47,937 bases of DNA. Source: Mycobacterium sp. E740. GTDB taxonomy: Bacteria > Actinomycetota > Actinomycetes > Mycobacteriales > Mycobacteriaceae. Shown piece after piece: positions 1-47,937 of the stretch (positions are counted from its first letter, which is position 1; each line of letters begins with the position of its first letter). Both the position numbers and the translations under genes were made by a program. The stretch is from assembly GCF_001672895.1 (NCBI RefSeq), contig NZ_LZKP01000102.1:1-47937 (forward strand), given 5' to 3'. Below the pieces are notes generated by a model. That model ran no database searches. It had not been told where the DNA came from and was given only the letters and a program-made list of their open reading frames with translations.

Positions 1-246
1 TGCCCGCCGGCACGACGGTGATGCTGCTTCCCGGTGCCTGCAACCGCGACGAACGGAAGTTCGCCGATGCCAACACATTCCGGCCTGACCGGGCAAACGT
101 TCGCGAGCAGATCGCGTTCATCCGCGGTGTCCACTCGTGCCCCGGCGCCCCGCTCGCACGAGCGGAAGGCCGGATCTCGTTGAACAGGATTCTCGACCGG
201 ATGCGCGACATCACGATCTGCACCGAGCATCACGGGCCGGCGGGCA
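1..246. repeat. Left-end fold-back (inverted segment)
   Basis: Positions 1-11 (TGCCCGCCGGC) are the exact reverse complement of 236-246. The 224 bases between them, read on the plus strand, encode the C-terminal part of the very P450 whose N-terminal 318 codons run leftward from 1189 to 236. The reading frame joins exactly: Pro-Ala-Gly at 3-11 duplicates the Pro-Ala-Gly that ends the minus-strand part. The window edge cuts the outer arm, so its true length is unknown. This is seen directly. The best explanation is a chimeric contig end, since the right end shows the same structure. A genuine inversion through an 11-bp repeat is less likely. Confidence 0.85.
3..235 (+). pseudogene. Cytochrome P450 C-terminal fragment, inverted relative to its gene
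   Basis: About 77 codons read from the window edge in frame 3. They contain the P450 haem-binding loop (FIRGVHSCPG, with the cysteine that ligates haem iron), preceded by the meander sequence (NRDERKF, FRPDR). No start codon belongs to it. Joined after residue 318 of the minus-strand P450 that begins at 1189, it would restore a normal chain of at least 392 residues with the haem cysteine near position 361. It is therefore the displaced 3' part of that gene and not a second P450. The last codons of the protein are missing. Confidence 0.85.
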
Positions 247-1189
247 CCTCGACGTCGCCGACCTTCGTCGTCGTGCGCGCCATGCGGAAGTGGGACTTGA
301 CCGGGCTCTCCATTCGCAGCGTCTCCTCCAGGAACGCCGGTATCTTGCTGCGGTCCTCGCGAAGCGCCTGCTCGAATTCCGGGTTGTCGCCGATGAACCG
401 AACCGCCGAGCTGACCAGCTTTGTCGTCGTCTCGGTGCCGGCCGCGAACAGGAACGTCGACAGGTTCATGACGTCCTCGATGTCCGGGGTCGACCCGTCC
501 TCGTGCTTGGCTTGCGCCAGTTCGGTCAGCACGTCGTCGCGCGGCCTGCGCCTGCGGTCCTCGATATAGGAGTAGAACTTTTCGTTGAGCCACTGCAGTG
601 GGTTGTGCGATGTCGGCGCCTCCTTGCCCAACTCTCCGACCGTCTCGAGGGTGAACACCGCCTTGAACTCCTCGTGGTCTTCGAGCGGGACGCCGAGGAG
701 ATCGGCGATGACCAGCAGCGAGAACGGCTTGGCGTACGCGGCCAGGAACTCGCAGCTGCCCTTGTCGAGGAACGTGTCGAGCTGCTGGTCGGCCAGCCGC
801 CACATGAAGTCCTCGTTCTCCTTCAGGCGCTTCGGAGTGATCAGCTTGTTCAACAGGCCTCGGGTGCGGGTGTGCAGTGGCGGATCCTGCGACGTGATGT
901 GTTCGGCCATCGGGACGGCGCCGCGGTGCTGCTCGATCAGCTCGGAGACGTCATCGGTGTCCCCCGGTCCGAAAGGCATGCCGGAGAACGGCCCTGCGAC
1001 CGAGACGCACGAGGAGAATGCCGGGTCGCGGTACACCGCCAACGCCTCGTCATACCCCGTCACGGCCAGCACGTTGAACGGCGTGGCGGGCGCTACCGGG
1101 CACTTCGACCGGAGGTGGTCGTAGTAGGGGTAGGGATCGGGGATCAGCGATTCGTCGGTGAAGAAATCGACTGTCTCGAAGTCGGTCAC
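236..1189 (-). CDS. Cytochrome P450, N-terminal 318 residues (gene cut by fold-back)
   Basis: Haem monooxygenase, presumably acting on a lipid, steroid or terpenoid substrate with ferredoxin-supplied electrons; the substrate cannot be read from sequence. Visible are the I-helix oxygen-activation motif (AAGTETTTK, around residue 240) and the ExxR of the K helix (EETLR, around 290). The haem cysteine lies in the inverted piece at 3-235. The GTG start at 1189 overlaps the stop of the upstream P450 by 4 bp (GTGA), so the two are translationally coupled. It is the last visible gene of the leftward operon that starts at 7022. The apparent stop beyond 236 is created by the fold-back. Confidence 0.88.
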
Positions 1190-2409
1190 GAGGCGCTCCG
1201 CACGGAGTCGAAGAGAACTGGCAGCGCGGTGGGCGAACGGAACGCCTGTCCGCGGATGTACGGGTCGTCGGTGGTATCGAGCCGGAGGTTGGGCAACCGG
1301 TCGAGCAGCAAGTTCACCGCTACCCGCATCTCGAGTCGCGCCAGATGCATGCCGAGGCAGACGTGGACGCCGTGGCCCCAGCCGATGTTGGCTTTCGCTT
1401 CACGGAAGATGTTGAACTGGTCGGGCGCGGGGAAACGCTCCTCCTGCCGGTTCGCCGCGCCGAGCACCGGCATGACCGAGGACCCTTTGGGTATCGATAC
1501 GCCACCGAGTTCCGTGTCGCGAGTGGCCACCCGAGTGATCATGATCAACGGCGGCTCCCACCGCACGGCTTCCTCTATCGCCTGCGGCAGCAGCGAGCGG
1601 TCGTTGCGCACAGCGTCGAGTTGCTCGGGGTTGGACAGCAGCCCGAACAGCAGGTTGCCGAGCGACCGGTAGGTGGTCTCGACACCCGCCGGAAGCAACA
1701 GCCGGAGAAACGAGAAAATCTCTTCGTCCGAGAGCTTTTCGCCGTCGATCTCGGCGGCCGCCAGTCCGCTGATCAGATCGTCGCGCGGCTCCTCACGACG
1801 TGCGGCCAGGATGGGAGCGAAGTACTGCGCCAACGCCTGTGACGCCTCGCGGCCCCGCTCGGGATTGACGGTGAACGACAGCAGCGAGATCGACCACTTC
1901 TGGAACTGCGCGTAGTCCTCCTGCGGCAGCCCCAGGAGCCCGGCGATGATCAGCGTGGGATAGGGGAAGTTGAACTCCTTGACCAGGTCGGCACTTCCGC
2001 GGTCGACGAAGTGATCGATCAGCGAGCTGCCGACCCTGGTGACGAGCTCGGATTCCCATCGAGCCAGCGCCTTCTGGGAGAACGCCTTGGCCACCAACGC
2101 CCGGTGCCTGCCGTGCTCCGGTTCGTCCATGCCCAGGATCACGTGCTTGCCGAAGACGTCTCCGAAAGCCTGGATGATGATCGCCGACGAGAAGGTCTCG
2201 TTGTCCCGCAGCATCTGCTGGGCTTCCTCGTAGCGGTACACCATCACGATCGGCTTGCCCTCTTGGCCTGGGATGCCGGGGATCTCGATCTTCTGCACGG
2301 GCTCCTCGCGGCGCAACCGGGCGAGTTCGGTGTACGGGTCGCGCACATCGCCGGAAACGAAGTCGTCGAACTCGCCGAAGTCCTCGAGGTCGTCAAAAAG
2401 CTGTTGCAC
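1186..2409 (-). CDS. Cytochrome P450
   Basis: A complete bacterial class I P450 of 407 residues. It shows the I-helix motif (LPAGVETTYR), the ExxR motif (EEAVR) and the haem loop (GWGHGVHVCLG) in the usual order. It is probably cytosolic, with no membrane anchor. The frame is open further upstream, but a GTG at 2409 is preferred: it begins 10 bp after the aldehyde dehydrogenase stop, has a purine-rich AGGAAAAG just upstream, and starts the protein a normal distance before the first helix. Its stop overlaps the next P450 start by 4 bp. The substrate is unknown. Its place beside an ALDH and an SDR suggests stepwise alcohol-aldehyde-acid oxidation. Confidence 0.93.
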   Translation of the reverse strand: MQQLFDDLEDFGEFDDFVSGDVRDPYTELARLRREEPVQKIEIPGIPGQEGKPIVMVYRYEEAQQMLRDNETFSSAIIIQAFGDVFGKHVILGMDEPEHGRHRALVAKAFSQKALARWESELVTRVGSSLIDHFVDRGSADLVKEFNFPYPTLIIAGLLGLPQEDYAQFQKWSISLLSFTVNPERGREASQALAQYFAPILAARREEPRDDLISGLAAAEIDGEKLSDEEIFSFLRLLLPAGVETTYRSLGNLLFGLLSNPEQLDAVRNDRSLLPQAIEEAVRWEPPLIMITRVATRDTELGGVSIPKGSSVMPVLGAANRQEERFPAPDQFNIFREAKANIGWGHGVHVCLGMHLARLEMRVAVNLLLDRLPNLRLDTTDDPYIRGQAFRSPTALPVLFDSVRSAS

Positions 2410-2419
2410 AGGTCTTTTC

Positions 2420-3901
2420 CTAACTGAGGGCGGGATATGCGACGGATTTGATCTCGGTGTACTGGTCGAACCCCGCAACGCCGTTCTGCCGTCCGACACC
2501 GCTGGCCTTGTATCCGCCGAACGGCGTGTCCGCGCCGTAGCCGGCGGTACCGTTCAGGCCGATGAAGCCGGCCCGCAGCCTGCGGGCCACCGAGAGGGCG
2601 TGCTCCAGGCTGCCCGCCATGACGTTGCCGGCGAGCCCGTACGGGCTGTCGTTGGCGATGCGCACCGCATCGTCCTCGTCGTCGAACGGGATCACCGAAA
2701 GGACGGGCCCGAAAATCTCCTCCTGGGCGATGGTCATGGAATTGTCGACATTGACGAAAAGCGTTGGCTTGACGAAGAATCCCTTGTCGAGGCCGTCGGG
2801 TGGCTCAGCACCGCCGACGAGCAGCGTGGCGCCCTCGTCGACGCCCTTGCGGATGTAACCCCGGATGCGCTCGCGCTGCCGCTCGGAGATCACCGGGCCG
2901 CACAGGGTGGCGGGATCCTGCGGGTCGCCGGGCGCGACGCCGTCGTAGATGCCCCGCAGGATCTCCACGCCCTCGTCGTAGCGGGACCGCGGCAACAGCA
3001 GTCGCGTCGGGTTGGCGCAGCCCTGGCCGGCGTGCATGCACGGCGCTATGCCCATCATGCAGCCGAGCGCGAAGTCCGCATCTTCCAGGACGATGGTCGC
3101 CGACTTGCCGCCGAGTTCGAGGAACAGGCGCTTCATGGTTGCCGCGCCCTTCTCCATGATGCGTTGACCGACCACCGTGGACCCGGTGAACGAGATCAGG
3201 TCCACCTTCGGCGACAAGGTCAGCTCCTCGCCGACGAAATGGTCCGACGCGGTGACGACGTTCACGACACCCGCTGGGATGTCGGTGTTCTCAGCGATCA
3301 ACCGGCCCAGTCGGGTCGCGTTGTACGGAGTGTTCGGCGCAGGCTTGAGCACCACGGTGTTGCCGGTGCCCAACGCCTGGCCGAGCTTCTGGATGGTGAC
3401 CTCGAACGGAAAGTTCCACGGCACGATCGCGCCGACCACGCCGACCGGCTCACGCCAGACTTTGCGGGTGGTGTTCACACCGGTGACCGACACCATGGCG
3501 TCGCCCAGCGAGGTCTCCCACGGGTATTCGTCGATCAGCCGCACCGGGTACCGCAGCGCGTCGGACAACGGAGCGTCGAGTTGCGGTCCGTGCGTGATCG
3601 CGCGGGGGCAACCGACTTCGAGGATCAGCTCCTCACGAAGGTCCTCCTGCTCCGACTCCAGCGCCTCCTGCAGCTGCAGCAGACACCGTTGGCGCAAAGC
3701 ATGATTGGTAGACCAGTCGGTTTCATCGAAGGCACGACGGGCCGCGTCGATGGCACGGTGCATATCGACATGGGACGCATCGGCGACTTCGCCGAGCACC
3801 TCCTCGGTCGCCGGATTGATGTTGGTGAAGGTGCCCGCTTCCCCGTCCACGAGCTTGCCGTCGATCATCATCTTCGGTTCGAACCGAACGTCAGCCATCA
3901 T
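2420..3901 (-). CDS. NAD(P)-dependent aldehyde dehydrogenase
   Basis: Oxidises an aldehyde to the acid. The 493 residues are the normal length for the ALDH superfamily. Visible in order are the NPATEE start of the fold, the VPWNFP cofactor-loop motif (near 160), the general-base glutamate in LELGGKS (near 265), the catalytic cysteine in HAGQGCANPTR (near 300), and the EEIFGPV segment near 400. Two ATG codons (3901 and 3898) are possible. Both overlap the end of the upstream SDR by 8-11 bp, showing operon coupling. The P450 follows after 10 bp. The natural role is probably oxidation of an aldehyde formed by the P450/SDR steps; the specific substrate is not known. Confidence 0.95.
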   Translation of the reverse strand: MMADVRFEPKMMIDGKLVDGEAGTFTNINPATEEVLGEVADASHVDMHRAIDAARRAFDETDWSTNHALRQRCLLQLQEALESEQEDLREELILEVGCPRAITHGPQLDAPLSDALRYPVRLIDEYPWETSLGDAMVSVTGVNTTRKVWREPVGVVGAIVPWNFPFEVTIQKLGQALGTGNTVVLKPAPNTPYNATRLGRLIAENTDIPAGVVNVVTASDHFVGEELTLSPKVDLISFTGSTVVGQRIMEKGAATMKRLFLELGGKSATIVLEDADFALGCMMGIAPCMHAGQGCANPTRLLLPRSRYDEGVEILRGIYDGVAPGDPQDPATLCGPVISERQRERIRGYIRKGVDEGATLLVGGAEPPDGLDKGFFVKPTLFVNVDNSMTIAQEEIFGPVLSVIPFDDEDDAVRIANDSPYGLAGNVMAGSLEHALSVARRLRAGFIGLNGTAGYGADTPFGGYKASGVGRQNGVAGFDQYTEIKSVAYPALS

Positions 3902-4781
3902 TTCTCCCTCCTGCCCGCAACGCGCCGAACCGCGGAATTCCCATCATCAGACGCGTCATCTGGTGCAGTCCGGCCGAGGGCAGCAAGCGATTGGCCACCA
4001 GCAACATTCGGGCGTCCGGGCCGACCGCGGTCTTGGCGAACGGCTTCGACGAGTCGAGCGCCTTCGCCAGACCCCTGGCGAACTTGTCCGGTGACCGTGC
4101 GGCCATCCGCATCGCGGCACGTCCCCGTTTGTCCATGGTCTGGTGATGACGCGCATAGGGGCCATGGAGCTCACGGCAATCGGTGGTGCCCGCGTCGGTG
4201 ATGATCTCGGTGTCGTAGGTGCCCGTGACGATGACCGTCACGCCGATGCCGAATGGCGCCACTTCTCCGGCCATCGACTCACCCCACCGCTCGAGCGCGC
4301 CCTTGACGGCGGAATACGGTGCCGTGGCGGGCATTCCGCGGACGCCGCCCTGACTCGACACCAGTACGATGCGTCCCCGCCCGGCCGTCCGCATCGACGG
4401 CAGCAGCTCCTTGGTCAGCTGCACCGGCCCGAAGATGTTCGTCGCGAACATTCGCTCCCAGAGGTCGGTCGGTGTCTCCTCGACCATTCCCGCGGCCGAG
4501 ATACCCGCGTTGTGCACCAACGCGTACGGCGACGCGACGGCCTCTCCGATGGCCTTCGCCGCTGCGCTCACCGACTCAGGAACGGTGAGGTCCAGCGGCA
4601 CCGGAATCAGTCGTGGATCGTCTTCGCCCGCACCGGTCGTCGCGCGTAGTGCCTTCATTCCGGTGTCCACCGAGCGCATCGCCGCGACGACCTGCCACCC
4701 CTGCCGATACAGGTGCGTTGCCGAGGCCAGGCCGAGGCCCCGCGATGCGCCGGTGATCACGACGCTGCGCGGTTCAGCCAT
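3891..4781 (-). CDS. Short-chain dehydrogenase/reductase (SDR)
   Basis: Classical SDR of 296 residues. It has the N-terminal Rossmann glycine motif TGASRGLG, the NAG motif (HNAGIS), catalytic serine (LVSSQGG) and catalytic Tyr-Lys (YSAVK), so it should be an active NAD(P)-dependent alcohol dehydrogenase or ketoreductase. The frame is open upstream, but ATG 4781 places the glycine motif at the usual distance from the N-terminus. It overlaps the AveC-like gene stop in the sequence ATGGCTGA. Its own stop overlaps the ALDH start. The C-terminal part (residues 220-296) is longer than in minimal SDRs. Substrate unknown. Confidence 0.93.
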   Translation of the reverse strand: MAEPRSVVITGASRGLGLASATHLYRQGWQVVAAMRSVDTGMKALRATTGAGEDDPRLIPVPLDLTVPESVSAAAKAIGEAVASPYALVHNAGISAAGMVEETPTDLWERMFATNIFGPVQLTKELLPSMRTAGRGRIVLVSSQGGVRGMPATAPYSAVKGALERWGESMAGEVAPFGIGVTVIVTGTYDTEIITDAGTTDCRELHGPYARHHQTMDKRGRAAMRMAARSPDKFARGLAKALDSSKPFAKTAVGPDARMLLVANRLLPSAGLHQMTRLMMGIPRFGALRAGGRNDG

Positions 4782-5904
4782 TACCGGTTTCCGGCGCACA
4801 CCGGTCGCTCTTCGCGCCCAGCTCGACACCTGGTCTACCGTCGGGCTGCATGCTCATCCACTCCGACCAGATACCGACGGAATATGGCCCCGGGTGGCCG
4901 TTCTCCTCGTAGAACCCCTGCGGGTCATACACTTTGGCTTCCGGATAGGGCCACGGGCAGGCCACCGACGTGGAGATCCGAGTCCATTTGAGGATCGCGA
5001 AACCGGTGCCGTACGCGAAGTAGGCGAGGTTGATGATCACGAACATCACGATGAACATGCCCAGAGCCGGACGGCTGGCGAAGATCCTCGCCCGCTGCGC
5101 CAGCTTCTCGGCGACCGTTCGGCCCGTGTCGTCGCGGTAGAGCAGCACGCCCGCCGGAACCATCACGAACGTCACCATCACGGTTTCCCAAATGAACGGG
5201 AATTGGTATGTCTCCCCGGTGAATACCGACCCGAAAGGCACGACCTGGGAGTAGATGTAGAAGCCGGTGCGCACCAGCGTGATCTCGAGCATCGCGTCGA
5301 TGAGGACGCCGAGGGGCAGGATGATCAACCCGAGACTGATCAGCGGATGACGCCACACGAACGAATCGGGCGGTCGCTTGGCCTGCAACCGCCGCAGGAT
5401 CGCGATGGCAGGAAAGTAGGGGCCGAGGTAGAACATGATGTAGCCGATGACCAGGAACGGCTCGACGGTCGGCGAAAGCGACACCAGCGGCCAGTCCTCT
5501 GGCCAATGCCACAGTTTGGGGTTGTAAACCGCGAACGGCGACCAGTTCATGATCGGGTCCTGCCAGACGATCAGCGTCGTGACGATTCCCATCAGCAGCA
5601 CCGGGTGAGCGCCGAGCCTGCGCCACGCGATGACGTAGACGATCACCACCATCGACATCGAGATGATCGTGAAGATCTGGAAGAGCTCCAGCCAGTGCGC
5701 GTAACCGAACAGCGGCTCGACCGGACGCGGCGCGCCCTCCACGTCGGGGTTCCGGATGCGGGGCGACACCGCACCTTGGCGGGCGTTGACCGCGATGAGC
5801 GCGAGCAGCACCAGCGCGACGGTGATCCACACTGCCGCCTTCCAGGAACCGCCCTTGGATTCGGGTGCCGGGCTGTCGGCGGAAGGCGTTGTCTGAACGG
5901 CCAT
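4774..5904 (-). CDS. AveC-like (spirocyclase-family) multi-pass membrane protein
   Basis: A 376-residue protein with about seven hydrophobic segments, the first at residues 24-41. The loop sequence WQDPIMNW, the conserved Pro/Trp-rich loops and the RDDTGRTVAE segment before the last helix recall the actinobacterial spirocyclase AveC family, whose namesake acts in avermectin biosynthesis. Mycobacteria carry many members of unknown function. The start at 5904 follows an AGGAGTAA site that contains the stop codon of the upstream gene, 5 bp away. It is encoded with P450s, an SDR and an ALDH, so a role in modifying or handling a hydrophobic substrate at the membrane is an inference. Family assignment is from memory of the family and not from a search. 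Confidence 0.8.
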   Translation of the reverse strand: MAVQTTPSADSPAPESKGGSWKAAVWITVALVLLALIAVNARQGAVSPRIRNPDVEGAPRPVEPLFGYAHWLELFQIFTIISMSMVVIVYVIAWRRLGAHPVLLMGIVTTLIVWQDPIMNWSPFAVYNPKLWHWPEDWPLVSLSPTVEPFLVIGYIMFYLGPYFPAIAILRRLQAKRPPDSFVWRHPLISLGLIILPLGVLIDAMLEITLVRTGFYIYSQVVPFGSVFTGETYQFPFIWETVMVTFVMVPAGVLLYRDDTGRTVAEKLAQRARIFASRPALGMFIVMFVIINLAYFAYGTGFAILKWTRISTSVACPWPYPEAKVYDPQGFYEENGHPGPYSVGIWSEWMSMQPDGRPGVELGAKSDRCAPETGNG

Positions 5905-5909
5905 ATCGG

Positions 5910-7022
5910 TTACTCCTGCCCGAACCGGTCGACGAGACGCGAGTTGACACCGTCGGTGTCGAGCCTGCGGGCGACGAGGTAGCCGGCCCCCATCCAGGCG
6001 CGGCGCGTCCAGTTGCCGAACGACACCCGGGTGCCCGGTGCGCCGGCGGCGGCGGGCATCATCTTGACGCGTTCGAGCGCTTCCTTGACGCCTCGCGGGC
6101 TCAGCGGATGAGCATCCGCACACGCGCGCAACAACGCCGAGGCGACATCGCAGTTCACCACGGGCACGCAGTATTCGGGACGACGCCCGAACCTCTCCTG
6201 GTACCTGTCGAGGAAGCGCTGACCGACCGGATTGCCCTCGTCGTACTGGTCGACACCGGTCCATCCCACGAACGCGTTCCACATGATCGGGTTGATCCAC
6301 GCGTTCTGAAAGGCCGTGCACGTGAACCGCGGCGGATCCCAGTCGAGTGCTTCCAGCGCCGGGTTGACGAACACGATCCCGAATCCGAAGCCGGCGTGCA
6401 CGATTGCCTGGGCCTTGGCCTCATACAGTGAGCGGACGGCCTCGGACACGTCCTGTGCGGTCTGCGCGATCGCCGCTTCGGCGACGATGCGAATTCCCCT
6501 GCGACGGCACGCGCTGCGGAAGTTCTTCACATACGTCTCGCCGACCAGCGACTGCTCCATCAGTACGCCGACCTCGGTGTGGCCGCCCTTGACCAGGAGG
6601 TCCGCCCAGAAAATCGGCTCGTCTGTCAGCGAACCCTGCGGGAAGGAGAACGTCCATTCTCCGAGCCACGCGTCGCTGCCCGTCACGCTCAGCGCGGGGA
6701 CCTTGAACCGCTCTTCGATCGCCTCGCGGGTCGGCACGCAGTTGTCGGTGATATGCGGGCCGAACACTGCGAGGCATCCTTCGTCGACCAGCTCGCCGTA
6801 CGCGTCGATCACCGCCTTGACCGACCCCTTCGGCAGGCCCTCCACCTCTTTGTAGATGATCTCGATCCGGCGATCGATCACGCCGTCTTCGACGGCATCG
6901 GCGAAGATGAGCTCGAACGGGTTGGACAGGTCTTCCCTCATCTCCTGCGGATAGAGATCGGGGAGCTTGAAGTCCATCAGGTAACCGAACTTGATCGGCT
7001 CTGCACTGCTCTCGTAAGACAT
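5910..7022 (-). CDS. Periplasmic-binding-protein-like (amino acid/amide ABC type), apparently cytoplasmic
   Basis: The 370 residues read as a type I periplasmic-binding fold of the branched-chain amino acid/urea family. The opening strand is IKFGYLMDF, then FGPHITDNC, then the inter-lobe strand TEVGVLMEQS and the VKGG/DRYQERFGR features of the second lobe. Unlike ABC solute receptors, it begins directly with the fold: there is no signal peptide, no lipobox and no twin-arginine motif. No ABC permease or ATPase genes are nearby. It is the first gene of the leftward operon ending in two P450s, with a GGAGGTGGG site before ATG 7022. It may be an intracellular ligand sensor or carrier; that is inference. 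Confidence 0.82.
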   Translation of the reverse strand: MSYESSAEPIKFGYLMDFKLPDLYPQEMREDLSNPFELIFADAVEDGVIDRRIEIIYKEVEGLPKGSVKAVIDAYGELVDEGCLAVFGPHITDNCVPTREAIEERFKVPALSVTGSDAWLGEWTFSFPQGSLTDEPIFWADLLVKGGHTEVGVLMEQSLVGETYVKNFRSACRRRGIRIVAEAAIAQTAQDVSEAVRSLYEAKAQAIVHAGFGFGIVFVNPALEALDWDPPRFTCTAFQNAWINPIMWNAFVGWTGVDQYDEGNPVGQRFLDRYQERFGRRPEYCVPVVNCDVASALLRACADAHPLSPRGVKEALERVKMMPAAAGAPGTRVSFGNWTRRAWMGAGYLVARRLDTDGVNSRLVDRFGQE

Positions 7023-7065
7023 CCCACCTCCGTTGGCGTGCAGGGCCGTGTTCAGCCGGCGCCAA

Positions 7066-7111
7066 ACCTAAAATTTGTTCTGACAGTAGCGAGACCGCGA
7101 GTCAGCGTCAA
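7066..7111 (-). promoter_or_regulatory. Promoter and operator copy 1 of the binding-protein/AveC/P450 operon
   Basis: On the minus strand, TTGACG (7106-7111) and TACTGT (7083-7088) are separated by 17 bp and make a good sigma-A-type promoter. The -35 box begins right after the cbbQ-like stop codon. The predicted transcription start, near 7076, lies inside the 15-bp element at 7066-7080 (plus strand ACCTAAAATTTGTTC), a position typical of a repressor operator. The element ends 43 bp before the start codon at 7022. Confidence 0.65.
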
Positions 7112-7930
7112 TCACCGCGCGACGGTTGCCTCGCCCAGGTACACGTCGATCATCTCGAGCAGGCCGCGTGCCACGGTCGAGTCGTCGGTGAGTGGTCCAG
7201 CGATCGCGGCGCGTGCGGCATCGCCCGCGCTCAACCCTTCGGCGATGAGTCGGCCCGCGGCGATCAGCACCCGGGTGGAAGCGACTTCCCGCAAACCACC
7301 CGTCTCCAGCCGGCGGATGGCCTGCCCGAGCCGCACCAGCTCGGCCGCCCGGTCGTGGTCTATCCCGGCTTCCGTCACCAGGATCTTCTCCTCCACATCC
7401 GGTGCGGGGAAACCGAACTCGATGGCGACCATGCGCTGGCGGGTCGAGTCTTTGAGGTCTTTGAGCACGCTCTGGTAGCCAGGGTTGTAGGACACGACCA
7501 GACAGAATCCCGGCGCGGCGGTCAATGTGACGCCCAGCCGCTCTATCGGCAATTGGCGGCGGTGATCGGCCAGCGGGTGCAACACCACGGTCGTGTCCTG
7601 CCGGGCCTCCACCACCTCGTCGAGATAACAGATGGCGCCCTCGCGCACCGCGCGGGTCAGCGGGCCGTCGACCCACACCGTCTCGCCGCCGCGCAACAGG
7701 AACCGGCCGACGAGGTCGGCGGTGGTCAGGTCGTCGTGGCAGGCGACCGTCACGAGCGGTCGATCGAGATCGTGGGCCATCGCTTCGACGAACCGCGTCT
7801 TGCCGCACCCGGTCGGACCCTTGAGGACTATGGACAGCCCCTGCCGATATGCGGCCCGAAACACCTGTTCCTCATTGGCAACGGGTACGTAGTACGGCCT
7901 CGTCGGATCCACTGACGGATTCACGGGCAT
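7112..7930 (-). CDS. CbbQ/NorQ-family MoxR-type AAA+ ATPase
   Basis: A 272-residue AAA+ protein of the MoxR branch, with Walker A GPTGCGKT (near residue 40), Walker B ICYLDEV (near 105), a sensor asparagine (VVSYNPGY) and an arginine-rich DSTRQRM segment. CbbQ and NorQ work with VWA partners (CbbO, NorD) to load or reactivate metalloenzymes such as Rubisco or nitric oxide reductase. The VWA partner is encoded directly upstream at 8007-9701. No Rubisco or NO reductase is visible here, so the client may be an enzyme of this island. The ATG at 7930 follows GAAGGGAAACG and is preferred over upstream in-frame codons. Confidence 0.92.
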   Translation of the reverse strand: MPVNPSVDPTRPYYVPVANEEQVFRAAYRQGLSIVLKGPTGCGKTRFVEAMAHDLDRPLVTVACHDDLTTADLVGRFLLRGGETVWVDGPLTRAVREGAICYLDEVVEARQDTTVVLHPLADHRRQLPIERLGVTLTAAPGFCLVVSYNPGYQSVLKDLKDSTRQRMVAIEFGFPAPDVEEKILVTEAGIDHDRAAELVRLGQAIRRLETGGLREVASTRVLIAAGRLIAEGLSAGDAARAAIAGPLTDDSTVARGLLEMIDVYLGEATVAR

Positions 7931-7973
7931 CGTTTCCCTTCGTCGCGAAACGCTTCGGCAGCAGGGTAGCGCG

Positions 7974-7988
7974 GAGCAGAAGTTTGGT
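7974..7988 (-). promoter_or_regulatory. Operator copy 2, upstream of the CbbQ-like gene
   Basis: The minus strand reads ACCAAACTTCTGCTC, identical at 12 of 15 positions to the elements at 9714 and 10153. It lies in the 76-bp gap between the VWA gene and the ATPase gene and ends 43 bp before the ATPase start, the same distance as copies 1 and 5. This suggests that the ATPase gene can be transcribed on its own. Confidence 0.5.
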
Positions 7989-8006
7989 TCAAGGACTCGT
8001 AGTTCA

Positions 8007-9701
8007 TCACGACACCCGGCGACGAAGATCGGCGGTGTGCAGTGCGGCGCGGAACAGCGGCCCGATGACATCGGCGAGCTGGCGCGGTTTCGGGATCGAT
8101 GCGTGCGCGGCGCTGCCGAACACCTTCTGCAACTCGCCCGTGTCGGTCGCGGCGCCGATGGTCAGACACAGGCAGCCGATGCCCTGCCGTCGTGCTTCGG
8201 CAAGCGCGCGGCGCGCGTCGGCGGCGCCGTGAACCCGTTCATATCCGTGGTCGTAGGCGAGTCCGTCGGACAGCACGACCAGAAGCCGGCGCTTGGTACC
8301 GGCTTGCTCGGCGATCACGGAGGTGCCGTGACGAATCGCGGCACCCAGCCGGGAGTACGCACCCGGGCGCAGACCCGCCAGCCGCTTCATCACCGGCGCG
8401 TCCATGGCCTCACCGAACCGTTTGACCGGCATCAGGTTCACAGACGAACGCCCCTGGGACTGAAACGCGTACAGCGCGACCCGGTCACCGAGTTCGTGCA
8501 GCGCGGTGGTGAGCGCGGCAGCGGCCGCGCGCTGCTGTTCGTGGACGATCTCGCCGAACGTGCCCGCCTCGGCGGCCGAACCCGACACGTCGAGCAGCAC
8601 CATCACCGCCAGGTCGCGGCGTCGGCGCAAGCTGTCGACGTAGACGGCCTCGTCCGGTGCCGAGCCGGCCAGCAGCTCGACGCGGGCCTCGACCGCGGCG
8701 TCGACGTCGATGTCGTCTCCTTGCGCCTGCCGGTGGCAGCGGTCCAGCCCAATCCCCAACCGCGTCAGCGGTCGTCGCAGCGAATGCACGTCCGGACGCG
8801 GCAGACGGTTGTCCCCGTCGACCGGGACGTCGATCTCGTGCACCGTGCACCAATCGGGGCGGTAGCGCCTGCGGCGCGCGTCCCATTCGGGATACTTCCA
8901 CCCGCTGCTCGCATCGTCACCGACGTCGGCCGAGTCGGAGGACACCGACGTCACCGACGACACAGCGGCCGAGCCACGAATGCCCTTGGCGGTTCTGTGT
9001 GTCGGAGTATCCGCGCCGGGGGTGCCGCCGCCACTGAGTTGACGGACCCGACTCATCATGCGCTGCAAGAGCTTTCCCGCCGCTCCCCCACCTCCGACCG
9101 GGCTGGAGAACGGATCCATCACATCCTCGCCGTCGCCATCCTCTTCGTCGAGTTCGGCCAATTCCTTTCGGGCGCCTCCGCGCGGCACGTGCCCGCTGCG
9201 CGTGTCGGCGCATTCCACGGCGTCACGGGCCGCAAGCAGCCGGCGGGGCTTGATGACCCCGAAACTCGGCGGTGGATCGGCGATCCCAGGGCGTCCAGAT
9301 GCGACAGTCAGCGACTCGGTCGGCGACTTCGACCACATCACGACTTTGAGATCGATCAGCGATCGCACCCGCAACGGCAGCAGGTCTTCGTTCGACGCCA
9401 ACGCCCGCTGGCCTTCGATCGCCAAGTATCGTCTGGCCAACGCCGGTCGCCGGATGAGCTTGCGCACCACGTCCGGGATGAGGCTGTCGCTCGCGAGCAG
9501 CGACGCCTGCACCACGACCGAGGCCAGCTGATCGGGTGCGCTCGCACCGCGGTCGATGAAGATCGTCAGGCTGTCGGTCCACGCCGGTTCGCCGTGCTCG
9601 CCGTCGACCACGGCGACCGCCCGACCGGCCAGTGCGGACGCCAGCAGGCTGAGCCGATGCGGGGCTTCGCCGTTCCCGCTCGTCACGCTGTGCCTCACCA
9701 C
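8007..9701 (-). CDS. CbbO/NorD-type VWA-domain protein
   Basis: A 564-residue protein with a C-terminal von Willebrand factor A domain. The MIDAS motif DVSGS is near residue 380 and a second conserved aspartate is in LVVLSDGLAYD. The central part (about 170-260) is acidic and Ser/Gly-rich and probably disordered. This matches the CbbO/NorD/CoxE group that pairs with MoxR-type ATPases; the ATPase gene follows after 76 bp. A GTG at 9701 is preferred because further upstream the reading would run through the operator at 9714-9728. A GTG at 9698 is equally possible. Likely role: substrate adaptor of the ATPase in activation of a metal or haem enzyme. The client is not identified. Confidence 0.88.
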   Translation of the reverse strand: MVRHSVTSGNGEAPHRLSLLASALAGRAVAVVDGEHGEPAWTDSLTIFIDRGASAPDQLASVVVQASLLASDSLIPDVVRKLIRRPALARRYLAIEGQRALASNEDLLPLRVRSLIDLKVVMWSKSPTESLTVASGRPGIADPPPSFGVIKPRRLLAARDAVECADTRSGHVPRGGARKELAELDEEDGDGEDVMDPFSSPVGGGGAAGKLLQRMMSRVRQLSGGGTPGADTPTHRTAKGIRGSAAVSSVTSVSSDSADVGDDASSGWKYPEWDARRRRYRPDWCTVHEIDVPVDGDNRLPRPDVHSLRRPLTRLGIGLDRCHRQAQGDDIDVDAAVEARVELLAGSAPDEAVYVDSLRRRRDLAVMVLLDVSGSAAEAGTFGEIVHEQQRAAAAALTTALHELGDRVALYAFQSQGRSSVNLMPVKRFGEAMDAPVMKRLAGLRPGAYSRLGAAIRHGTSVIAEQAGTKRRLLVVLSDGLAYDHGYERVHGAADARRALAEARRQGIGCLCLTIGAATDTGELQKVFGSAAHASIPKPRQLADVIGPLFRAALHTADLRRRVS

Positions 9702-9710
9702 CCCGCATGA

Positions 9711-9739
9711 TTGACCAAATATCTGTTCCAACGTAAAGT
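9711..9739 (+). promoter_or_regulatory. Promoter of the SDR remnant with operator copy 3 (divergent with the VWA gene)
   Basis: The plus strand has TTGACC (9711-9716), a 17-bp spacer and TAAAGT (9734-9739). The 15-bp element ACCAAATATCTGTTC occupies 9714-9728 within this promoter. It ends 44 bp before the TTG start at 9773, and it also lies 12 bp from the divergent VWA gene start, so one site could control both directions. The sequence is identical to copy 4 before the TetR gene. Confidence 0.65.
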
Positions 9740-9772
9740 GCGCGCCACCGCCCGTCAACAACCGGAGGGACC

Positions 9773-10104
9773 TTGATCGACTTCACCGGGCAGGCTGTCG
9801 TGGTCACCGGGGCAGGCCGTGGTCTCGGCCGGCTGTATGCCCTCGAATTGGCAAGGCGCGGTGCGTCGGTGGTCGTCAACGATCTCGGCGGCTCCATGGG
9901 CGGTGAGGGCTCGGACGTCTCGATCGCGGATCAGGTCGTCGCGCAGATCAGCGCATCGGGCGGCTCGGCGGTGGCGTCACATCATTCGGTGGACAGCCCC
10001 GAAGGCGGTGAGGCGAGGTGAGTGCAACCGAGCCGTTCACGGTCTCGGCCTCGATCTATGACGAGGTGTTCGCGGTGACCGAGCGGTTGGGTGTCACTGG
10101 CTGA
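9773..10104 (+). pseudogene. SDR gene with internal deletion (N- and C-terminal ends only)
   Basis: From a TTG start at 9773, behind GGAGGGA, an intact SDR N-terminus is read: Rossmann motif TGAGRGLG, NDLGGSMGGEG and SVDSPEGGEA. It stops at 10019-10021 after 82 codons. In another frame, 10021-10104 encodes 27 residues (SATEPFT...ERLGVTG) and a stop, which resemble the C-terminus of the same kind of SDR, usually about 300 residues long. Roughly 190 codons, including the catalytic Ser, Tyr and Lys, are missing and the frame has shifted. The product cannot be an active dehydrogenase. The deletion could be real decay or an artefact of the same process that folded back the contig ends. Confidence 0.8.
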
Positions 10105-10141
10105 AAGCCACTCTTCGCACTCCTTCGCGCGTACACCCTTC

Positions 10142-10167
10142 TGGTAGCGTCTACCAAATATCTGTTC
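10142..10167 (+). promoter_or_regulatory. Operator copy 4 and overlapping palindrome before the tandem TetR gene
   Basis: The 15-bp element ACCAAATATCTGTTC at 10153-10167 is identical to copy 3 and ends 38 bp before the regulator start. It overlaps a perfect palindrome at 10142-10156, TGGTAG-CGT-CTACCA. Both fit autoregulation by the TetR-type product encoded immediately downstream. Confidence 0.6.
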
Positions 10168-10205
10168 AGCAGAGTCAGACCGACGGGAGCGCAGTTGGAG
10201 GTGTC

Positions 10206-11501
10206 GTGGGGCGTCCTCGCCTGACTTCACAAGGTGCCCTCGCCGAGAACGCCGGCCACTCGTACGACGACGGCACCCGGCGCACCGAAATCCTGCAGAC
10301 AGCGGCGTCGCTGATCGCCACCTCCGGCCTGCGCACCTCGTTGCAGGAGATCGCTGACGCGGCCGGCATTCTCCCCGGCAGCCTCTATCACCACTTCGAC
10401 TCCAAAGAAGCGATTCTCGTCGAACTGCTTCGCCGCTACCACGCCGATCTGGACCGGATCGCCGAGCAAGCGCAGAGCCGCCTGGACGACCCGACCTCGC
10501 TGTCGGCATTCGAGCGCCTGGTCGACCTCGGATCGGCGATCGCTCAATGCGCGGTGACCCATCGTGCGGCGTTGCAGATGACCTTCTACGAGGGCCCGTC
10601 GTCCAACCCCGAACTCACTGCCCTGGCTCAGCAGCGCCCAACGGCGATACTGCAGGCGATGGTGCAGACTCTGCGGGCCGCGCGGTGGAGCGGGTACGTC
10701 CGGCCCGAGGTCGATCTGCAGGTGCTCGCCGACCGCATCGTCCAAACGATGCTGCAGGTCGGCCTCGACGTGATACGGCACAACGCGGGCGCCGACAAGG
10801 TCGCGACGCTACTGTGCCGAATCCTGCTGGAGGGGTTGGCCGTATCCCCGCTGCCCGACGACCGGTTGGACGCCTCCCCCGCGTTCGTCGCGGCCGACGA
10901 AGTGGTGCGGTCATGGGACTCGATCGAAGACCCCGACGACAAGGGCGCGCACATCAGGGCGGTGGCGCGCGCAGAGTTCGGGCGCAAGGGTTACGAGGTC
11001 ACCACGATCAGGGACATCGCCTCGGCCGCGGGCATGGGCACCGGAACGGTGTACCGGCTGATCGGGTCAAAGGATCAGCTGTTGGCCTCGATCATGCGGT
11101 CCTTCGGTGAGAGGGTGGCCCAGGGGTGGACCAGTGTGCTGCGTTCCGACTCCTCGCCGATCGAGAAGATCGACGCGCTGTCCTGGGTCAACACCAACGT
11201 CTTGGACCGCTTCGGTGACGAGTTCCGTATCCAGCTGGCGTGGATGCGGCAGTCTCCCCCGGACACCCCTAATCCCGGCTGGCTGTTCGCCACCCGCGTG
11301 AAGCAGATGAAATCGCTTCTGGCCGAAGGCATTCGCTCGGGCGACATCGAGATCGACAGCCCGTCGAACGAAATGCTCGCCCGCGCGGTGATCGGCGTCG
11401 GGTGGGTTCCCGAGAACATTCTGCGCGATCTGGGCACCCGCGCTTCGCAGATCCACGTCCGGGACACGTTGTTGCGCGGGGTCACGACGCGCTCGGCCTG
11501 A
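10206..11501 (+). CDS. Tandem TetR-type transcriptional regulator (two DNA-binding domains)
   Basis: The 431 residues contain two TetR N-terminal helix-turn-helix domains in one chain. The first covers about residues 24-72 (IADAAGILPGSLYHHFDSKE). The second covers about 258-305 (IASAAGMGTGTVYRLIGSKD). Each is followed by a helical ligand/dimer domain. Mce3R of M. tuberculosis has the same two-domain architecture and controls an mce operon and lipid genes; the sequences are not close enough to call this Mce3R. GTG 10206 has GGAGG upstream. The gene sits centrally in the island, with copies of one operator before six transcription units, so it is the obvious candidate regulator. Binding is inferred. 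Confidence 0.92.
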   Translation: MGRPRLTSQGALAENAGHSYDDGTRRTEILQTAASLIATSGLRTSLQEIADAAGILPGSLYHHFDSKEAILVELLRRYHADLDRIAEQAQSRLDDPTSLSAFERLVDLGSAIAQCAVTHRAALQMTFYEGPSSNPELTALAQQRPTAILQAMVQTLRAARWSGYVRPEVDLQVLADRIVQTMLQVGLDVIRHNAGADKVATLLCRILLEGLAVSPLPDDRLDASPAFVAADEVVRSWDSIEDPDDKGAHIRAVARAEFGRKGYEVTTIRDIASAAGMGTGTVYRLIGSKDQLLASIMRSFGERVAQGWTSVLRSDSSPIEKIDALSWVNTNVLDRFGDEFRIQLAWMRQSPPDTPNPGWLFATRVKQMKSLLAEGIRSGDIEIDSPSNEMLARAVIGVGWVPENILRDLGTRASQIHVRDTLLRGVTTRSA

Positions 11502-11507
11502 CGTACG

Positions 11508-12704
11508 TCAGCCCACGGTGACGGGCAGTTTGCCCCATCCCCGCACGCTCGACGTGTGCGCCATGGCGGCCTCGGCGTAGTCGACGTCCCACTCCGGCCA
11601 GCGGCGAAGCATCTCCTCGAGGGCGACCCTTGCCTGCATCCGTGCCAGCGACGAACCGAGGCAGAAGTGCAGCCCCTGCCCGAACGACAGGTGTGGTCCA
11701 GTGCGATGGATGTCGAAACTCTCGCCGTTCGGGAAGTGCCGCTCATCGCGATTCGCAGAACCGTTGAGCAACAACATCACCGAACCTTCCGCGATCGCCT
11801 GCCCGTGACATTCGGTGTCGCGGGCGACGTAGCGGGCCTGCACCGGCGAGGGTGCGTGGTAGCGCAGCACCTCCTCGATCGCCCGCGGGATCAGCGAGAA
11901 GTCGCCGACGAGTTCGCGCCGCTGATCGGGGTGCTCAGCGAGCAGTTGTGCGATGAAGCCGATCAGTCGGGTCGTCGTCTCGTTTCCGGCCCCGGCGATC
12001 ATGCTTGTGTAGGTCAGCACCTCGATCCGGGTCAACGGCCGAAGCTCGCCGTCCTCTTCGACCTCGGCGTTGAGCAACTGTGTCATCAGGTCGTCGGACG
12101 GATGGTCGGCCCGCCATTCGATGTAGTCGGCGAACAGCTGGTAGGCGTTCTCGAACGTTGCCGCCGACACGGAGCGAAAGCTCCCGTCTTTCAGGCCGAT
12201 CGCCGCATCGGTGTTGTCGCGGATCTGCTGTTGGCCCTCTTCGGGGATGCCCAGCAGGTAGCCGATGGTCCGCATCGGGATCAGTGCGCCGAAGTCGGCG
12301 ATGACGTCGAACCGGGAAGCGCCGGCGAGAGAATCGAGGGCACGCACACAGAATCGACGCGTCAACGGCTCGATGGCCTCCATCCGGCGCGGGGTGAACA
12401 CCTTGGACAGCACCCGGCGATGGAGATCGTGCAGCGGGGGGTCTTCGAACAGGATCACCCCCGGCGGTACGTCGACACCGCTCATGATGACGTCCATCGT
12501 CGTGCCCTTGCCCGACCGGTAGGTGTCCCAGTTGTGCAGTTCGCGCGCCACGTCGTCGTAGCGGCTCAGCGCATAGAAGTTGTATTTCTCGTTGTGGTAC
12601 AGGGGAGCCTCTTCGCGCATCCGGCGCCAGATCGGATACGGGTCGTCGTCGATGTCGAAGTCGAATGGGTCGTAGTAGAGGTCGACGGTTCCGGCTTCGG
12701 TCAT
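11508..12704 (-). CDS. Cytochrome P450
   Basis: A complete 398-residue P450. The I-helix motif is IAGAGNETTTR (near 240), the K-helix ExxR is EEVLR (near 280), and the haem loop is LSFGQGLHFCLG (near 345). The start ATG overlaps the stop of the DapB-like gene by 4 bp (ATGA), so it is the third gene of the LLM operon. Its 3' end is convergent with the TetR gene, with 6 bp between the stops, leaving little space for a terminator. Substrate unknown; the neighbouring flavin and NAD(P)-binding genes may provide related redox steps. Confidence 0.95.
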   Translation of the reverse strand: MTEAGTVDLYYDPFDFDIDDDPYPIWRRMREEAPLYHNEKYNFYALSRYDDVARELHNWDTYRSGKGTTMDVIMSGVDVPPGVILFEDPPLHDLHRRVLSKVFTPRRMEAIEPLTRRFCVRALDSLAGASRFDVIADFGALIPMRTIGYLLGIPEEGQQQIRDNTDAAIGLKDGSFRSVSAATFENAYQLFADYIEWRADHPSDDLMTQLLNAEVEEDGELRPLTRIEVLTYTSMIAGAGNETTTRLIGFIAQLLAEHPDQRRELVGDFSLIPRAIEEVLRYHAPSPVQARYVARDTECHGQAIAEGSVMLLLNGSANRDERHFPNGESFDIHRTGPHLSFGQGLHFCLGSSLARMQARVALEEMLRRWPEWDVDYAEAAMAHTSSVRGWGKLPVTVG

Positions 12705-13801
12705 CGTTGCTCCTGTGGTCGGGTCGTCGGTCCGAAAACATGGCGGGGCAGCGTGTTCGGCAGATCGAGTGAGCTCAGTAGGCCGGCGGGAGCCGCCACC
12801 ACGTAGGGGATCGCGTTGACCACCCGCATGGCGGTTGCGCTCATCGCCGCATGTCCCGCTGCGTGGCCCTCGGCCGCCCCGAGGTTCATCGCACAGTGGA
12901 TGTCCGGATCACCGTCGATGTCGACCCGGTACGTGGCGTCGAACTCCGATGCCGGCCAGTCCGGCGCCACATCGCGCGCCATCCGGATTATGTGCTCGAC
13001 GACGATGGCTTCTCGGCCGTTGACCACGCCCGCGGCGCGAGTGCGGACAGCGCCGCAGGTGCCTGCGCCGATTGTGCCGAACGCCACCTGAATCTCCCGG
13101 TCCGTCAGGCGACGGTCGAGGGTGCCGCGAACTTCGTCGACCTCGACGCCGAGCGCTGCGGCGATCAGGTAGATCGGTGCACGCCATGCCATTTCGATGA
13201 ATCCCGGCGTCTTCAGCAGCGGCTCGAATTCCAGTGGATGGCCGAAGCCCATGCCGTTCATCATCACGTCGGCCACCGGGTAGTGGTCGTTGAGCGCCAC
13301 CTCCGTGACTGTCAGACAACGGATTTGCTTCGATTGTGTCGCGAGCAGCAAGGCCAGCTGATCGGAGCCGAAGCCGGGAAAGATGCCGGATGCGTAGAAC
13401 GACGCGCTCCCCGCCTTCGCGGCTTCCTCCATCTGCTCGCGCCACTCGGGTGAGTAGTAGGCAGGCGGATAGATCAGGCTGGTCGATGATGTCGATACCA
13501 CGTTGACGCCTGCCGCGAGCAGCCTCAGGTAGTCGGGAACCGCCCCGGCGTCGCGTTCCGGTCCGCTCGCGGCGTATACGACGCAGTCCGGCTGCAGTGC
13601 GATGAGGGCGTCGGCATCATTGGTCGCCGCCACTCCGATCGGCTCTCCGCCGGCCAGCTCCCCGGCGTCCTTGCCGACCTTGTCCTCGGAATGCACCCAC
13701 ACCCCGACCAGTTCGAGATCGGGCCTGCCCCGGATCGCGTCGATGGCGATCGATCCGACCCCACCCGTCGACCAGACCACCGTTCTCAGCGGTGATGTCA
13801 C
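12701..13801 (-). CDS. DapB-like (2,4-diaminopentanoate dehydrogenase family) NAD(P)-binding protein
   Basis: A 366-residue protein with an N-terminal Rossmann motif (VVWSTGGVGSIAID, residues 8-21), typical of the dihydrodipicolinate reductase-like group common in mycobacterial P450 clusters. The middle contains VYAASGPERDAG and STSSTSLIYPP, and the second domain begins around residue 130. Family members include amine dehydrogenases such as 2,4-diaminopentanoate dehydrogenase, but most mycobacterial copies are uncharacterised. It lies 15 bp downstream of the LLM gene and overlaps the P450 start by 4 bp. Reaction here unknown. Confidence 0.85.
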   Translation of the reverse strand: MTSPLRTVVWSTGGVGSIAIDAIRGRPDLELVGVWVHSEDKVGKDAGELAGGEPIGVAATNDADALIALQPDCVVYAASGPERDAGAVPDYLRLLAAGVNVVSTSSTSLIYPPAYYSPEWREQMEEAAKAGSASFYASGIFPGFGSDQLALLLATQSKQIRCLTVTEVALNDHYPVADVMMNGMGFGHPLEFEPLLKTPGFIEMAWRAPIYLIAAALGVEVDEVRGTLDRRLTDREIQVAFGTIGAGTCGAVRTRAAGVVNGREAIVVEHIIRMARDVAPDWPASEFDATYRVDIDGDPDIHCAMNLGAAEGHAAGHAAMSATAMRVVNAIPYVVAAPAGLLSSLDLPNTLPRHVFGPTTRPQEQR

Positions 13802-13816
13802 GAATCCTCCCGATCC

Positions 13817-14785
13817 TCAGGCATGCCCGGACGCCATCGCTGCTCGCTCGAGATAGGGCCACGCGACGTCCGGCGGCAGTCCGCCGCAGAGCGGAAGCAG
13901 CGGCAGCGGTCGGCCGGTTCGGATGTACGCGACGGCCTGCTCGACGGTGAAGACCCGGTAGGGGCCGTCGGCCACGCGTAACTCGGTAACACTGGCGGCT
14001 CTCGAGATGCTGGCTACGGATTCGTCGCCGTGCCGGTAGGACGCGGCCGTCACCGCGTCGTGCAGCAGATGCGGTCCCAATTCCCGCCACGCGGCATCCA
14101 CATCGTCGGTGACGAAGACTGCCGTCGGCGCGTCCTCATCAGGAAACTGCATCAGGCCGGGCTCGAATCCGTTGTCACGGCACTGGTTTTCGTAGTACTG
14201 CCGCAACTCCTCGGATGCGACCTGGGAGATGAATCCGAGCCCGTGGCGGGCGGCACGCCGCGCGGCGGCTCTACTGCCGCCCGCGATCAGCATGGCCGGT
14301 CCTGCCGGGGTCGCGGGCGGCGGGGTCACGTGGACGCGCCGGCCGTCGACGTCGATCGGCGTTCCGCTCAGCAGCCGCCGGAGCAGCGCCAGCGAGTCAT
14401 CGGCGAGTGCGCCACGTCGTCGCATGTCCACACCGAAGTGCTCGTACTCCTCGGCGCGATGCCCGATTCCGAAGGCGTACGACACGCGGCCGTTGCTGAT
14501 GATGTCGAGGACGGCCATTTCTTCGGCGAGCCTGACGGGGTCGCAGAAGGTGATCGGGACAGCGGCCAGCAGGATCGCCAGTCGGTCCGTGCGCGCAGCG
14601 ATCGCCGAGGCGAGGATGAGCGGGGCCGGCAGGTGGCCGTCTTGCGCGCCGTGGTGTTCGGAGAGCACAGCGACGACCGCGCCACGCGTCTCCGCCCACT
14701 CGCACATGCTGATCGCGGCCCCGTACAACTCAGTCGTAGGCGCACCGGCTATCGGCGCGCGCATGTCGAATCGAAGGGTGAACAT
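13817..14785 (-). CDS. LLM-class (luciferase-like) flavin/F420-dependent oxidoreductase
   Basis: A 322-residue TIM-barrel oxidoreductase of the bacterial luciferase-like family. It shows the typical VLSEHHG motif near residue 42, AARTDRLAILLAAV, PVRLAEEMAVLDIISNGR and the glycine-rich GGSRAAARRAA. Mycobacterial members usually use F420 or FMN; which one applies cannot be decided here. ATG 14785 is chosen because GGAG lies just upstream; GTG 14794 would add three residues. It is the first gene of a three-gene leftward operon (LLM, DapB-like, P450). The operator at 14829 ends 43 bp before this ATG. Confidence 0.92.
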   Translation of the reverse strand: MFTLRFDMRAPIAGAPTTELYGAAISMCEWAETRGAVVAVLSEHHGAQDGHLPAPLILASAIAARTDRLAILLAAVPITFCDPVRLAEEMAVLDIISNGRVSYAFGIGHRAEEYEHFGVDMRRRGALADDSLALLRRLLSGTPIDVDGRRVHVTPPPATPAGPAMLIAGGSRAAARRAARHGLGFISQVASEELRQYYENQCRDNGFEPGLMQFPDEDAPTAVFVTDDVDAAWRELGPHLLHDAVTAASYRHGDESVASISRAASVTELRVADGPYRVFTVEQAVAYIRTGRPLPLLPLCGGLPPDVAWPYLERAAMASGHA

Positions 14786-14828
14786 CAGCTCCACGCCAAG
14801 GCCGAAGGGCTCACGCCGAACGACTCTA

Positions 14829-14875
14829 ACCTAATTTTTGTTCTGGCTCTCGGTAATAGTGAATGCTATTCTCAC
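14829..14875 (-). promoter_or_regulatory. Operator copy 5 and dyad in the LLM operon promoter region
   Basis: The plus strand reads ACCTAATTTTTGTTC at 14829-14843, matching the 10153 element at 12 of 15 positions and ending 43 bp before ATG 14785. Just upstream, AATAG (14855-14859) and CTATT (14866-14870) form a 5-bp dyad, and GTGA (14859-14862) with TCAC (14872-14875) a second, offset one. The AT-rich stretch may hold the -10 region; no clear -35/-10 pair was identified. Confidence 0.5.
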
Positions 14876-14924
14876 TCGACATCGTGGCACAATCCCCCGA
14901 AGCGCCGGACCTATGACTGAAGCC

Positions 14925-14944
14925 GGACGGTCCGTCGACCGTCC
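14925..14944 (-). terminator. Stem-loop downstream of the mce operon
   Basis: GGACGGTC (14925-14932) and GACCGTCC (14937-14944) make a perfect 8-bp GC-rich stem with a CGTC loop, 12 bp beyond the stop of the last mce-operon gene. There is no U-tract, as is common in actinobacteria. A terminator is likely but not proven. Confidence 0.5.
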
Positions 14945-14956
14945 CGCGGTACGCAC

Positions 14957-15439
14957 TCAATCCACGCGGGTGAGCGTGAACGGCATCTCGATGTCGAGGA
15001 CCTTATTGAAACCGCAGGCGCCGCTGGGTCCTTCGGTTCTGTCCCAGCCCTCGTACCGATTGCGGTCCTGCGGATAACCGAGCCAGAACGTGAACGACTG
15101 CTTACCCGGAGCGGCCGTGCCGTCGATGCAGGGCTCCCAGTTCTCCACGGTCCGACTGACCTTCCAGCGGCCGCTCATGTAAACCAGGTCAGAACTCCAC
15201 CCCTGATCGCTGACCACCTTGCCGGTGCAATCCTGGTACGTGGTGCACGTCGAGGTGATCGTCCACGTCTGCGTGACGCTCAGCTCATCGTGACGCGAGT
15301 CGTTCGTCTTCGCCCAGCGCCCGTCGGAGAACGCAGTGAACACGCCGTTGACCGCCACGTCATCGTGCTGCGCGTGGGCTGGAGGCGCGACGCACACGAA
15401 CGCGATGACAGCTGCCGCAATCACCGTCACCCGATTCAT
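14957..15439 (-). CDS. Small secreted protein at the end of the mce operon
   Basis: A 160-residue protein with a clear Sec signal peptide (residues 1-23, hydrophobic core VIAAAVIAFVCV, cleavage after AHA). The mature part has five cysteines, two in a CTTYQDC pair, and the repeated pattern WTITSTC / WKVSRTVENWEPC suggests a small disulphide-bonded beta fold. I do not recognise a family with known function; similar secreted proteins occur widely in mycobacteria. ATG 15439 overlaps the mceF stop by 4 bp, so it is co-translated with the Mce proteins and probably acts in the same envelope compartment. Confidence 0.82.
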   Translation of the reverse strand: MNRVTVIAAAVIAFVCVAPPAHAQHDDVAVNGVFTAFSDGRWAKTNDSRHDELSVTQTWTITSTCTTYQDCTGKVVSDQGWSSDLVYMSGRWKVSRTVENWEPCIDGTAAPGKQSFTFWLGYPQDRNRYEGWDRTEGPSGACGFNKVLDIEMPFTLTRVD

Positions 15440-17022
15440 CGCGGCCCCGCCTCGTAGATCATGTCCTTCCACGACTTCGGCCCTTCGACGAGGTCGGTCT
15501 GGCGGCCCACGGTCCCGTCCGGCGTCGAATACTGCCCGGTCTGGGGGTCATAGTGGGCGATCGCCACGGAAGGGCCGCCGCCCGGCGGCCCCGGCTGGAT
15601 CGCCGCCTCTGACGACAGTGGCGGAATCGCTGCCGGCGGCAACTTCGGCATCACGGCCCCGGGCAGCGGTGCAGTCACCGCAGACGGCATCGGTCCCCGC
15701 GGGACGGCGCCCGGCGGAAGCGCAGTGCCCTCGACCGGCGCGAACAAGTTCTCGTCCGCCCTCACCCTGTCGTCGGGCAGCACTCCTTGCGCGATGAGGT
15801 TGGGATCGATCGGATAGGGACCGAGCGTGTGCTGGCGCATCGCGAGCGGCTCGAAAGGCTTGTCGCTGTAACACTGCTCGACGGTGGGCGCTCGTTTGCC
15901 GGGCACACCCATGCAGGGCGCATTGCGCGCACCGCGTACCAGGATCGGCGAGTCCTGCGGCAGCTTGCAGTAGATGCCGTCCGGTGTGTCGACAGTGGTC
16001 AGGTCGGCAGGACTGCGCCACTCCGACGGGGGCAGGAATCCGACGGTGCACGGGTTCGGGTCCGTGATCTGGATCCGGAAGTCGCCGAGCGCAATACCGG
16101 TCGGATTGTTCTGGGGAGCCGAGGATTGCGCGTTCGCCACAAACGGCGGCAGCAACACGAGCACCTGTTCGAGCGAGGGTCGATAGGTCACCGCAACCTG
16201 ACCGAAGGTCGTCAGATTGGCGAGCAGCACCGGCAGGGTCGGCCTTATCTGCTCGAGCAGTCGGGCCGCCTCATTCGCCGCGGGCGGCCCCTCGGTCAGC
16301 AGCGTTCGCACCTGCTCGTCGTTGACCACGACGTGATGGGTCACCCCCGCAAGGCTGTGCGTCCACAGGCGCAGCGCGTCGGTTGTCCGGGCTTGTGAAT
16401 CGAGAAGGGGCACAGCGTCTTCGATCAGCCGCGGCGAGCGGTCGGCATCGCCGTTCAGGGCCGCCGAGAACTTCGCCGACGAATCGATCAGCGACCCCAT
16501 GTCATAGCCGGCGCCGCCGAACGCGTCGAAGGATTCGTCGATCAACGTGTTCAGCTGCCCCTTGGGAATACTCGCGATCAAGGCATTCGCACGATCCAGC
16601 ATCGGGCTGACCGGCTGGGGAATGCTGGTGTCGGCCATCGCGATCACCGAACCGTCCTGCAGGTACGGCGGTGAGTCAGTCCGGGGCAGCAGTTCGACGT
16701 ACTGTTCGCCGACCGCCGAGACGCTGCGCACCTCGGCTTTCAGATCCGCGGGAATCTTGGGCGAAGTGCCGAGCCGCAATGTCGCGGTGGCGGACGTGCG
16801 GGACACATCCATCTCGGTCACCTTGCCGACCTGCACGCCGCGGTAGGTGACGTTGGCGAAGCGGTACAACCCGCCCGAGGCGGGCAGCTGCAAAGTGACG
16901 GTGATCTTCCCGATGCCGAGCAGAGTGGGGACCTGCATGTAGGCGAACACCATCGCCACCACACCGATGATCGATGCGATCGTGAAGAGCACCAGTTGGA
17001 TTCGGACCATCCGTGGCAACAT
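15436..17022 (-). CDS. mceF: MceF-type MCE/MlaD protein
   Basis: Sixth Mce subunit, 528 residues. An N-terminal membrane segment (about 9-30) is followed by the MCE/MlaD domain (about 40-120, with YRGVQVGKV and VSAVGEQYVELLP) and a long helical region. A proline/glycine-rich tail begins after residue 400. Mce subunits assemble a periplasmic channel that carries lipids across the mycobacterial envelope. ATG 17022 shares one base with the mceE stop, and its own stop overlaps the secreted-protein start. The C-terminal extension is long for the family. The mce subgroup number cannot be assigned from this window. Confidence 0.94.
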   Translation of the reverse strand: MLPRMVRIQLVLFTIASIIGVVAMVFAYMQVPTLLGIGKITVTLQLPASGGLYRFANVTYRGVQVGKVTEMDVSRTSATATLRLGTSPKIPADLKAEVRSVSAVGEQYVELLPRTDSPPYLQDGSVIAMADTSIPQPVSPMLDRANALIASIPKGQLNTLIDESFDAFGGAGYDMGSLIDSSAKFSAALNGDADRSPRLIEDAVPLLDSQARTTDALRLWTHSLAGVTHHVVVNDEQVRTLLTEGPPAANEAARLLEQIRPTLPVLLANLTTFGQVAVTYRPSLEQVLVLLPPFVANAQSSAPQNNPTGIALGDFRIQITDPNPCTVGFLPPSEWRSPADLTTVDTPDGIYCKLPQDSPILVRGARNAPCMGVPGKRAPTVEQCYSDKPFEPLAMRQHTLGPYPIDPNLIAQGVLPDDRVRADENLFAPVEGTALPPGAVPRGPMPSAVTAPLPGAVMPKLPPAAIPPLSSEAAIQPGPPGGGPSVAIAHYDPQTGQYSTPDGTVGRQTDLVEGPKSWKDMIYEAGPR

Positions 17023-18182
17023 CAGCCGCCACCTCCCGGTTCCCAGGGGGCGGGCGCCGCGTTCGGAATCGGCCCGAACGGCGGCGAAGTGCCGACGCCC
17101 ATCGGGAACTTCGTGTAGTACGCGTCATAGCCCGGATCGCCGGGAGCGGGGACCAGGGAGGCCCGGTCCTGCCCGAGCTTGGTCCCCAGCAGCAGCCCTC
17201 GCTTGATCCGGGCATTGGTCCAATCGACGGTCACGAAGAGGTTCACGTAATCTCCGCGGACGCCACGGTCGATGATGTTCTGCGTCAACGGGAACGTCGG
17301 TAGCCAGGCCAGCGCGGTGTCGATCTCGGGCCCCACATCGGCGAGTGCCCGCAGCGTCGGCTCGAGGTTCTGCAGGTTCTTCACCAGGTCGGCCTGCGTG
17401 TCGTTGATCAAGCCGGAGACCGTGTCGCTGAACTGGCCCAAGCGCTCCAGCGCGGTGGTGAACCTGGGCCGCTCCTGCAGCAGTACGTCGAGCGCCGGCG
17501 GGACTTTCCTCAACGCCCGCGTCAGAACCTCCTGCTGGTCTCCCAGCCGCTGAGCGAACCGGTTGAGCTCGTCGATCGTCGCAATGATGTTGTCGCGCTG
17601 CTGGTAAAGAGTTCCGACGAAGGTGTCCAGGCGGGTGATGAGGTCGCGCACGGCGCTCTGGCGGCCCGACAGCGCAGTGTCGAAGTTGGCGATGATGTCG
17701 CCGATCTGACCCAGGCCGCCACCATTGACGACTGCCGCGACGGACGACAGCGTCTTCTCGGTGGATGGATAGGTCGACGTCTGGTCGAGCGCGATCGTCG
17801 CCCCGGGTGCCAGCCGCCCGGCCGGCGCCACGCCCGGCGGCGGGTCGAGCGCCACATGCATGGAACCCAACAGGCTGGTCTGCCCGACCGTGGCGACCGC
17901 GTTCGCGGGCACGGCCACGTCCGGCTGCACCGACAGCTCGAGGTCGATGTGCCAGCCGTGCAAGGTCATCTTGCCGACACTGCCGACCACGACGTCGTCG
18001 ATCATCACCGGCGAATTCGATTCCAGCGTACCGATATTCGCCAGTTCGGCGTGGTATACGGTCGCACCGGGTCCCCGACCCACCGCGCCAGGGAGCGGGA
18101 GCGAGTTCACGCCCTGAAACGAGCACCCGGTGATCACCAGCACGATGCTGAGCCCGGTCGCGAGCAGCCCGCGCGCGGTCAC
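17022..18182 (-). CDS. mceE: MceE-type lipoprotein
   Basis: A 386-residue protein beginning with a lipoprotein signal ending LVITGC (modified Cys at about residue 20), as expected for the fifth Mce subunit, which is lipid-anchored. The MCE domain spans about residues 40-115 (MIDDVVVGSVGKM, ATVGQTSLLGSMHVAL). A helical needle-forming region and a short Pro/Gly-rich tail follow. The GTG start at 18182 overlaps the mceD stop by 4 bp. As an Mce component it should be part of the lipid-import channel. Confidence 0.95.
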   Translation of the reverse strand: MTARGLLATGLSIVLVITGCSFQGVNSLPLPGAVGRGPGATVYHAELANIGTLESNSPVMIDDVVVGSVGKMTLHGWHIDLELSVQPDVAVPANAVATVGQTSLLGSMHVALDPPPGVAPAGRLAPGATIALDQTSTYPSTEKTLSSVAAVVNGGGLGQIGDIIANFDTALSGRQSAVRDLITRLDTFVGTLYQQRDNIIATIDELNRFAQRLGDQQEVLTRALRKVPPALDVLLQERPRFTTALERLGQFSDTVSGLINDTQADLVKNLQNLEPTLRALADVGPEIDTALAWLPTFPLTQNIIDRGVRGDYVNLFVTVDWTNARIKRGLLLGTKLGQDRASLVPAPGDPGYDAYYTKFPMGVGTSPPFGPIPNAAPAPWEPGGGG

Positions 18183-19600
18183 GGTGGCGTTCCCTCGTTC
18201 GGGACCGGCGCCACTGCGGCCGGTGTAGCGGGCGCGCCCGGCCGCTCGGCGGGCAGCAGCATGTCCCGCAGGGTCGGCGGACCGGGCTGCGCAGGCGCAG
18301 ATCCGGGCGGCGGCGCAGGCGTGCCGGCCGGCGGAGATCCAGGCGGCGGCGCGTAGCCGGGTGGCGGCGCCACGTCACCGGCTCCTGTGTAAGCCGAGAC
18401 CGCGGGCGGCGCCTCCGGCTGAGCCGCCTCTGCGCCGCCCGCGCCGGGCATCAGACTCGGCTCGGTGTAGCGCAGCATGTAGGGCGGCGGGTTCGAGGAC
18501 AGGAACAGGCTGAAGGGGAACGGCAGGTTGTTGAAGTTGACGGTTCTCAAGCCCGGCCCGAGATACTGCGAGCACAACTTCGCCGTCGTCGGTGCGGTGA
18601 CGTTTCCGAGCGCTCCGATCATCCCGCAGAAGAACCACACCGGATTCGACAGGTTGTTCAGGACGAACACGCCGCTGGCGGCACCCGTTCGCGGATCGAA
18701 CATGTTCACCACGTTGGCGATCGAGTGCGGCGCGATGTGCAGGACGTTCTCCAGCGCCATGCGATTGTCGGCGAGGTTCTGCGTGACGTTGGCGAGCCGT
18801 TGGATCTGCTCGGCGGTCTGGTCGCGCGAACCCCGGATGAACCGGGTGGCGTCGCCTACCACGTCGGACAGGTTCCTCAGCGCGCCGTCGAGATCCGATC
18901 GGCTGTCGTCGACAACGCTTGTCAGCGTTGCGAACCTGTCCTGGAACTGCACGATCTGCTCATTGCTGTCCCGCAGCGCTGTGACGAACGTCTGCAGGCG
19001 GGCGATCGTATCCACGATGTTGCCGCTACCGTCGGCCAGAATTCGGCCGACGCCCGACAGCTGCGCCAGCGTCTGACGCAGCTTGTCTCCGTTGCCGTTC
19101 AGCGCCGTGGCGGCACTGTCGATGAACCGGCCCACCGAACCGGTCGAAGATCCTCCTGTGGGGCCGAGATCTGTGGCCAACCGCATCAGTTGCTCTTTGA
19201 CCTCGTTCCACTCGACCGGCACGGCAGTGCGCTCGACCGGGATCACCGCCCCGTCGGCCATCGCGGGTCCCGACTCGTATGCGGGGGTGAGTTGGACGTA
19301 CCGAGCCGAGACGAGGTTCTGGGCGACGATCACCGCCTTGGCATCGGCGGGAAGCCGGATGCCATGGCGGACCGACAGTTTCATCTCCGCCTGGGTGCCG
19401 ACCGGGTTGATCGACTCGATCGTGCCGACCTTGACCCCCGCGATGCGCACCTCGTCGCCGGGATAGATCGCGGTGGCGGTGGTGAAGTAGGCGGTGACCC
19501 TGGTGGGCCCGAACGCCGTCTGCCGGATCACGACGACTATCCCGCCGGCGAGGACGGCCACCAACGCGAGCACAAGGGCGCGTCTGAGGAATCTGCTCAT
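18179..19600 (-). CDS. mceD: MceD-type MCE/MlaD protein
   Basis: A 473-residue fourth Mce subunit. The N-terminal transmembrane helix (about 8-27) is followed by the MCE domain (about 35-110: EVRIAGVKVGTIESI, QNLVSARYVQLTP), a coiled helical region, and a low-complexity Pro/Ala/Gly tail from about residue 395 onward with repeated PPPG units. ATG 19600 overlaps the mceC stop by 4 bp; upstream in-frame codons would only add residues inside mceC. The proline-rich tail probably lies outside the channel core and may contact the cell wall; this is inference. Confidence 0.95.
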   Translation of the reverse strand: MSRFLRRALVLALVAVLAGGIVVVIRQTAFGPTRVTAYFTTATAIYPGDEVRIAGVKVGTIESINPVGTQAEMKLSVRHGIRLPADAKAVIVAQNLVSARYVQLTPAYESGPAMADGAVIPVERTAVPVEWNEVKEQLMRLATDLGPTGGSSTGSVGRFIDSAATALNGNGDKLRQTLAQLSGVGRILADGSGNIVDTIARLQTFVTALRDSNEQIVQFQDRFATLTSVVDDSRSDLDGALRNLSDVVGDATRFIRGSRDQTAEQIQRLANVTQNLADNRMALENVLHIAPHSIANVVNMFDPRTGAASGVFVLNNLSNPVWFFCGMIGALGNVTAPTTAKLCSQYLGPGLRTVNFNNLPFPFSLFLSSNPPPYMLRYTEPSLMPGAGGAEAAQPEAPPAVSAYTGAGDVAPPPGYAPPPGSPPAGTPAPPPGSAPAQPGPPTLRDMLLPAERPGAPATPAAVAPVPNEGTPP

Positions 19601-20700
19601 CGCGGCGGCGCCCCCCACTGCTCGTTGGGTTGCGGAATTCCGTTGTACGGGAACGGTAATTCGGCGCGCGGCCCGGCGTTGGCCGGTGGCTGACCCGCGT
19701 TGACGCCGCGCCGGAAGCCGAACGCGTAATCGAGGAACGGTTGCAACAACTCGCCGAAGAAGATGTTGGGTATGTAGGCCTGGTAATAGGGTCCGTTGCC
19801 GATCGTCTCGCCCAGCGTGGTCTGGAACTTCGCCAGTCCGGGAAGCGCTTTGGCGATGTTGTCGCGGTTCTTCTCCAAAACCGCGGTGACCCGGTTGAGC
19901 TTTTCCAGCGTGGGGGCGAGCTGCTCCTCGTTGTCGGCGATCAGACCGGACAACTGCTTGGCCATCGCCGAGGTGTGCGCGAGCAACTCGACGATGGCGT
20001 AGCGCCGTGCCGACAACACCCCGACGAGGTCATTGGCGTTGAGGATCAGCGTGTTCACCTGTTGGCTGCGGTCGGAAAGGATCTTGCTGACGTCGGCGCC
20101 GTTGGCGAGCAACTCGCCGAGGGTGCCGTCACGGTCGTTGATCGCCCGCGACAGCCGGGACAGCCCGTCGAACGTCGGGCCGAGTTGCGGCGCGACCTGA
20201 TCCAGGGTGCCCGACAGAGTGTCCAGCGACTGGTTCAACGATGCCGTGTCGGTGCCCGCGGTGTTGGTCGTTAGATCGCTCACCGCCTCCGTCAGAGAAT
20301 ACGGGGACGCGGTGCGCGACAACGGAATCACGTCCATCGGGTGCAGCGATCCCGCGCCCCTGGATTCCAGGGTCAGCACACGCTCACCCAGCAGCGTTCC
20401 GGTGCGGACGTGTGCTGTCGTATCGGAGCCCAGCGGTACCGACCCGTCGATCGTGAACGTCACCACCGCGTTGCGGCCCTGCAGCGCGACATCGGACACG
20501 CTGCCGACCTTGATCCCCGAGATGGTCACGTCGTTGCCTGCGGTCACCCCACCGGCATCGGCGAACTGAGCCTGGTAGCGCACCGCCGTCGCCCACGACG
20601 CCAACCGCTCGGGGGCCAGGCCGACCGCGATGACGAGCAGGACCAGGACCACGCCGATGAGACCGGCCCGGATCAGGTGGTTGCCACGGTATTTCAGCAT
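19597..20700 (-). CDS. mceC: MceC-type MCE/MlaD protein
   Basis: A 367-residue third Mce subunit. It has an N-terminal membrane helix (about 12-30), the MCE domain (about 38-115: DVTISGIKVGSVSDV, GTLLGERVLTLE), and then a long helical segment rich in regularly spaced hydrophobics that builds the tunnel in known Mce complexes. The ATG overlaps the mceB stop by a single base (TGATG). It ends with a short Pro/Ala-rich tail. All spacings in the operon point to one polycistronic transcript. Confidence 0.95.
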   Translation of the reverse strand: MLKYRGNHLIRAGLIGVVLVLLVIAVGLAPERLASWATAVRYQAQFADAGGVTAGNDVTISGIKVGSVSDVALQGRNAVVTFTIDGSVPLGSDTTAHVRTGTLLGERVLTLESRGAGSLHPMDVIPLSRTASPYSLTEAVSDLTTNTAGTDTASLNQSLDTLSGTLDQVAPQLGPTFDGLSRLSRAINDRDGTLGELLANGADVSKILSDRSQQVNTLILNANDLVGVLSARRYAIVELLAHTSAMAKQLSGLIADNEEQLAPTLEKLNRVTAVLEKNRDNIAKALPGLAKFQTTLGETIGNGPYYQAYIPNIFFGELLQPFLDYAFGFRRGVNAGQPPANAGPRAELPFPYNGIPQPNEQWGAPPR

Positions 20701-21725
20701 CAGGGCTCAGCGCACCTTCCGGTCTCCTGTTTGATCCACGGGAAAACCGCCGTGCGGCCCTGCAGGTCAGTCACGCGCCACTTGAGCTCGCAGATGTAGT
20801 AGTTGAAAAAGCTTCCGTACGACCCGGTGCGGACCAGTTTGCGGTAGTTCTCCGGCGCTTTCTGCAGGCCGGTGTCGACCCGGTCCTTCTGGAAGTCGAG
20901 GTTCGTGGCGGCGCGAGCGAGTTGGTCCACCGTTCCGGCCAGCGGGGCCCTGGCGTCACTGAGGAGGTCGGCGATCGACGCCGTGCCCTTGTCGAGCGAA
21001 TCGATCGCCGTGCCGATCGGGTCACGTTCTGCGGCAAGCTCAGTCACGAGCCGCTCGAGACGATCGATCGTGCCCGAGAACTTGTCGCCCTCCCGATTGA
21101 GCGTCTTCAGCAGGGTCCGCAGGTTGTCGATCAGCGCCTGGATGGTCTGGTTGTGTTCGGACAACGCGGCCGTGAAGCCCGACGTGTTGGTCAGCAGCGA
21201 CTGAAGTGTGCCGCCCTGACCCTGGAAGATCTGGATCAGCGAGGCGGACAGCGTGTTCACATCTTGCGGATTCAGCCCGCGGATAACGGGTTTGAGGCCT
21301 CCGAGCAGCAGGTCGAGGTCGAGCGCCGACTGGGTGCGCTCCAGCGGGATCTGCGAGTCGGGTGGCATCGGTGACCCCGCCGGACCCTCGATCAGCTCCA
21401 GGTACCGGTCACCGACGAGGTTCAGGTAGCGCACGGCGGCCCGCGTGCCCGTCGTCATCCGCACGTTCGGATCGGCGTCGAAGGTCACCAGCACTGTCTT
21501 GTCGGGCTGCAGTTTGACGCTGTCGACCGTTCCCACCCGCATTCCCGCGACGCGCACCGACTGTCCGGCCTCGAGCCGTGACGCGTCGGCGAACACCGCG
21601 GAATACCCCTTGGTGCTGCCGGTTTGGTACTGACCGAAGATGAAGAACAACGATGCGGTCAGCAGCGCCATCACCAACGCGAAGATCCCGAACTTCACCA
21701 GAGTGGAACGCAACGAGCGCCTCAT
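20700..21725 (-). CDS. mceB: MceB-type MCE/MlaD protein
   Basis: A 341-residue second Mce subunit. The membrane helix (about 12-32) is followed by the MCE domain (about 40-120: SVRVAGMRVGTVDSV, VRYLNLVGDRYLELIEG) and the helical tunnel segment. The C-terminus has three tryptophan/cysteine-containing stretches (YYICELKWRVTD). ATG 21725 overlaps the mceA stop by 4 bp (ATGA). The frame is open far upstream, but that reading lies antisense or out of frame within mceA and is rejected. Confidence 0.95.
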   Translation of the reverse strand: MRRSLRSTLVKFGIFALVMALLTASLFFIFGQYQTGSTKGYSAVFADASRLEAGQSVRVAGMRVGTVDSVKLQPDKTVLVTFDADPNVRMTTGTRAAVRYLNLVGDRYLELIEGPAGSPMPPDSQIPLERTQSALDLDLLLGGLKPVIRGLNPQDVNTLSASLIQIFQGQGGTLQSLLTNTSGFTAALSEHNQTIQALIDNLRTLLKTLNREGDKFSGTIDRLERLVTELAAERDPIGTAIDSLDKGTASIADLLSDARAPLAGTVDQLARAATNLDFQKDRVDTGLQKAPENYRKLVRTGSYGSFFNYYICELKWRVTDLQGRTAVFPWIKQETGRCAEP

Positions 21726-22915
21726 CCCGGTTGACCGATCTGCGCGGTGTTGCGGGGCGGCCCGGCAGTTTCGGTGTCGGGGAACATGATCCGCTTGATG
21801 ATGTCGGCGTTCAGGACGATGCCCGGATAGGTGCGACGCCACGGATTGGTTCCGGTGTCGGCGACCACGTACGGTGCGACGCCTTCGAACGGCATTTTCG
21901 GCAGCCCGGTGCACTGCGGACCACCTGTGGCGCCGGCCTTCGGGAGATCCATCGGATAGCGGTAACGCTCCTGCGCCCACAGGAATCCGGCCAACACCTC
22001 GACGCCGGGCGCCTTGAACGGCGGCCGATGGGAGAGCTCGACCATGCCCGCCAGGGCGCACCACAGCGCTTGGTTGTACTGGTTGGTCAGGTCGGTGGTC
22101 GGCACCAGCAGATGAAGGACCTCGGTCAGCGGCTGGCGATTCGGGCCGATCACCTCGTTGCCGATGTCGGCCAGCCCGATCAGGCTGACCAGCGCCGCGT
22201 CGAGGTTCTGCTGTTGGTCGACGACGGTGTCGCTGATGCGAGCCGCGTTGTCGGCTACTGTCACGAAATCCGTTGCCGCATCGGCATATGCGCCCGCCAC
22301 ACCCGGGGCGAGTTCGAGATCGCGGCTCAGCGCCGGCAGGCTCGGCTCGAGCTTCGCGAGGTAGGAATCGAGATCCGAAAGCATCTTGCCGAATTTCTCG
22401 CCGCGCCCGGACGTGGCCGCGGCGATCGCGCCCAGCGTCGCGTTGAGCTTCGCCGGTTCGATCGCCGACAGCACCGAGGTCAACTGCTCGAACACCGTGT
22501 TCATCTCGACCATGACGTGTTGCGCCTCGATCACCTGGCCGGCGTGCAGCGACTGCGGCGACGGATCGTCCGGATAGACGAATTGCACCTGCTTGGCCCC
22601 GAAAACCGTCGGCGACGCGATGTCCACTCCCGCGTTGGCCGGGATCGCGTCGAGCCGGGACGGGTCGATCGCGAGGTGGATGGCCGCCTGGCCGTTGGGC
22701 AGTGCCTCGATCGATGCGACCCGGCCGACCTGTACACCGCGGACCTGAACCTTGGCGTCGGGGTTCATCACCAGACCGGCGCGCTGAGACAGGACGGTGA
22801 CCGGAATGGCGTCGGAGAAGCCGCCGCGAAACAGGTTCGCCGCCAACGCGAACACCGCCACGACCGCGATAACGGACACCAACCCGACCAGTGGACGCAG
22901 CAGATACTGTCTCAC
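21722..22915 (-). CDS. mceA: MceA-type MCE/MlaD protein, first gene of a yrbE-less operon
   Basis: A 397-residue first Mce subunit. The membrane helix spans about 8-26, the MCE domain about 35-110 (AKVQVRGVQVGRVASI, ASPTVFGAKQVQFVYP), and a helical region follows. The C-terminal part has the conserved cysteines of MceA proteins (ALWCALAGM, GGPQCTGLPKMP). The start is GTG 22915, with GGGG eight bases upstream. Mce operons normally begin with two YrbE permease genes directly before mceA. Here the next gene upstream is the unrelated DUF2469 gene 540 bp away, so no permease is present locally. Confidence 0.95.
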   Translation of the reverse strand: MRQYLLRPLVGLVSVIAVVAVFALAANLFRGGFSDAIPVTVLSQRAGLVMNPDAKVQVRGVQVGRVASIEALPNGQAAIHLAIDPSRLDAIPANAGVDIASPTVFGAKQVQFVYPDDPSPQSLHAGQVIEAQHVMVEMNTVFEQLTSVLSAIEPAKLNATLGAIAAATSGRGEKFGKMLSDLDSYLAKLEPSLPALSRDLELAPGVAGAYADAATDFVTVADNAARISDTVVDQQQNLDAALVSLIGLADIGNEVIGPNRQPLTEVLHLLVPTTDLTNQYNQALWCALAGMVELSHRPPFKAPGVEVLAGFLWAQERYRYPMDLPKAGATGGPQCTGLPKMPFEGVAPYVVADTGTNPWRRTYPGIVLNADIIKRIMFPDTETAGPPRNTAQIGQPG

Positions 22916-23453
22916 CGGTCAACCCCGCGTCGGGGAGCCGACCCGCATTTCGCCGGTCGGCGCGATGTGCCCGTTTCCCCCCCAGCGTGCATCCGAGGAC
23001 GGTGCAGCACTCTTCGCCGGAACATATCTTTGGGTCAGAAGCCCCTTCGCACGAGGGCTGCAGGCCAAACCATCATCGCCCCCTCCAGTCGGCCAACAGC
23101 CGGAATTTTCGTTTGCTGAGCAAGGATGTCACACCCTCCCGCCCTGTTCAAGAGGCAATTACGGGACATCACGACGTTTTCTGTCTCATCCATGGAACGG
23201 CCGTCCGGCGCACGTCACGCACGCACGCAGACGCAAGCATAGCGGAACAAGGATTCGGCTCGGCCGCCCCACGATTGTCGGACAACAGCTCCAGAGCTCG
23301 ATCCCGCACGCCGCAAAGAATCATCCCGCGCGCGAAAGCAGAACATCGGCAAACGCGAGAAGAGAGACGGCCAGTATCGGAAACGCCGTGCGCGGCACCG
23401 ACGTTGTCGCGCACGTCAAAAACGGTGTGCAGCCGCAAGACTCGGCGGTGCCG
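22916..23453. other. Non-coding region before mceA (no yrbE genes)
   Basis: 538 bp without a credible gene. Next to the mceA start is a small hairpin, CCCCG-CGT-CGGGG (22923-22935). Operator copy 6 is at 23020-23035. The remainder is less GC-biased than the genes and holds no recognisable YrbE fragment in either strand. An 89-codon minus-strand frame at 23169-23438 has no homologous look, no fitting ribosome-binding site, and was not called. This is the border between the accessory island and the conserved chromosome. Confidence 0.7.
23020..23035 (-). promoter_or_regulatory. Operator copy 6, upstream of the mce operon
   Basis: The minus strand reads ACCCAAAGATATGTTC. After removing one C it matches ACCAAATATCTGTTC at 13 of 15 positions. 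It lies 104 bp upstream of the mceA start, farther than the other copies. The single-base insertion makes this the least certain copy of the series, but it is the only such sequence in the mce promoter region with this level of agreement. Confidence 0.4.
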
Positions 23454-23759
23454 CTACTCCGGCAGCCGCAGCTCCGGCTTCTCGACCTCTTCGATGTTGA
23501 CGTCCTTGAAGGTGATCACACGCACCTGCTTTACGAAGCGGGCGGGCCGGTACATGTCCCAGACCCAGGCATCAGCCAGCCGCAGTTCGAAGTAGACCTC
23601 GCCCTCCGAGTTGCGCGGCACCACCTCGACGCTGTTGGCGAGGTAGAACCGCCGCTCGGTTTCCACCACGTAGCTGAACTGCCCGACGATGTCCTTGTAT
23701 TCACGGTAGAGCGAGAGCTCCATCTCGGTTTCGTACTTCTCGAGATCTTCGGCACTCAT
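23454..23759 (-). CDS. DUF2469 protein (Rv2901c homologue)
   Basis: A 101-residue acidic protein strongly resembling the conserved actinobacterial DUF2469 family, with the characteristic start MSAEDLEKYETEMELSLYRE and an aromatic-rich centre (VWDMYRPARFVK). It is always found beside rnhB in mycobacteria, as here (48 bp downstream). It has no signal peptide or membrane segment. Function unknown. It is the first gene of the conserved Rv2901c-Rv2927c-like block and, in this direction, the last of the rnhB-DUF2469 unit. Confidence 0.95.
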   Translation of the reverse strand: MSAEDLEKYETEMELSLYREYKDIVGQFSYVVETERRFYLANSVEVVPRNSEGEVYFELRLADAWVWDMYRPARFVKQVRVITFKDVNIEEVEKPELRLPE

Positions 23760-23807
23760 CAGCTCAGCTGTCCTTCATGTCGGTCACTGCCTGCTCCCCA
23801 TTGTCTC

Positions 23808-24536
23808 CTACCCCACTTCATCACGCTGATGCGGCGCGCAGTCGTCGACGAGTTCGGTGATCACCCTGACACCGCCGGCCGTGGCGACCCGTCGCACGTT
23901 GATGAACGAGTACCGGTGCTGGGCGCACGGCCCTCGCTCGGCGAGCGCCGCGCTGTGCGCCGGGGTGCTGTACCCCTTGTGCTCGGCGAATCCGTACCCC
24001 GGATGCTCGTCCTCCATCTTGACCATCAACCGGTCCCGGCTCACCTTCGCCAGCACACTGGCCGCCGCGATGCACGCCGCCGCGGCGTCGCCACCCACCA
24101 CGGGCAGCGACGGCACAGCCAGCCCCGGCACCCGGAACCCGTCGGACAGCACATACCCGGGCCGCACCGACAGGCCGGCAACCGCGCGGCGCATGCCCTC
24201 GATGTTGGCGACGTGCACACCGCGCCGGTCCACCTCCACCGACGGGATGAACACCACGTGATACGCCAGCGCGTAGCGCCGGATCAACGGGTACAGCCGC
24301 TCGCGCTCCTTCTCGTTGAGCCTCTTGGAGTCGTCGAGCGCCGCCAGGCTCTCCAACCGGTTCGGCCCCAGGACGCACGCGGCCACCACGAGCGGGCCGG
24401 CGCAGGCGCCGCGGCCCACCTCGTCGACGCCGGCAACCGGCCCCAGGCCGCTGCGATACAACGCCGATTCCAGAGTGCGCAGGCCCGAGGATTTCCGGAT
24501 CACAGTGCGCGGAGGCCATGTCGCCGGCAAGAACAC
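23808..24536 (-). CDS. rnhB: Ribonuclease HII
   Basis: Endonuclease that cleaves RNA in RNA-DNA hybrids and single embedded ribonucleotides. The 242 residues carry the active-site [12 protein letters not shown] (near 38), the conserved [24 protein letters not shown] and the acidic LSDGFRV, plus [12 protein letters not shown] and the [17 protein letters not shown] block of RNase HII. The start is GTG 24536 or TTG 24530; the AGGAGAGG site fits the second better. The gap to lepB is only 24 bp, suggesting lepB-rnhB-DUF2469 co-transcription. Confidence 0.97.
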
Positions 24537-24560
24537 CCTCTCCTGTTGCGTCCCGACGGT

Positions 24561-25385
24561 TTACGTCTGCGGGTCCACGCTGCCCACACCGCCCCAACGC
24601 GACGGCGGCCAGGCGATGAACCGCGCCTTCCCGATCACATTGTCCACCGGGACCGTGCCCGCCACCGGGTCGCCCGTGCACAGTAGGCCGTTCTGGGCGT
24701 CGGCCGGCAGGTTCGAGCAGTGCGCGCGGGAATCGGCCGAATGGGTGCGGTTGTCGCCCATCACCCACAACCGGTTCTCGGGCACCGTCACCGGACCGAA
24801 CTCGTTTCCCAGGCACGGGTAGACCGCGGGGTCCGCCCGCATCGTGTCGGGATCCAGGTAGGGCTCCTCGAGCCGCTTGCCATCGACGGTCAGCCCGGTC
24901 GCGGCGCGGCATTCGACCGTCTGCCCGCCCACCGCGATGACTCGCTTGACGAGGTCGTTCTCGTCGGGCGGGACGAAGCCCACGAACGAAAGCGCGTTCT
25001 GCACCCACCGCACGGCGGTGTTGTCCGAGCGGATCGACCGGTAGTTGATGTTCCAGTTCGGCGGACCCTTGAAGACGACCACGTCACCGGGCTCGGGCGA
25101 GGAGAACCGGTAGCTGAGCTTGTCCACCATGATCCGGTCACCGGTGCAGCCCGTGCATCCGTGCAGCGTGGGTTCCATCGACTCCGACGGGATCAGGTAG
25201 GGCCGCGCGACGAACGTCAGCATCACGTAGTACAGCACCAACGCGATCGCGATGAGAACCGCGAACTCGCGCAGCGCGCCGCCCTTCTTCGCTGGCTGCT
25301 CCGGCTCGACCGCATCGCCTTCCGGAGCGGTGTCCTCGGCGGTGGCCTCAGCTGATGACTCGTCGGACTCTGGGGAACCGGTCAC
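24561..25385 (-). CDS. lepB: Signal peptidase I
   Basis: Membrane-bound serine protease that removes Sec signal peptides. In this reading (274 residues) there is an acidic cytoplasmic N-terminus, one transmembrane helix (about 42-62, VLIAIALVLYYVMLTFV), the catalytic serine in IPSESMEPTL (near 73) and the catalytic lysine in DLVKRVIAVGG (near 145). The conserved box E, GDNRTHSADSR, lies near 220. GTG 25385 is preferred because it matches the usual mycobacterial N-terminus; an open frame continues to 25436. It lies between rplS and rnhB, as in M. tuberculosis. Confidence 0.96.
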   Translation of the reverse strand: MTGSPESDESSAEATAEDTAPEGDAVEPEQPAKKGGALREFAVLIAIALVLYYVMLTFVARPYLIPSESMEPTLHGCTGCTGDRIMVDKLSYRFSSPEPGDVVVFKGPPNWNINYRSIRSDNTAVRWVQNALSFVGFVPPDENDLVKRVIAVGGQTVECRAATGLTVDGKRLEEPYLDPDTMRADPAVYPCLGNEFGPVTVPENRLWVMGDNRTHSADSRAHCSNLPADAQNGLLCTGDPVAGTVPVDNVIGKARFIAWPPSRWGGVGSVDPQT

Positions 25386-25471
25386 CGCATCAGGGTAGCC
25401 AGCGCGGTTTTCCGCCCCGCGCTGCTTGCGCTGCAAGGATCAGACCCCGACGCCGGCAGCCGACCGGGACG

Positions 25472-25813
<342 letters not shown>

Positions 25814-26165
25814 CGGACACTTCCTTGCGGTTGGCGGCCGGCGGGCAAAGCTGTCACGGTCGACGCCGTGGCATGACACTGCCGAGCCGAGCTGTTCGGG
25901 CGTATCGGGGTGGTATCTCGCAGCGGGCGGAACTGGCCGTTCCCGGGTCCTGCACAGACAACTGCTCAATTGTGCCAGATCGGGCCGAATCCCAGAAATC
26001 GGCCGACGTCACCACTTCGCTCGTCCGGCCAAACACTGAGCACACCTAATCAGGCCGCGGGCACCCGGAGCGGTTAGGCTTGCTTCAGGGGCAGTGATCA
26101 GGGCCTTCTCCAGGACGAGACCCGGCTGACCCTCGTTTCATGCCCCATGCGCCGTGAGGAGGACC
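25814..26165. other. Divergent intergenic region between rplS and lppW
   Basis: 352 bp with no gene. The left half is the leader of rplS; its promoter is described separately at 25969-25997. Toward lppW, a TAGGCT -10-like hexamer at 26075-26080 could start lppW about 80 bp upstream of its ATG. No conserved RNA structure is recognised in the leader. Confidence 0.6.
25969..25997 (-). promoter_or_regulatory. rplS promoter
   Basis: On the minus strand, TTCTGG (25992-25997) and CACAAT (25969-25974) are 17 bp apart, and the -10 is preceded by TGG as an extended element. The 11 bases TCTGGCACAAT are the same as in the rpsP promoter at 29229, with CTGGGATT also shared upstream. The leader to rplS is about 150 nt. 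Confidence 0.65.
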
Positions 26166-27107
26166 ATGCGACGTCGGCCGTCGAGGCTGGTGAGCGCGAC
26201 CGCAGCGATAGTCGTCGCGGTGCCGATCGTCGCGGGTTGTGAGGCCAAGGTGTACGGGACGCCGCCCGAACGGGCGCCGCACCTGACCGTCGTCGTGCCA
26301 CAGGGCACCAAGGCGCCGCTGCCCGAGCTGCCGCCCGACGAACCGGCGGCATCCTTCACTGGACTGCAGGCGCGCACGCAGCAGGCGACTCTCGAGGCCG
26401 CCGAGGCCGACGCTGACGTCGCGATCACCGTGCTGGACCGCGACACCGGTCAGCTCATCTCGAACGGAAACACCGAGGCGATGCCCATCGCCTCGGTGGT
26501 CAAGCTGTTCATCGCCGACGACCTGCTGCTGCAGGAGTCGCGGGGACAGGCGCGCCTGACGCCCGAGGACCGCCGGGCGTTCGAAGCGATGTTGCGGTCC
26601 TCAGATGACAGCGCAGCCGAGATCTTCTGGAACCGCAGTGGCGGCAGCGAGATCGTGGCGCGGGTGGCCGAGCGGTATGGCCTGGGTGCGACCAGCACGC
26701 CGTACGACGGCCGGTGGTACAACACCCTGAGCACCACCGGTGACCTGGTCCGGTACTACGAGATGCTGTTGTCGGGCGGCGGCGGGCTGCCGCCGGACCA
26801 GGCCAAGCTCATCGTGTCGAACCTGGCGGCGTCGACTCCCATGGCGATCGACGGCACCCAACCCGGCGGCACCTACCCGCAGCGGTTCGGCATCCCGGAT
26901 GCCCTCTACGCCGAGCGGGTGGCGGTCAAGCAGGGCTGGATGTGCTGCTGGAACGGCGGCAACTGGATGCACATGTCGACTGGGCTGATCGGAGCGGACC
27001 ACCGGTATGTCGTAGCGGTCGGTTCCCTGCAGACGGCCGACGCGGAAGCCGCGCGCGACACCATCACCCAGACGGTCAAGACGATGTTTCCCGGAGGGCA
27101 CATCTAG
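26166..27107 (+). CDS. lppW: LppW-like lipoprotein, beta-lactamase-fold serine hydrolase homologue
   Basis: A 313-residue lipoprotein with a signal peptide ending PIVAGC (lipidated Cys about residue 25), a Pro-rich linker, and a class A beta-lactamase-like domain from about residue 75. The SxxK motif is present (SVVK, near 110) and an SDD triplet replaces SDN (SSDDSA). The expected KTG is KQG ([10 protein letters not shown]), so a working beta-lactamase is doubtful. ATG 26166 is chosen over GTG 26154 because GAGGAGG lies 4-10 bases before it. Position and content match Rv2905 lppW of M. tuberculosis. Its stop overlaps the convergent trmD stop (shared CTAG). Confidence 0.92.
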
Positions 27108-27790
27108 TCGGTGGGCCCGAGCAGATCCGGCCGGCGTTCCCGCGTGCGCTGCAGCCCTTGTTCGCGTCGCCACGCCGCCACCTTCGCGTGGTCGCCCGAC
27201 AGCAGGATGTCCGGTACGTCCAACCCGCGCCAATTCGGCGGCCTGGTGTAACTTGGCGCCTCCAGAAATCCTTGCGAGTGCGAATCATCTTGATGCGAAA
27301 CGGGATTGCCGAGCACGCCGGGCAGAAGCCGTACCACCGCCTCGATCATCACCAAGGCGGCTGATTCTCCCCCGGGCAGCACGTAGTCACCGATCGAGAC
27401 TTCCGCGACGCGCATCCGGCGCGCCGCGTCCTCGACGACCCGTTGGTCGATGCCCTCGTACCGGCCGCACGCGAACACGAGATGGCTCTCACCGGCCCAC
27501 GCCTGTGCGTCGGCCTGCCGAAAGACTCGACCCGCCGGCGTCGGCACCACGAGAAGTGTTTCCGCCGAACAGATCTCGTCGAGCGCATCGCCCCACACCG
27601 GGGCCTTCATCACCATCCCGGGGCCGCCACCGTACGGCGCGTCGTCAACCGAACGGTGCACATCGTGCGTCCAGCGCCGCAGATCGTGTACGGCCAGCTG
27701 CACGATGCCTGTCTCGATCGCCTTGCCCGGCAACGACTGTCGCAGCGGCTCCAGATAACCCGGGAAGATCGTCACCACATCGATGCGCAT
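27104..27790 (-). CDS. trmD: tRNA (guanine-37-N1)-methyltransferase
   Basis: Methylates G37 next to the anticodon, preventing +1 frameshifts. The 228 residues show the SPOUT-family start [15 protein letters not shown], the [12 protein letters not shown] loop, [13 protein letters not shown] and the trefoil-knot SAM site [19 protein letters not shown]. The C-terminal [19 protein letters not shown] is typical. It is the last gene of the rpsP-khpA-rimM-trmD operon, 2 bp after rimM, and its stop overlaps the lppW stop from the other strand. Confidence 0.98.
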
Positions 27791-27792
27791 GT

Positions 27793-28308
27793 TCAGATCT
27801 CCAGCAGACCCTCGGGCGGGTCGATCTCGACGAGCCGATCGCTCAGCGAAACCGATGTCACGATCGCGCTGACGAACGGGATCAGCACCTCGCCTCCGGC
27901 CGTGCGCACCGCGAGCAGCTCACCGGCCGCGGTGTGCAGCACTTCCGCGACGGTGCCGACGTCCGCGCCGGCAGCGGTACGCACCTGCAGGCCCTCGAGT
28001 TCGTGGTCGTAGTACTCGTCGGGATCCTCGATGGGCGGAAGTCCCGCGGAGTCGACGAGAAACAGCGTGCCCCGCAAGGCATCTGCGGCAGTGCGATCCG
28101 ACACGCCCGCCAGCCGGACCAACAGCCGTCCGCCATGCGCACGCACCGACTCGACGACGTAGCGGCGCTCGGCGTCTTCTCTGGGGCGGCGACCCCGCAA
28201 CGACGTGCCGGGGGCGAACCGCGCGTCGGGGTCGTCGGTGCGGACGTCCACCACCACCTCGCCGGCGATGCCGTGCGCTTTGACGACTCGCCCGACAACG
28301 AGGTCCAT
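27793..28308 (-). CDS. rimM: 16S rRNA processing factor RimM
   Basis: 30S assembly factor that binds S19 and aids maturation of the 16S rRNA 3' domain. The 171 residues have the N-terminal RimM barrel ([20 protein letters not shown], with the KAHGIRGE-like signature) and a C-terminal PRC-barrel ([11 protein letters not shown]...[11 protein letters not shown]). ATG 28308 begins 6 bp after the KH gene stop. It is in the conserved rpsP-khpA-rimM-trmD operon. Confidence 0.98.
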
Positions 28309-28314
28309 GGCCTG

Positions 28315-28557
28315 TTACTGGTCGGTGTCCACCACGTCGACGCGGATACCGCGACCGCCGATGCCCGCGACCAGCGTGCGCAGCGCGGTTGCGGTGCGTC
28401 CGCCCCGGCCGATCACCTTGCCGAGGTCGTCGGGATGCACGTGCACCTCGACCGTGCGGCCGCGGCGGTTGGTGACCATGTCGACGCGGACATCGTCAGG
28501 GTTGTCGACGATCCCGCGGACCAGGTGCTCGACGGCGTCGACGACGACAGAGCTCAC
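28315..28557 (-). CDS. khpA: KH-domain RNA-binding protein (Rv2908c homologue)
   Basis: An 80-residue single KH domain with the GxxG RNA-contact loop in GKVIGRGGRTATALRT. KhpA-type proteins bind RNA and in some Gram-positive bacteria act with KhpB/EloR in cell elongation control. The start is GTG 28557, 8 bp after the rpsP stop. It is between rpsP and rimM as in other actinobacteria, which points to a role linked to ribosome assembly or RNA chaperoning. Confidence 0.95.
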   Translation of the reverse strand: MSSVVVDAVEHLVRGIVDNPDDVRVDMVTNRRGRTVEVHVHPDDLGKVIGRGGRTATALRTLVAGIGGRGIRVDVVDTDQ

Positions 28558-28565
28558 GTCGGCGC

Positions 28566-29105
28566 TCAGCTTTCAGTGGCGCCGTCGACGGTGGCGTCCA
28601 CGCCCTCGGCGGCGGGCTCGGACTTGTCCTTGGCGCCCGACGGGTCGGCGGTCGCCTCAGCTTCGACGGCGCTCTGGTCGGACTCGGCCGACGCCTTCTC
28701 GGACGCCTTCTTGGCCGGTGCCTTCTTCTTCTTGGGCTGGGTGGCCTCGGTGCTCGGGCCGCCCTCGGCCTCGGCCAGCGCCGCGTTGAACAGCTCCAGC
28801 TTGCTGGGCTTGGGCTCCTTGACCTTCAGCGTGCCCTCCGCGCCCGGCAGCCCCTTGAACTTCTGCCAGTCGCCGGTGATCTTCAACAGTGCGAGCACCG
28901 GTTCGGTGGGCTGGGCGCCGACGCCGAGCCAGTACTGGGCGCGCTCCGAGTCGATCTCGATGAGGCTCGGATCTTCCTTCGGGTGGTACCGGCCGATGAT
29001 CTCGATGGCGCGACCCTGCCGGCGGGTGCGCGCATCGGCGACGGCGATGCGGTACTGGGGATTGCGGATTTTGCCAAGCCGGGTGAGCTTGATCTTGACA
29101 GCCAT
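28566..29105 (-). CDS. rpsP: 30S ribosomal protein S16 with acidic/Ala-Lys tail
   Basis: Ribosomal protein S16, first gene of the rpsP-trmD operon. Residues 1-85 are the S16 core ([34 protein letters not shown]). The remaining ~90 residues form a low-complexity tail rich in Ala, Glu, Lys and Ser ([14 protein letters not shown]), longer than in most bacteria but typical of mycobacteria. ATG 29105 is preceded by AGGAGAAA. A promoter is visible at 29229-29256. Confidence 0.97.
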
Positions 29106-29228
29106 GGTCGAGCGTTTCTCCTGTGGTTGCCACGCTGCAATTCAGCGATCGCGGCGGGGCGCCACGATCCGGTTTTGCCCTACGTGTGTGACCGCCCGCA
29201 GCCGTAGTCGCGGGCCAGACAGTCGCCC

Positions 29229-29256
29229 ATTGTGCCAGAGCAGCCCGGACCGGCAA
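29229..29256 (-). promoter_or_regulatory. rpsP operon promoter
   Basis: On the minus strand, TTGCCG (29251-29256) and CACAAT (29229-29234) are separated by 16 bp, with TGG before the -10. The 11-base TCTGGCACAAT is identical to that of the rplS promoter. The untranslated leader is about 115 nt. Confidence 0.65.
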
Positions 29257-29347
29257 AAATCCCAGCCGCTCGCGCTCGCGGCGTTGAGTGGTTGATCGCA
29301 CGCACCACGTGAGGGCAATCAACCAGCTAAGGAACCCGCCTGCCGGC

Positions 29348-29776
29348 TCAGAGCAGCTTGTCGAAGCACTTCTCCTCGACGCGGCGGCTCATCCGCCAGC
29401 CGTCGGCGGTCCGGACGAACTCGTCGACGTACCAGATCCCGACGAAGTAGATCGGGCTCTCGCCGGGGTTCGAGCCGCCCATCACCATCGGGTTGAAGCA
29501 GATGGCCCGCGACGATGCGTGATCGCCGGAGATGCGCACGTCGACGTTGCCGAGCATGTGGTAGTACGCCGGGAAGTTCGGCAGCACCTCCTTCAGCCAC
29601 GCCTTCACCTCCGCGAAGCGCCCGTCGATACCGCCGGTGACGCGGTAGTCGATGTAGGCGTCTGCGGTGAACACCCGGTCGAGGTCGTCGAATCGCTTCT
29701 GGTCGATCGCCGTGGAGTAGTCGATCAGCAGTTGCTGAATTTCGAGGCGGTCCGAAATCTCCTCCAGGCTCAACAT
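29348..29776 (-). CDS. SnoaL-like / NTF2-fold protein (Rv2910c homologue)
   Basis: A 142-residue protein of the SnoaL-like NTF2 fold, with the N-terminal helix LEEISDRLEIQQLLIDYSTAID, the FTADAYIDYRV strand and a C-terminal DGWRMSRRVEE. Members range from hydrolases and dehydratases to isomerases, so the reaction cannot be stated. ATG 29776 is selected because translation further upstream would overlap the divergent dacB gene. It corresponds to Rv2910c by position. No sign of a signal peptide. Confidence 0.88.
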   Translation of the reverse strand: MLSLEEISDRLEIQQLLIDYSTAIDQKRFDDLDRVFTADAYIDYRVTGGIDGRFAEVKAWLKEVLPNFPAYYHMLGNVDVRISGDHASSRAICFNPMVMGGSNPGESPIYFVGIWYVDEFVRTADGWRMSRRVEEKCFDKLL

Positions 29777-29794
29777 GCGTCGATTGAACACGAC

Positions 29795-29808
29795 TAGGCT
29801 GCGTGCCC
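29795..29808 (+). promoter_or_regulatory. -10 element of the dacB2 gene (probable leaderless transcript)
   Basis: TAGGCT (29795-29800) lies 8 bp before ATG 29809, so transcription would begin at or very near the start codon. No ribosome-binding site precedes the ATG, which also suggests a leaderless mRNA, common in mycobacteria. Confidence 0.5.
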
Positions 29809-30687
29809 ATGCGGAAGCTGTTGATCTGCCTAGTGAGCGTGCTGAGTCTGGCCGTCGGGACGACCGCCGTCGCGGCCGCCGCACCCATCGGGGTGAGCCA
29901 GCCGTCGGGTTCGGTTCCGATCCCCGACGGCCCCGCCCAGGCGTGGGTGCTCGCCGACATGGACACCGGCGCGGTGCTCGCCGCGCGCGACGAGCACGGG
30001 CATTACGCGCCGGCCAGCACGATCAAGGTGCTGCTGGCGCTGACGGTGCTCGACGAGTTGCCGCTCGACGCCACCGTGGTCGCGAACGCGGCGGACACCG
30101 ACGTGGAGTGCAACTGCGCGGGCGTCGCGGCCGGCAAGACGTACACCACCCGCCAGCTGCTCGAGGGCCTGCTGCTGGTGTCGGGCAACGACGCGGCCAA
30201 CACCCTGGCCACCATGCTCGGCGGGCAACCGGCGGCGGTGACCAAGATGAACGCGAAGGCCGCCTCGCTCGGCGCGTACGACACCAACGCGGCGACGCCG
30301 TCCGGCCTCGACGGACCCGGCATCGACATGTGGTCGTCGCCGCACGACCTCGCGGTGATCTTCCGCGCCGCGTTGGCCAACCCCGTGTTCGCTTCGATCA
30401 CCGCCCAGCCGACCGCCGTGTTCCCCACCGAGACCGGCGACGACGTCCTCGTCAACCAGGACGAACTGCTCAAGCGGTACCCGGGCACGCTCGGCGGGAA
30501 GACCGGCTACACCGACCGTGCCCAGAAGACGTTCGTCGGCGCCGCGCAGCGCGACGGACGCCGACTGGTCGTCGCGTTGATGTACGGCATGAACAAGCCG
30601 GGCCAGCCGACCTACTGGGACCAGGCCGCCAACTTGTTCGACTGGGGGTTCGCGCTCAGCCCGGGCGCCGGTATCGGCTCGCTGTGA
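29809..30687 (+). CDS. dacB2: D-alanyl-D-alanine carboxypeptidase (DacB2-like PBP)
   Basis: A 292-residue low-molecular-mass penicillin-binding protein that trims peptidoglycan side chains. It has a Sec signal peptide (residues 1-25) and the peptidase S11 motifs in order: SxxK as STIK (in APASTIKVLL, near 67), SxN as SGN (near 124) and KTG (GGKTGYTD, near 230). ATG 29809 follows a -10 element at leaderless distance; GTG 29803 is possible. It matches Rv2911 dacB2 by position. A close paralogue follows directly. Confidence 0.95.
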   Translation: MRKLLICLVSVLSLAVGTTAVAAAAPIGVSQPSGSVPIPDGPAQAWVLADMDTGAVLAARDEHGHYAPASTIKVLLALTVLDELPLDATVVANAADTDVECNCAGVAAGKTYTTRQLLEGLLLVSGNDAANTLATMLGGQPAAVTKMNAKAASLGAYDTNAATPSGLDGPGIDMWSSPHDLAVIFRAALANPVFASITAQPTAVFPTETGDDVLVNQDELLKRYPGTLGGKTGYTDRAQKTFVGAAQRDGRRLVVALMYGMNKPGQPTYWDQAANLFDWGFALSPGAGIGSL

Positions 30688-30760
30688 GCGCCGCCTGAGT
30701 TGCGCAATCGCAACGCTTCCGAGACCGCGACGGACGGCGCGACCGATACGCTCGGCGGCC

Positions 30761-31594
30761 ATGCGAAGCATGCTGGCGGCCTTGGTTTTCGCGCTGACTC
30801 TGGCCTTCGGCGTCGCTGCTCCCGCATCCGCCCAGCCGGGCGGTGAGCCCTCAGGCGCCGTCGCGCTGCCGGACGGACCGGCACAATCGTGGTTGCTCGC
30901 CGACCTGGACTCCGGCCGAATCCTGGCTTCCCGCAACCCTCTTGAGCCGCACGCACCCGCGAGCACGATCAAGGCGCTGCTCGCCATGGTCGTACTCGAC
31001 CAGCTTCCGCTGAACGGTGTGATCACCGCCAGTCCGGCGGCCGCCGATGTCGAATGCTCTTGCGCGGGAGTGAAAGCGGGACGCTCCTACACCGTGCGCC
31101 AACTGCTCGACGGGCTGATGCTGGTCTCCGGCAATGACGCCGCCAATGTGTTGGCCGACGGTCTCGGCGGCTATCGCGTCGCGGTCGCGAAGATGAACGC
31201 CAAAGCCGCGGCGCTGGGTGCGCGCAGCACGCGGGCATCCTCTCCGTCGGGACTGGACGGTCCCGGGATGGAGTCGATCACGACCGCCAACGACCTCGCA
31301 ATGATCTATCGCCAGGCGCTGCGGTATCCGGCGTTCGCGGCGATCGTGCGCCAGCCGTCGTCGTTGTTCCCGACCGACAGCGGTCCGAAGACGATCGCCA
31401 ATCAGAACCAGTTGCTCAAGCGGTATCCGGGCACGCTTGTCGGCAAGACCGGCTTCACCGACCTCGCGCGAGAGACGTTCGTCGCGGCCGCAGAGCGCGG
31501 CGGTCGCCGCCTGGTGGTCGCGGAGCTGTACGGAAACGGTGATCTCTACGGTCAGGCGATCAACCTGTTCGACTGGGGTTTCGCGCAGGCCTAG
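30761..31594 (+). CDS. Second D-alanyl-D-alanine carboxypeptidase, tandem paralogue
   Basis: A 277-residue S11 peptidase with a signal peptide (residues 1-24) and all three motifs: STIK (in APASTIKALL), SGN (LVSGNDAAN) and KTG (VGKTGFTD). It aligns with the preceding DacB2 along its whole length (for example LLKRYPGTL, LFDWGFA), so the two arose by tandem duplication. The gap is 73 bp and holds TACGCT 10 bp before the ATG, a possible -10 for its own leaderless promoter. It occupies the place where M. tuberculosis has Rv2912c-Rv2914c. It may serve different growth conditions; that is inference. Confidence 0.94.
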   Translation: MRSMLAALVFALTLAFGVAAPASAQPGGEPSGAVALPDGPAQSWLLADLDSGRILASRNPLEPHAPASTIKALLAMVVLDQLPLNGVITASPAAADVECSCAGVKAGRSYTVRQLLDGLMLVSGNDAANVLADGLGGYRVAVAKMNAKAAALGARSTRASSPSGLDGPGMESITTANDLAMIYRQALRYPAFAAIVRQPSSLFPTDSGPKTIANQNQLLKRYPGTLVGKTGFTDLARETFVAAAERGGRRLVVAELYGNGDLYGQAINLFDWGFAQA

Positions 31595-31603
31595 GTTCGC
31601 ACC

Positions 31604-32698
31604 TCACGGGAACGTGCGACCGCGCAGGATCACCACGTCCGGGCGGTTGAGGACCGCGGCGCCGAGCCGCGGGTCGTCGGCGTAGCAGACGAGGTCGGCG
31701 GGCGCGCCGTGCTCCAGACCCGGGCGCCCCAGCCACTCGCGGGCGCTCCAAGACCCCGCACCGAGCGCCTCGGACGGCGTCATCCCGATGCCGGTGAGCG
31801 CCTCGATCTCGTCGGCGATCCGGCCGTGCGCGACCATGCTGCCCGCGTCGGTCCCCGCGTAGATCGGCACGCCGGCCTCACGCGCCGCGGCGATCCGCGG
31901 ATAGCACTTCTTGTGCAGGTCACGCATGTGCCGGGCGTACTTCGGATACTTCGACGCCCCGTCGGCGATACCGGGGAAGTTCGCGATGTTGATCAGTGTC
32001 GGCACCAGCGCAGTGCCGTATTCGACCATCAGGTCGATGGTGTCGTCGGTGAGCCCGGTGCCGTGCTCGATGCAGTCGATACCCGACTTGATCAGCCCGG
32101 GCAGGGCGTCCCCGCTGAACACATGGGCGGTCACCCGGGCACCGTTGGCGTGGGCCGCGTCGATCGCGGCTTTGAGCACGTCGTCGGACCACAGCGGCGC
32201 CAGGTCGCCGACCTCGCGGTCGATCCAGTCGCCGACGAGCTTCACCCAGCCGTCACCGAACCGCGCCTGCTCGGCCACCGCCGCGGGTAGCGCGGACTCG
32301 TCTTCCAACTCGATCGCGAAGTCGCGCTGGTACCGCTTCGGGCGGGCGAGATGGCGACCGGCCCGGATGATCTCGGGCAGGTCGTCGTGCTCGGCGAGGC
32401 TTCGGGTGTCGATCGGCGAACCGGCGTCGCGCAGCAGCAGCGCACCGGCGTCGCGCTCCACCTCAGCCTGGGCGATGCAGTCGTCGAGGTTGTCGAGCGG
32501 GCCGTGGTCACCCAGGCCGACGTGGCAGTGCGCGTCGACCAGGCCGGGAAGGATCCAGCCGCCGTACCCATCAGCCCCGAACACCGTCTGCGCGCCGCGG
32601 ACCGGTTCGGCGCTCAGCAGGCCGTCGACCACCCACCACTCCACCGGCTGCTCATCGGGCAGTCCCCGGCCGCGCACGTGAAGAGGGGGACGGCTCAT
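31604..32698 (-). CDS. Amidohydrolase-family metalloenzyme (Rv2915c homologue)
   Basis: A 364-residue member of the amidohydrolase superfamily. The metal-binding HxH motif is in DAHCHVGLG (near 57). Further conserved positions are a lysine in WVKLVGDW (near 152), TAHVFS (near 190), EHGTGLTD (near 212) and YAGTDAGSMV (near 288) with the metal-ligand aspartate. The C-terminal beta-sandwich ends with ADLVCYADDPR. It could hydrolyse a cyclic amide or similar C-N bond; the substrate is not known. It ends 4 bp from ffh, with which it may be co-transcribed. Confidence 0.92.
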   Translation of the reverse strand: MSRPPLHVRGRGLPDEQPVEWWVVDGLLSAEPVRGAQTVFGADGYGGWILPGLVDAHCHVGLGDHGPLDNLDDCIAQAEVERDAGALLLRDAGSPIDTRSLAEHDDLPEIIRAGRHLARPKRYQRDFAIELEDESALPAAVAEQARFGDGWVKLVGDWIDREVGDLAPLWSDDVLKAAIDAAHANGARVTAHVFSGDALPGLIKSGIDCIEHGTGLTDDTIDLMVEYGTALVPTLINIANFPGIADGASKYPKYARHMRDLHKKCYPRIAAAREAGVPIYAGTDAGSMVAHGRIADEIEALTGIGMTPSEALGAGSWSAREWLGRPGLEHGAPADLVCYADDPRLGAAVLNRPDVVILRGRTFP

Positions 32699-32702
32699 CC
32701 GG

Positions 32703-34271
<1,569 letters not shown>

Positions 34272-34337
34272 GGCGTCCAGCCTAATGGGGGCCGGCCGGT
34301 GGCCACCCCGGCGGGCGTGTCGGCGGCACCGGCGCGC

Positions 34338-36806
34338 TCAGCTGGCCTCCGAGACCGCCTTGGCGGGCGGCGGGGCGGGCAGCACGGCGTACAGGTCACG
34401 CTCGAGGTCCTCACGAGCGGGCGGGCCGGCACTGATGCCGAACAGGTCGACGACCGACGAACCCAGCGTGGTCACCTTCGCCCAGGCGATGTCGACGCCG
34501 TCGCGCTCGAACACCGCGGTGAGCCTGGCCAGCAGCCCGGTGCGGTCGGCGCTGCGGATCTGCACGACCAGTTCGCCCGGTTTGGCGCCCTCGGACCACA
34601 GGATGCGCGGCGGGGCGATGACGTGGTTGATCGGCACCGCGGCCGGCACCTCACCGGCACGCGAGGTGCCGTGTTGAGCGGCGTCGCGTTCGCGGCGGTC
34701 CAGCGACTCGAGCACGTCGAGTTCGCCGTCGAGCGCGAGGATGAACTGCTGGCGCAACAGCTCGGCCGCGGGTGGCGAGCCGAAATGCGGTGAGACGACG
34801 AATGTGTTGATCGCCGAGCCTTCGTGGCCGTTGACCGACGCCGAGTGCACCCGCAGCGAATTCAGCGCGAGCACACCGGCAGCCTTCGACAACAGACCCC
34901 GCCGGTCCGGCGCGATGACAGTGACGTTGTAGATGTGGGCACTCTCCGCGGGTGTCAGCTCGACGTGCACGCCGACCTGCGCGGCCAACGAAAGATACCG
35001 GGGGTCAATGGGATCCGGCTCGGGCAGCGCGTCGCCCGCCATCACCATCCGGCACCGGCGGACGAGGTCTCCGAGCAGGGACGCCTTCCAGTCACCCCAG
35101 ACGCCGGGACCGGTCGCCAGCGAATCGGCTTCCGCCAGCACGTGCAGCAGTTCCAGCAGCACCGGGTCGCTGTCGAGAGCGTCGACCACCGCCGCGATAG
35201 TGTTGGGATCCTGCAGGTCGCGTCGTGTCGCGGTGTGCGGCAGCAGGAGATGGTGACGCACGATCTTCGACAGCACCTCGACGTCCGACGGCCACAGGCC
35301 CAGCCGGGTGCCGATCTGAGTGGCCAGTTCGGCGCCGAGCACGCTGTGGTCACCGCCGCGGCCCTTGCCGATGTCATGGCACAGCGCACCGAGCATCAAC
35401 AGGTCCGGACGTGACACGCGGGTGGTGAAAGCGCTTGCGCGGGAGACTGTTTCGACGAGATGCCGGTCGACGGTCCAGATGTGGACGATGTCTCGTGGCG
35501 GAAGGTCGCGGACCGCGCCCCACTCGGGGAACAGCCGTCCCCACAGGCCGGTGCGGTCGAGCGCCTCGATCGTTGCGACGGCAGGGGGGCCGGCGGCAAG
35601 CAGGACGAGCAGGTCGTTGAGGGCCTGGCGCGGCCAAGGCGTGCGCAGTTCGGGGGCGGCCTCGACCAGTCGGGCCAGCGTCGACGCGGCCATCGGCAGG
35701 CCGGTGGTGGCCGACGCGGCTGCCACCCGCAGGATCAGGCCGGGGTCGCGTTCGGGACGCGCGTCGCGCGCGAGGATCACCTCGCCCGCGAACTCGATCA
35801 CACCCTCGTCGAGGGGGCGGCGGGCAGGCCGGCGCAACGAGGCGAACCCGCGCCGCGGGAGTGCATTCGACGCGGTGCGGATGCCGGCGTCGACGTAGAA
35901 GCTGATCGTGCGCGCGGCATCGGACAGCATGCGCGCCAAGTCGAACCGGTCACCGATGTGCAGCGCCGCGCCGATCTCGTCGGCGTGTTGTGCCAGCAAC
36001 AGGTCGCGGCCGCGCCCGGCGACGCGGTGCAGTTCGGTGCGCACGTTGAGCAACGCCAGATGCGCCTCCCCCAGCGTTCCCAACGGTGAGGCCGACGTCC
36101 GGTTGGGATAGACGTCGGTCAGTTGCGCGATCGCCAGCGCGTTGAGCAGTTGTACGTCGCGCAGACCGCCCCTGCCGCACTTGAGATCCGGCTCGGCCCG
36201 GTGTGCGATCTGCCCGCTGCGCTGCCAGCGTGCCCTGGTGTGTTCGACGAGTTCCTCGAACCGCGGGGCGATGCCGGTGCGCCACTGCCGTCGGGCCCCT
36301 CCGATGAGCAATGTCGACAGATCCTCGTCACCGGCGATGTGGCGCGCTTCGAGCATCGCCAACCCCGCTGAGATGTCCTCGCCGGCGACCTGCAGCGCCT
36401 CGGGTACCGTCCGCACGCTGTGGTCAAGACGAATGTTGGCGTCCCACAAGGGATACCACAACAGCTCGGCCACCTGCCCGACCACCTCGGGCGGCATGTT
36501 GTCGTGCAGCAGGGTCAGGTCCAGGTCGGAGTACGGCACGAATTCGCCGCGCCCCAGACCTCCGGTCGCGACGATGGCGAACCCGCTGGTGGGCGTGATG
36601 CCGACTTCGACGGCCTTCGTCGTGAGCCAGAACTCGTAGAGATCCTCCAGCGCGCGCCGCAGCGCTGCCGAATCGAGTTGGCGCGCACCGTCGCTCAGCA
36701 GCTGCGCGCTCGCCGCGGCGAGGTCGGTCGCGGGCCGGGGCGAGCCCGTCTCCGGCGCCACCCATCGGGTGCGACCGGAGGCGGGATCGCGCTTCTGCTC
36801 AGTCAT
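34338..36806 (-). CDS. glnD: PII uridylyl/adenylyl-transferase and removing enzyme GlnD
   Basis: Bifunctional nitrogen sensor that modifies and demodifies PII; in actinobacteria the group added is AMP. The 822 residues contain the nucleotidyltransferase motif [16 protein letters not shown] (near 82), an HD hydrolase domain ([17 protein letters not shown], near 470), and two C-terminal ACT domains (from about 630 and 735) that sense glutamine. It follows glnB by 50 bp in the amt-glnB-glnD operon, which in mycobacteria is under GlnR control. Confidence 0.97.
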
Positions 36807-36856
36807 CTGTTCACGGCGTGATCGGTGCGGAGCCGAGATCTCAGTTCGCTACCGGC

Positions 36857-37228
<372 letters not shown>

Positions 37229-38593
37229 TCAGACGAGTTCGTAAGCGGTTTCGGCGTGTTCGGTCTCATCGATGCCGGTGTCCTCGTCCTCCGCGGTCAC
37301 GCGCCAACCCAACGGCTTGACGACGAAAGCGATTATCACCGTCATGATGCCGGTGAAGATCACCGCCACCGAAGCGATCACCAACTGCACGACCAACTGC
37401 TCGGCGCCACCGGCGTAGAACAGGCCGGTCTTGGTGGACAGGAACCCGATGCCGACTGTCCCCCACAGCCCTGCCACCAGGTGCACGCCGACCACATCGA
37501 GCGAGTCGTCATAGCCGAACCTGTACTTCAGGCCCACCGCGAGGGCAGACAGCGCACCGGCGATGACGCCGAGGACCAGCGAACCGATCGGCGACAGCGC
37601 CCCGCACGCCGGGGTGATCGCCACCAGCCCCGCGACGATTCCCGAGGCCGCGCCGACGCTGGTCGCATGCCCGTCGCGGATCCGCTCCACCAGCAACCAG
37701 CCGAGCATCGCCGCTGCCGTCGCTGCGGTCGTATTCACCCACACCTGGCCGGCAACCATGTCGGCCGCCCCTTCGGAGCCCACGTTGAAGCCGAACCAGC
37801 CGAACCACAGGATGGCGGCGCCGAGCATCACGAACGGAATGTTGTGCGGGCGGTACGGGACCCTGCCGAATCCGGTCCGCTTGCCCAGCAGCAGCGCGAG
37901 CACCAGTGCGGCCATACCGGCGTTGATGTGGACGACGGTACCGCCGGCGAAGTCGATCGGAGGGACGTTCGCCTTGTTCTCGCCGTTCACGCCGAACAGC
38001 TTGGCCGCGATGCCGGTGCCCGACGCCGACATCAACCCGCCGCCCCAAACCATATGGGCCAGAGGGAAATACACCAGGGTCACCCAGATCCCGCCGAACA
38101 CCAGCCACGTCCCGAACTTCATCCGCTCGGCCACCGCGCCACTGATCAGCGCGACGGTGATCACCGCGAAGGTGAGCTGGAAGCCGACCCAGACGATGGC
38201 CGGGACCGTGCCGAAGCCGCCGAGTACGTAGAGCTTGTCTGCGCCGACCTCCTTGATCTCCAGCAGGGGGCTCAGCCCGAACAGCGCGAACGGGTCGTCG
38301 AAGATGCCGAGGATGTCGCTGCCGCCGGTGTGGCTCGACGCGAACGACATCGAGTACCCCCACAGCACGTAGATGACGCTCACGACGCCGAGCGTGCCGA
38401 ACGACATCATCATCATGTTGAGGACGGACTTCTGCCGGGAGAGCCCACCGTAGAAGAACGCCAGACCGGGCGTCATGAACAGGACGAGGGCCGCGGCGGT
38501 GAGGACCCATGCGGTGTCGCCTGAGCTCAACCCGTCTGGGCCGAACGGCGCGAACGCATCATCGGGTAGAGCCAGGGGTAAGGCTGAAACCAC
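37229..38593 (-). CDS. amt: Ammonium transporter Amt
   Basis: A 454-residue Amt/Mep/Rh channel with eleven hydrophobic helices. The twin pore histidines are in the conserved contexts GGTVVHINAGMAAL and DVVGVHLVAGLWG, and the signature FAGGTVV is present. The N-terminus is a short hydrophobic segment. The GTG start at 38593 is preceded by AAGGAGG eight bases upstream. A GlnR-like box is centred about 85 bp upstream. It begins the amt-glnB-glnD nitrogen operon (Rv2920c-Rv2918c order). Confidence 0.98.
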   Translation of the reverse strand: MVSALPLALPDDAFAPFGPDGLSSGDTAWVLTAAALVLFMTPGLAFFYGGLSRQKSVLNMMMMSFGTLGVVSVIYVLWGYSMSFASSHTGGSDILGIFDDPFALFGLSPLLEIKEVGADKLYVLGGFGTVPAIVWVGFQLTFAVITVALISGAVAERMKFGTWLVFGGIWVTLVYFPLAHMVWGGGLMSASGTGIAAKLFGVNGENKANVPPIDFAGGTVVHINAGMAALVLALLLGKRTGFGRVPYRPHNIPFVMLGAAILWFGWFGFNVGSEGAADMVAGQVWVNTTAATAAAMLGWLLVERIRDGHATSVGAASGIVAGLVAITPACGALSPIGSLVLGVIAGALSALAVGLKYRFGYDDSLDVVGVHLVAGLWGTVGIGFLSTKTGLFYAGGAEQLVVQLVIASVAVIFTGIMTVIIAFVVKPLGWRVTAEDEDTGIDETEHAETAYELV

Positions 38594-38657
38594 TGTGTGA
38601 ACCTCCTTGGGAAGTACGCCGATCCGATCGGCCTCCCGAGAAGACTCTTTTGCTCGC

Positions 38658-38696
38658 GTTTCCCGTGTGATTCTGTTCGGTTTCGGGCAAGTGAAC
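38658..38696 (-). promoter_or_regulatory. Candidate GlnR box upstream of amt
   Basis: The minus strand reads GTTCAC, six bases, GAAAC, then after a further 17 bases GAAAC again. The known GlnR consensus pairs GTnAC with GAAAC at six-base spacing, in two tandem repeats of 22 bp. Here the outer half-sites keep the 22-bp period and the third half-site (ATCAC) is shifted by two bases. It lies 64-103 bp upstream of the amt start. GlnR is known to activate amt under nitrogen limitation in M. smegmatis. Confidence 0.6.
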
Positions 38697-38737
38697 GGGT
38701 TCGCCCGAAGCGTTACGCTCGTGTTTCGGCCGGCGCG

Positions 38738-40060
38738 CTACCCGAGCAGCGCGTCGACGAACGCCGCCGGCTCGAACGGTGCGAGATCGTCAGCGCCTTC
38801 GCCGAGGCCGACGAGCTTGACCGGCACACCGAGTTCCTGCTGCACCCGAAACACGATTCCGCCTTTGGCGGTGCCGTCGAGTTTCGTGAGCACGACACCG
38901 GTGATGTCGACGACCTCGGCGAACACCCTGGCTTGCGGAAGACCGTTCTGACCGATCGTCGCGTCGAGCACGAGCAGCACCTCGTCGACCTCGGCCCGGC
39001 GACTGACGACGCGTTTGACCTTGCCCAGTTCGTCCATCAGCCCGGTCTTGGTGTGCAGCCGCCCGGCGGTGTCGATCACGATGACGTCGGCGCCGTCCTC
39101 GATGCCCTTGTCGACAGCGTCGAACGCGACCGACGCCGGGTCGGCGCCTTCTGCACCGCGCACCACATGCGCCCCGACCCGCGACGCCCACGACTGCAGC
39201 TGATCGGCCGCGGCGGCGCGGAAGGTGTCGGCCGCGCCGAGCACCACTCGCCGCCCGTCGGCCACCAGCACGCGGGCCAACTTGCCGACCGTTGTGGTCT
39301 TTCCGGTGCCGTTGACCCCGACGACGAGCAACACCGACGGCTTGTCGGCGTGCGGCAGCGCTCTGATCGACCGGTCCAGTTCGGGACGCAGCTCTTCGAT
39401 CAGGACTTCGCGCAGCACCGCGCGGGCGTCCGCCTCGGTGCGCACGTTGCTGCTGGCCATCCTGGCGCGCAGCGACGACACCACCGACTCGGTGACGACC
39501 GGGCCGAGGTCGGCGATCAGCAGCGTGTCCTCGACCTCCTCCCACGACGCCTCGTCGAGGTCACCGCCGCCGAGCAGACCGAGCATGCCGCGGCCGAACG
39601 TGTTCTGCGACTTGGCAAGCCGGCCGCGCAGCCGTTCCAGCCGGCCTTCCGGCGGTGCGATCTCGTCGAGGACGACCGCACGCTGTTCCGGTTCTGGTTG
39701 CGGTTCGGCCGGCTCCACGGGCGCGGGCGGGGCGGGCTTCTCCACCGGCGCCTCGGGCAGTTGCACATCAGCGATCGGGCGCTTCGGTGCGTCCCGCGGG
39801 ATCGTGGCGTCATCGCCGACCGCGGGCAGTCCGCTGGTGTCGATCCGCTCGACGGGCCTGGACGGTGCGGACTGCGTGAACGTGATCCCCGAAGAGGCCC
39901 TATAGCCCCCGGAGCGGTCGATCTCGGTGGCCGTATCGCTCTTCGACAGGCTGATCCGTCGGCGCCGATAGCGAACCAGACCGACGATCAGCGCGGCTAC
40001 CAGCAGTATGGCGATGACCGCTATCGCGATCCACAAGCCCATCCAGGCGGTTTCTGTCAC
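38738..40060 (-). CDS. ftsY: SRP receptor FtsY
   Basis: Membrane-targeted GTPase that docks the SRP-ribosome complex. The 440 residues start with a transmembrane anchor (about 8-29), then an acidic/Pro-rich A domain (40-130), the N domain, and the G domain with GVNGTGKTTTVGKLA (near 245), DTAGRLHTK (near 325) and TKLDGTAKGG (near 390). The N-terminal anchor is typical of actinobacterial FtsY and absent in E. coli. It lies 55 bp downstream of smc. Confidence 0.98.
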   Translation of the reverse strand: MTETAWMGLWIAIAVIAILLVAALIVGLVRYRRRRISLSKSDTATEIDRSGGYRASSGITFTQSAPSRPVERIDTSGLPAVGDDATIPRDAPKRPIADVQLPEAPVEKPAPPAPVEPAEPQPEPEQRAVVLDEIAPPEGRLERLRGRLAKSQNTFGRGMLGLLGGGDLDEASWEEVEDTLLIADLGPVVTESVVSSLRARMASSNVRTEADARAVLREVLIEELRPELDRSIRALPHADKPSVLLVVGVNGTGKTTTVGKLARVLVADGRRVVLGAADTFRAAAADQLQSWASRVGAHVVRGAEGADPASVAFDAVDKGIEDGADVIVIDTAGRLHTKTGLMDELGKVKRVVSRRAEVDEVLLVLDATIGQNGLPQARVFAEVVDITGVVLTKLDGTAKGGIVFRVQQELGVPVKLVGLGEGADDLAPFEPAAFVDALLG

Positions 40061-40115
40061 CGCGCCATTGTCTCAAGGTGACTCGGCGACGCCGTCGCCG
40101 CGCCCCCGGGCTCGC

Positions 40116-43100
40116 CTAGTTGGTGGCCGCGACCAGTTCCTGGCCGCGCATCCGCTGGCTGATCACCGCGGTGATGCCGTCGTCGCGCATCGTCACCCCG
40201 TAGAGAGCGTCGGCGACTTCCATCGTCGGCTTCTGGTGCGTGATCACGATCAGCTGTGAGCGCTCCCGCAGCTGCTCGAACAGGCTGATGAGCCGGCGCA
40301 GGTTCACGTCGTCGAGCGCGGCCTCGACCTCGTCCATCACATAGAACGGCGACGGCCTGGCGCGGAAGATCGCGACGAGCATCGCGACCGCGGTGAGCGA
40401 CTTCTCACCGCCCGACAGCAGCGACAGACGCTTGATCTTCTTTCCCGGCGGACGCGCCTCGACCTCGATGCCCGTGGTGAGCATGTCGTTGGGATCGGTC
40501 AGCAGGAGCCTGCCCTCGCCGCCGGGGAACAGCGTGGAGAAGACCTGACGGAACTCACGCTCCACGTCGGCGTAGGCCTCGGTGAACACCTGCAGGATTC
40601 GGGCGTCGACGTCGTCGATCACGTCGAGCAGGTCCTTGCGCGCGCCCTTGACGTCCTCCAGTTGGGTGGACAAGAAGTTGTAGCGCTCCTCGAGCGCGGC
40701 GAACTCCTCGAGGGCCAGTGGGTTGACCCGGCCGAGCTCGTTGAGCTCGCGTTCGGCCTTCTTGGCGCGCCGTTCCTGCGTCGCCCGGTCGAACGGCATC
40801 GGCGCCGGCGCGGTGACCTGCTCGCCGCGCTCACGCGCCTGTTCGAACTCGGCCATCTCCAGCTCCGTCGGCGGGAGGGGCACATCGGGGCCGTACTCGG
40901 CCACGAGATCTTCGGTCGCCATTCCGAACTGTTCGAGGACCTGTTCCTCGAGCTGCTCGATCCGCATCGCCGCTTGCGCTTTGGCGACTTCGTCCTTGTG
41001 CAGGGCGTCGGTCAGGCCGTTGATTCTGGCGGTGAGCTCGTTGACCTCGTCACGCGCCCGGGCCAAAGCCGCGGTGCGGTGCTGGCGCTCGGCGGCGACC
41101 TCGTCGCGAGCGCGGGAGGCCACCGCCACCACGGCGCTCAACCGCTGTGCGACAAGGCGTCCGGACTCCGCGACCGCAGCGGCGACCGCCGCTGCATGCT
41201 GACGGGATTCGCGAGCACGTTGTGCGCGCAGCCTGGCTTCCCGCTCCGCCGCGGCCGCCCGGCGCAGCGAATCCGCCCTGCCGCGAACGGCATTCGCGCG
41301 CTCCTCCGCGGTCCGCAGCGACAGCCGGGCCTCCACCTCGGCGCTGCGCGCCGCCTCCGCGGCTGCCATCGTCTCCTGACGGTTCACCGGCTCGGCTTCG
41401 AACGTCGGCTCCTGCTGTGCGTTGTGCAGCCGCTGCTCAAGGCTGGCGAGTTCCTCGACGGTGCGGGATCGGCTGGCCTCCAACTCGTTTCGTTGCTGGA
41501 TGAGGCGCTGCCACTCGTCGTCCGCGGCACGGGCGTCCTGACCGAGGCGACCCAACTGCTCGTAGATCGCCGAGATCGCCGCGTCGGACTCGTTGAGCGC
41601 GGCCAGGGCCTGCTCGGCGGCATCCTGACGGCTCGCCTGCTCGGCCAGCGCTCCGGACAGGGCCGCCGTCAACTCGCCGACCTGGTTCTCGGCTCGGGCC
41701 AGTTCCGCACGGGCCTTCTCGACTTCCGAGGCGATCTCGAGCGTGCTGGGCTTGCGATCGGACCCACCGCTGACCCAGCCCGCCCCCACCAGATCACCCT
41801 CGGTGGTGGCGGCCCGCAACTTCGGGCGTGAGGCGACCAGGTCAAGTGCGGCAGCGAGATCCGACACCACCACGACATCGGCCAGCATCGCGCGGATCGC
41901 ACCCTGCAGTCGCGGCGGCGCTTCGACCAACTCCACTGCCCACACCACACCGTTGGGTAGTGAATCCACTTGCGGCGCTGCATGATCGGGCCAGTCGCCG
42001 AGCACGATCGCCGCCCGGCCGCCGTCGGACTCCTTGAGCGCCGCGACCGCGGCGCGCGCGGCGCCGGGGCTTTCGGCAGCGACCGCGTCGGCAGCTGCGC
42101 CGAGCACCGTCGCGATCGCCGCCTCGTAACCGTCGCGCACTTTCAACAAGTTCGCGACCGAGCCCAAAAGCCCTGCGCCGCTGCGGTTCTTCTGCAGCCA
42201 GGCCGCGCCGTCCTTGCGGTCGAGACCGACCGAGAGCGCTTCGATGCGAGCGCGCAGTGAAGCCACCTGGCGTTCGGCCCCGCGCTCGGCGGCCTGCAGT
42301 TCGGCGACACGCTCGTCGGCCAGCCGCAACGCAGCGACGGTGCGATCGTGGTGTTCGTCGAGTCCGACCTCACCGGCGTCGAGTTCACCGACGCGGCTCT
42401 GCACGGTTTCGAACTCGGCCTGGGTCTGCTGCGCCCGCGCGGCGGCGTCGTCGATGTTGCCGGTGAGCCGGGCGACGGTTTCGTCGATGGACTCGACGCG
42501 GGTGCGCATGGTGTCGACCTGGCCGGCCAGCCGGGCCAGGCCCTCGCGCCGGTCGGCCTCGGCGCGGGCCGCGGCCATGTGCGCGCGCTCGGCCTCTGCG
42601 GCGATGCGCTCGCGCTCGGCCAGTTCGGCGCGGGCGCTTTGCAGCTTGTCGCGCGATTCGGTCAGCGCGTCGAGCAGTTGGCGCTCCTGCTCCGCGACCT
42701 CCTCGGCCTGAGCCTCGAGTGCGTCGGGGTCGGGCCCGGTCGACGCCTCGGGCTCGGCGTCGAGATGCTGGGCGCGCTCGCTGGCGATACGCACCGTCGC
42801 GCTGACGCGTTCGGCCAGCGCCGAAAGCGAGAACCACGTCTGCTGCGCGGCGTCGGCACGTTCGCTGAGGCTGCTGACCGCCGTTTCATGCGAGGTCAGC
42901 TCGGCGGTCTTGGCTTCCAACAGCGCGGCGATCTCGTCGTGCTCACGCCGCAGCGTGGTCTCGGCCTGGTTGGTGTTCTCGAACTCGGCCCGACGCGTGA
43001 CGAGATCGTCGGCGGCCAGCCGGAGGCGGGCGTCGCGCAGATCGGCCTGGATCGTCTGAGCGCGCCGCGCCATCTCGGCCTGGCGCCCGAGCGGCTTGAG

Positions 43101-43703
43101 CTGGCGGCGCAGTTCCGTGGTCAGGTCGGTCAGCCGGTTCAGGTTCGCCGACATCGCGTCGAGCTTGCGGACCGCTTTTTCCTTGCGCTTGCGGTGCTTG
43201 AGGACGCCGGCGGCCTCCTCGATGAACGCGCGGCGGTCCTCGGGCCGCGATTCGAGGATCTCCGAGAGCTTGCCCTGTCCCACGATCACGTGCATCTCGC
43301 GGCCGATCCCGGAGTCGGACAGCAGTTCCTGCACGTCCATCAACCGGCAGCTACTGCCGTTGATCTCGTACTCGCTGCCGCCGTCGCGGAACATCCGCCG
43401 GGTGATCGAGACCTCCGAGTACTCGATCGGCAGGGAGTTGTCGGAGTTGTCGATCGTGACGGTGACCTCGGCGCGGCCCAGCGGCGGCCGCGACGACGTG
43501 CCCGCAAAAATGACGTCTTCCATCTTGCCGCCGCGCAGTGTCTTTGCGCCCTGCTCACCCATCACCCAGGTGAGCGCGTCGACGACATTCGACTTGCCCG
43601 AACCATTGGGGCCGACGACGCACGTGATGCCTGGCTCGAAGCGCAAAGTCGTCGGCGAAGCAAACGACTTGAAGCCCTTCAGGGTCAGACTCTTGAGGTG
43701 CAC
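40116..43703 (-). CDS. smc: Chromosome segregation ATPase Smc
   Basis: SMC condensin subunit, 1195 residues. The N-terminal head has Walker A GPNGSGKS (near 33). Two long coiled coils surround the hinge (about 500-660, with [12 protein letters not shown] at its end). The C-terminal head has the ABC signature [10 protein letters not shown] and Walker [17 protein letters not shown] 43703 is chosen because it gives the family start [13 protein letters not shown]; the open frame extends four codons further. The acyP gene is 26 bp upstream. Full length, no disruption seen. Confidence 0.98.
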
Positions 43704-43729
43704 GACGTGCCACACTACCGCCGCGCGGG

Positions 43730-44014
43730 CTATCGCTCGGTGAACCCTTGTAGCGAGTCGCGAGGTTCGGTGAAGTCGGCGACGACGTTGTCGACGCGCC
43801 CCGGCGTGCCACCGCTTTGCAGCAGGTCAAGTAGTCGCTGGCAGGCTTCCCGGGAGCCTTGGGCGACCACTTGGACACGCCCGTCGGGCTTGTTCGCCGC
43901 GAACCCGGTCAAGCCCAGTTCGAGGGCGCGCGACCGGGTCCACCACCGGAAGCCGACGCCCTGCACGCGCCCGTGCACCCATGCGGTCAGGCGTACCTCA
44001 GCTAACTCCTGCAT
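43730..44014 (-). CDS. acyP: Acylphosphatase
   Basis: A small enzyme (94 residues) hydrolysing acyl phosphates. The phosphate-binding loop is [12 protein letters not shown], with the catalytic arginine in GFR, and the catalytic asparagine is in [15 protein letters not shown] 44014 gives an N-terminus of the usual length, overlapping the OsmC gene end by 17 bp. It is translationally linked with OsmC and smc, as in M. tuberculosis (Rv2922A). Physiological substrate uncertain. Confidence 0.96.
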
Positions 44015-44414
44015 CACCAACCTCAAAGGTCACTTCAGTCCCGGACTTCAGGGTGCGGCCGACGGTGCAGACCTGATCGATCGCCCGCTCGACGACGGTG
44101 ATCACCCGCTCGCGCTCGTCCTGCGACAACCCGGACAGGTCGAGTTCCATGCGCTCCTCGAGCAGCGGATAGCGCTCCTGTTCGCGGTCGGCCGGCCCGG
44201 TCACGCGGATCGTCGTGCGGTAGTCGTCACCGAGCCTGCGTCGCAGCGGCGCGTCACTGGCCATGCCGCTGCATGCCGCCAACGCGATCTTCATCAGCTC
44301 GCCCGGCGTGAACACGCCTACGACGTCCTCGCTGCCGACGAGCACCTCGGCTCCGCGCGAGCTGCGCCCGGTGTAGCGGCGCTCTCCCGTCCGCTCAACC
44401 CACAGTTCGGTCAT
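43998..44414 (-). CDS. OsmC-family peroxiredoxin-like protein (Rv2923c homologue)
   Basis: A 138-residue OsmC/Ohr-fold protein. OsmC enzymes reduce organic hydroperoxides with two cysteines. Only one is clear here, in [18 protein letters not shown] (near 56); the other cysteine is in [11 protein letters not shown] (near 118), at a position consistent with the family pair. It begins with a strand-rich [19 protein letters not shown] 44414 is 6 bp from a TACAAA -10 element, giving a leaderless start. Function by family: defence against organic peroxides. Confidence 0.9.
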
Positions 44415-44420
44415 GGCCTA

Positions 44421-44426
44421 TTTGTA
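44421..44426 (-). promoter_or_regulatory. -10 element of the OsmC-acyP-smc unit
   Basis: The minus strand reads TGTACAAAT, an extended -10 (TACAAA at 44421-44426), six bases before ATG 44414. Transcription would begin at or next to the start codon, a leaderless arrangement. Confidence 0.5.
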
Positions 44427-44581
44427 CAAGATGCCGCGAAACTGAATTACCTGCGACCACTGCGGTCACATCGATCAACGTTTGGCGGCCGAAGTACGAG
44501 AAGCGCGCGACGAAACGTGCGACGGTGTGACTCGCCTGCCGGGATGGCCGGTGCACCCCTGACTCAGCGGGTACGACGCGT

Positions 44582-44598
44582 GTGACTCAGCGAGTCAC
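44582..44598 (-). terminator. Palindromic stem-loop downstream of mutM
   Basis: GTGACTC-AGC-GAGTCAC is a perfect 7-bp stem with a 3-base loop, 11 bp beyond the mutM stop codon (44610). No U-tract follows. It probably separates the sepIVA-DUF177-rnc-mutM unit from the OsmC-acyP-smc unit. Part of the sequence (GACTCAGCG) recurs just upstream near 44560. Confidence 0.5.
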
Positions 44599-44609
44599 GA
44601 GCGGCGCCC

Positions 44610-45467
44610 CTAGTCGCGCCGCACCCGCGGGCGCGGTTGGCATTTCGGGCAGTAGAACGACGAGCGGTTCATGAACTTCTCCCGCCGCATCACCGCGCCG
44701 CAGCGCCGGCACGGCTCACCCTCGCGGCCGTAGGCGTCCAGCGACCGGTCGAAGTAACCCGACTCGCCGTTGACGTTGACATACAGCGAATCGAAGGATG
44801 TGCCGCCCTGCTCGAGCGCCTCGCGCATCACGTCGGCGGCGGCGTCGAGCAGCTGGGCCAACTTCGGCCGGCTGAGCGACGACGCCGGCCGGGCGCCGTT
44901 GATCTTGGCGCGCCACAGCGCCTCGTCGGCGTAGATGTTGCCGATACCCGACACCACGGTCTGATCGAGCAGCTGACGTTTGATCTCAGAGTTCTTGTGC
45001 CGCAACACCGCAACCACGCCGTCCCGGTCGAAGAGCGGATCGAGCGGGTCACGTGCGAGGTGCGCGACGGGCACCGGTACCTCGGTGCCGTCCACGGTCA
45101 CCATGTCGGTGAGCATCCAGCCGCCGAACGTGCGCTGGTCGACGAAGCTGAGCGTGGTGCCGTCGTCGAGCAGCGCGGCGATCCGCAGGTGGTTCGCATT
45201 CGGGATTTCGCCCAGCAGCATCTGACCGCTCATCCCCAGATGCACCACCAGCGCCGAGCCGTCGTCCAGCGTCAGCCACAGGTACTTCCCGCGCCTACCG
45301 GTGCCGACGATGCGCGAATCCAGCAGTCGCGCAGTCAGATCGGCGGGCCCGGCTTCGTGTCGGCGCACGGCGCGGGGATGGTGCACACGCACCGCCGTGA
45401 TCGTCTTGTCGACGACGTGCGCGCCCAATCCACGCCGGACGACCTCGACCTCGGGAAGTTCAGGCAT
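44610..45467 (-). CDS. mutM: Formamidopyrimidine-DNA glycosylase
   Basis: Base-excision repair enzyme removing 8-oxoguanine and formamidopyrimidines (also called fpg). The 285 residues begin [13 protein letters not shown], with the catalytic Pro-Glu after the initiator Met. HLGMSGQML is near 77, the helix-two-turns-helix contains [13 protein letters not shown], and the C-terminal zinc finger is CRRC with CPKC (residues about 247-271). The start overlaps the rnc stop by 8 bp, showing translational coupling. Confidence 0.98.
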
Positions 45468-46161
45468 CTACCTCGGCGTCGGTCAGCGTGTTCCACGCCG
45501 CCGCGGCCGCCTTGAGTTCGGCCTCCTTCTTGGTGCGCCCGACACCTCGGCCGTATTCGGTGTCGCTGACGACGACCGTCGCGGTGAACTCCTTGTCGTG
45601 GTCCGGGCCGGTCGAGGTGACGAGGTACGCCGGTGCCCCCAGCCCACGCGAGGCGGTCAGCTCCTGCAGGCTGCTCTTCCAGTCCAGACCGGCGCCCAAG
45701 GTGGGCGCAGTGTCGAGGAGCTCCCCGAACAGCCGCATGATGACCTCGCGGGCGGTCGTGATCCCGTGCTCCAAATAGATTGCGCCCAGCAGAGATTCGA
45801 CACCGTCGGCGAGAATGCTCGCCTTGCCCGCGCCGCCCGAGTTCTCTTCGCCTTTGCCGAGCAACAGGTACGCGCCGAGCCCGGCGTCGGACAGATGGCG
45901 ACCCACGTCGGCGAGCGCCTGGGTGTTGACGATGCTGGCTCTGAGCTTGGCCAGATCACCCTCTGACCGGTCGGGGTGGCGGTGGTAGAGCTCTTCGGTG
46001 ATGGTCAGCCCCAGCACCGCGTCGCCGAGGAACTCCAGTCGCTCGTTGGTCGGCACGCCGCCGTTTTCGTAGGAGTAACTGCGATGGGTGAGCGCCATGG
46101 TGAGCAGCTCGTCGGGCAGCCCGACGCCGAGCGCGGCCAACAGCGCCGCGCGGTCAGTCAC
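45460..46161 (-). CDS. rnc: Ribonuclease III
   Basis: Double-strand-specific endonuclease for rRNA and mRNA processing. The 233 residues have the signature [13 protein letters not shown] (near 39), the second acidic box [15 protein letters not shown] (near 115), and a double-stranded RNA-binding domain (about 155-228, [35 protein letters not shown]). GTG 46161 overlaps the DUF177 stop by 8 bp and is preferred over an upstream frame extension. Confidence 0.98.
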
Positions 46162-46729
46162 GCGGGTCCTCGTCCAGCATGCCCGCAAGTTTGGCCCAGC
46201 GCGGGTCGATCCGCTCATGGTGATGACCGGCCTCCGCAGTCGCCAGGGCCACCCCGCAGTCCGGGCACAGACCGGCGCAGTCCGCCGTGCACAGCGGAGC
46301 GAACGGCAGCGCCAGCCCGACGGCGTCGATGATCGGCTGCTCGAGGTCGACGGTGTCGTTCACCACGCGACCAACTTCGTCGGCTTCGGTCGTCTCATCG
46401 GTGGCACTGTCGGGGTAGGCGAACAGCTCGGTGAGGTCGATCTCGACGTCGCCGGTGACCGGGGTCAGACACCGTGCGCACTCACCGGCCGTCGGCGCGG
46501 ACACCGTCCCGGTGACCAGCACGCCTTCCGACACCGATTCGACCCGCAGGTCGAGCGCCAGCGGGGCGCCTTCGGCGATTCCGACCAGGTCGAGCCCGAT
46601 CCGCGACGGGGCGGGCACCGTCTGGTGGACAGCCATCATCGATCCGGGCCGTCTTCCGAGCCGGGCGATGTTGATCACGAGCGGCGAGCGCGACGCATGA
46701 TGCGCCGCCGCTCTGGCATGCGTCGCCAT
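46154..46729 (-). CDS. DUF177/YceD-family protein (Rv2926c homologue)
   Basis: A 191-residue YceD/DUF177 protein with the conserved cysteine pairs GECARCL (near 83) and [13 protein letters not shown] (near 148), which could bind metal. In most bacteria this family sits beside rpmF (L32) or in rRNA-related operons and is linked to 23S rRNA accumulation. Here it precedes rnc, as in M. tuberculosis. ATG 46729 is a reasonable start, although the first ~30 residues are basic and less conserved, and ATG 46639 or 46636 would also be possible. Confidence 0.93.
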
Positions 46730-46786
46730 AGAGACCGAGTTTACGGCGAGGATTATTGGCGGCCCTCGGCGCTCGGCCCTCGCGCG

Positions 46787-47524
46787 TTAACGCGCCGCGT
46801 AGTCGTGCGTGCCCGCGGCGGTGCGCAGTTGGTGCCGGCCACGGCCGACCGAGCGCAGGGTGCCGTTGAGGAAGTCCTCGAACTCCGCGAGCTTGCTGTC
46901 GACGTAGATGTCGCATTCCCCGCGCAACCGGTCCGCTTCGGCGTGCGCCGAATCGATGAGCCGGGTGGCCTCCGCCGTCGCGGTCTGCACGATCTCCGTC
47001 TGCGACACGAGCCGCTGCTGCTCCTTGATGCCCTCCTGGACAGCCTTCTCGTAGGCGAGGTTGCCGCTCTCGATGAGCCGGTCGGCTTCCGTCTTGGCGC
47101 GCCCGGTGCTCGCCTCGTACTCGCGTTTCGCGGTGGCGGCGATGCGGTTGGCCTCGTCCCGGGCCTCGCCGACCATGCGCTCGCTGTGCTGACGGGCCTC
47201 AGCCACCATGCGGTCAGCCTGCGCCTTCGCGTCGGCCAGCAGCCGATCTGCCTCCGCGCGAGAGTGGTTCAGCACGGAATCGGCCTCCGCGGTGGCCGTC
47301 GACACCATGGAGTCGGAGTGCTCCTTGGCCTCGCGCAGCATCCCGTCGCGGGCGTCGAGGACATCCTGGGCGTCGTCGAGCTCGCCGGGAATCGCGTCCT
47401 TGATGTCGTCGAGCAGCTCGAGGACATCGCCGCGCGGCACCACGCAGCCTGCCGTCATCGGCACACCGCGGGCTTCTTCCACAATCGCGCTCAGTTCGTC
47501 GAGCGCCTCGAAAACTCGATACAC
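46787..47524 (-). CDS. sepIVA: DivIVA-domain septation protein SepIVA
   Basis: A 245-residue coiled-coil protein. The N-terminus (VYRVFEALDELSAIVEEARGVPM) leads into a long alanine-rich helix with repeated E/AEADR units, typical of the DivIVA-like Rv2927c/SepIVA proteins. SepIVA is essential for cell division and intracellular membrane organisation in M. smegmatis. The length is the same as Rv2927c. The start is GTG 47524 with GGAAGG upstream. The neighbouring DUF177-rnc-mutM genes lie downstream in the same direction. Confidence 0.96.
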   Translation of the reverse strand: MYRVFEALDELSAIVEEARGVPMTAGCVVPRGDVLELLDDIKDAIPGELDDAQDVLDARDGMLREAKEHSDSMVSTATAEADSVLNHSRAEADRLLADAKAQADRMVAEARQHSERMVGEARDEANRIAATAKREYEASTGRAKTEADRLIESGNLAYEKAVQEGIKEQQRLVSQTEIVQTATAEATRLIDSAHAEADRLRGECDIYVDSKLAEFEDFLNGTLRSVGRGRHQLRTAAGTHDYAAR

Positions 47525-47552
47525 GGCAACACCTTCCAGGCGTAGTTGACAG

Positions 47553-47581
47553 TTACCAGTGTGCCTGGTGTTACCGGTGTG
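47553..47581 (-). promoter_or_regulatory. Paired repeat upstream of sepIVA
   Basis: TTACCAGTGTG (47553-47563) and TTACCGGTGTG (47571-47581) are direct repeats 18 bp apart. Between them, ACCAG-TGTGC-CTGGT is a perfect dyad. The position, 29-57 bp upstream of the sepIVA start, suggests a regulator site. On the minus strand the GTAAC halves recall the MtrA type of box, but the spacing does not fit what I know of that box. The rest of the 47525-47688 gap shows nothing recognisable. Confidence 0.4.
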
Positions 47582-47727
47582 ACTGCGCTTCCGACTCGGT
47601 GTGTCGCCGCGGACTTTGCTGTTCACCGGCGTTCCAGGCCGCAACTGCCGGCTGAATTGCTCCGCGCTGCATTATGTCAAGCGCGTAGCGGCCGTCGCCA
47701 GGGCGAGCCTCCGTCGAACGAGCCGGC

Positions 47728-47765
47728 CTACTTCAGCGCGGCGCCGATCAGGTCACGGGCGCGGT
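47728..47765 (-). CDS. 3' end of a probable hemerythrin-domain gene, true orientation
   Basis: The minus strand has codons for ARDLIGAALK and a TAG stop at 47728-47730, then the sequence is interrupted by the fold-back at 47766. Its upstream part appears only in the inverted segment at 47767-47898. It would be encoded in the same direction as sepIVA, about 200 bp upstream of it. Confidence 0.6.
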
Positions 47766-47766
47766 G

Positions 47767-47898
47767 CGGGCCGCCGAGGCGATCGCGCCGACCCGTCCGC
47801 ACGCCGGAGTCGAGTCGGCCAAGGCCAACTTCGCGGTCGGACCGTTCGCCTCGATGCTGGACCGCGCCCGTGACCTGATCGGCGCCGCGCTGAAGTAG
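47767..47898 (+). pseudogene. Inverted copy of the C-terminus of a probable hemerythrin HHE-domain protein
   Basis: 43 codons and a TAG stop in plus-strand frame 1. The sequence IAPTRPHAG...ANFAVGPFASMLDRARDLIGAALK resembles the tail of actinobacterial hemerythrin HHE proteins, which often end with a Pro-rich APTRPHP stretch and a VDRARD helix. M. smegmatis has a hemerythrin gene near this position. The four-helix iron domain is outside the window, so the assignment is from the tail alone. The plus orientation is a product of the fold-back. Confidence 0.5.
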
Positions 47899-47937
47899 GC
47901 CGGCTCGTTCGACGGAGGCTCGCCCTGGCCCCGGCCG

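Follow-up and report, generated by a model that had tools for sequence, protein, structure and literature searches.

In Mycobacterium sp. E740, a conserved 15-bp site, ACCWAAnATYTGTTC, lies on the predicted core promoters of a catabolic gene island. Its probable role is that of an operator for the double-TetR protein that 10206-11501 encodes. This protein would keep both its own gene and the island around it repressed until a ligand releases it. A preliminary description of this DNA had proposed the operator of a local regulon, and our analysis supports that reading, with the operator predicted from sequence. The window, i.e. the whole stretch of DNA analysed (47,937 nucleotides), holds the following genes of the island:

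230..1189, minus strand, cytochrome P450
1186..2499, minus strand, cytochrome P450
2420..3901, minus strand, aldehyde dehydrogenase
3891..4829, minus strand, SDR
4774..5950, minus strand, AveC-like protein (PF17198, E 1.1e-76), start codon uncertain
5910..7022, minus strand, binding protein (Peripla_BP_6), first gene of a presumed operon
7112..7930, minus strand, CbbQ/NirQ/NorQ-type AAA ATPase, cbbQ (PF08406, PF07728)
8007..9698, minus strand, VWA-domain protein (PF13519), named "cbbO-like" in the preliminary description, start codon uncertain
9773..10021, plus strand, sdr remnant, broken in Mycobacterium sp. E740 (three-frame translation)
10206..11501, plus strand, double-TetR protein (tetR), 431 aa, predicted repressor
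11508..12704, minus strand, cytochrome P450
12701..13801, minus strand, DapB-like dehydrogenase (PF19328)
13817..14785, minus strand, LLM (luciferase-like) monooxygenase (PF00296)
15436..22915, minus strand, mceA-F genes (MlaD and Mce4_CUP1 domains)

The regulon in relatives also holds an acyl-CoA dehydrogenase and an amidohydrolase.

Predicted operator copies in the window, including the mce operon

The predicted operators, with their PWM scores where given, are:

7066..7080, plus strand, copy 1, ACCTAAAATTTGTTC, before the binding-protein operon; PWM 25.6
7974..7988, minus strand, copy 2, ACCAAACTTCTGCTC, before cbbQ; PWM 15.9
9714..9728, plus strand, copy 3, ACCAAATATCTGTTC, between the divergent sdr and cbbO-like genes
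10153..10167, plus strand, copy 4, ACCAAATATCTGTTC, in the promoter of tetR itself
14829..14843, plus strand, copy 5, ACCTAATTTTTGTTC, before the LLM operon; PWM 25.7
23020..23035, minus strand, copy 6 (16-bp form), ACCCAAAGATATGTTC, before mceA
23245..23259, minus strand, candidate seventh operator, GCCGAATCCTTGTTC, farther upstream of mceA; PWM 5.1

A re-scan agreed with the description in finding ACCAAATATCTGTTC exactly at copies 3 and 4, variants with 3 mismatches (12 of 15 matches) at copies 1, 2 and 5, and 13 of 15 matches for copy 6 when read as 16 bases with one inserted C; read as 15 bases (23020-23034, minus strand), copy 6 has 3 mismatches to ACCAAATATCTGTTC. At up to 3 mismatches, the window contains 6 matches, where 100 dinucleotide shuffles give 0.14 on average and never more than 2, and its right half is free of further copies, as had been stated. 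A PWM built from 166 sites of other genomes, with near-duplicate sites removed, detected at a score of at least 12 copies 1-5 with their own reverse matches and nothing else. Hits at random frequency were also sought in the whole assembly (4.62 Mb), with an outcome in favour of the site: there are 35 matches with up to 3 mismatches, 6 of them in the window (1% of the DNA), compared with 9 for the reversed-pattern control. Both exact copies of ACCAAATATCTGTTC in the assembly fall inside the window, and PWM ranking of these 35 matches placed copies 1-5 at ranks 1-5 and copy 6 at rank 21. Of these 35, the best match outside (C105:18681, PWM 15.2) is unremarkable, since a simulated genome yields 4 matches of at least 15. 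Dismissal of the outside matches as intragenic was dropped because all six window copies lie in mechanical ORFs too; 15 of the 29 matches outside the island were checked, and each is located inside some six-frame ORF of at least 375 bp in this G+C-rich genome.

Re-measured gaps to the starts at 7022, 7930, 9773 and 14785 were 43, 43, 44 and 43 bp, and both orientations were confirmed, with copies 1 and 5 pointing opposite to the gene they precede. For copy 4 the gap to the GTG of tetR (10206) is 38 bp. A constant gap of 43 bp as a rule is restricted to the window: in relatives, gaps to projected starts were 17-52 bp for the binding-protein genes (44 of 46) and 21-141 bp for cbbQ. The conserved feature is the place relative to the -35 and -10 elements and not the 43-bp spacing. 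Copy 3 had been assigned to an SDR gene; the site is there, the gene in this strain is broken, and the intact sdr of one relative (L150) is an SDR by Pfam.

By score, copy 6 is background, and it rests on conservation in two orthologues. There is an appreciable, though smaller, chance that copy 6 and the mce operon stand outside the regulon and that the likeness is accidental, as copy 6 has a PWM score of 7.1 (rank 21 of the 35 assembly matches) and both of the more distant mceA orthologues among the named loci (best 80 of at least 532) are without a site (0 of 2). Against this, L047 and L067, the two close mceA orthologues, both retain the 16-bp site with TTGACC and TAAAGT on its sides, although much of the upstream DNA around it differs, and the PWM was made for 15-bp sites and penalises the 16-bp form. 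The PWM was set aside as sole judge of copy 6, the alignment of the mceA promoters keeps it, and we retain it as an operator at lower confidence. The weak seventh candidate aligns with GCCAAATAATTGTTC (L047) and GCCTAATTCTTGGTC (L067) and lies 209 bp from copy 6 at the mce promoter, compared with 53 bp between the two operators of Mce3R.

Conservation of the sites and of the promoters around them

The 80 named loci are the best 80 of at least 532 relatives and are not independent of each other. In them, the site, which is found again at island genes of dozens of related species, gave 318 matches, compared with 1, 2, 3, 4, 12 and 35 for six control strings. Orthologue counts leave out genes below 45% identity or with less than 120 bp of upstream DNA. 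Among these best 80 of at least 532 loci, an orthologous site was present before the binding-protein gene in 46/55, before cbbQ in 49/55, between sdr and cbbO-like in 54/57 (53 exactly ACCAAATATCTGTTC) and before the LLM gene in 9/18, the other 9 having none; near the projected tetR start, a site with up to 3 mismatches was found in 52/80 and missing in 28. The reversed-pattern control upstream of orthologues gave 0. Enrichment and conservation before island orthologues, the two checks proposed in the preliminary description, both speak for the regulon. Inner genes, taken as having no sites of their own, carried them in 0/53 (AveC), 3/14 (P450c) and 3/21 (DapB-like) cases, so that their control would depend on operon structure.

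When tetR promoters are aligned, copy 4 and the sites of relatives fall in one column, and the core AnCAAAnnTTTGnT at 8 or more of 10 positions is located within 25 nt of the tetR -10-like element in 69/71 loci (shuffled 0). The presence of a site in the regulator's own promoter is consistent with autoregulation. In a motif-blind search, the motif was the most shared 15-mer for cbbQ (37/44; best elsewhere 22) and LLM (14/14; elsewhere 4). For the binding protein it ranked (41/48) behind neighbouring sequence (43), and for cbbO and tetR neighbouring promoter bases came out top (45/49 and 48/68), with motif-overlapping strings at 44 and 46.

Predicted promoter elements around the sites are:

7083..7088, minus strand, -10 TACTGT, binding-protein operon, 2 bp from operator 1
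7963..7968, minus strand, -10 TACCCT, cbbQ, 18 bp from the -35
7987..7992, minus strand, -35 TTGAAC, cbbQ, overlaps operator 2
9711..9716, plus strand, -35 TTGACC, sdr, overlaps operator 3
9730..9735, minus strand, -10 TACGTT, cbbO-like gene, 1 bp from operator 3, overlaps the sdr -10
9734..9739, plus strand, -10 TAAAGT, sdr, 17 bp from the -35
10145..10150, plus strand, -10 TAGCGT (after TGG), tetR
14823..14828, minus strand, -10 TAGAGT, LLM operon, abuts operator 5

At the LLM operon promoter no clear -35 was seen. Among the best 80 of at least 532 loci, and with sites of the other orientation left out of the binding-protein, cbbO and LLM counts, TAnnnT occurs up to 9 nt upstream of the binding-protein site (42/44) and of the cbbO site (53/54), up to 12 nt downstream of the cbbQ site (49/49), directly after the LLM site (9/9) and at sdr (51/54). 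In the same loci TTGA is found at the -35 place of cbbQ in 47/49 and abutting the sdr site in 53/54, both elements together in 50/54 (sdr) and 47/49 (cbbQ), and CTGnTAnnnT at the tetR promoter in 71/80. With the predicted -10 only 2 bp away, operator 1 would cover the start point. The earlier placement of copy 1 on a predicted start would fit this -10 (7083..7088); a second TAnnnT, which overlaps the far end of the binding-protein site in 33/44 loci (best 80 of at least 532), is an alternative -10.

We propose that the double TetR binds the 15-bp site, that a single chain recognises the two differing half-sites through its two differing helix-turn-helix units, and that occupancy of the site blocks RNA polymerase. 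At sdr, cbbQ and mceA the site would take up the spacer between -35 and -10; at LLM it would abut the -10, and at the binding-protein operon, cbbO and tetR it would come after the -10. The inducer may stem from the encoded oxidative pathway, as one of its substrates or products. Activation by the double TetR, or both effects, with the island switched on by the bound protein, appears improbable. A TetR-like regulator with both effects, GplR1 of M. abscessus, is described in passages of PMC12455991; here, however, the sites lie across predicted -35/-10 elements or on the predicted start point, where a bound protein should obstruct the polymerase, and the hexamers of the sdr promoter are good in themselves (TTGACC-17-TAAAGT).

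The probable double-TetR regulator and its relation to Mce3R and KstR2

In the family, the strict site was found in 11/12 genomes with the protein (at least 54% identity) compared with 2/139 others (control pattern 1/151), and in the genus in 118/121 with the protein compared with 3/77 without (control 0/198). Genomes without the TetR protein are thus almost all without the strict site, which supports the proposed link to this regulator. Among the three genus genomes with the protein and no strict site, G112 and G284 have a variant site next to tetR and G328 has no listed site nearby. At E 1e-20 the protein is absent from the pattern-positive genus genomes G154, G289 (fragmented) and G297 (complete) and from the two pattern-positive family exceptions. 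Regulator and first gene of the island are present in 121/198 and 117/198 sampled genus genomes, and protein, binding-protein gene and strict site together in 115/198; as protein and presumed targets travel together, presence alone cannot separate regulator from target.

The 10206-11501 product matches PF00440 (TetR_N) with 96 bits (cut-off 24) in two stretches, the first HTH at residues 29-74 and the second near 245-293, both kept across a 37-sequence alignment. Two TetR units in one polypeptide make it a double TetR of the Mce3R type, and it models like Mce3R, which corrects the preliminary description: the predicted fold is an M1-M2 intramolecular pseudo-dimer that is predicted to match Mce3R over most of its length. 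The closest solved structures to the first half are 2ibd (a Rhodococcus regulator) and KstR2. In sequence, KstR2 is a nearer match for the regulator than Mce3R is (41.6 bits over 99 residues); identity to Mce3R is 16%, a weak match mainly in the first HTH. Another TetR as regulator was rejected: a profile from only two HTH sequences revealed a further TetR-like ORF in 10 of the best 80 of at least 532 loci, with no cluster in more than 3. One such cluster is, by eye, a double-TetR paralogue. Plasmid carriage was also rejected, as a search of 72,556 plasmid records gave no match to the regulator at E 1e-30. No motif at PWM of at least 15 was present in ten loci whose proteins are 28-32% identical, i.e. 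the operator was not seen in that branch.

Mce3R (Rv1963c), the double-TetR repressor of M. tuberculosis and the first double-TetR structure according to passages of PMC11667970, has an mce3 operator made up of two asymmetric sites of 25 bp, separated by 53 bp, of which the stronger lies about 100 bp before the start codon (PMC11667970). Compared by description, the island differs in its single 15-bp pseudo-palindromes on predicted core promoters, and its targets (AveC-like, CbbQ-type, P450s) differ from those of Mce3R. The passages of PMC10843139 contained nothing on the Mce3R site. In the 14-bp core of the island site, nearly all copies at the binding-protein, cbbO and LLM promoters lack pairing at 2/13 and also at either 4/11 or 5/10; the cores of cbbQ (2/13 paired in 29/43) and tetR (5/10 paired in 33/37) are more symmetric, and the site is a pseudo-palindrome.

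Contrary to the earlier statement that the KstR2 motif is not matched, the site resembles AnCAAGnnCTTGnT, given in passages of PMC3068626, sharing its 14-bp frame and, in register, 7 of its 10 fixed positions. Nevertheless, it is very unlikely that KstR2, or a KstR2-like regulator whose gene lies elsewhere, binds the site and that the island extends the KstR2 sterol regulon. KstR2 sites have a central G..C, kept in 8 of the 9 sites printed in PMC3068626 as far as seen in its passages, where the island site has A..T; lacking both bases, it falls outside AnCAAGnnCTTGnT. The tetR promoter itself carries a site, and the island regulator, unlike that of the KstR2 regulon, has two TetR units in one chain and goes with different genes. 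Moreover, kstR2 is presumably widespread in mycobacteria, and the site tracks the double-TetR protein over 198 genomes of one genus, which kstR2 would not predict. That the element is a shared promoter feature and not an operator can practically be dismissed: at sdr and cbbQ it does lie between TTGA and TAnnnT, and the -35/-10 hexamers account for some of the conserved bases outside the 15, but it occurs in both orientations, at differing places relative to the -10, and as the strict pattern in only 2/139 family genomes without the protein.

With the double TetR as the probable regulator, chances are about even that mycobacteria have here a third lipid-type regulon in addition to those of KstR and KstR2. 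Its double-TetR repressor would form a new class, in which the first unit, similar to KstR2, and the divergent second unit each read one of the two unlike halves of a pseudo-palindrome derived from the KstR2 site. The promoters under its control would include those of several oxygenases, of AveC-like and CbbQ-type proteins and of a private Mce importer, and the regulon would be present in Nocardia and in about 60% of the species sampled in the genus. An island common in the genus hereby gains a regulon defined by sequence, together with a named candidate for its regulator. This candidate is also, after Mce3R, a second test case for DNA reading by double-TetR proteins, and its short, strongly conserved predicted operator can be compared with the site of KstR2, a close relative with a single TetR unit. 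The regulon set (P450s, SDRs, aldehyde dehydrogenase, LLM oxygenase and mce, in relatives also acyl-CoA dehydrogenase and amidohydrolase) narrows the possible substrate.

Operators of 30 mycobacterial TetR regulators were predicted in PMC4482099 by motif discovery at TetR promoters; according to its passages, palindromes were sought at divergent, conserved TetR genes (M. tuberculosis numbers), and the methods are likened by description. Titles, abstract starts and passages covering few subscription journals contained no paper about the island's regulator or site, and partial listings of the same coverage no functional study of the gene island. The letters CAAATATCTGTTC matched one paper, on a fission yeast polymerase. 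For one M. avium isolate, genes for spirocyclase, P450, SDR, aldehyde dehydrogenase, TetR and CbbQ are listed together in passages of a paper.

Operator copies and their conservation in relatives

The preliminary description had placed six copies of a 15-bp operator at 7066, 7974, 9714, 10153, 14829 and 23020 (copies 1–6), before a binding-protein operon, cbbQ, the divergent pair sdr and cbbO-like, tetR, the LLM operon and mceA, respectively. All six positions were borne out on the sequence. Two copies have no mismatch over 15 bases and four have three; copy 6 is better read in a 16-base form. The window contains 6 matches compared with 0.14 per shuffled sequence. It is one entire contig of the 4.62-Mb assembly, and 6 of the 35 assembly matches with up to three mismatches, as well as both exact copies found in the whole assembly, lie within this 1% of the DNA. 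Scored with a matrix derived from 166 sites of other genomes, copies 1–5 occupied the first five ranks among the 35 matches (30.9, 30.9, 25.7, 25.6 and 15.9), followed by a match scoring 15.2. Because a simulated genome of equal size gave four matches of at least 15 (none at 18), copy 2 is distinguished by its place and its orthologues, not by its score.

A search with the double-TetR protein encoded by tetR (10206–11501, plus strand) yielded 80 named loci from Mycobacterium, Mycolicibacterium, Mycolicibacter and Nocardia (65–83% identity over the best segment), the best 80 of at least 532 relatives. These loci (1.57 Mb in total) contained 318 matches with up to three mismatches, whereas six control strings of matched composition gave 1, 2, 3, 4, 12 and 35. 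The expected enrichment and conservation before orthologues of the island genes was found; at the level of sequence, operator and regulon are real.

Orthologues in the named loci with a site no more than 250 bp upstream
Binding-protein genes: 46 of 55
cbbQ genes: 49 of 55
cbbO-like genes: 54 of 57, 53 of them exactly ACCAAATATCTGTTC
tetR genes: 52 of 80
LLM genes: 9 of 18
P450c genes: 3 of 14
DapB-like genes: 3 of 21

By the same count no site preceded any of 53 AveC-like or two mceA genes, and the reversed pattern gave no upstream match in any gene group. A search blind to the motif ranked it first among shared 15-mers at cbbQ (37/44) and LLM (14/14). Strings overlapping the motif were shared by 44/49, 46/68 and 41/48 sequences at cbbO, tetR and the binding protein, respectively, narrowly exceeded by neighbouring promoter or coding sequence with 45/49, 48/68 and 43/48. 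In four Nocardia loci that carry the system (L098, L130, L136 and L140) the right half-site is shifted, reading ACCAAATATTCGTTC or ACCTAATATTCGTTC. The predicted regulon has a far wider distribution than the window alone reveals.

Position relative to predicted promoters

All −35 and −10 elements described here are predicted, being consensus matches rather than mapped starts. The operator fills the spacer of the sdr promoter (TTGACC-17-TAAAGT) and of the cbbQ promoter (TTGAAC-18-TACCCT) in the window; among relatives, 50/54 sdr and 47/49 cbbQ promoters have TTGA on one side of the site and TAnnnT on the other. At the binding-protein operon (TACTGT), tetR (TAGCGT) and cbbO (TACGTT), a −10-like hexamer ends 1–2 bases before the operator, which would then cover the start point. 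TAnnnT holds that place in 42/44 binding-protein and 53/54 cbbO promoters of relatives. Since 33/44 binding-protein promoters have another TAnnnT that overlaps the distal end of the site, the −10 element of this operon is ambiguous. At copy 3, where the predicted −10 elements of two divergent promoters overlap, a single operator would close both. The LLM operator is inverted and abuts TAGAGT, with TAnnnT at this place in 9/9; a clear −35 element was not seen in this promoter.

The double-TetR protein as predicted repressor

Using the strict pattern AMCWAAYATYTGTTC, fixed after the pattern counts in the 80 loci, we compared occurrence of site and protein in sampled genomes, which are not independent of one another. 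Within the family (151 genomes), the pattern was present in 11 of 12 genomes with the protein (at least 54% identity) and in 2 of 139 without it, ten of which carry a 28–32% identical relative. Among 198 genomes of the genus, 118 had both, three the protein alone, three the pattern alone and 74 neither. A control pattern occurred in 1/151 and 0/198 genomes. Two of the three protein-alone genomes (G112 and G284) have a variant site adjoining tetR, and two of the pattern-alone genomes are fragmented assemblies containing the binding-protein gene; the third, G297, is complete and unexplained. Since the protein and its presumed targets occur in the same genomes (115/198 of the genus have the protein, the site and the binding-protein gene), co-occurrence alone does not identify the binder.

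The promoter of tetR itself is a better pointer. When these promoters are aligned, copy 4 of the window lines up with the sites of relatives. A −10-like CTGnTAnnnT was found at tetR in 71 of the 80 loci, and in 69 of these 71 it is followed within 25 bases by a site with at least 8 of 10 core positions (shuffled segments, 0/71). With a two-sequence HTH profile, no other TetR-like reading frame was detected in 70 of the 80 loci. Autoregulated repression by the double-TetR protein, which would bind the site, is the most likely mechanism. The system would pair a repressor of the Mce3R type with an operator like that of KstR2.

Two or three double-TetR copies are present in L079, L089, G029, G160, G189, G238, G275 and G320. 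Some paralogues are just 48–54% identical to the window's protein and may differ in site or ligand.

The mce operon and other genes under presumed control

By matrix score copy 6 is background. The close mceA orthologues in L047 and L067 (84 and 86% identity) are preceded by TTGACCCAAAGATATGTTCCGGCGTAAAGT and TTGACCCAAAAATATGTTCCGGCGTAAAGT, the same 16-bp site as copy 6, set within the same promoter frame as at sdr. Compared with theirs, the window's −35 hexamer differs at one base and its −10 hexamer at two. The site was in none of the more distant aligned mceA genes (L064, L096 and L110). A weaker candidate site lies at 23245–23259. Three sequences being few, we rate the mce operon as a probable target and not higher. 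Also upstream of mceA, at 23110–23200, lies another conserved stretch, parts of which L047 and L067 share with the window; in gene direction it reads CTTGAACAG, then GTGACATCCTTG and CAGCAAAC. No yrbE pair adjoins mceA-F (15436–22915), whose next genes encode DUF2469, RNase HII and signal peptidase; elsewhere in the assembly, four contigs carry eight MlaE/YrbE matches between them.

In the 80 loci, sites also precede an SDR gene located behind tetR and genes for an acyl-CoA dehydrogenase and an amidohydrolase; one member of each cluster was identified by Pfam. Together with the P450s, the aldehyde dehydrogenase, the AveC-like protein, the CbbQ-type ATPase and its VWA partner, and the Mce proteins, these look like a set that would take up and oxidise a hydrophobic compound.

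A Peripla_BP_6 binding protein (5910–7022) heads its operon, and its gene is present in 117/198 genomes of the genus, with 73–94% identity in most; the island genes scanned yielded no ABC permease. The CbbQ-type ATPase and VWA protein (7112–9698) are paired, each with its own operator, and resemble the NorQ/NorD chaperones; no metalloenzyme client besides the P450s was obvious. The sdr gene (9773–10021) is broken, with about 83 codons, a stop and then a stretch in another frame that by eye resembles an SDR C-terminal end; intact copies are present in relatives.
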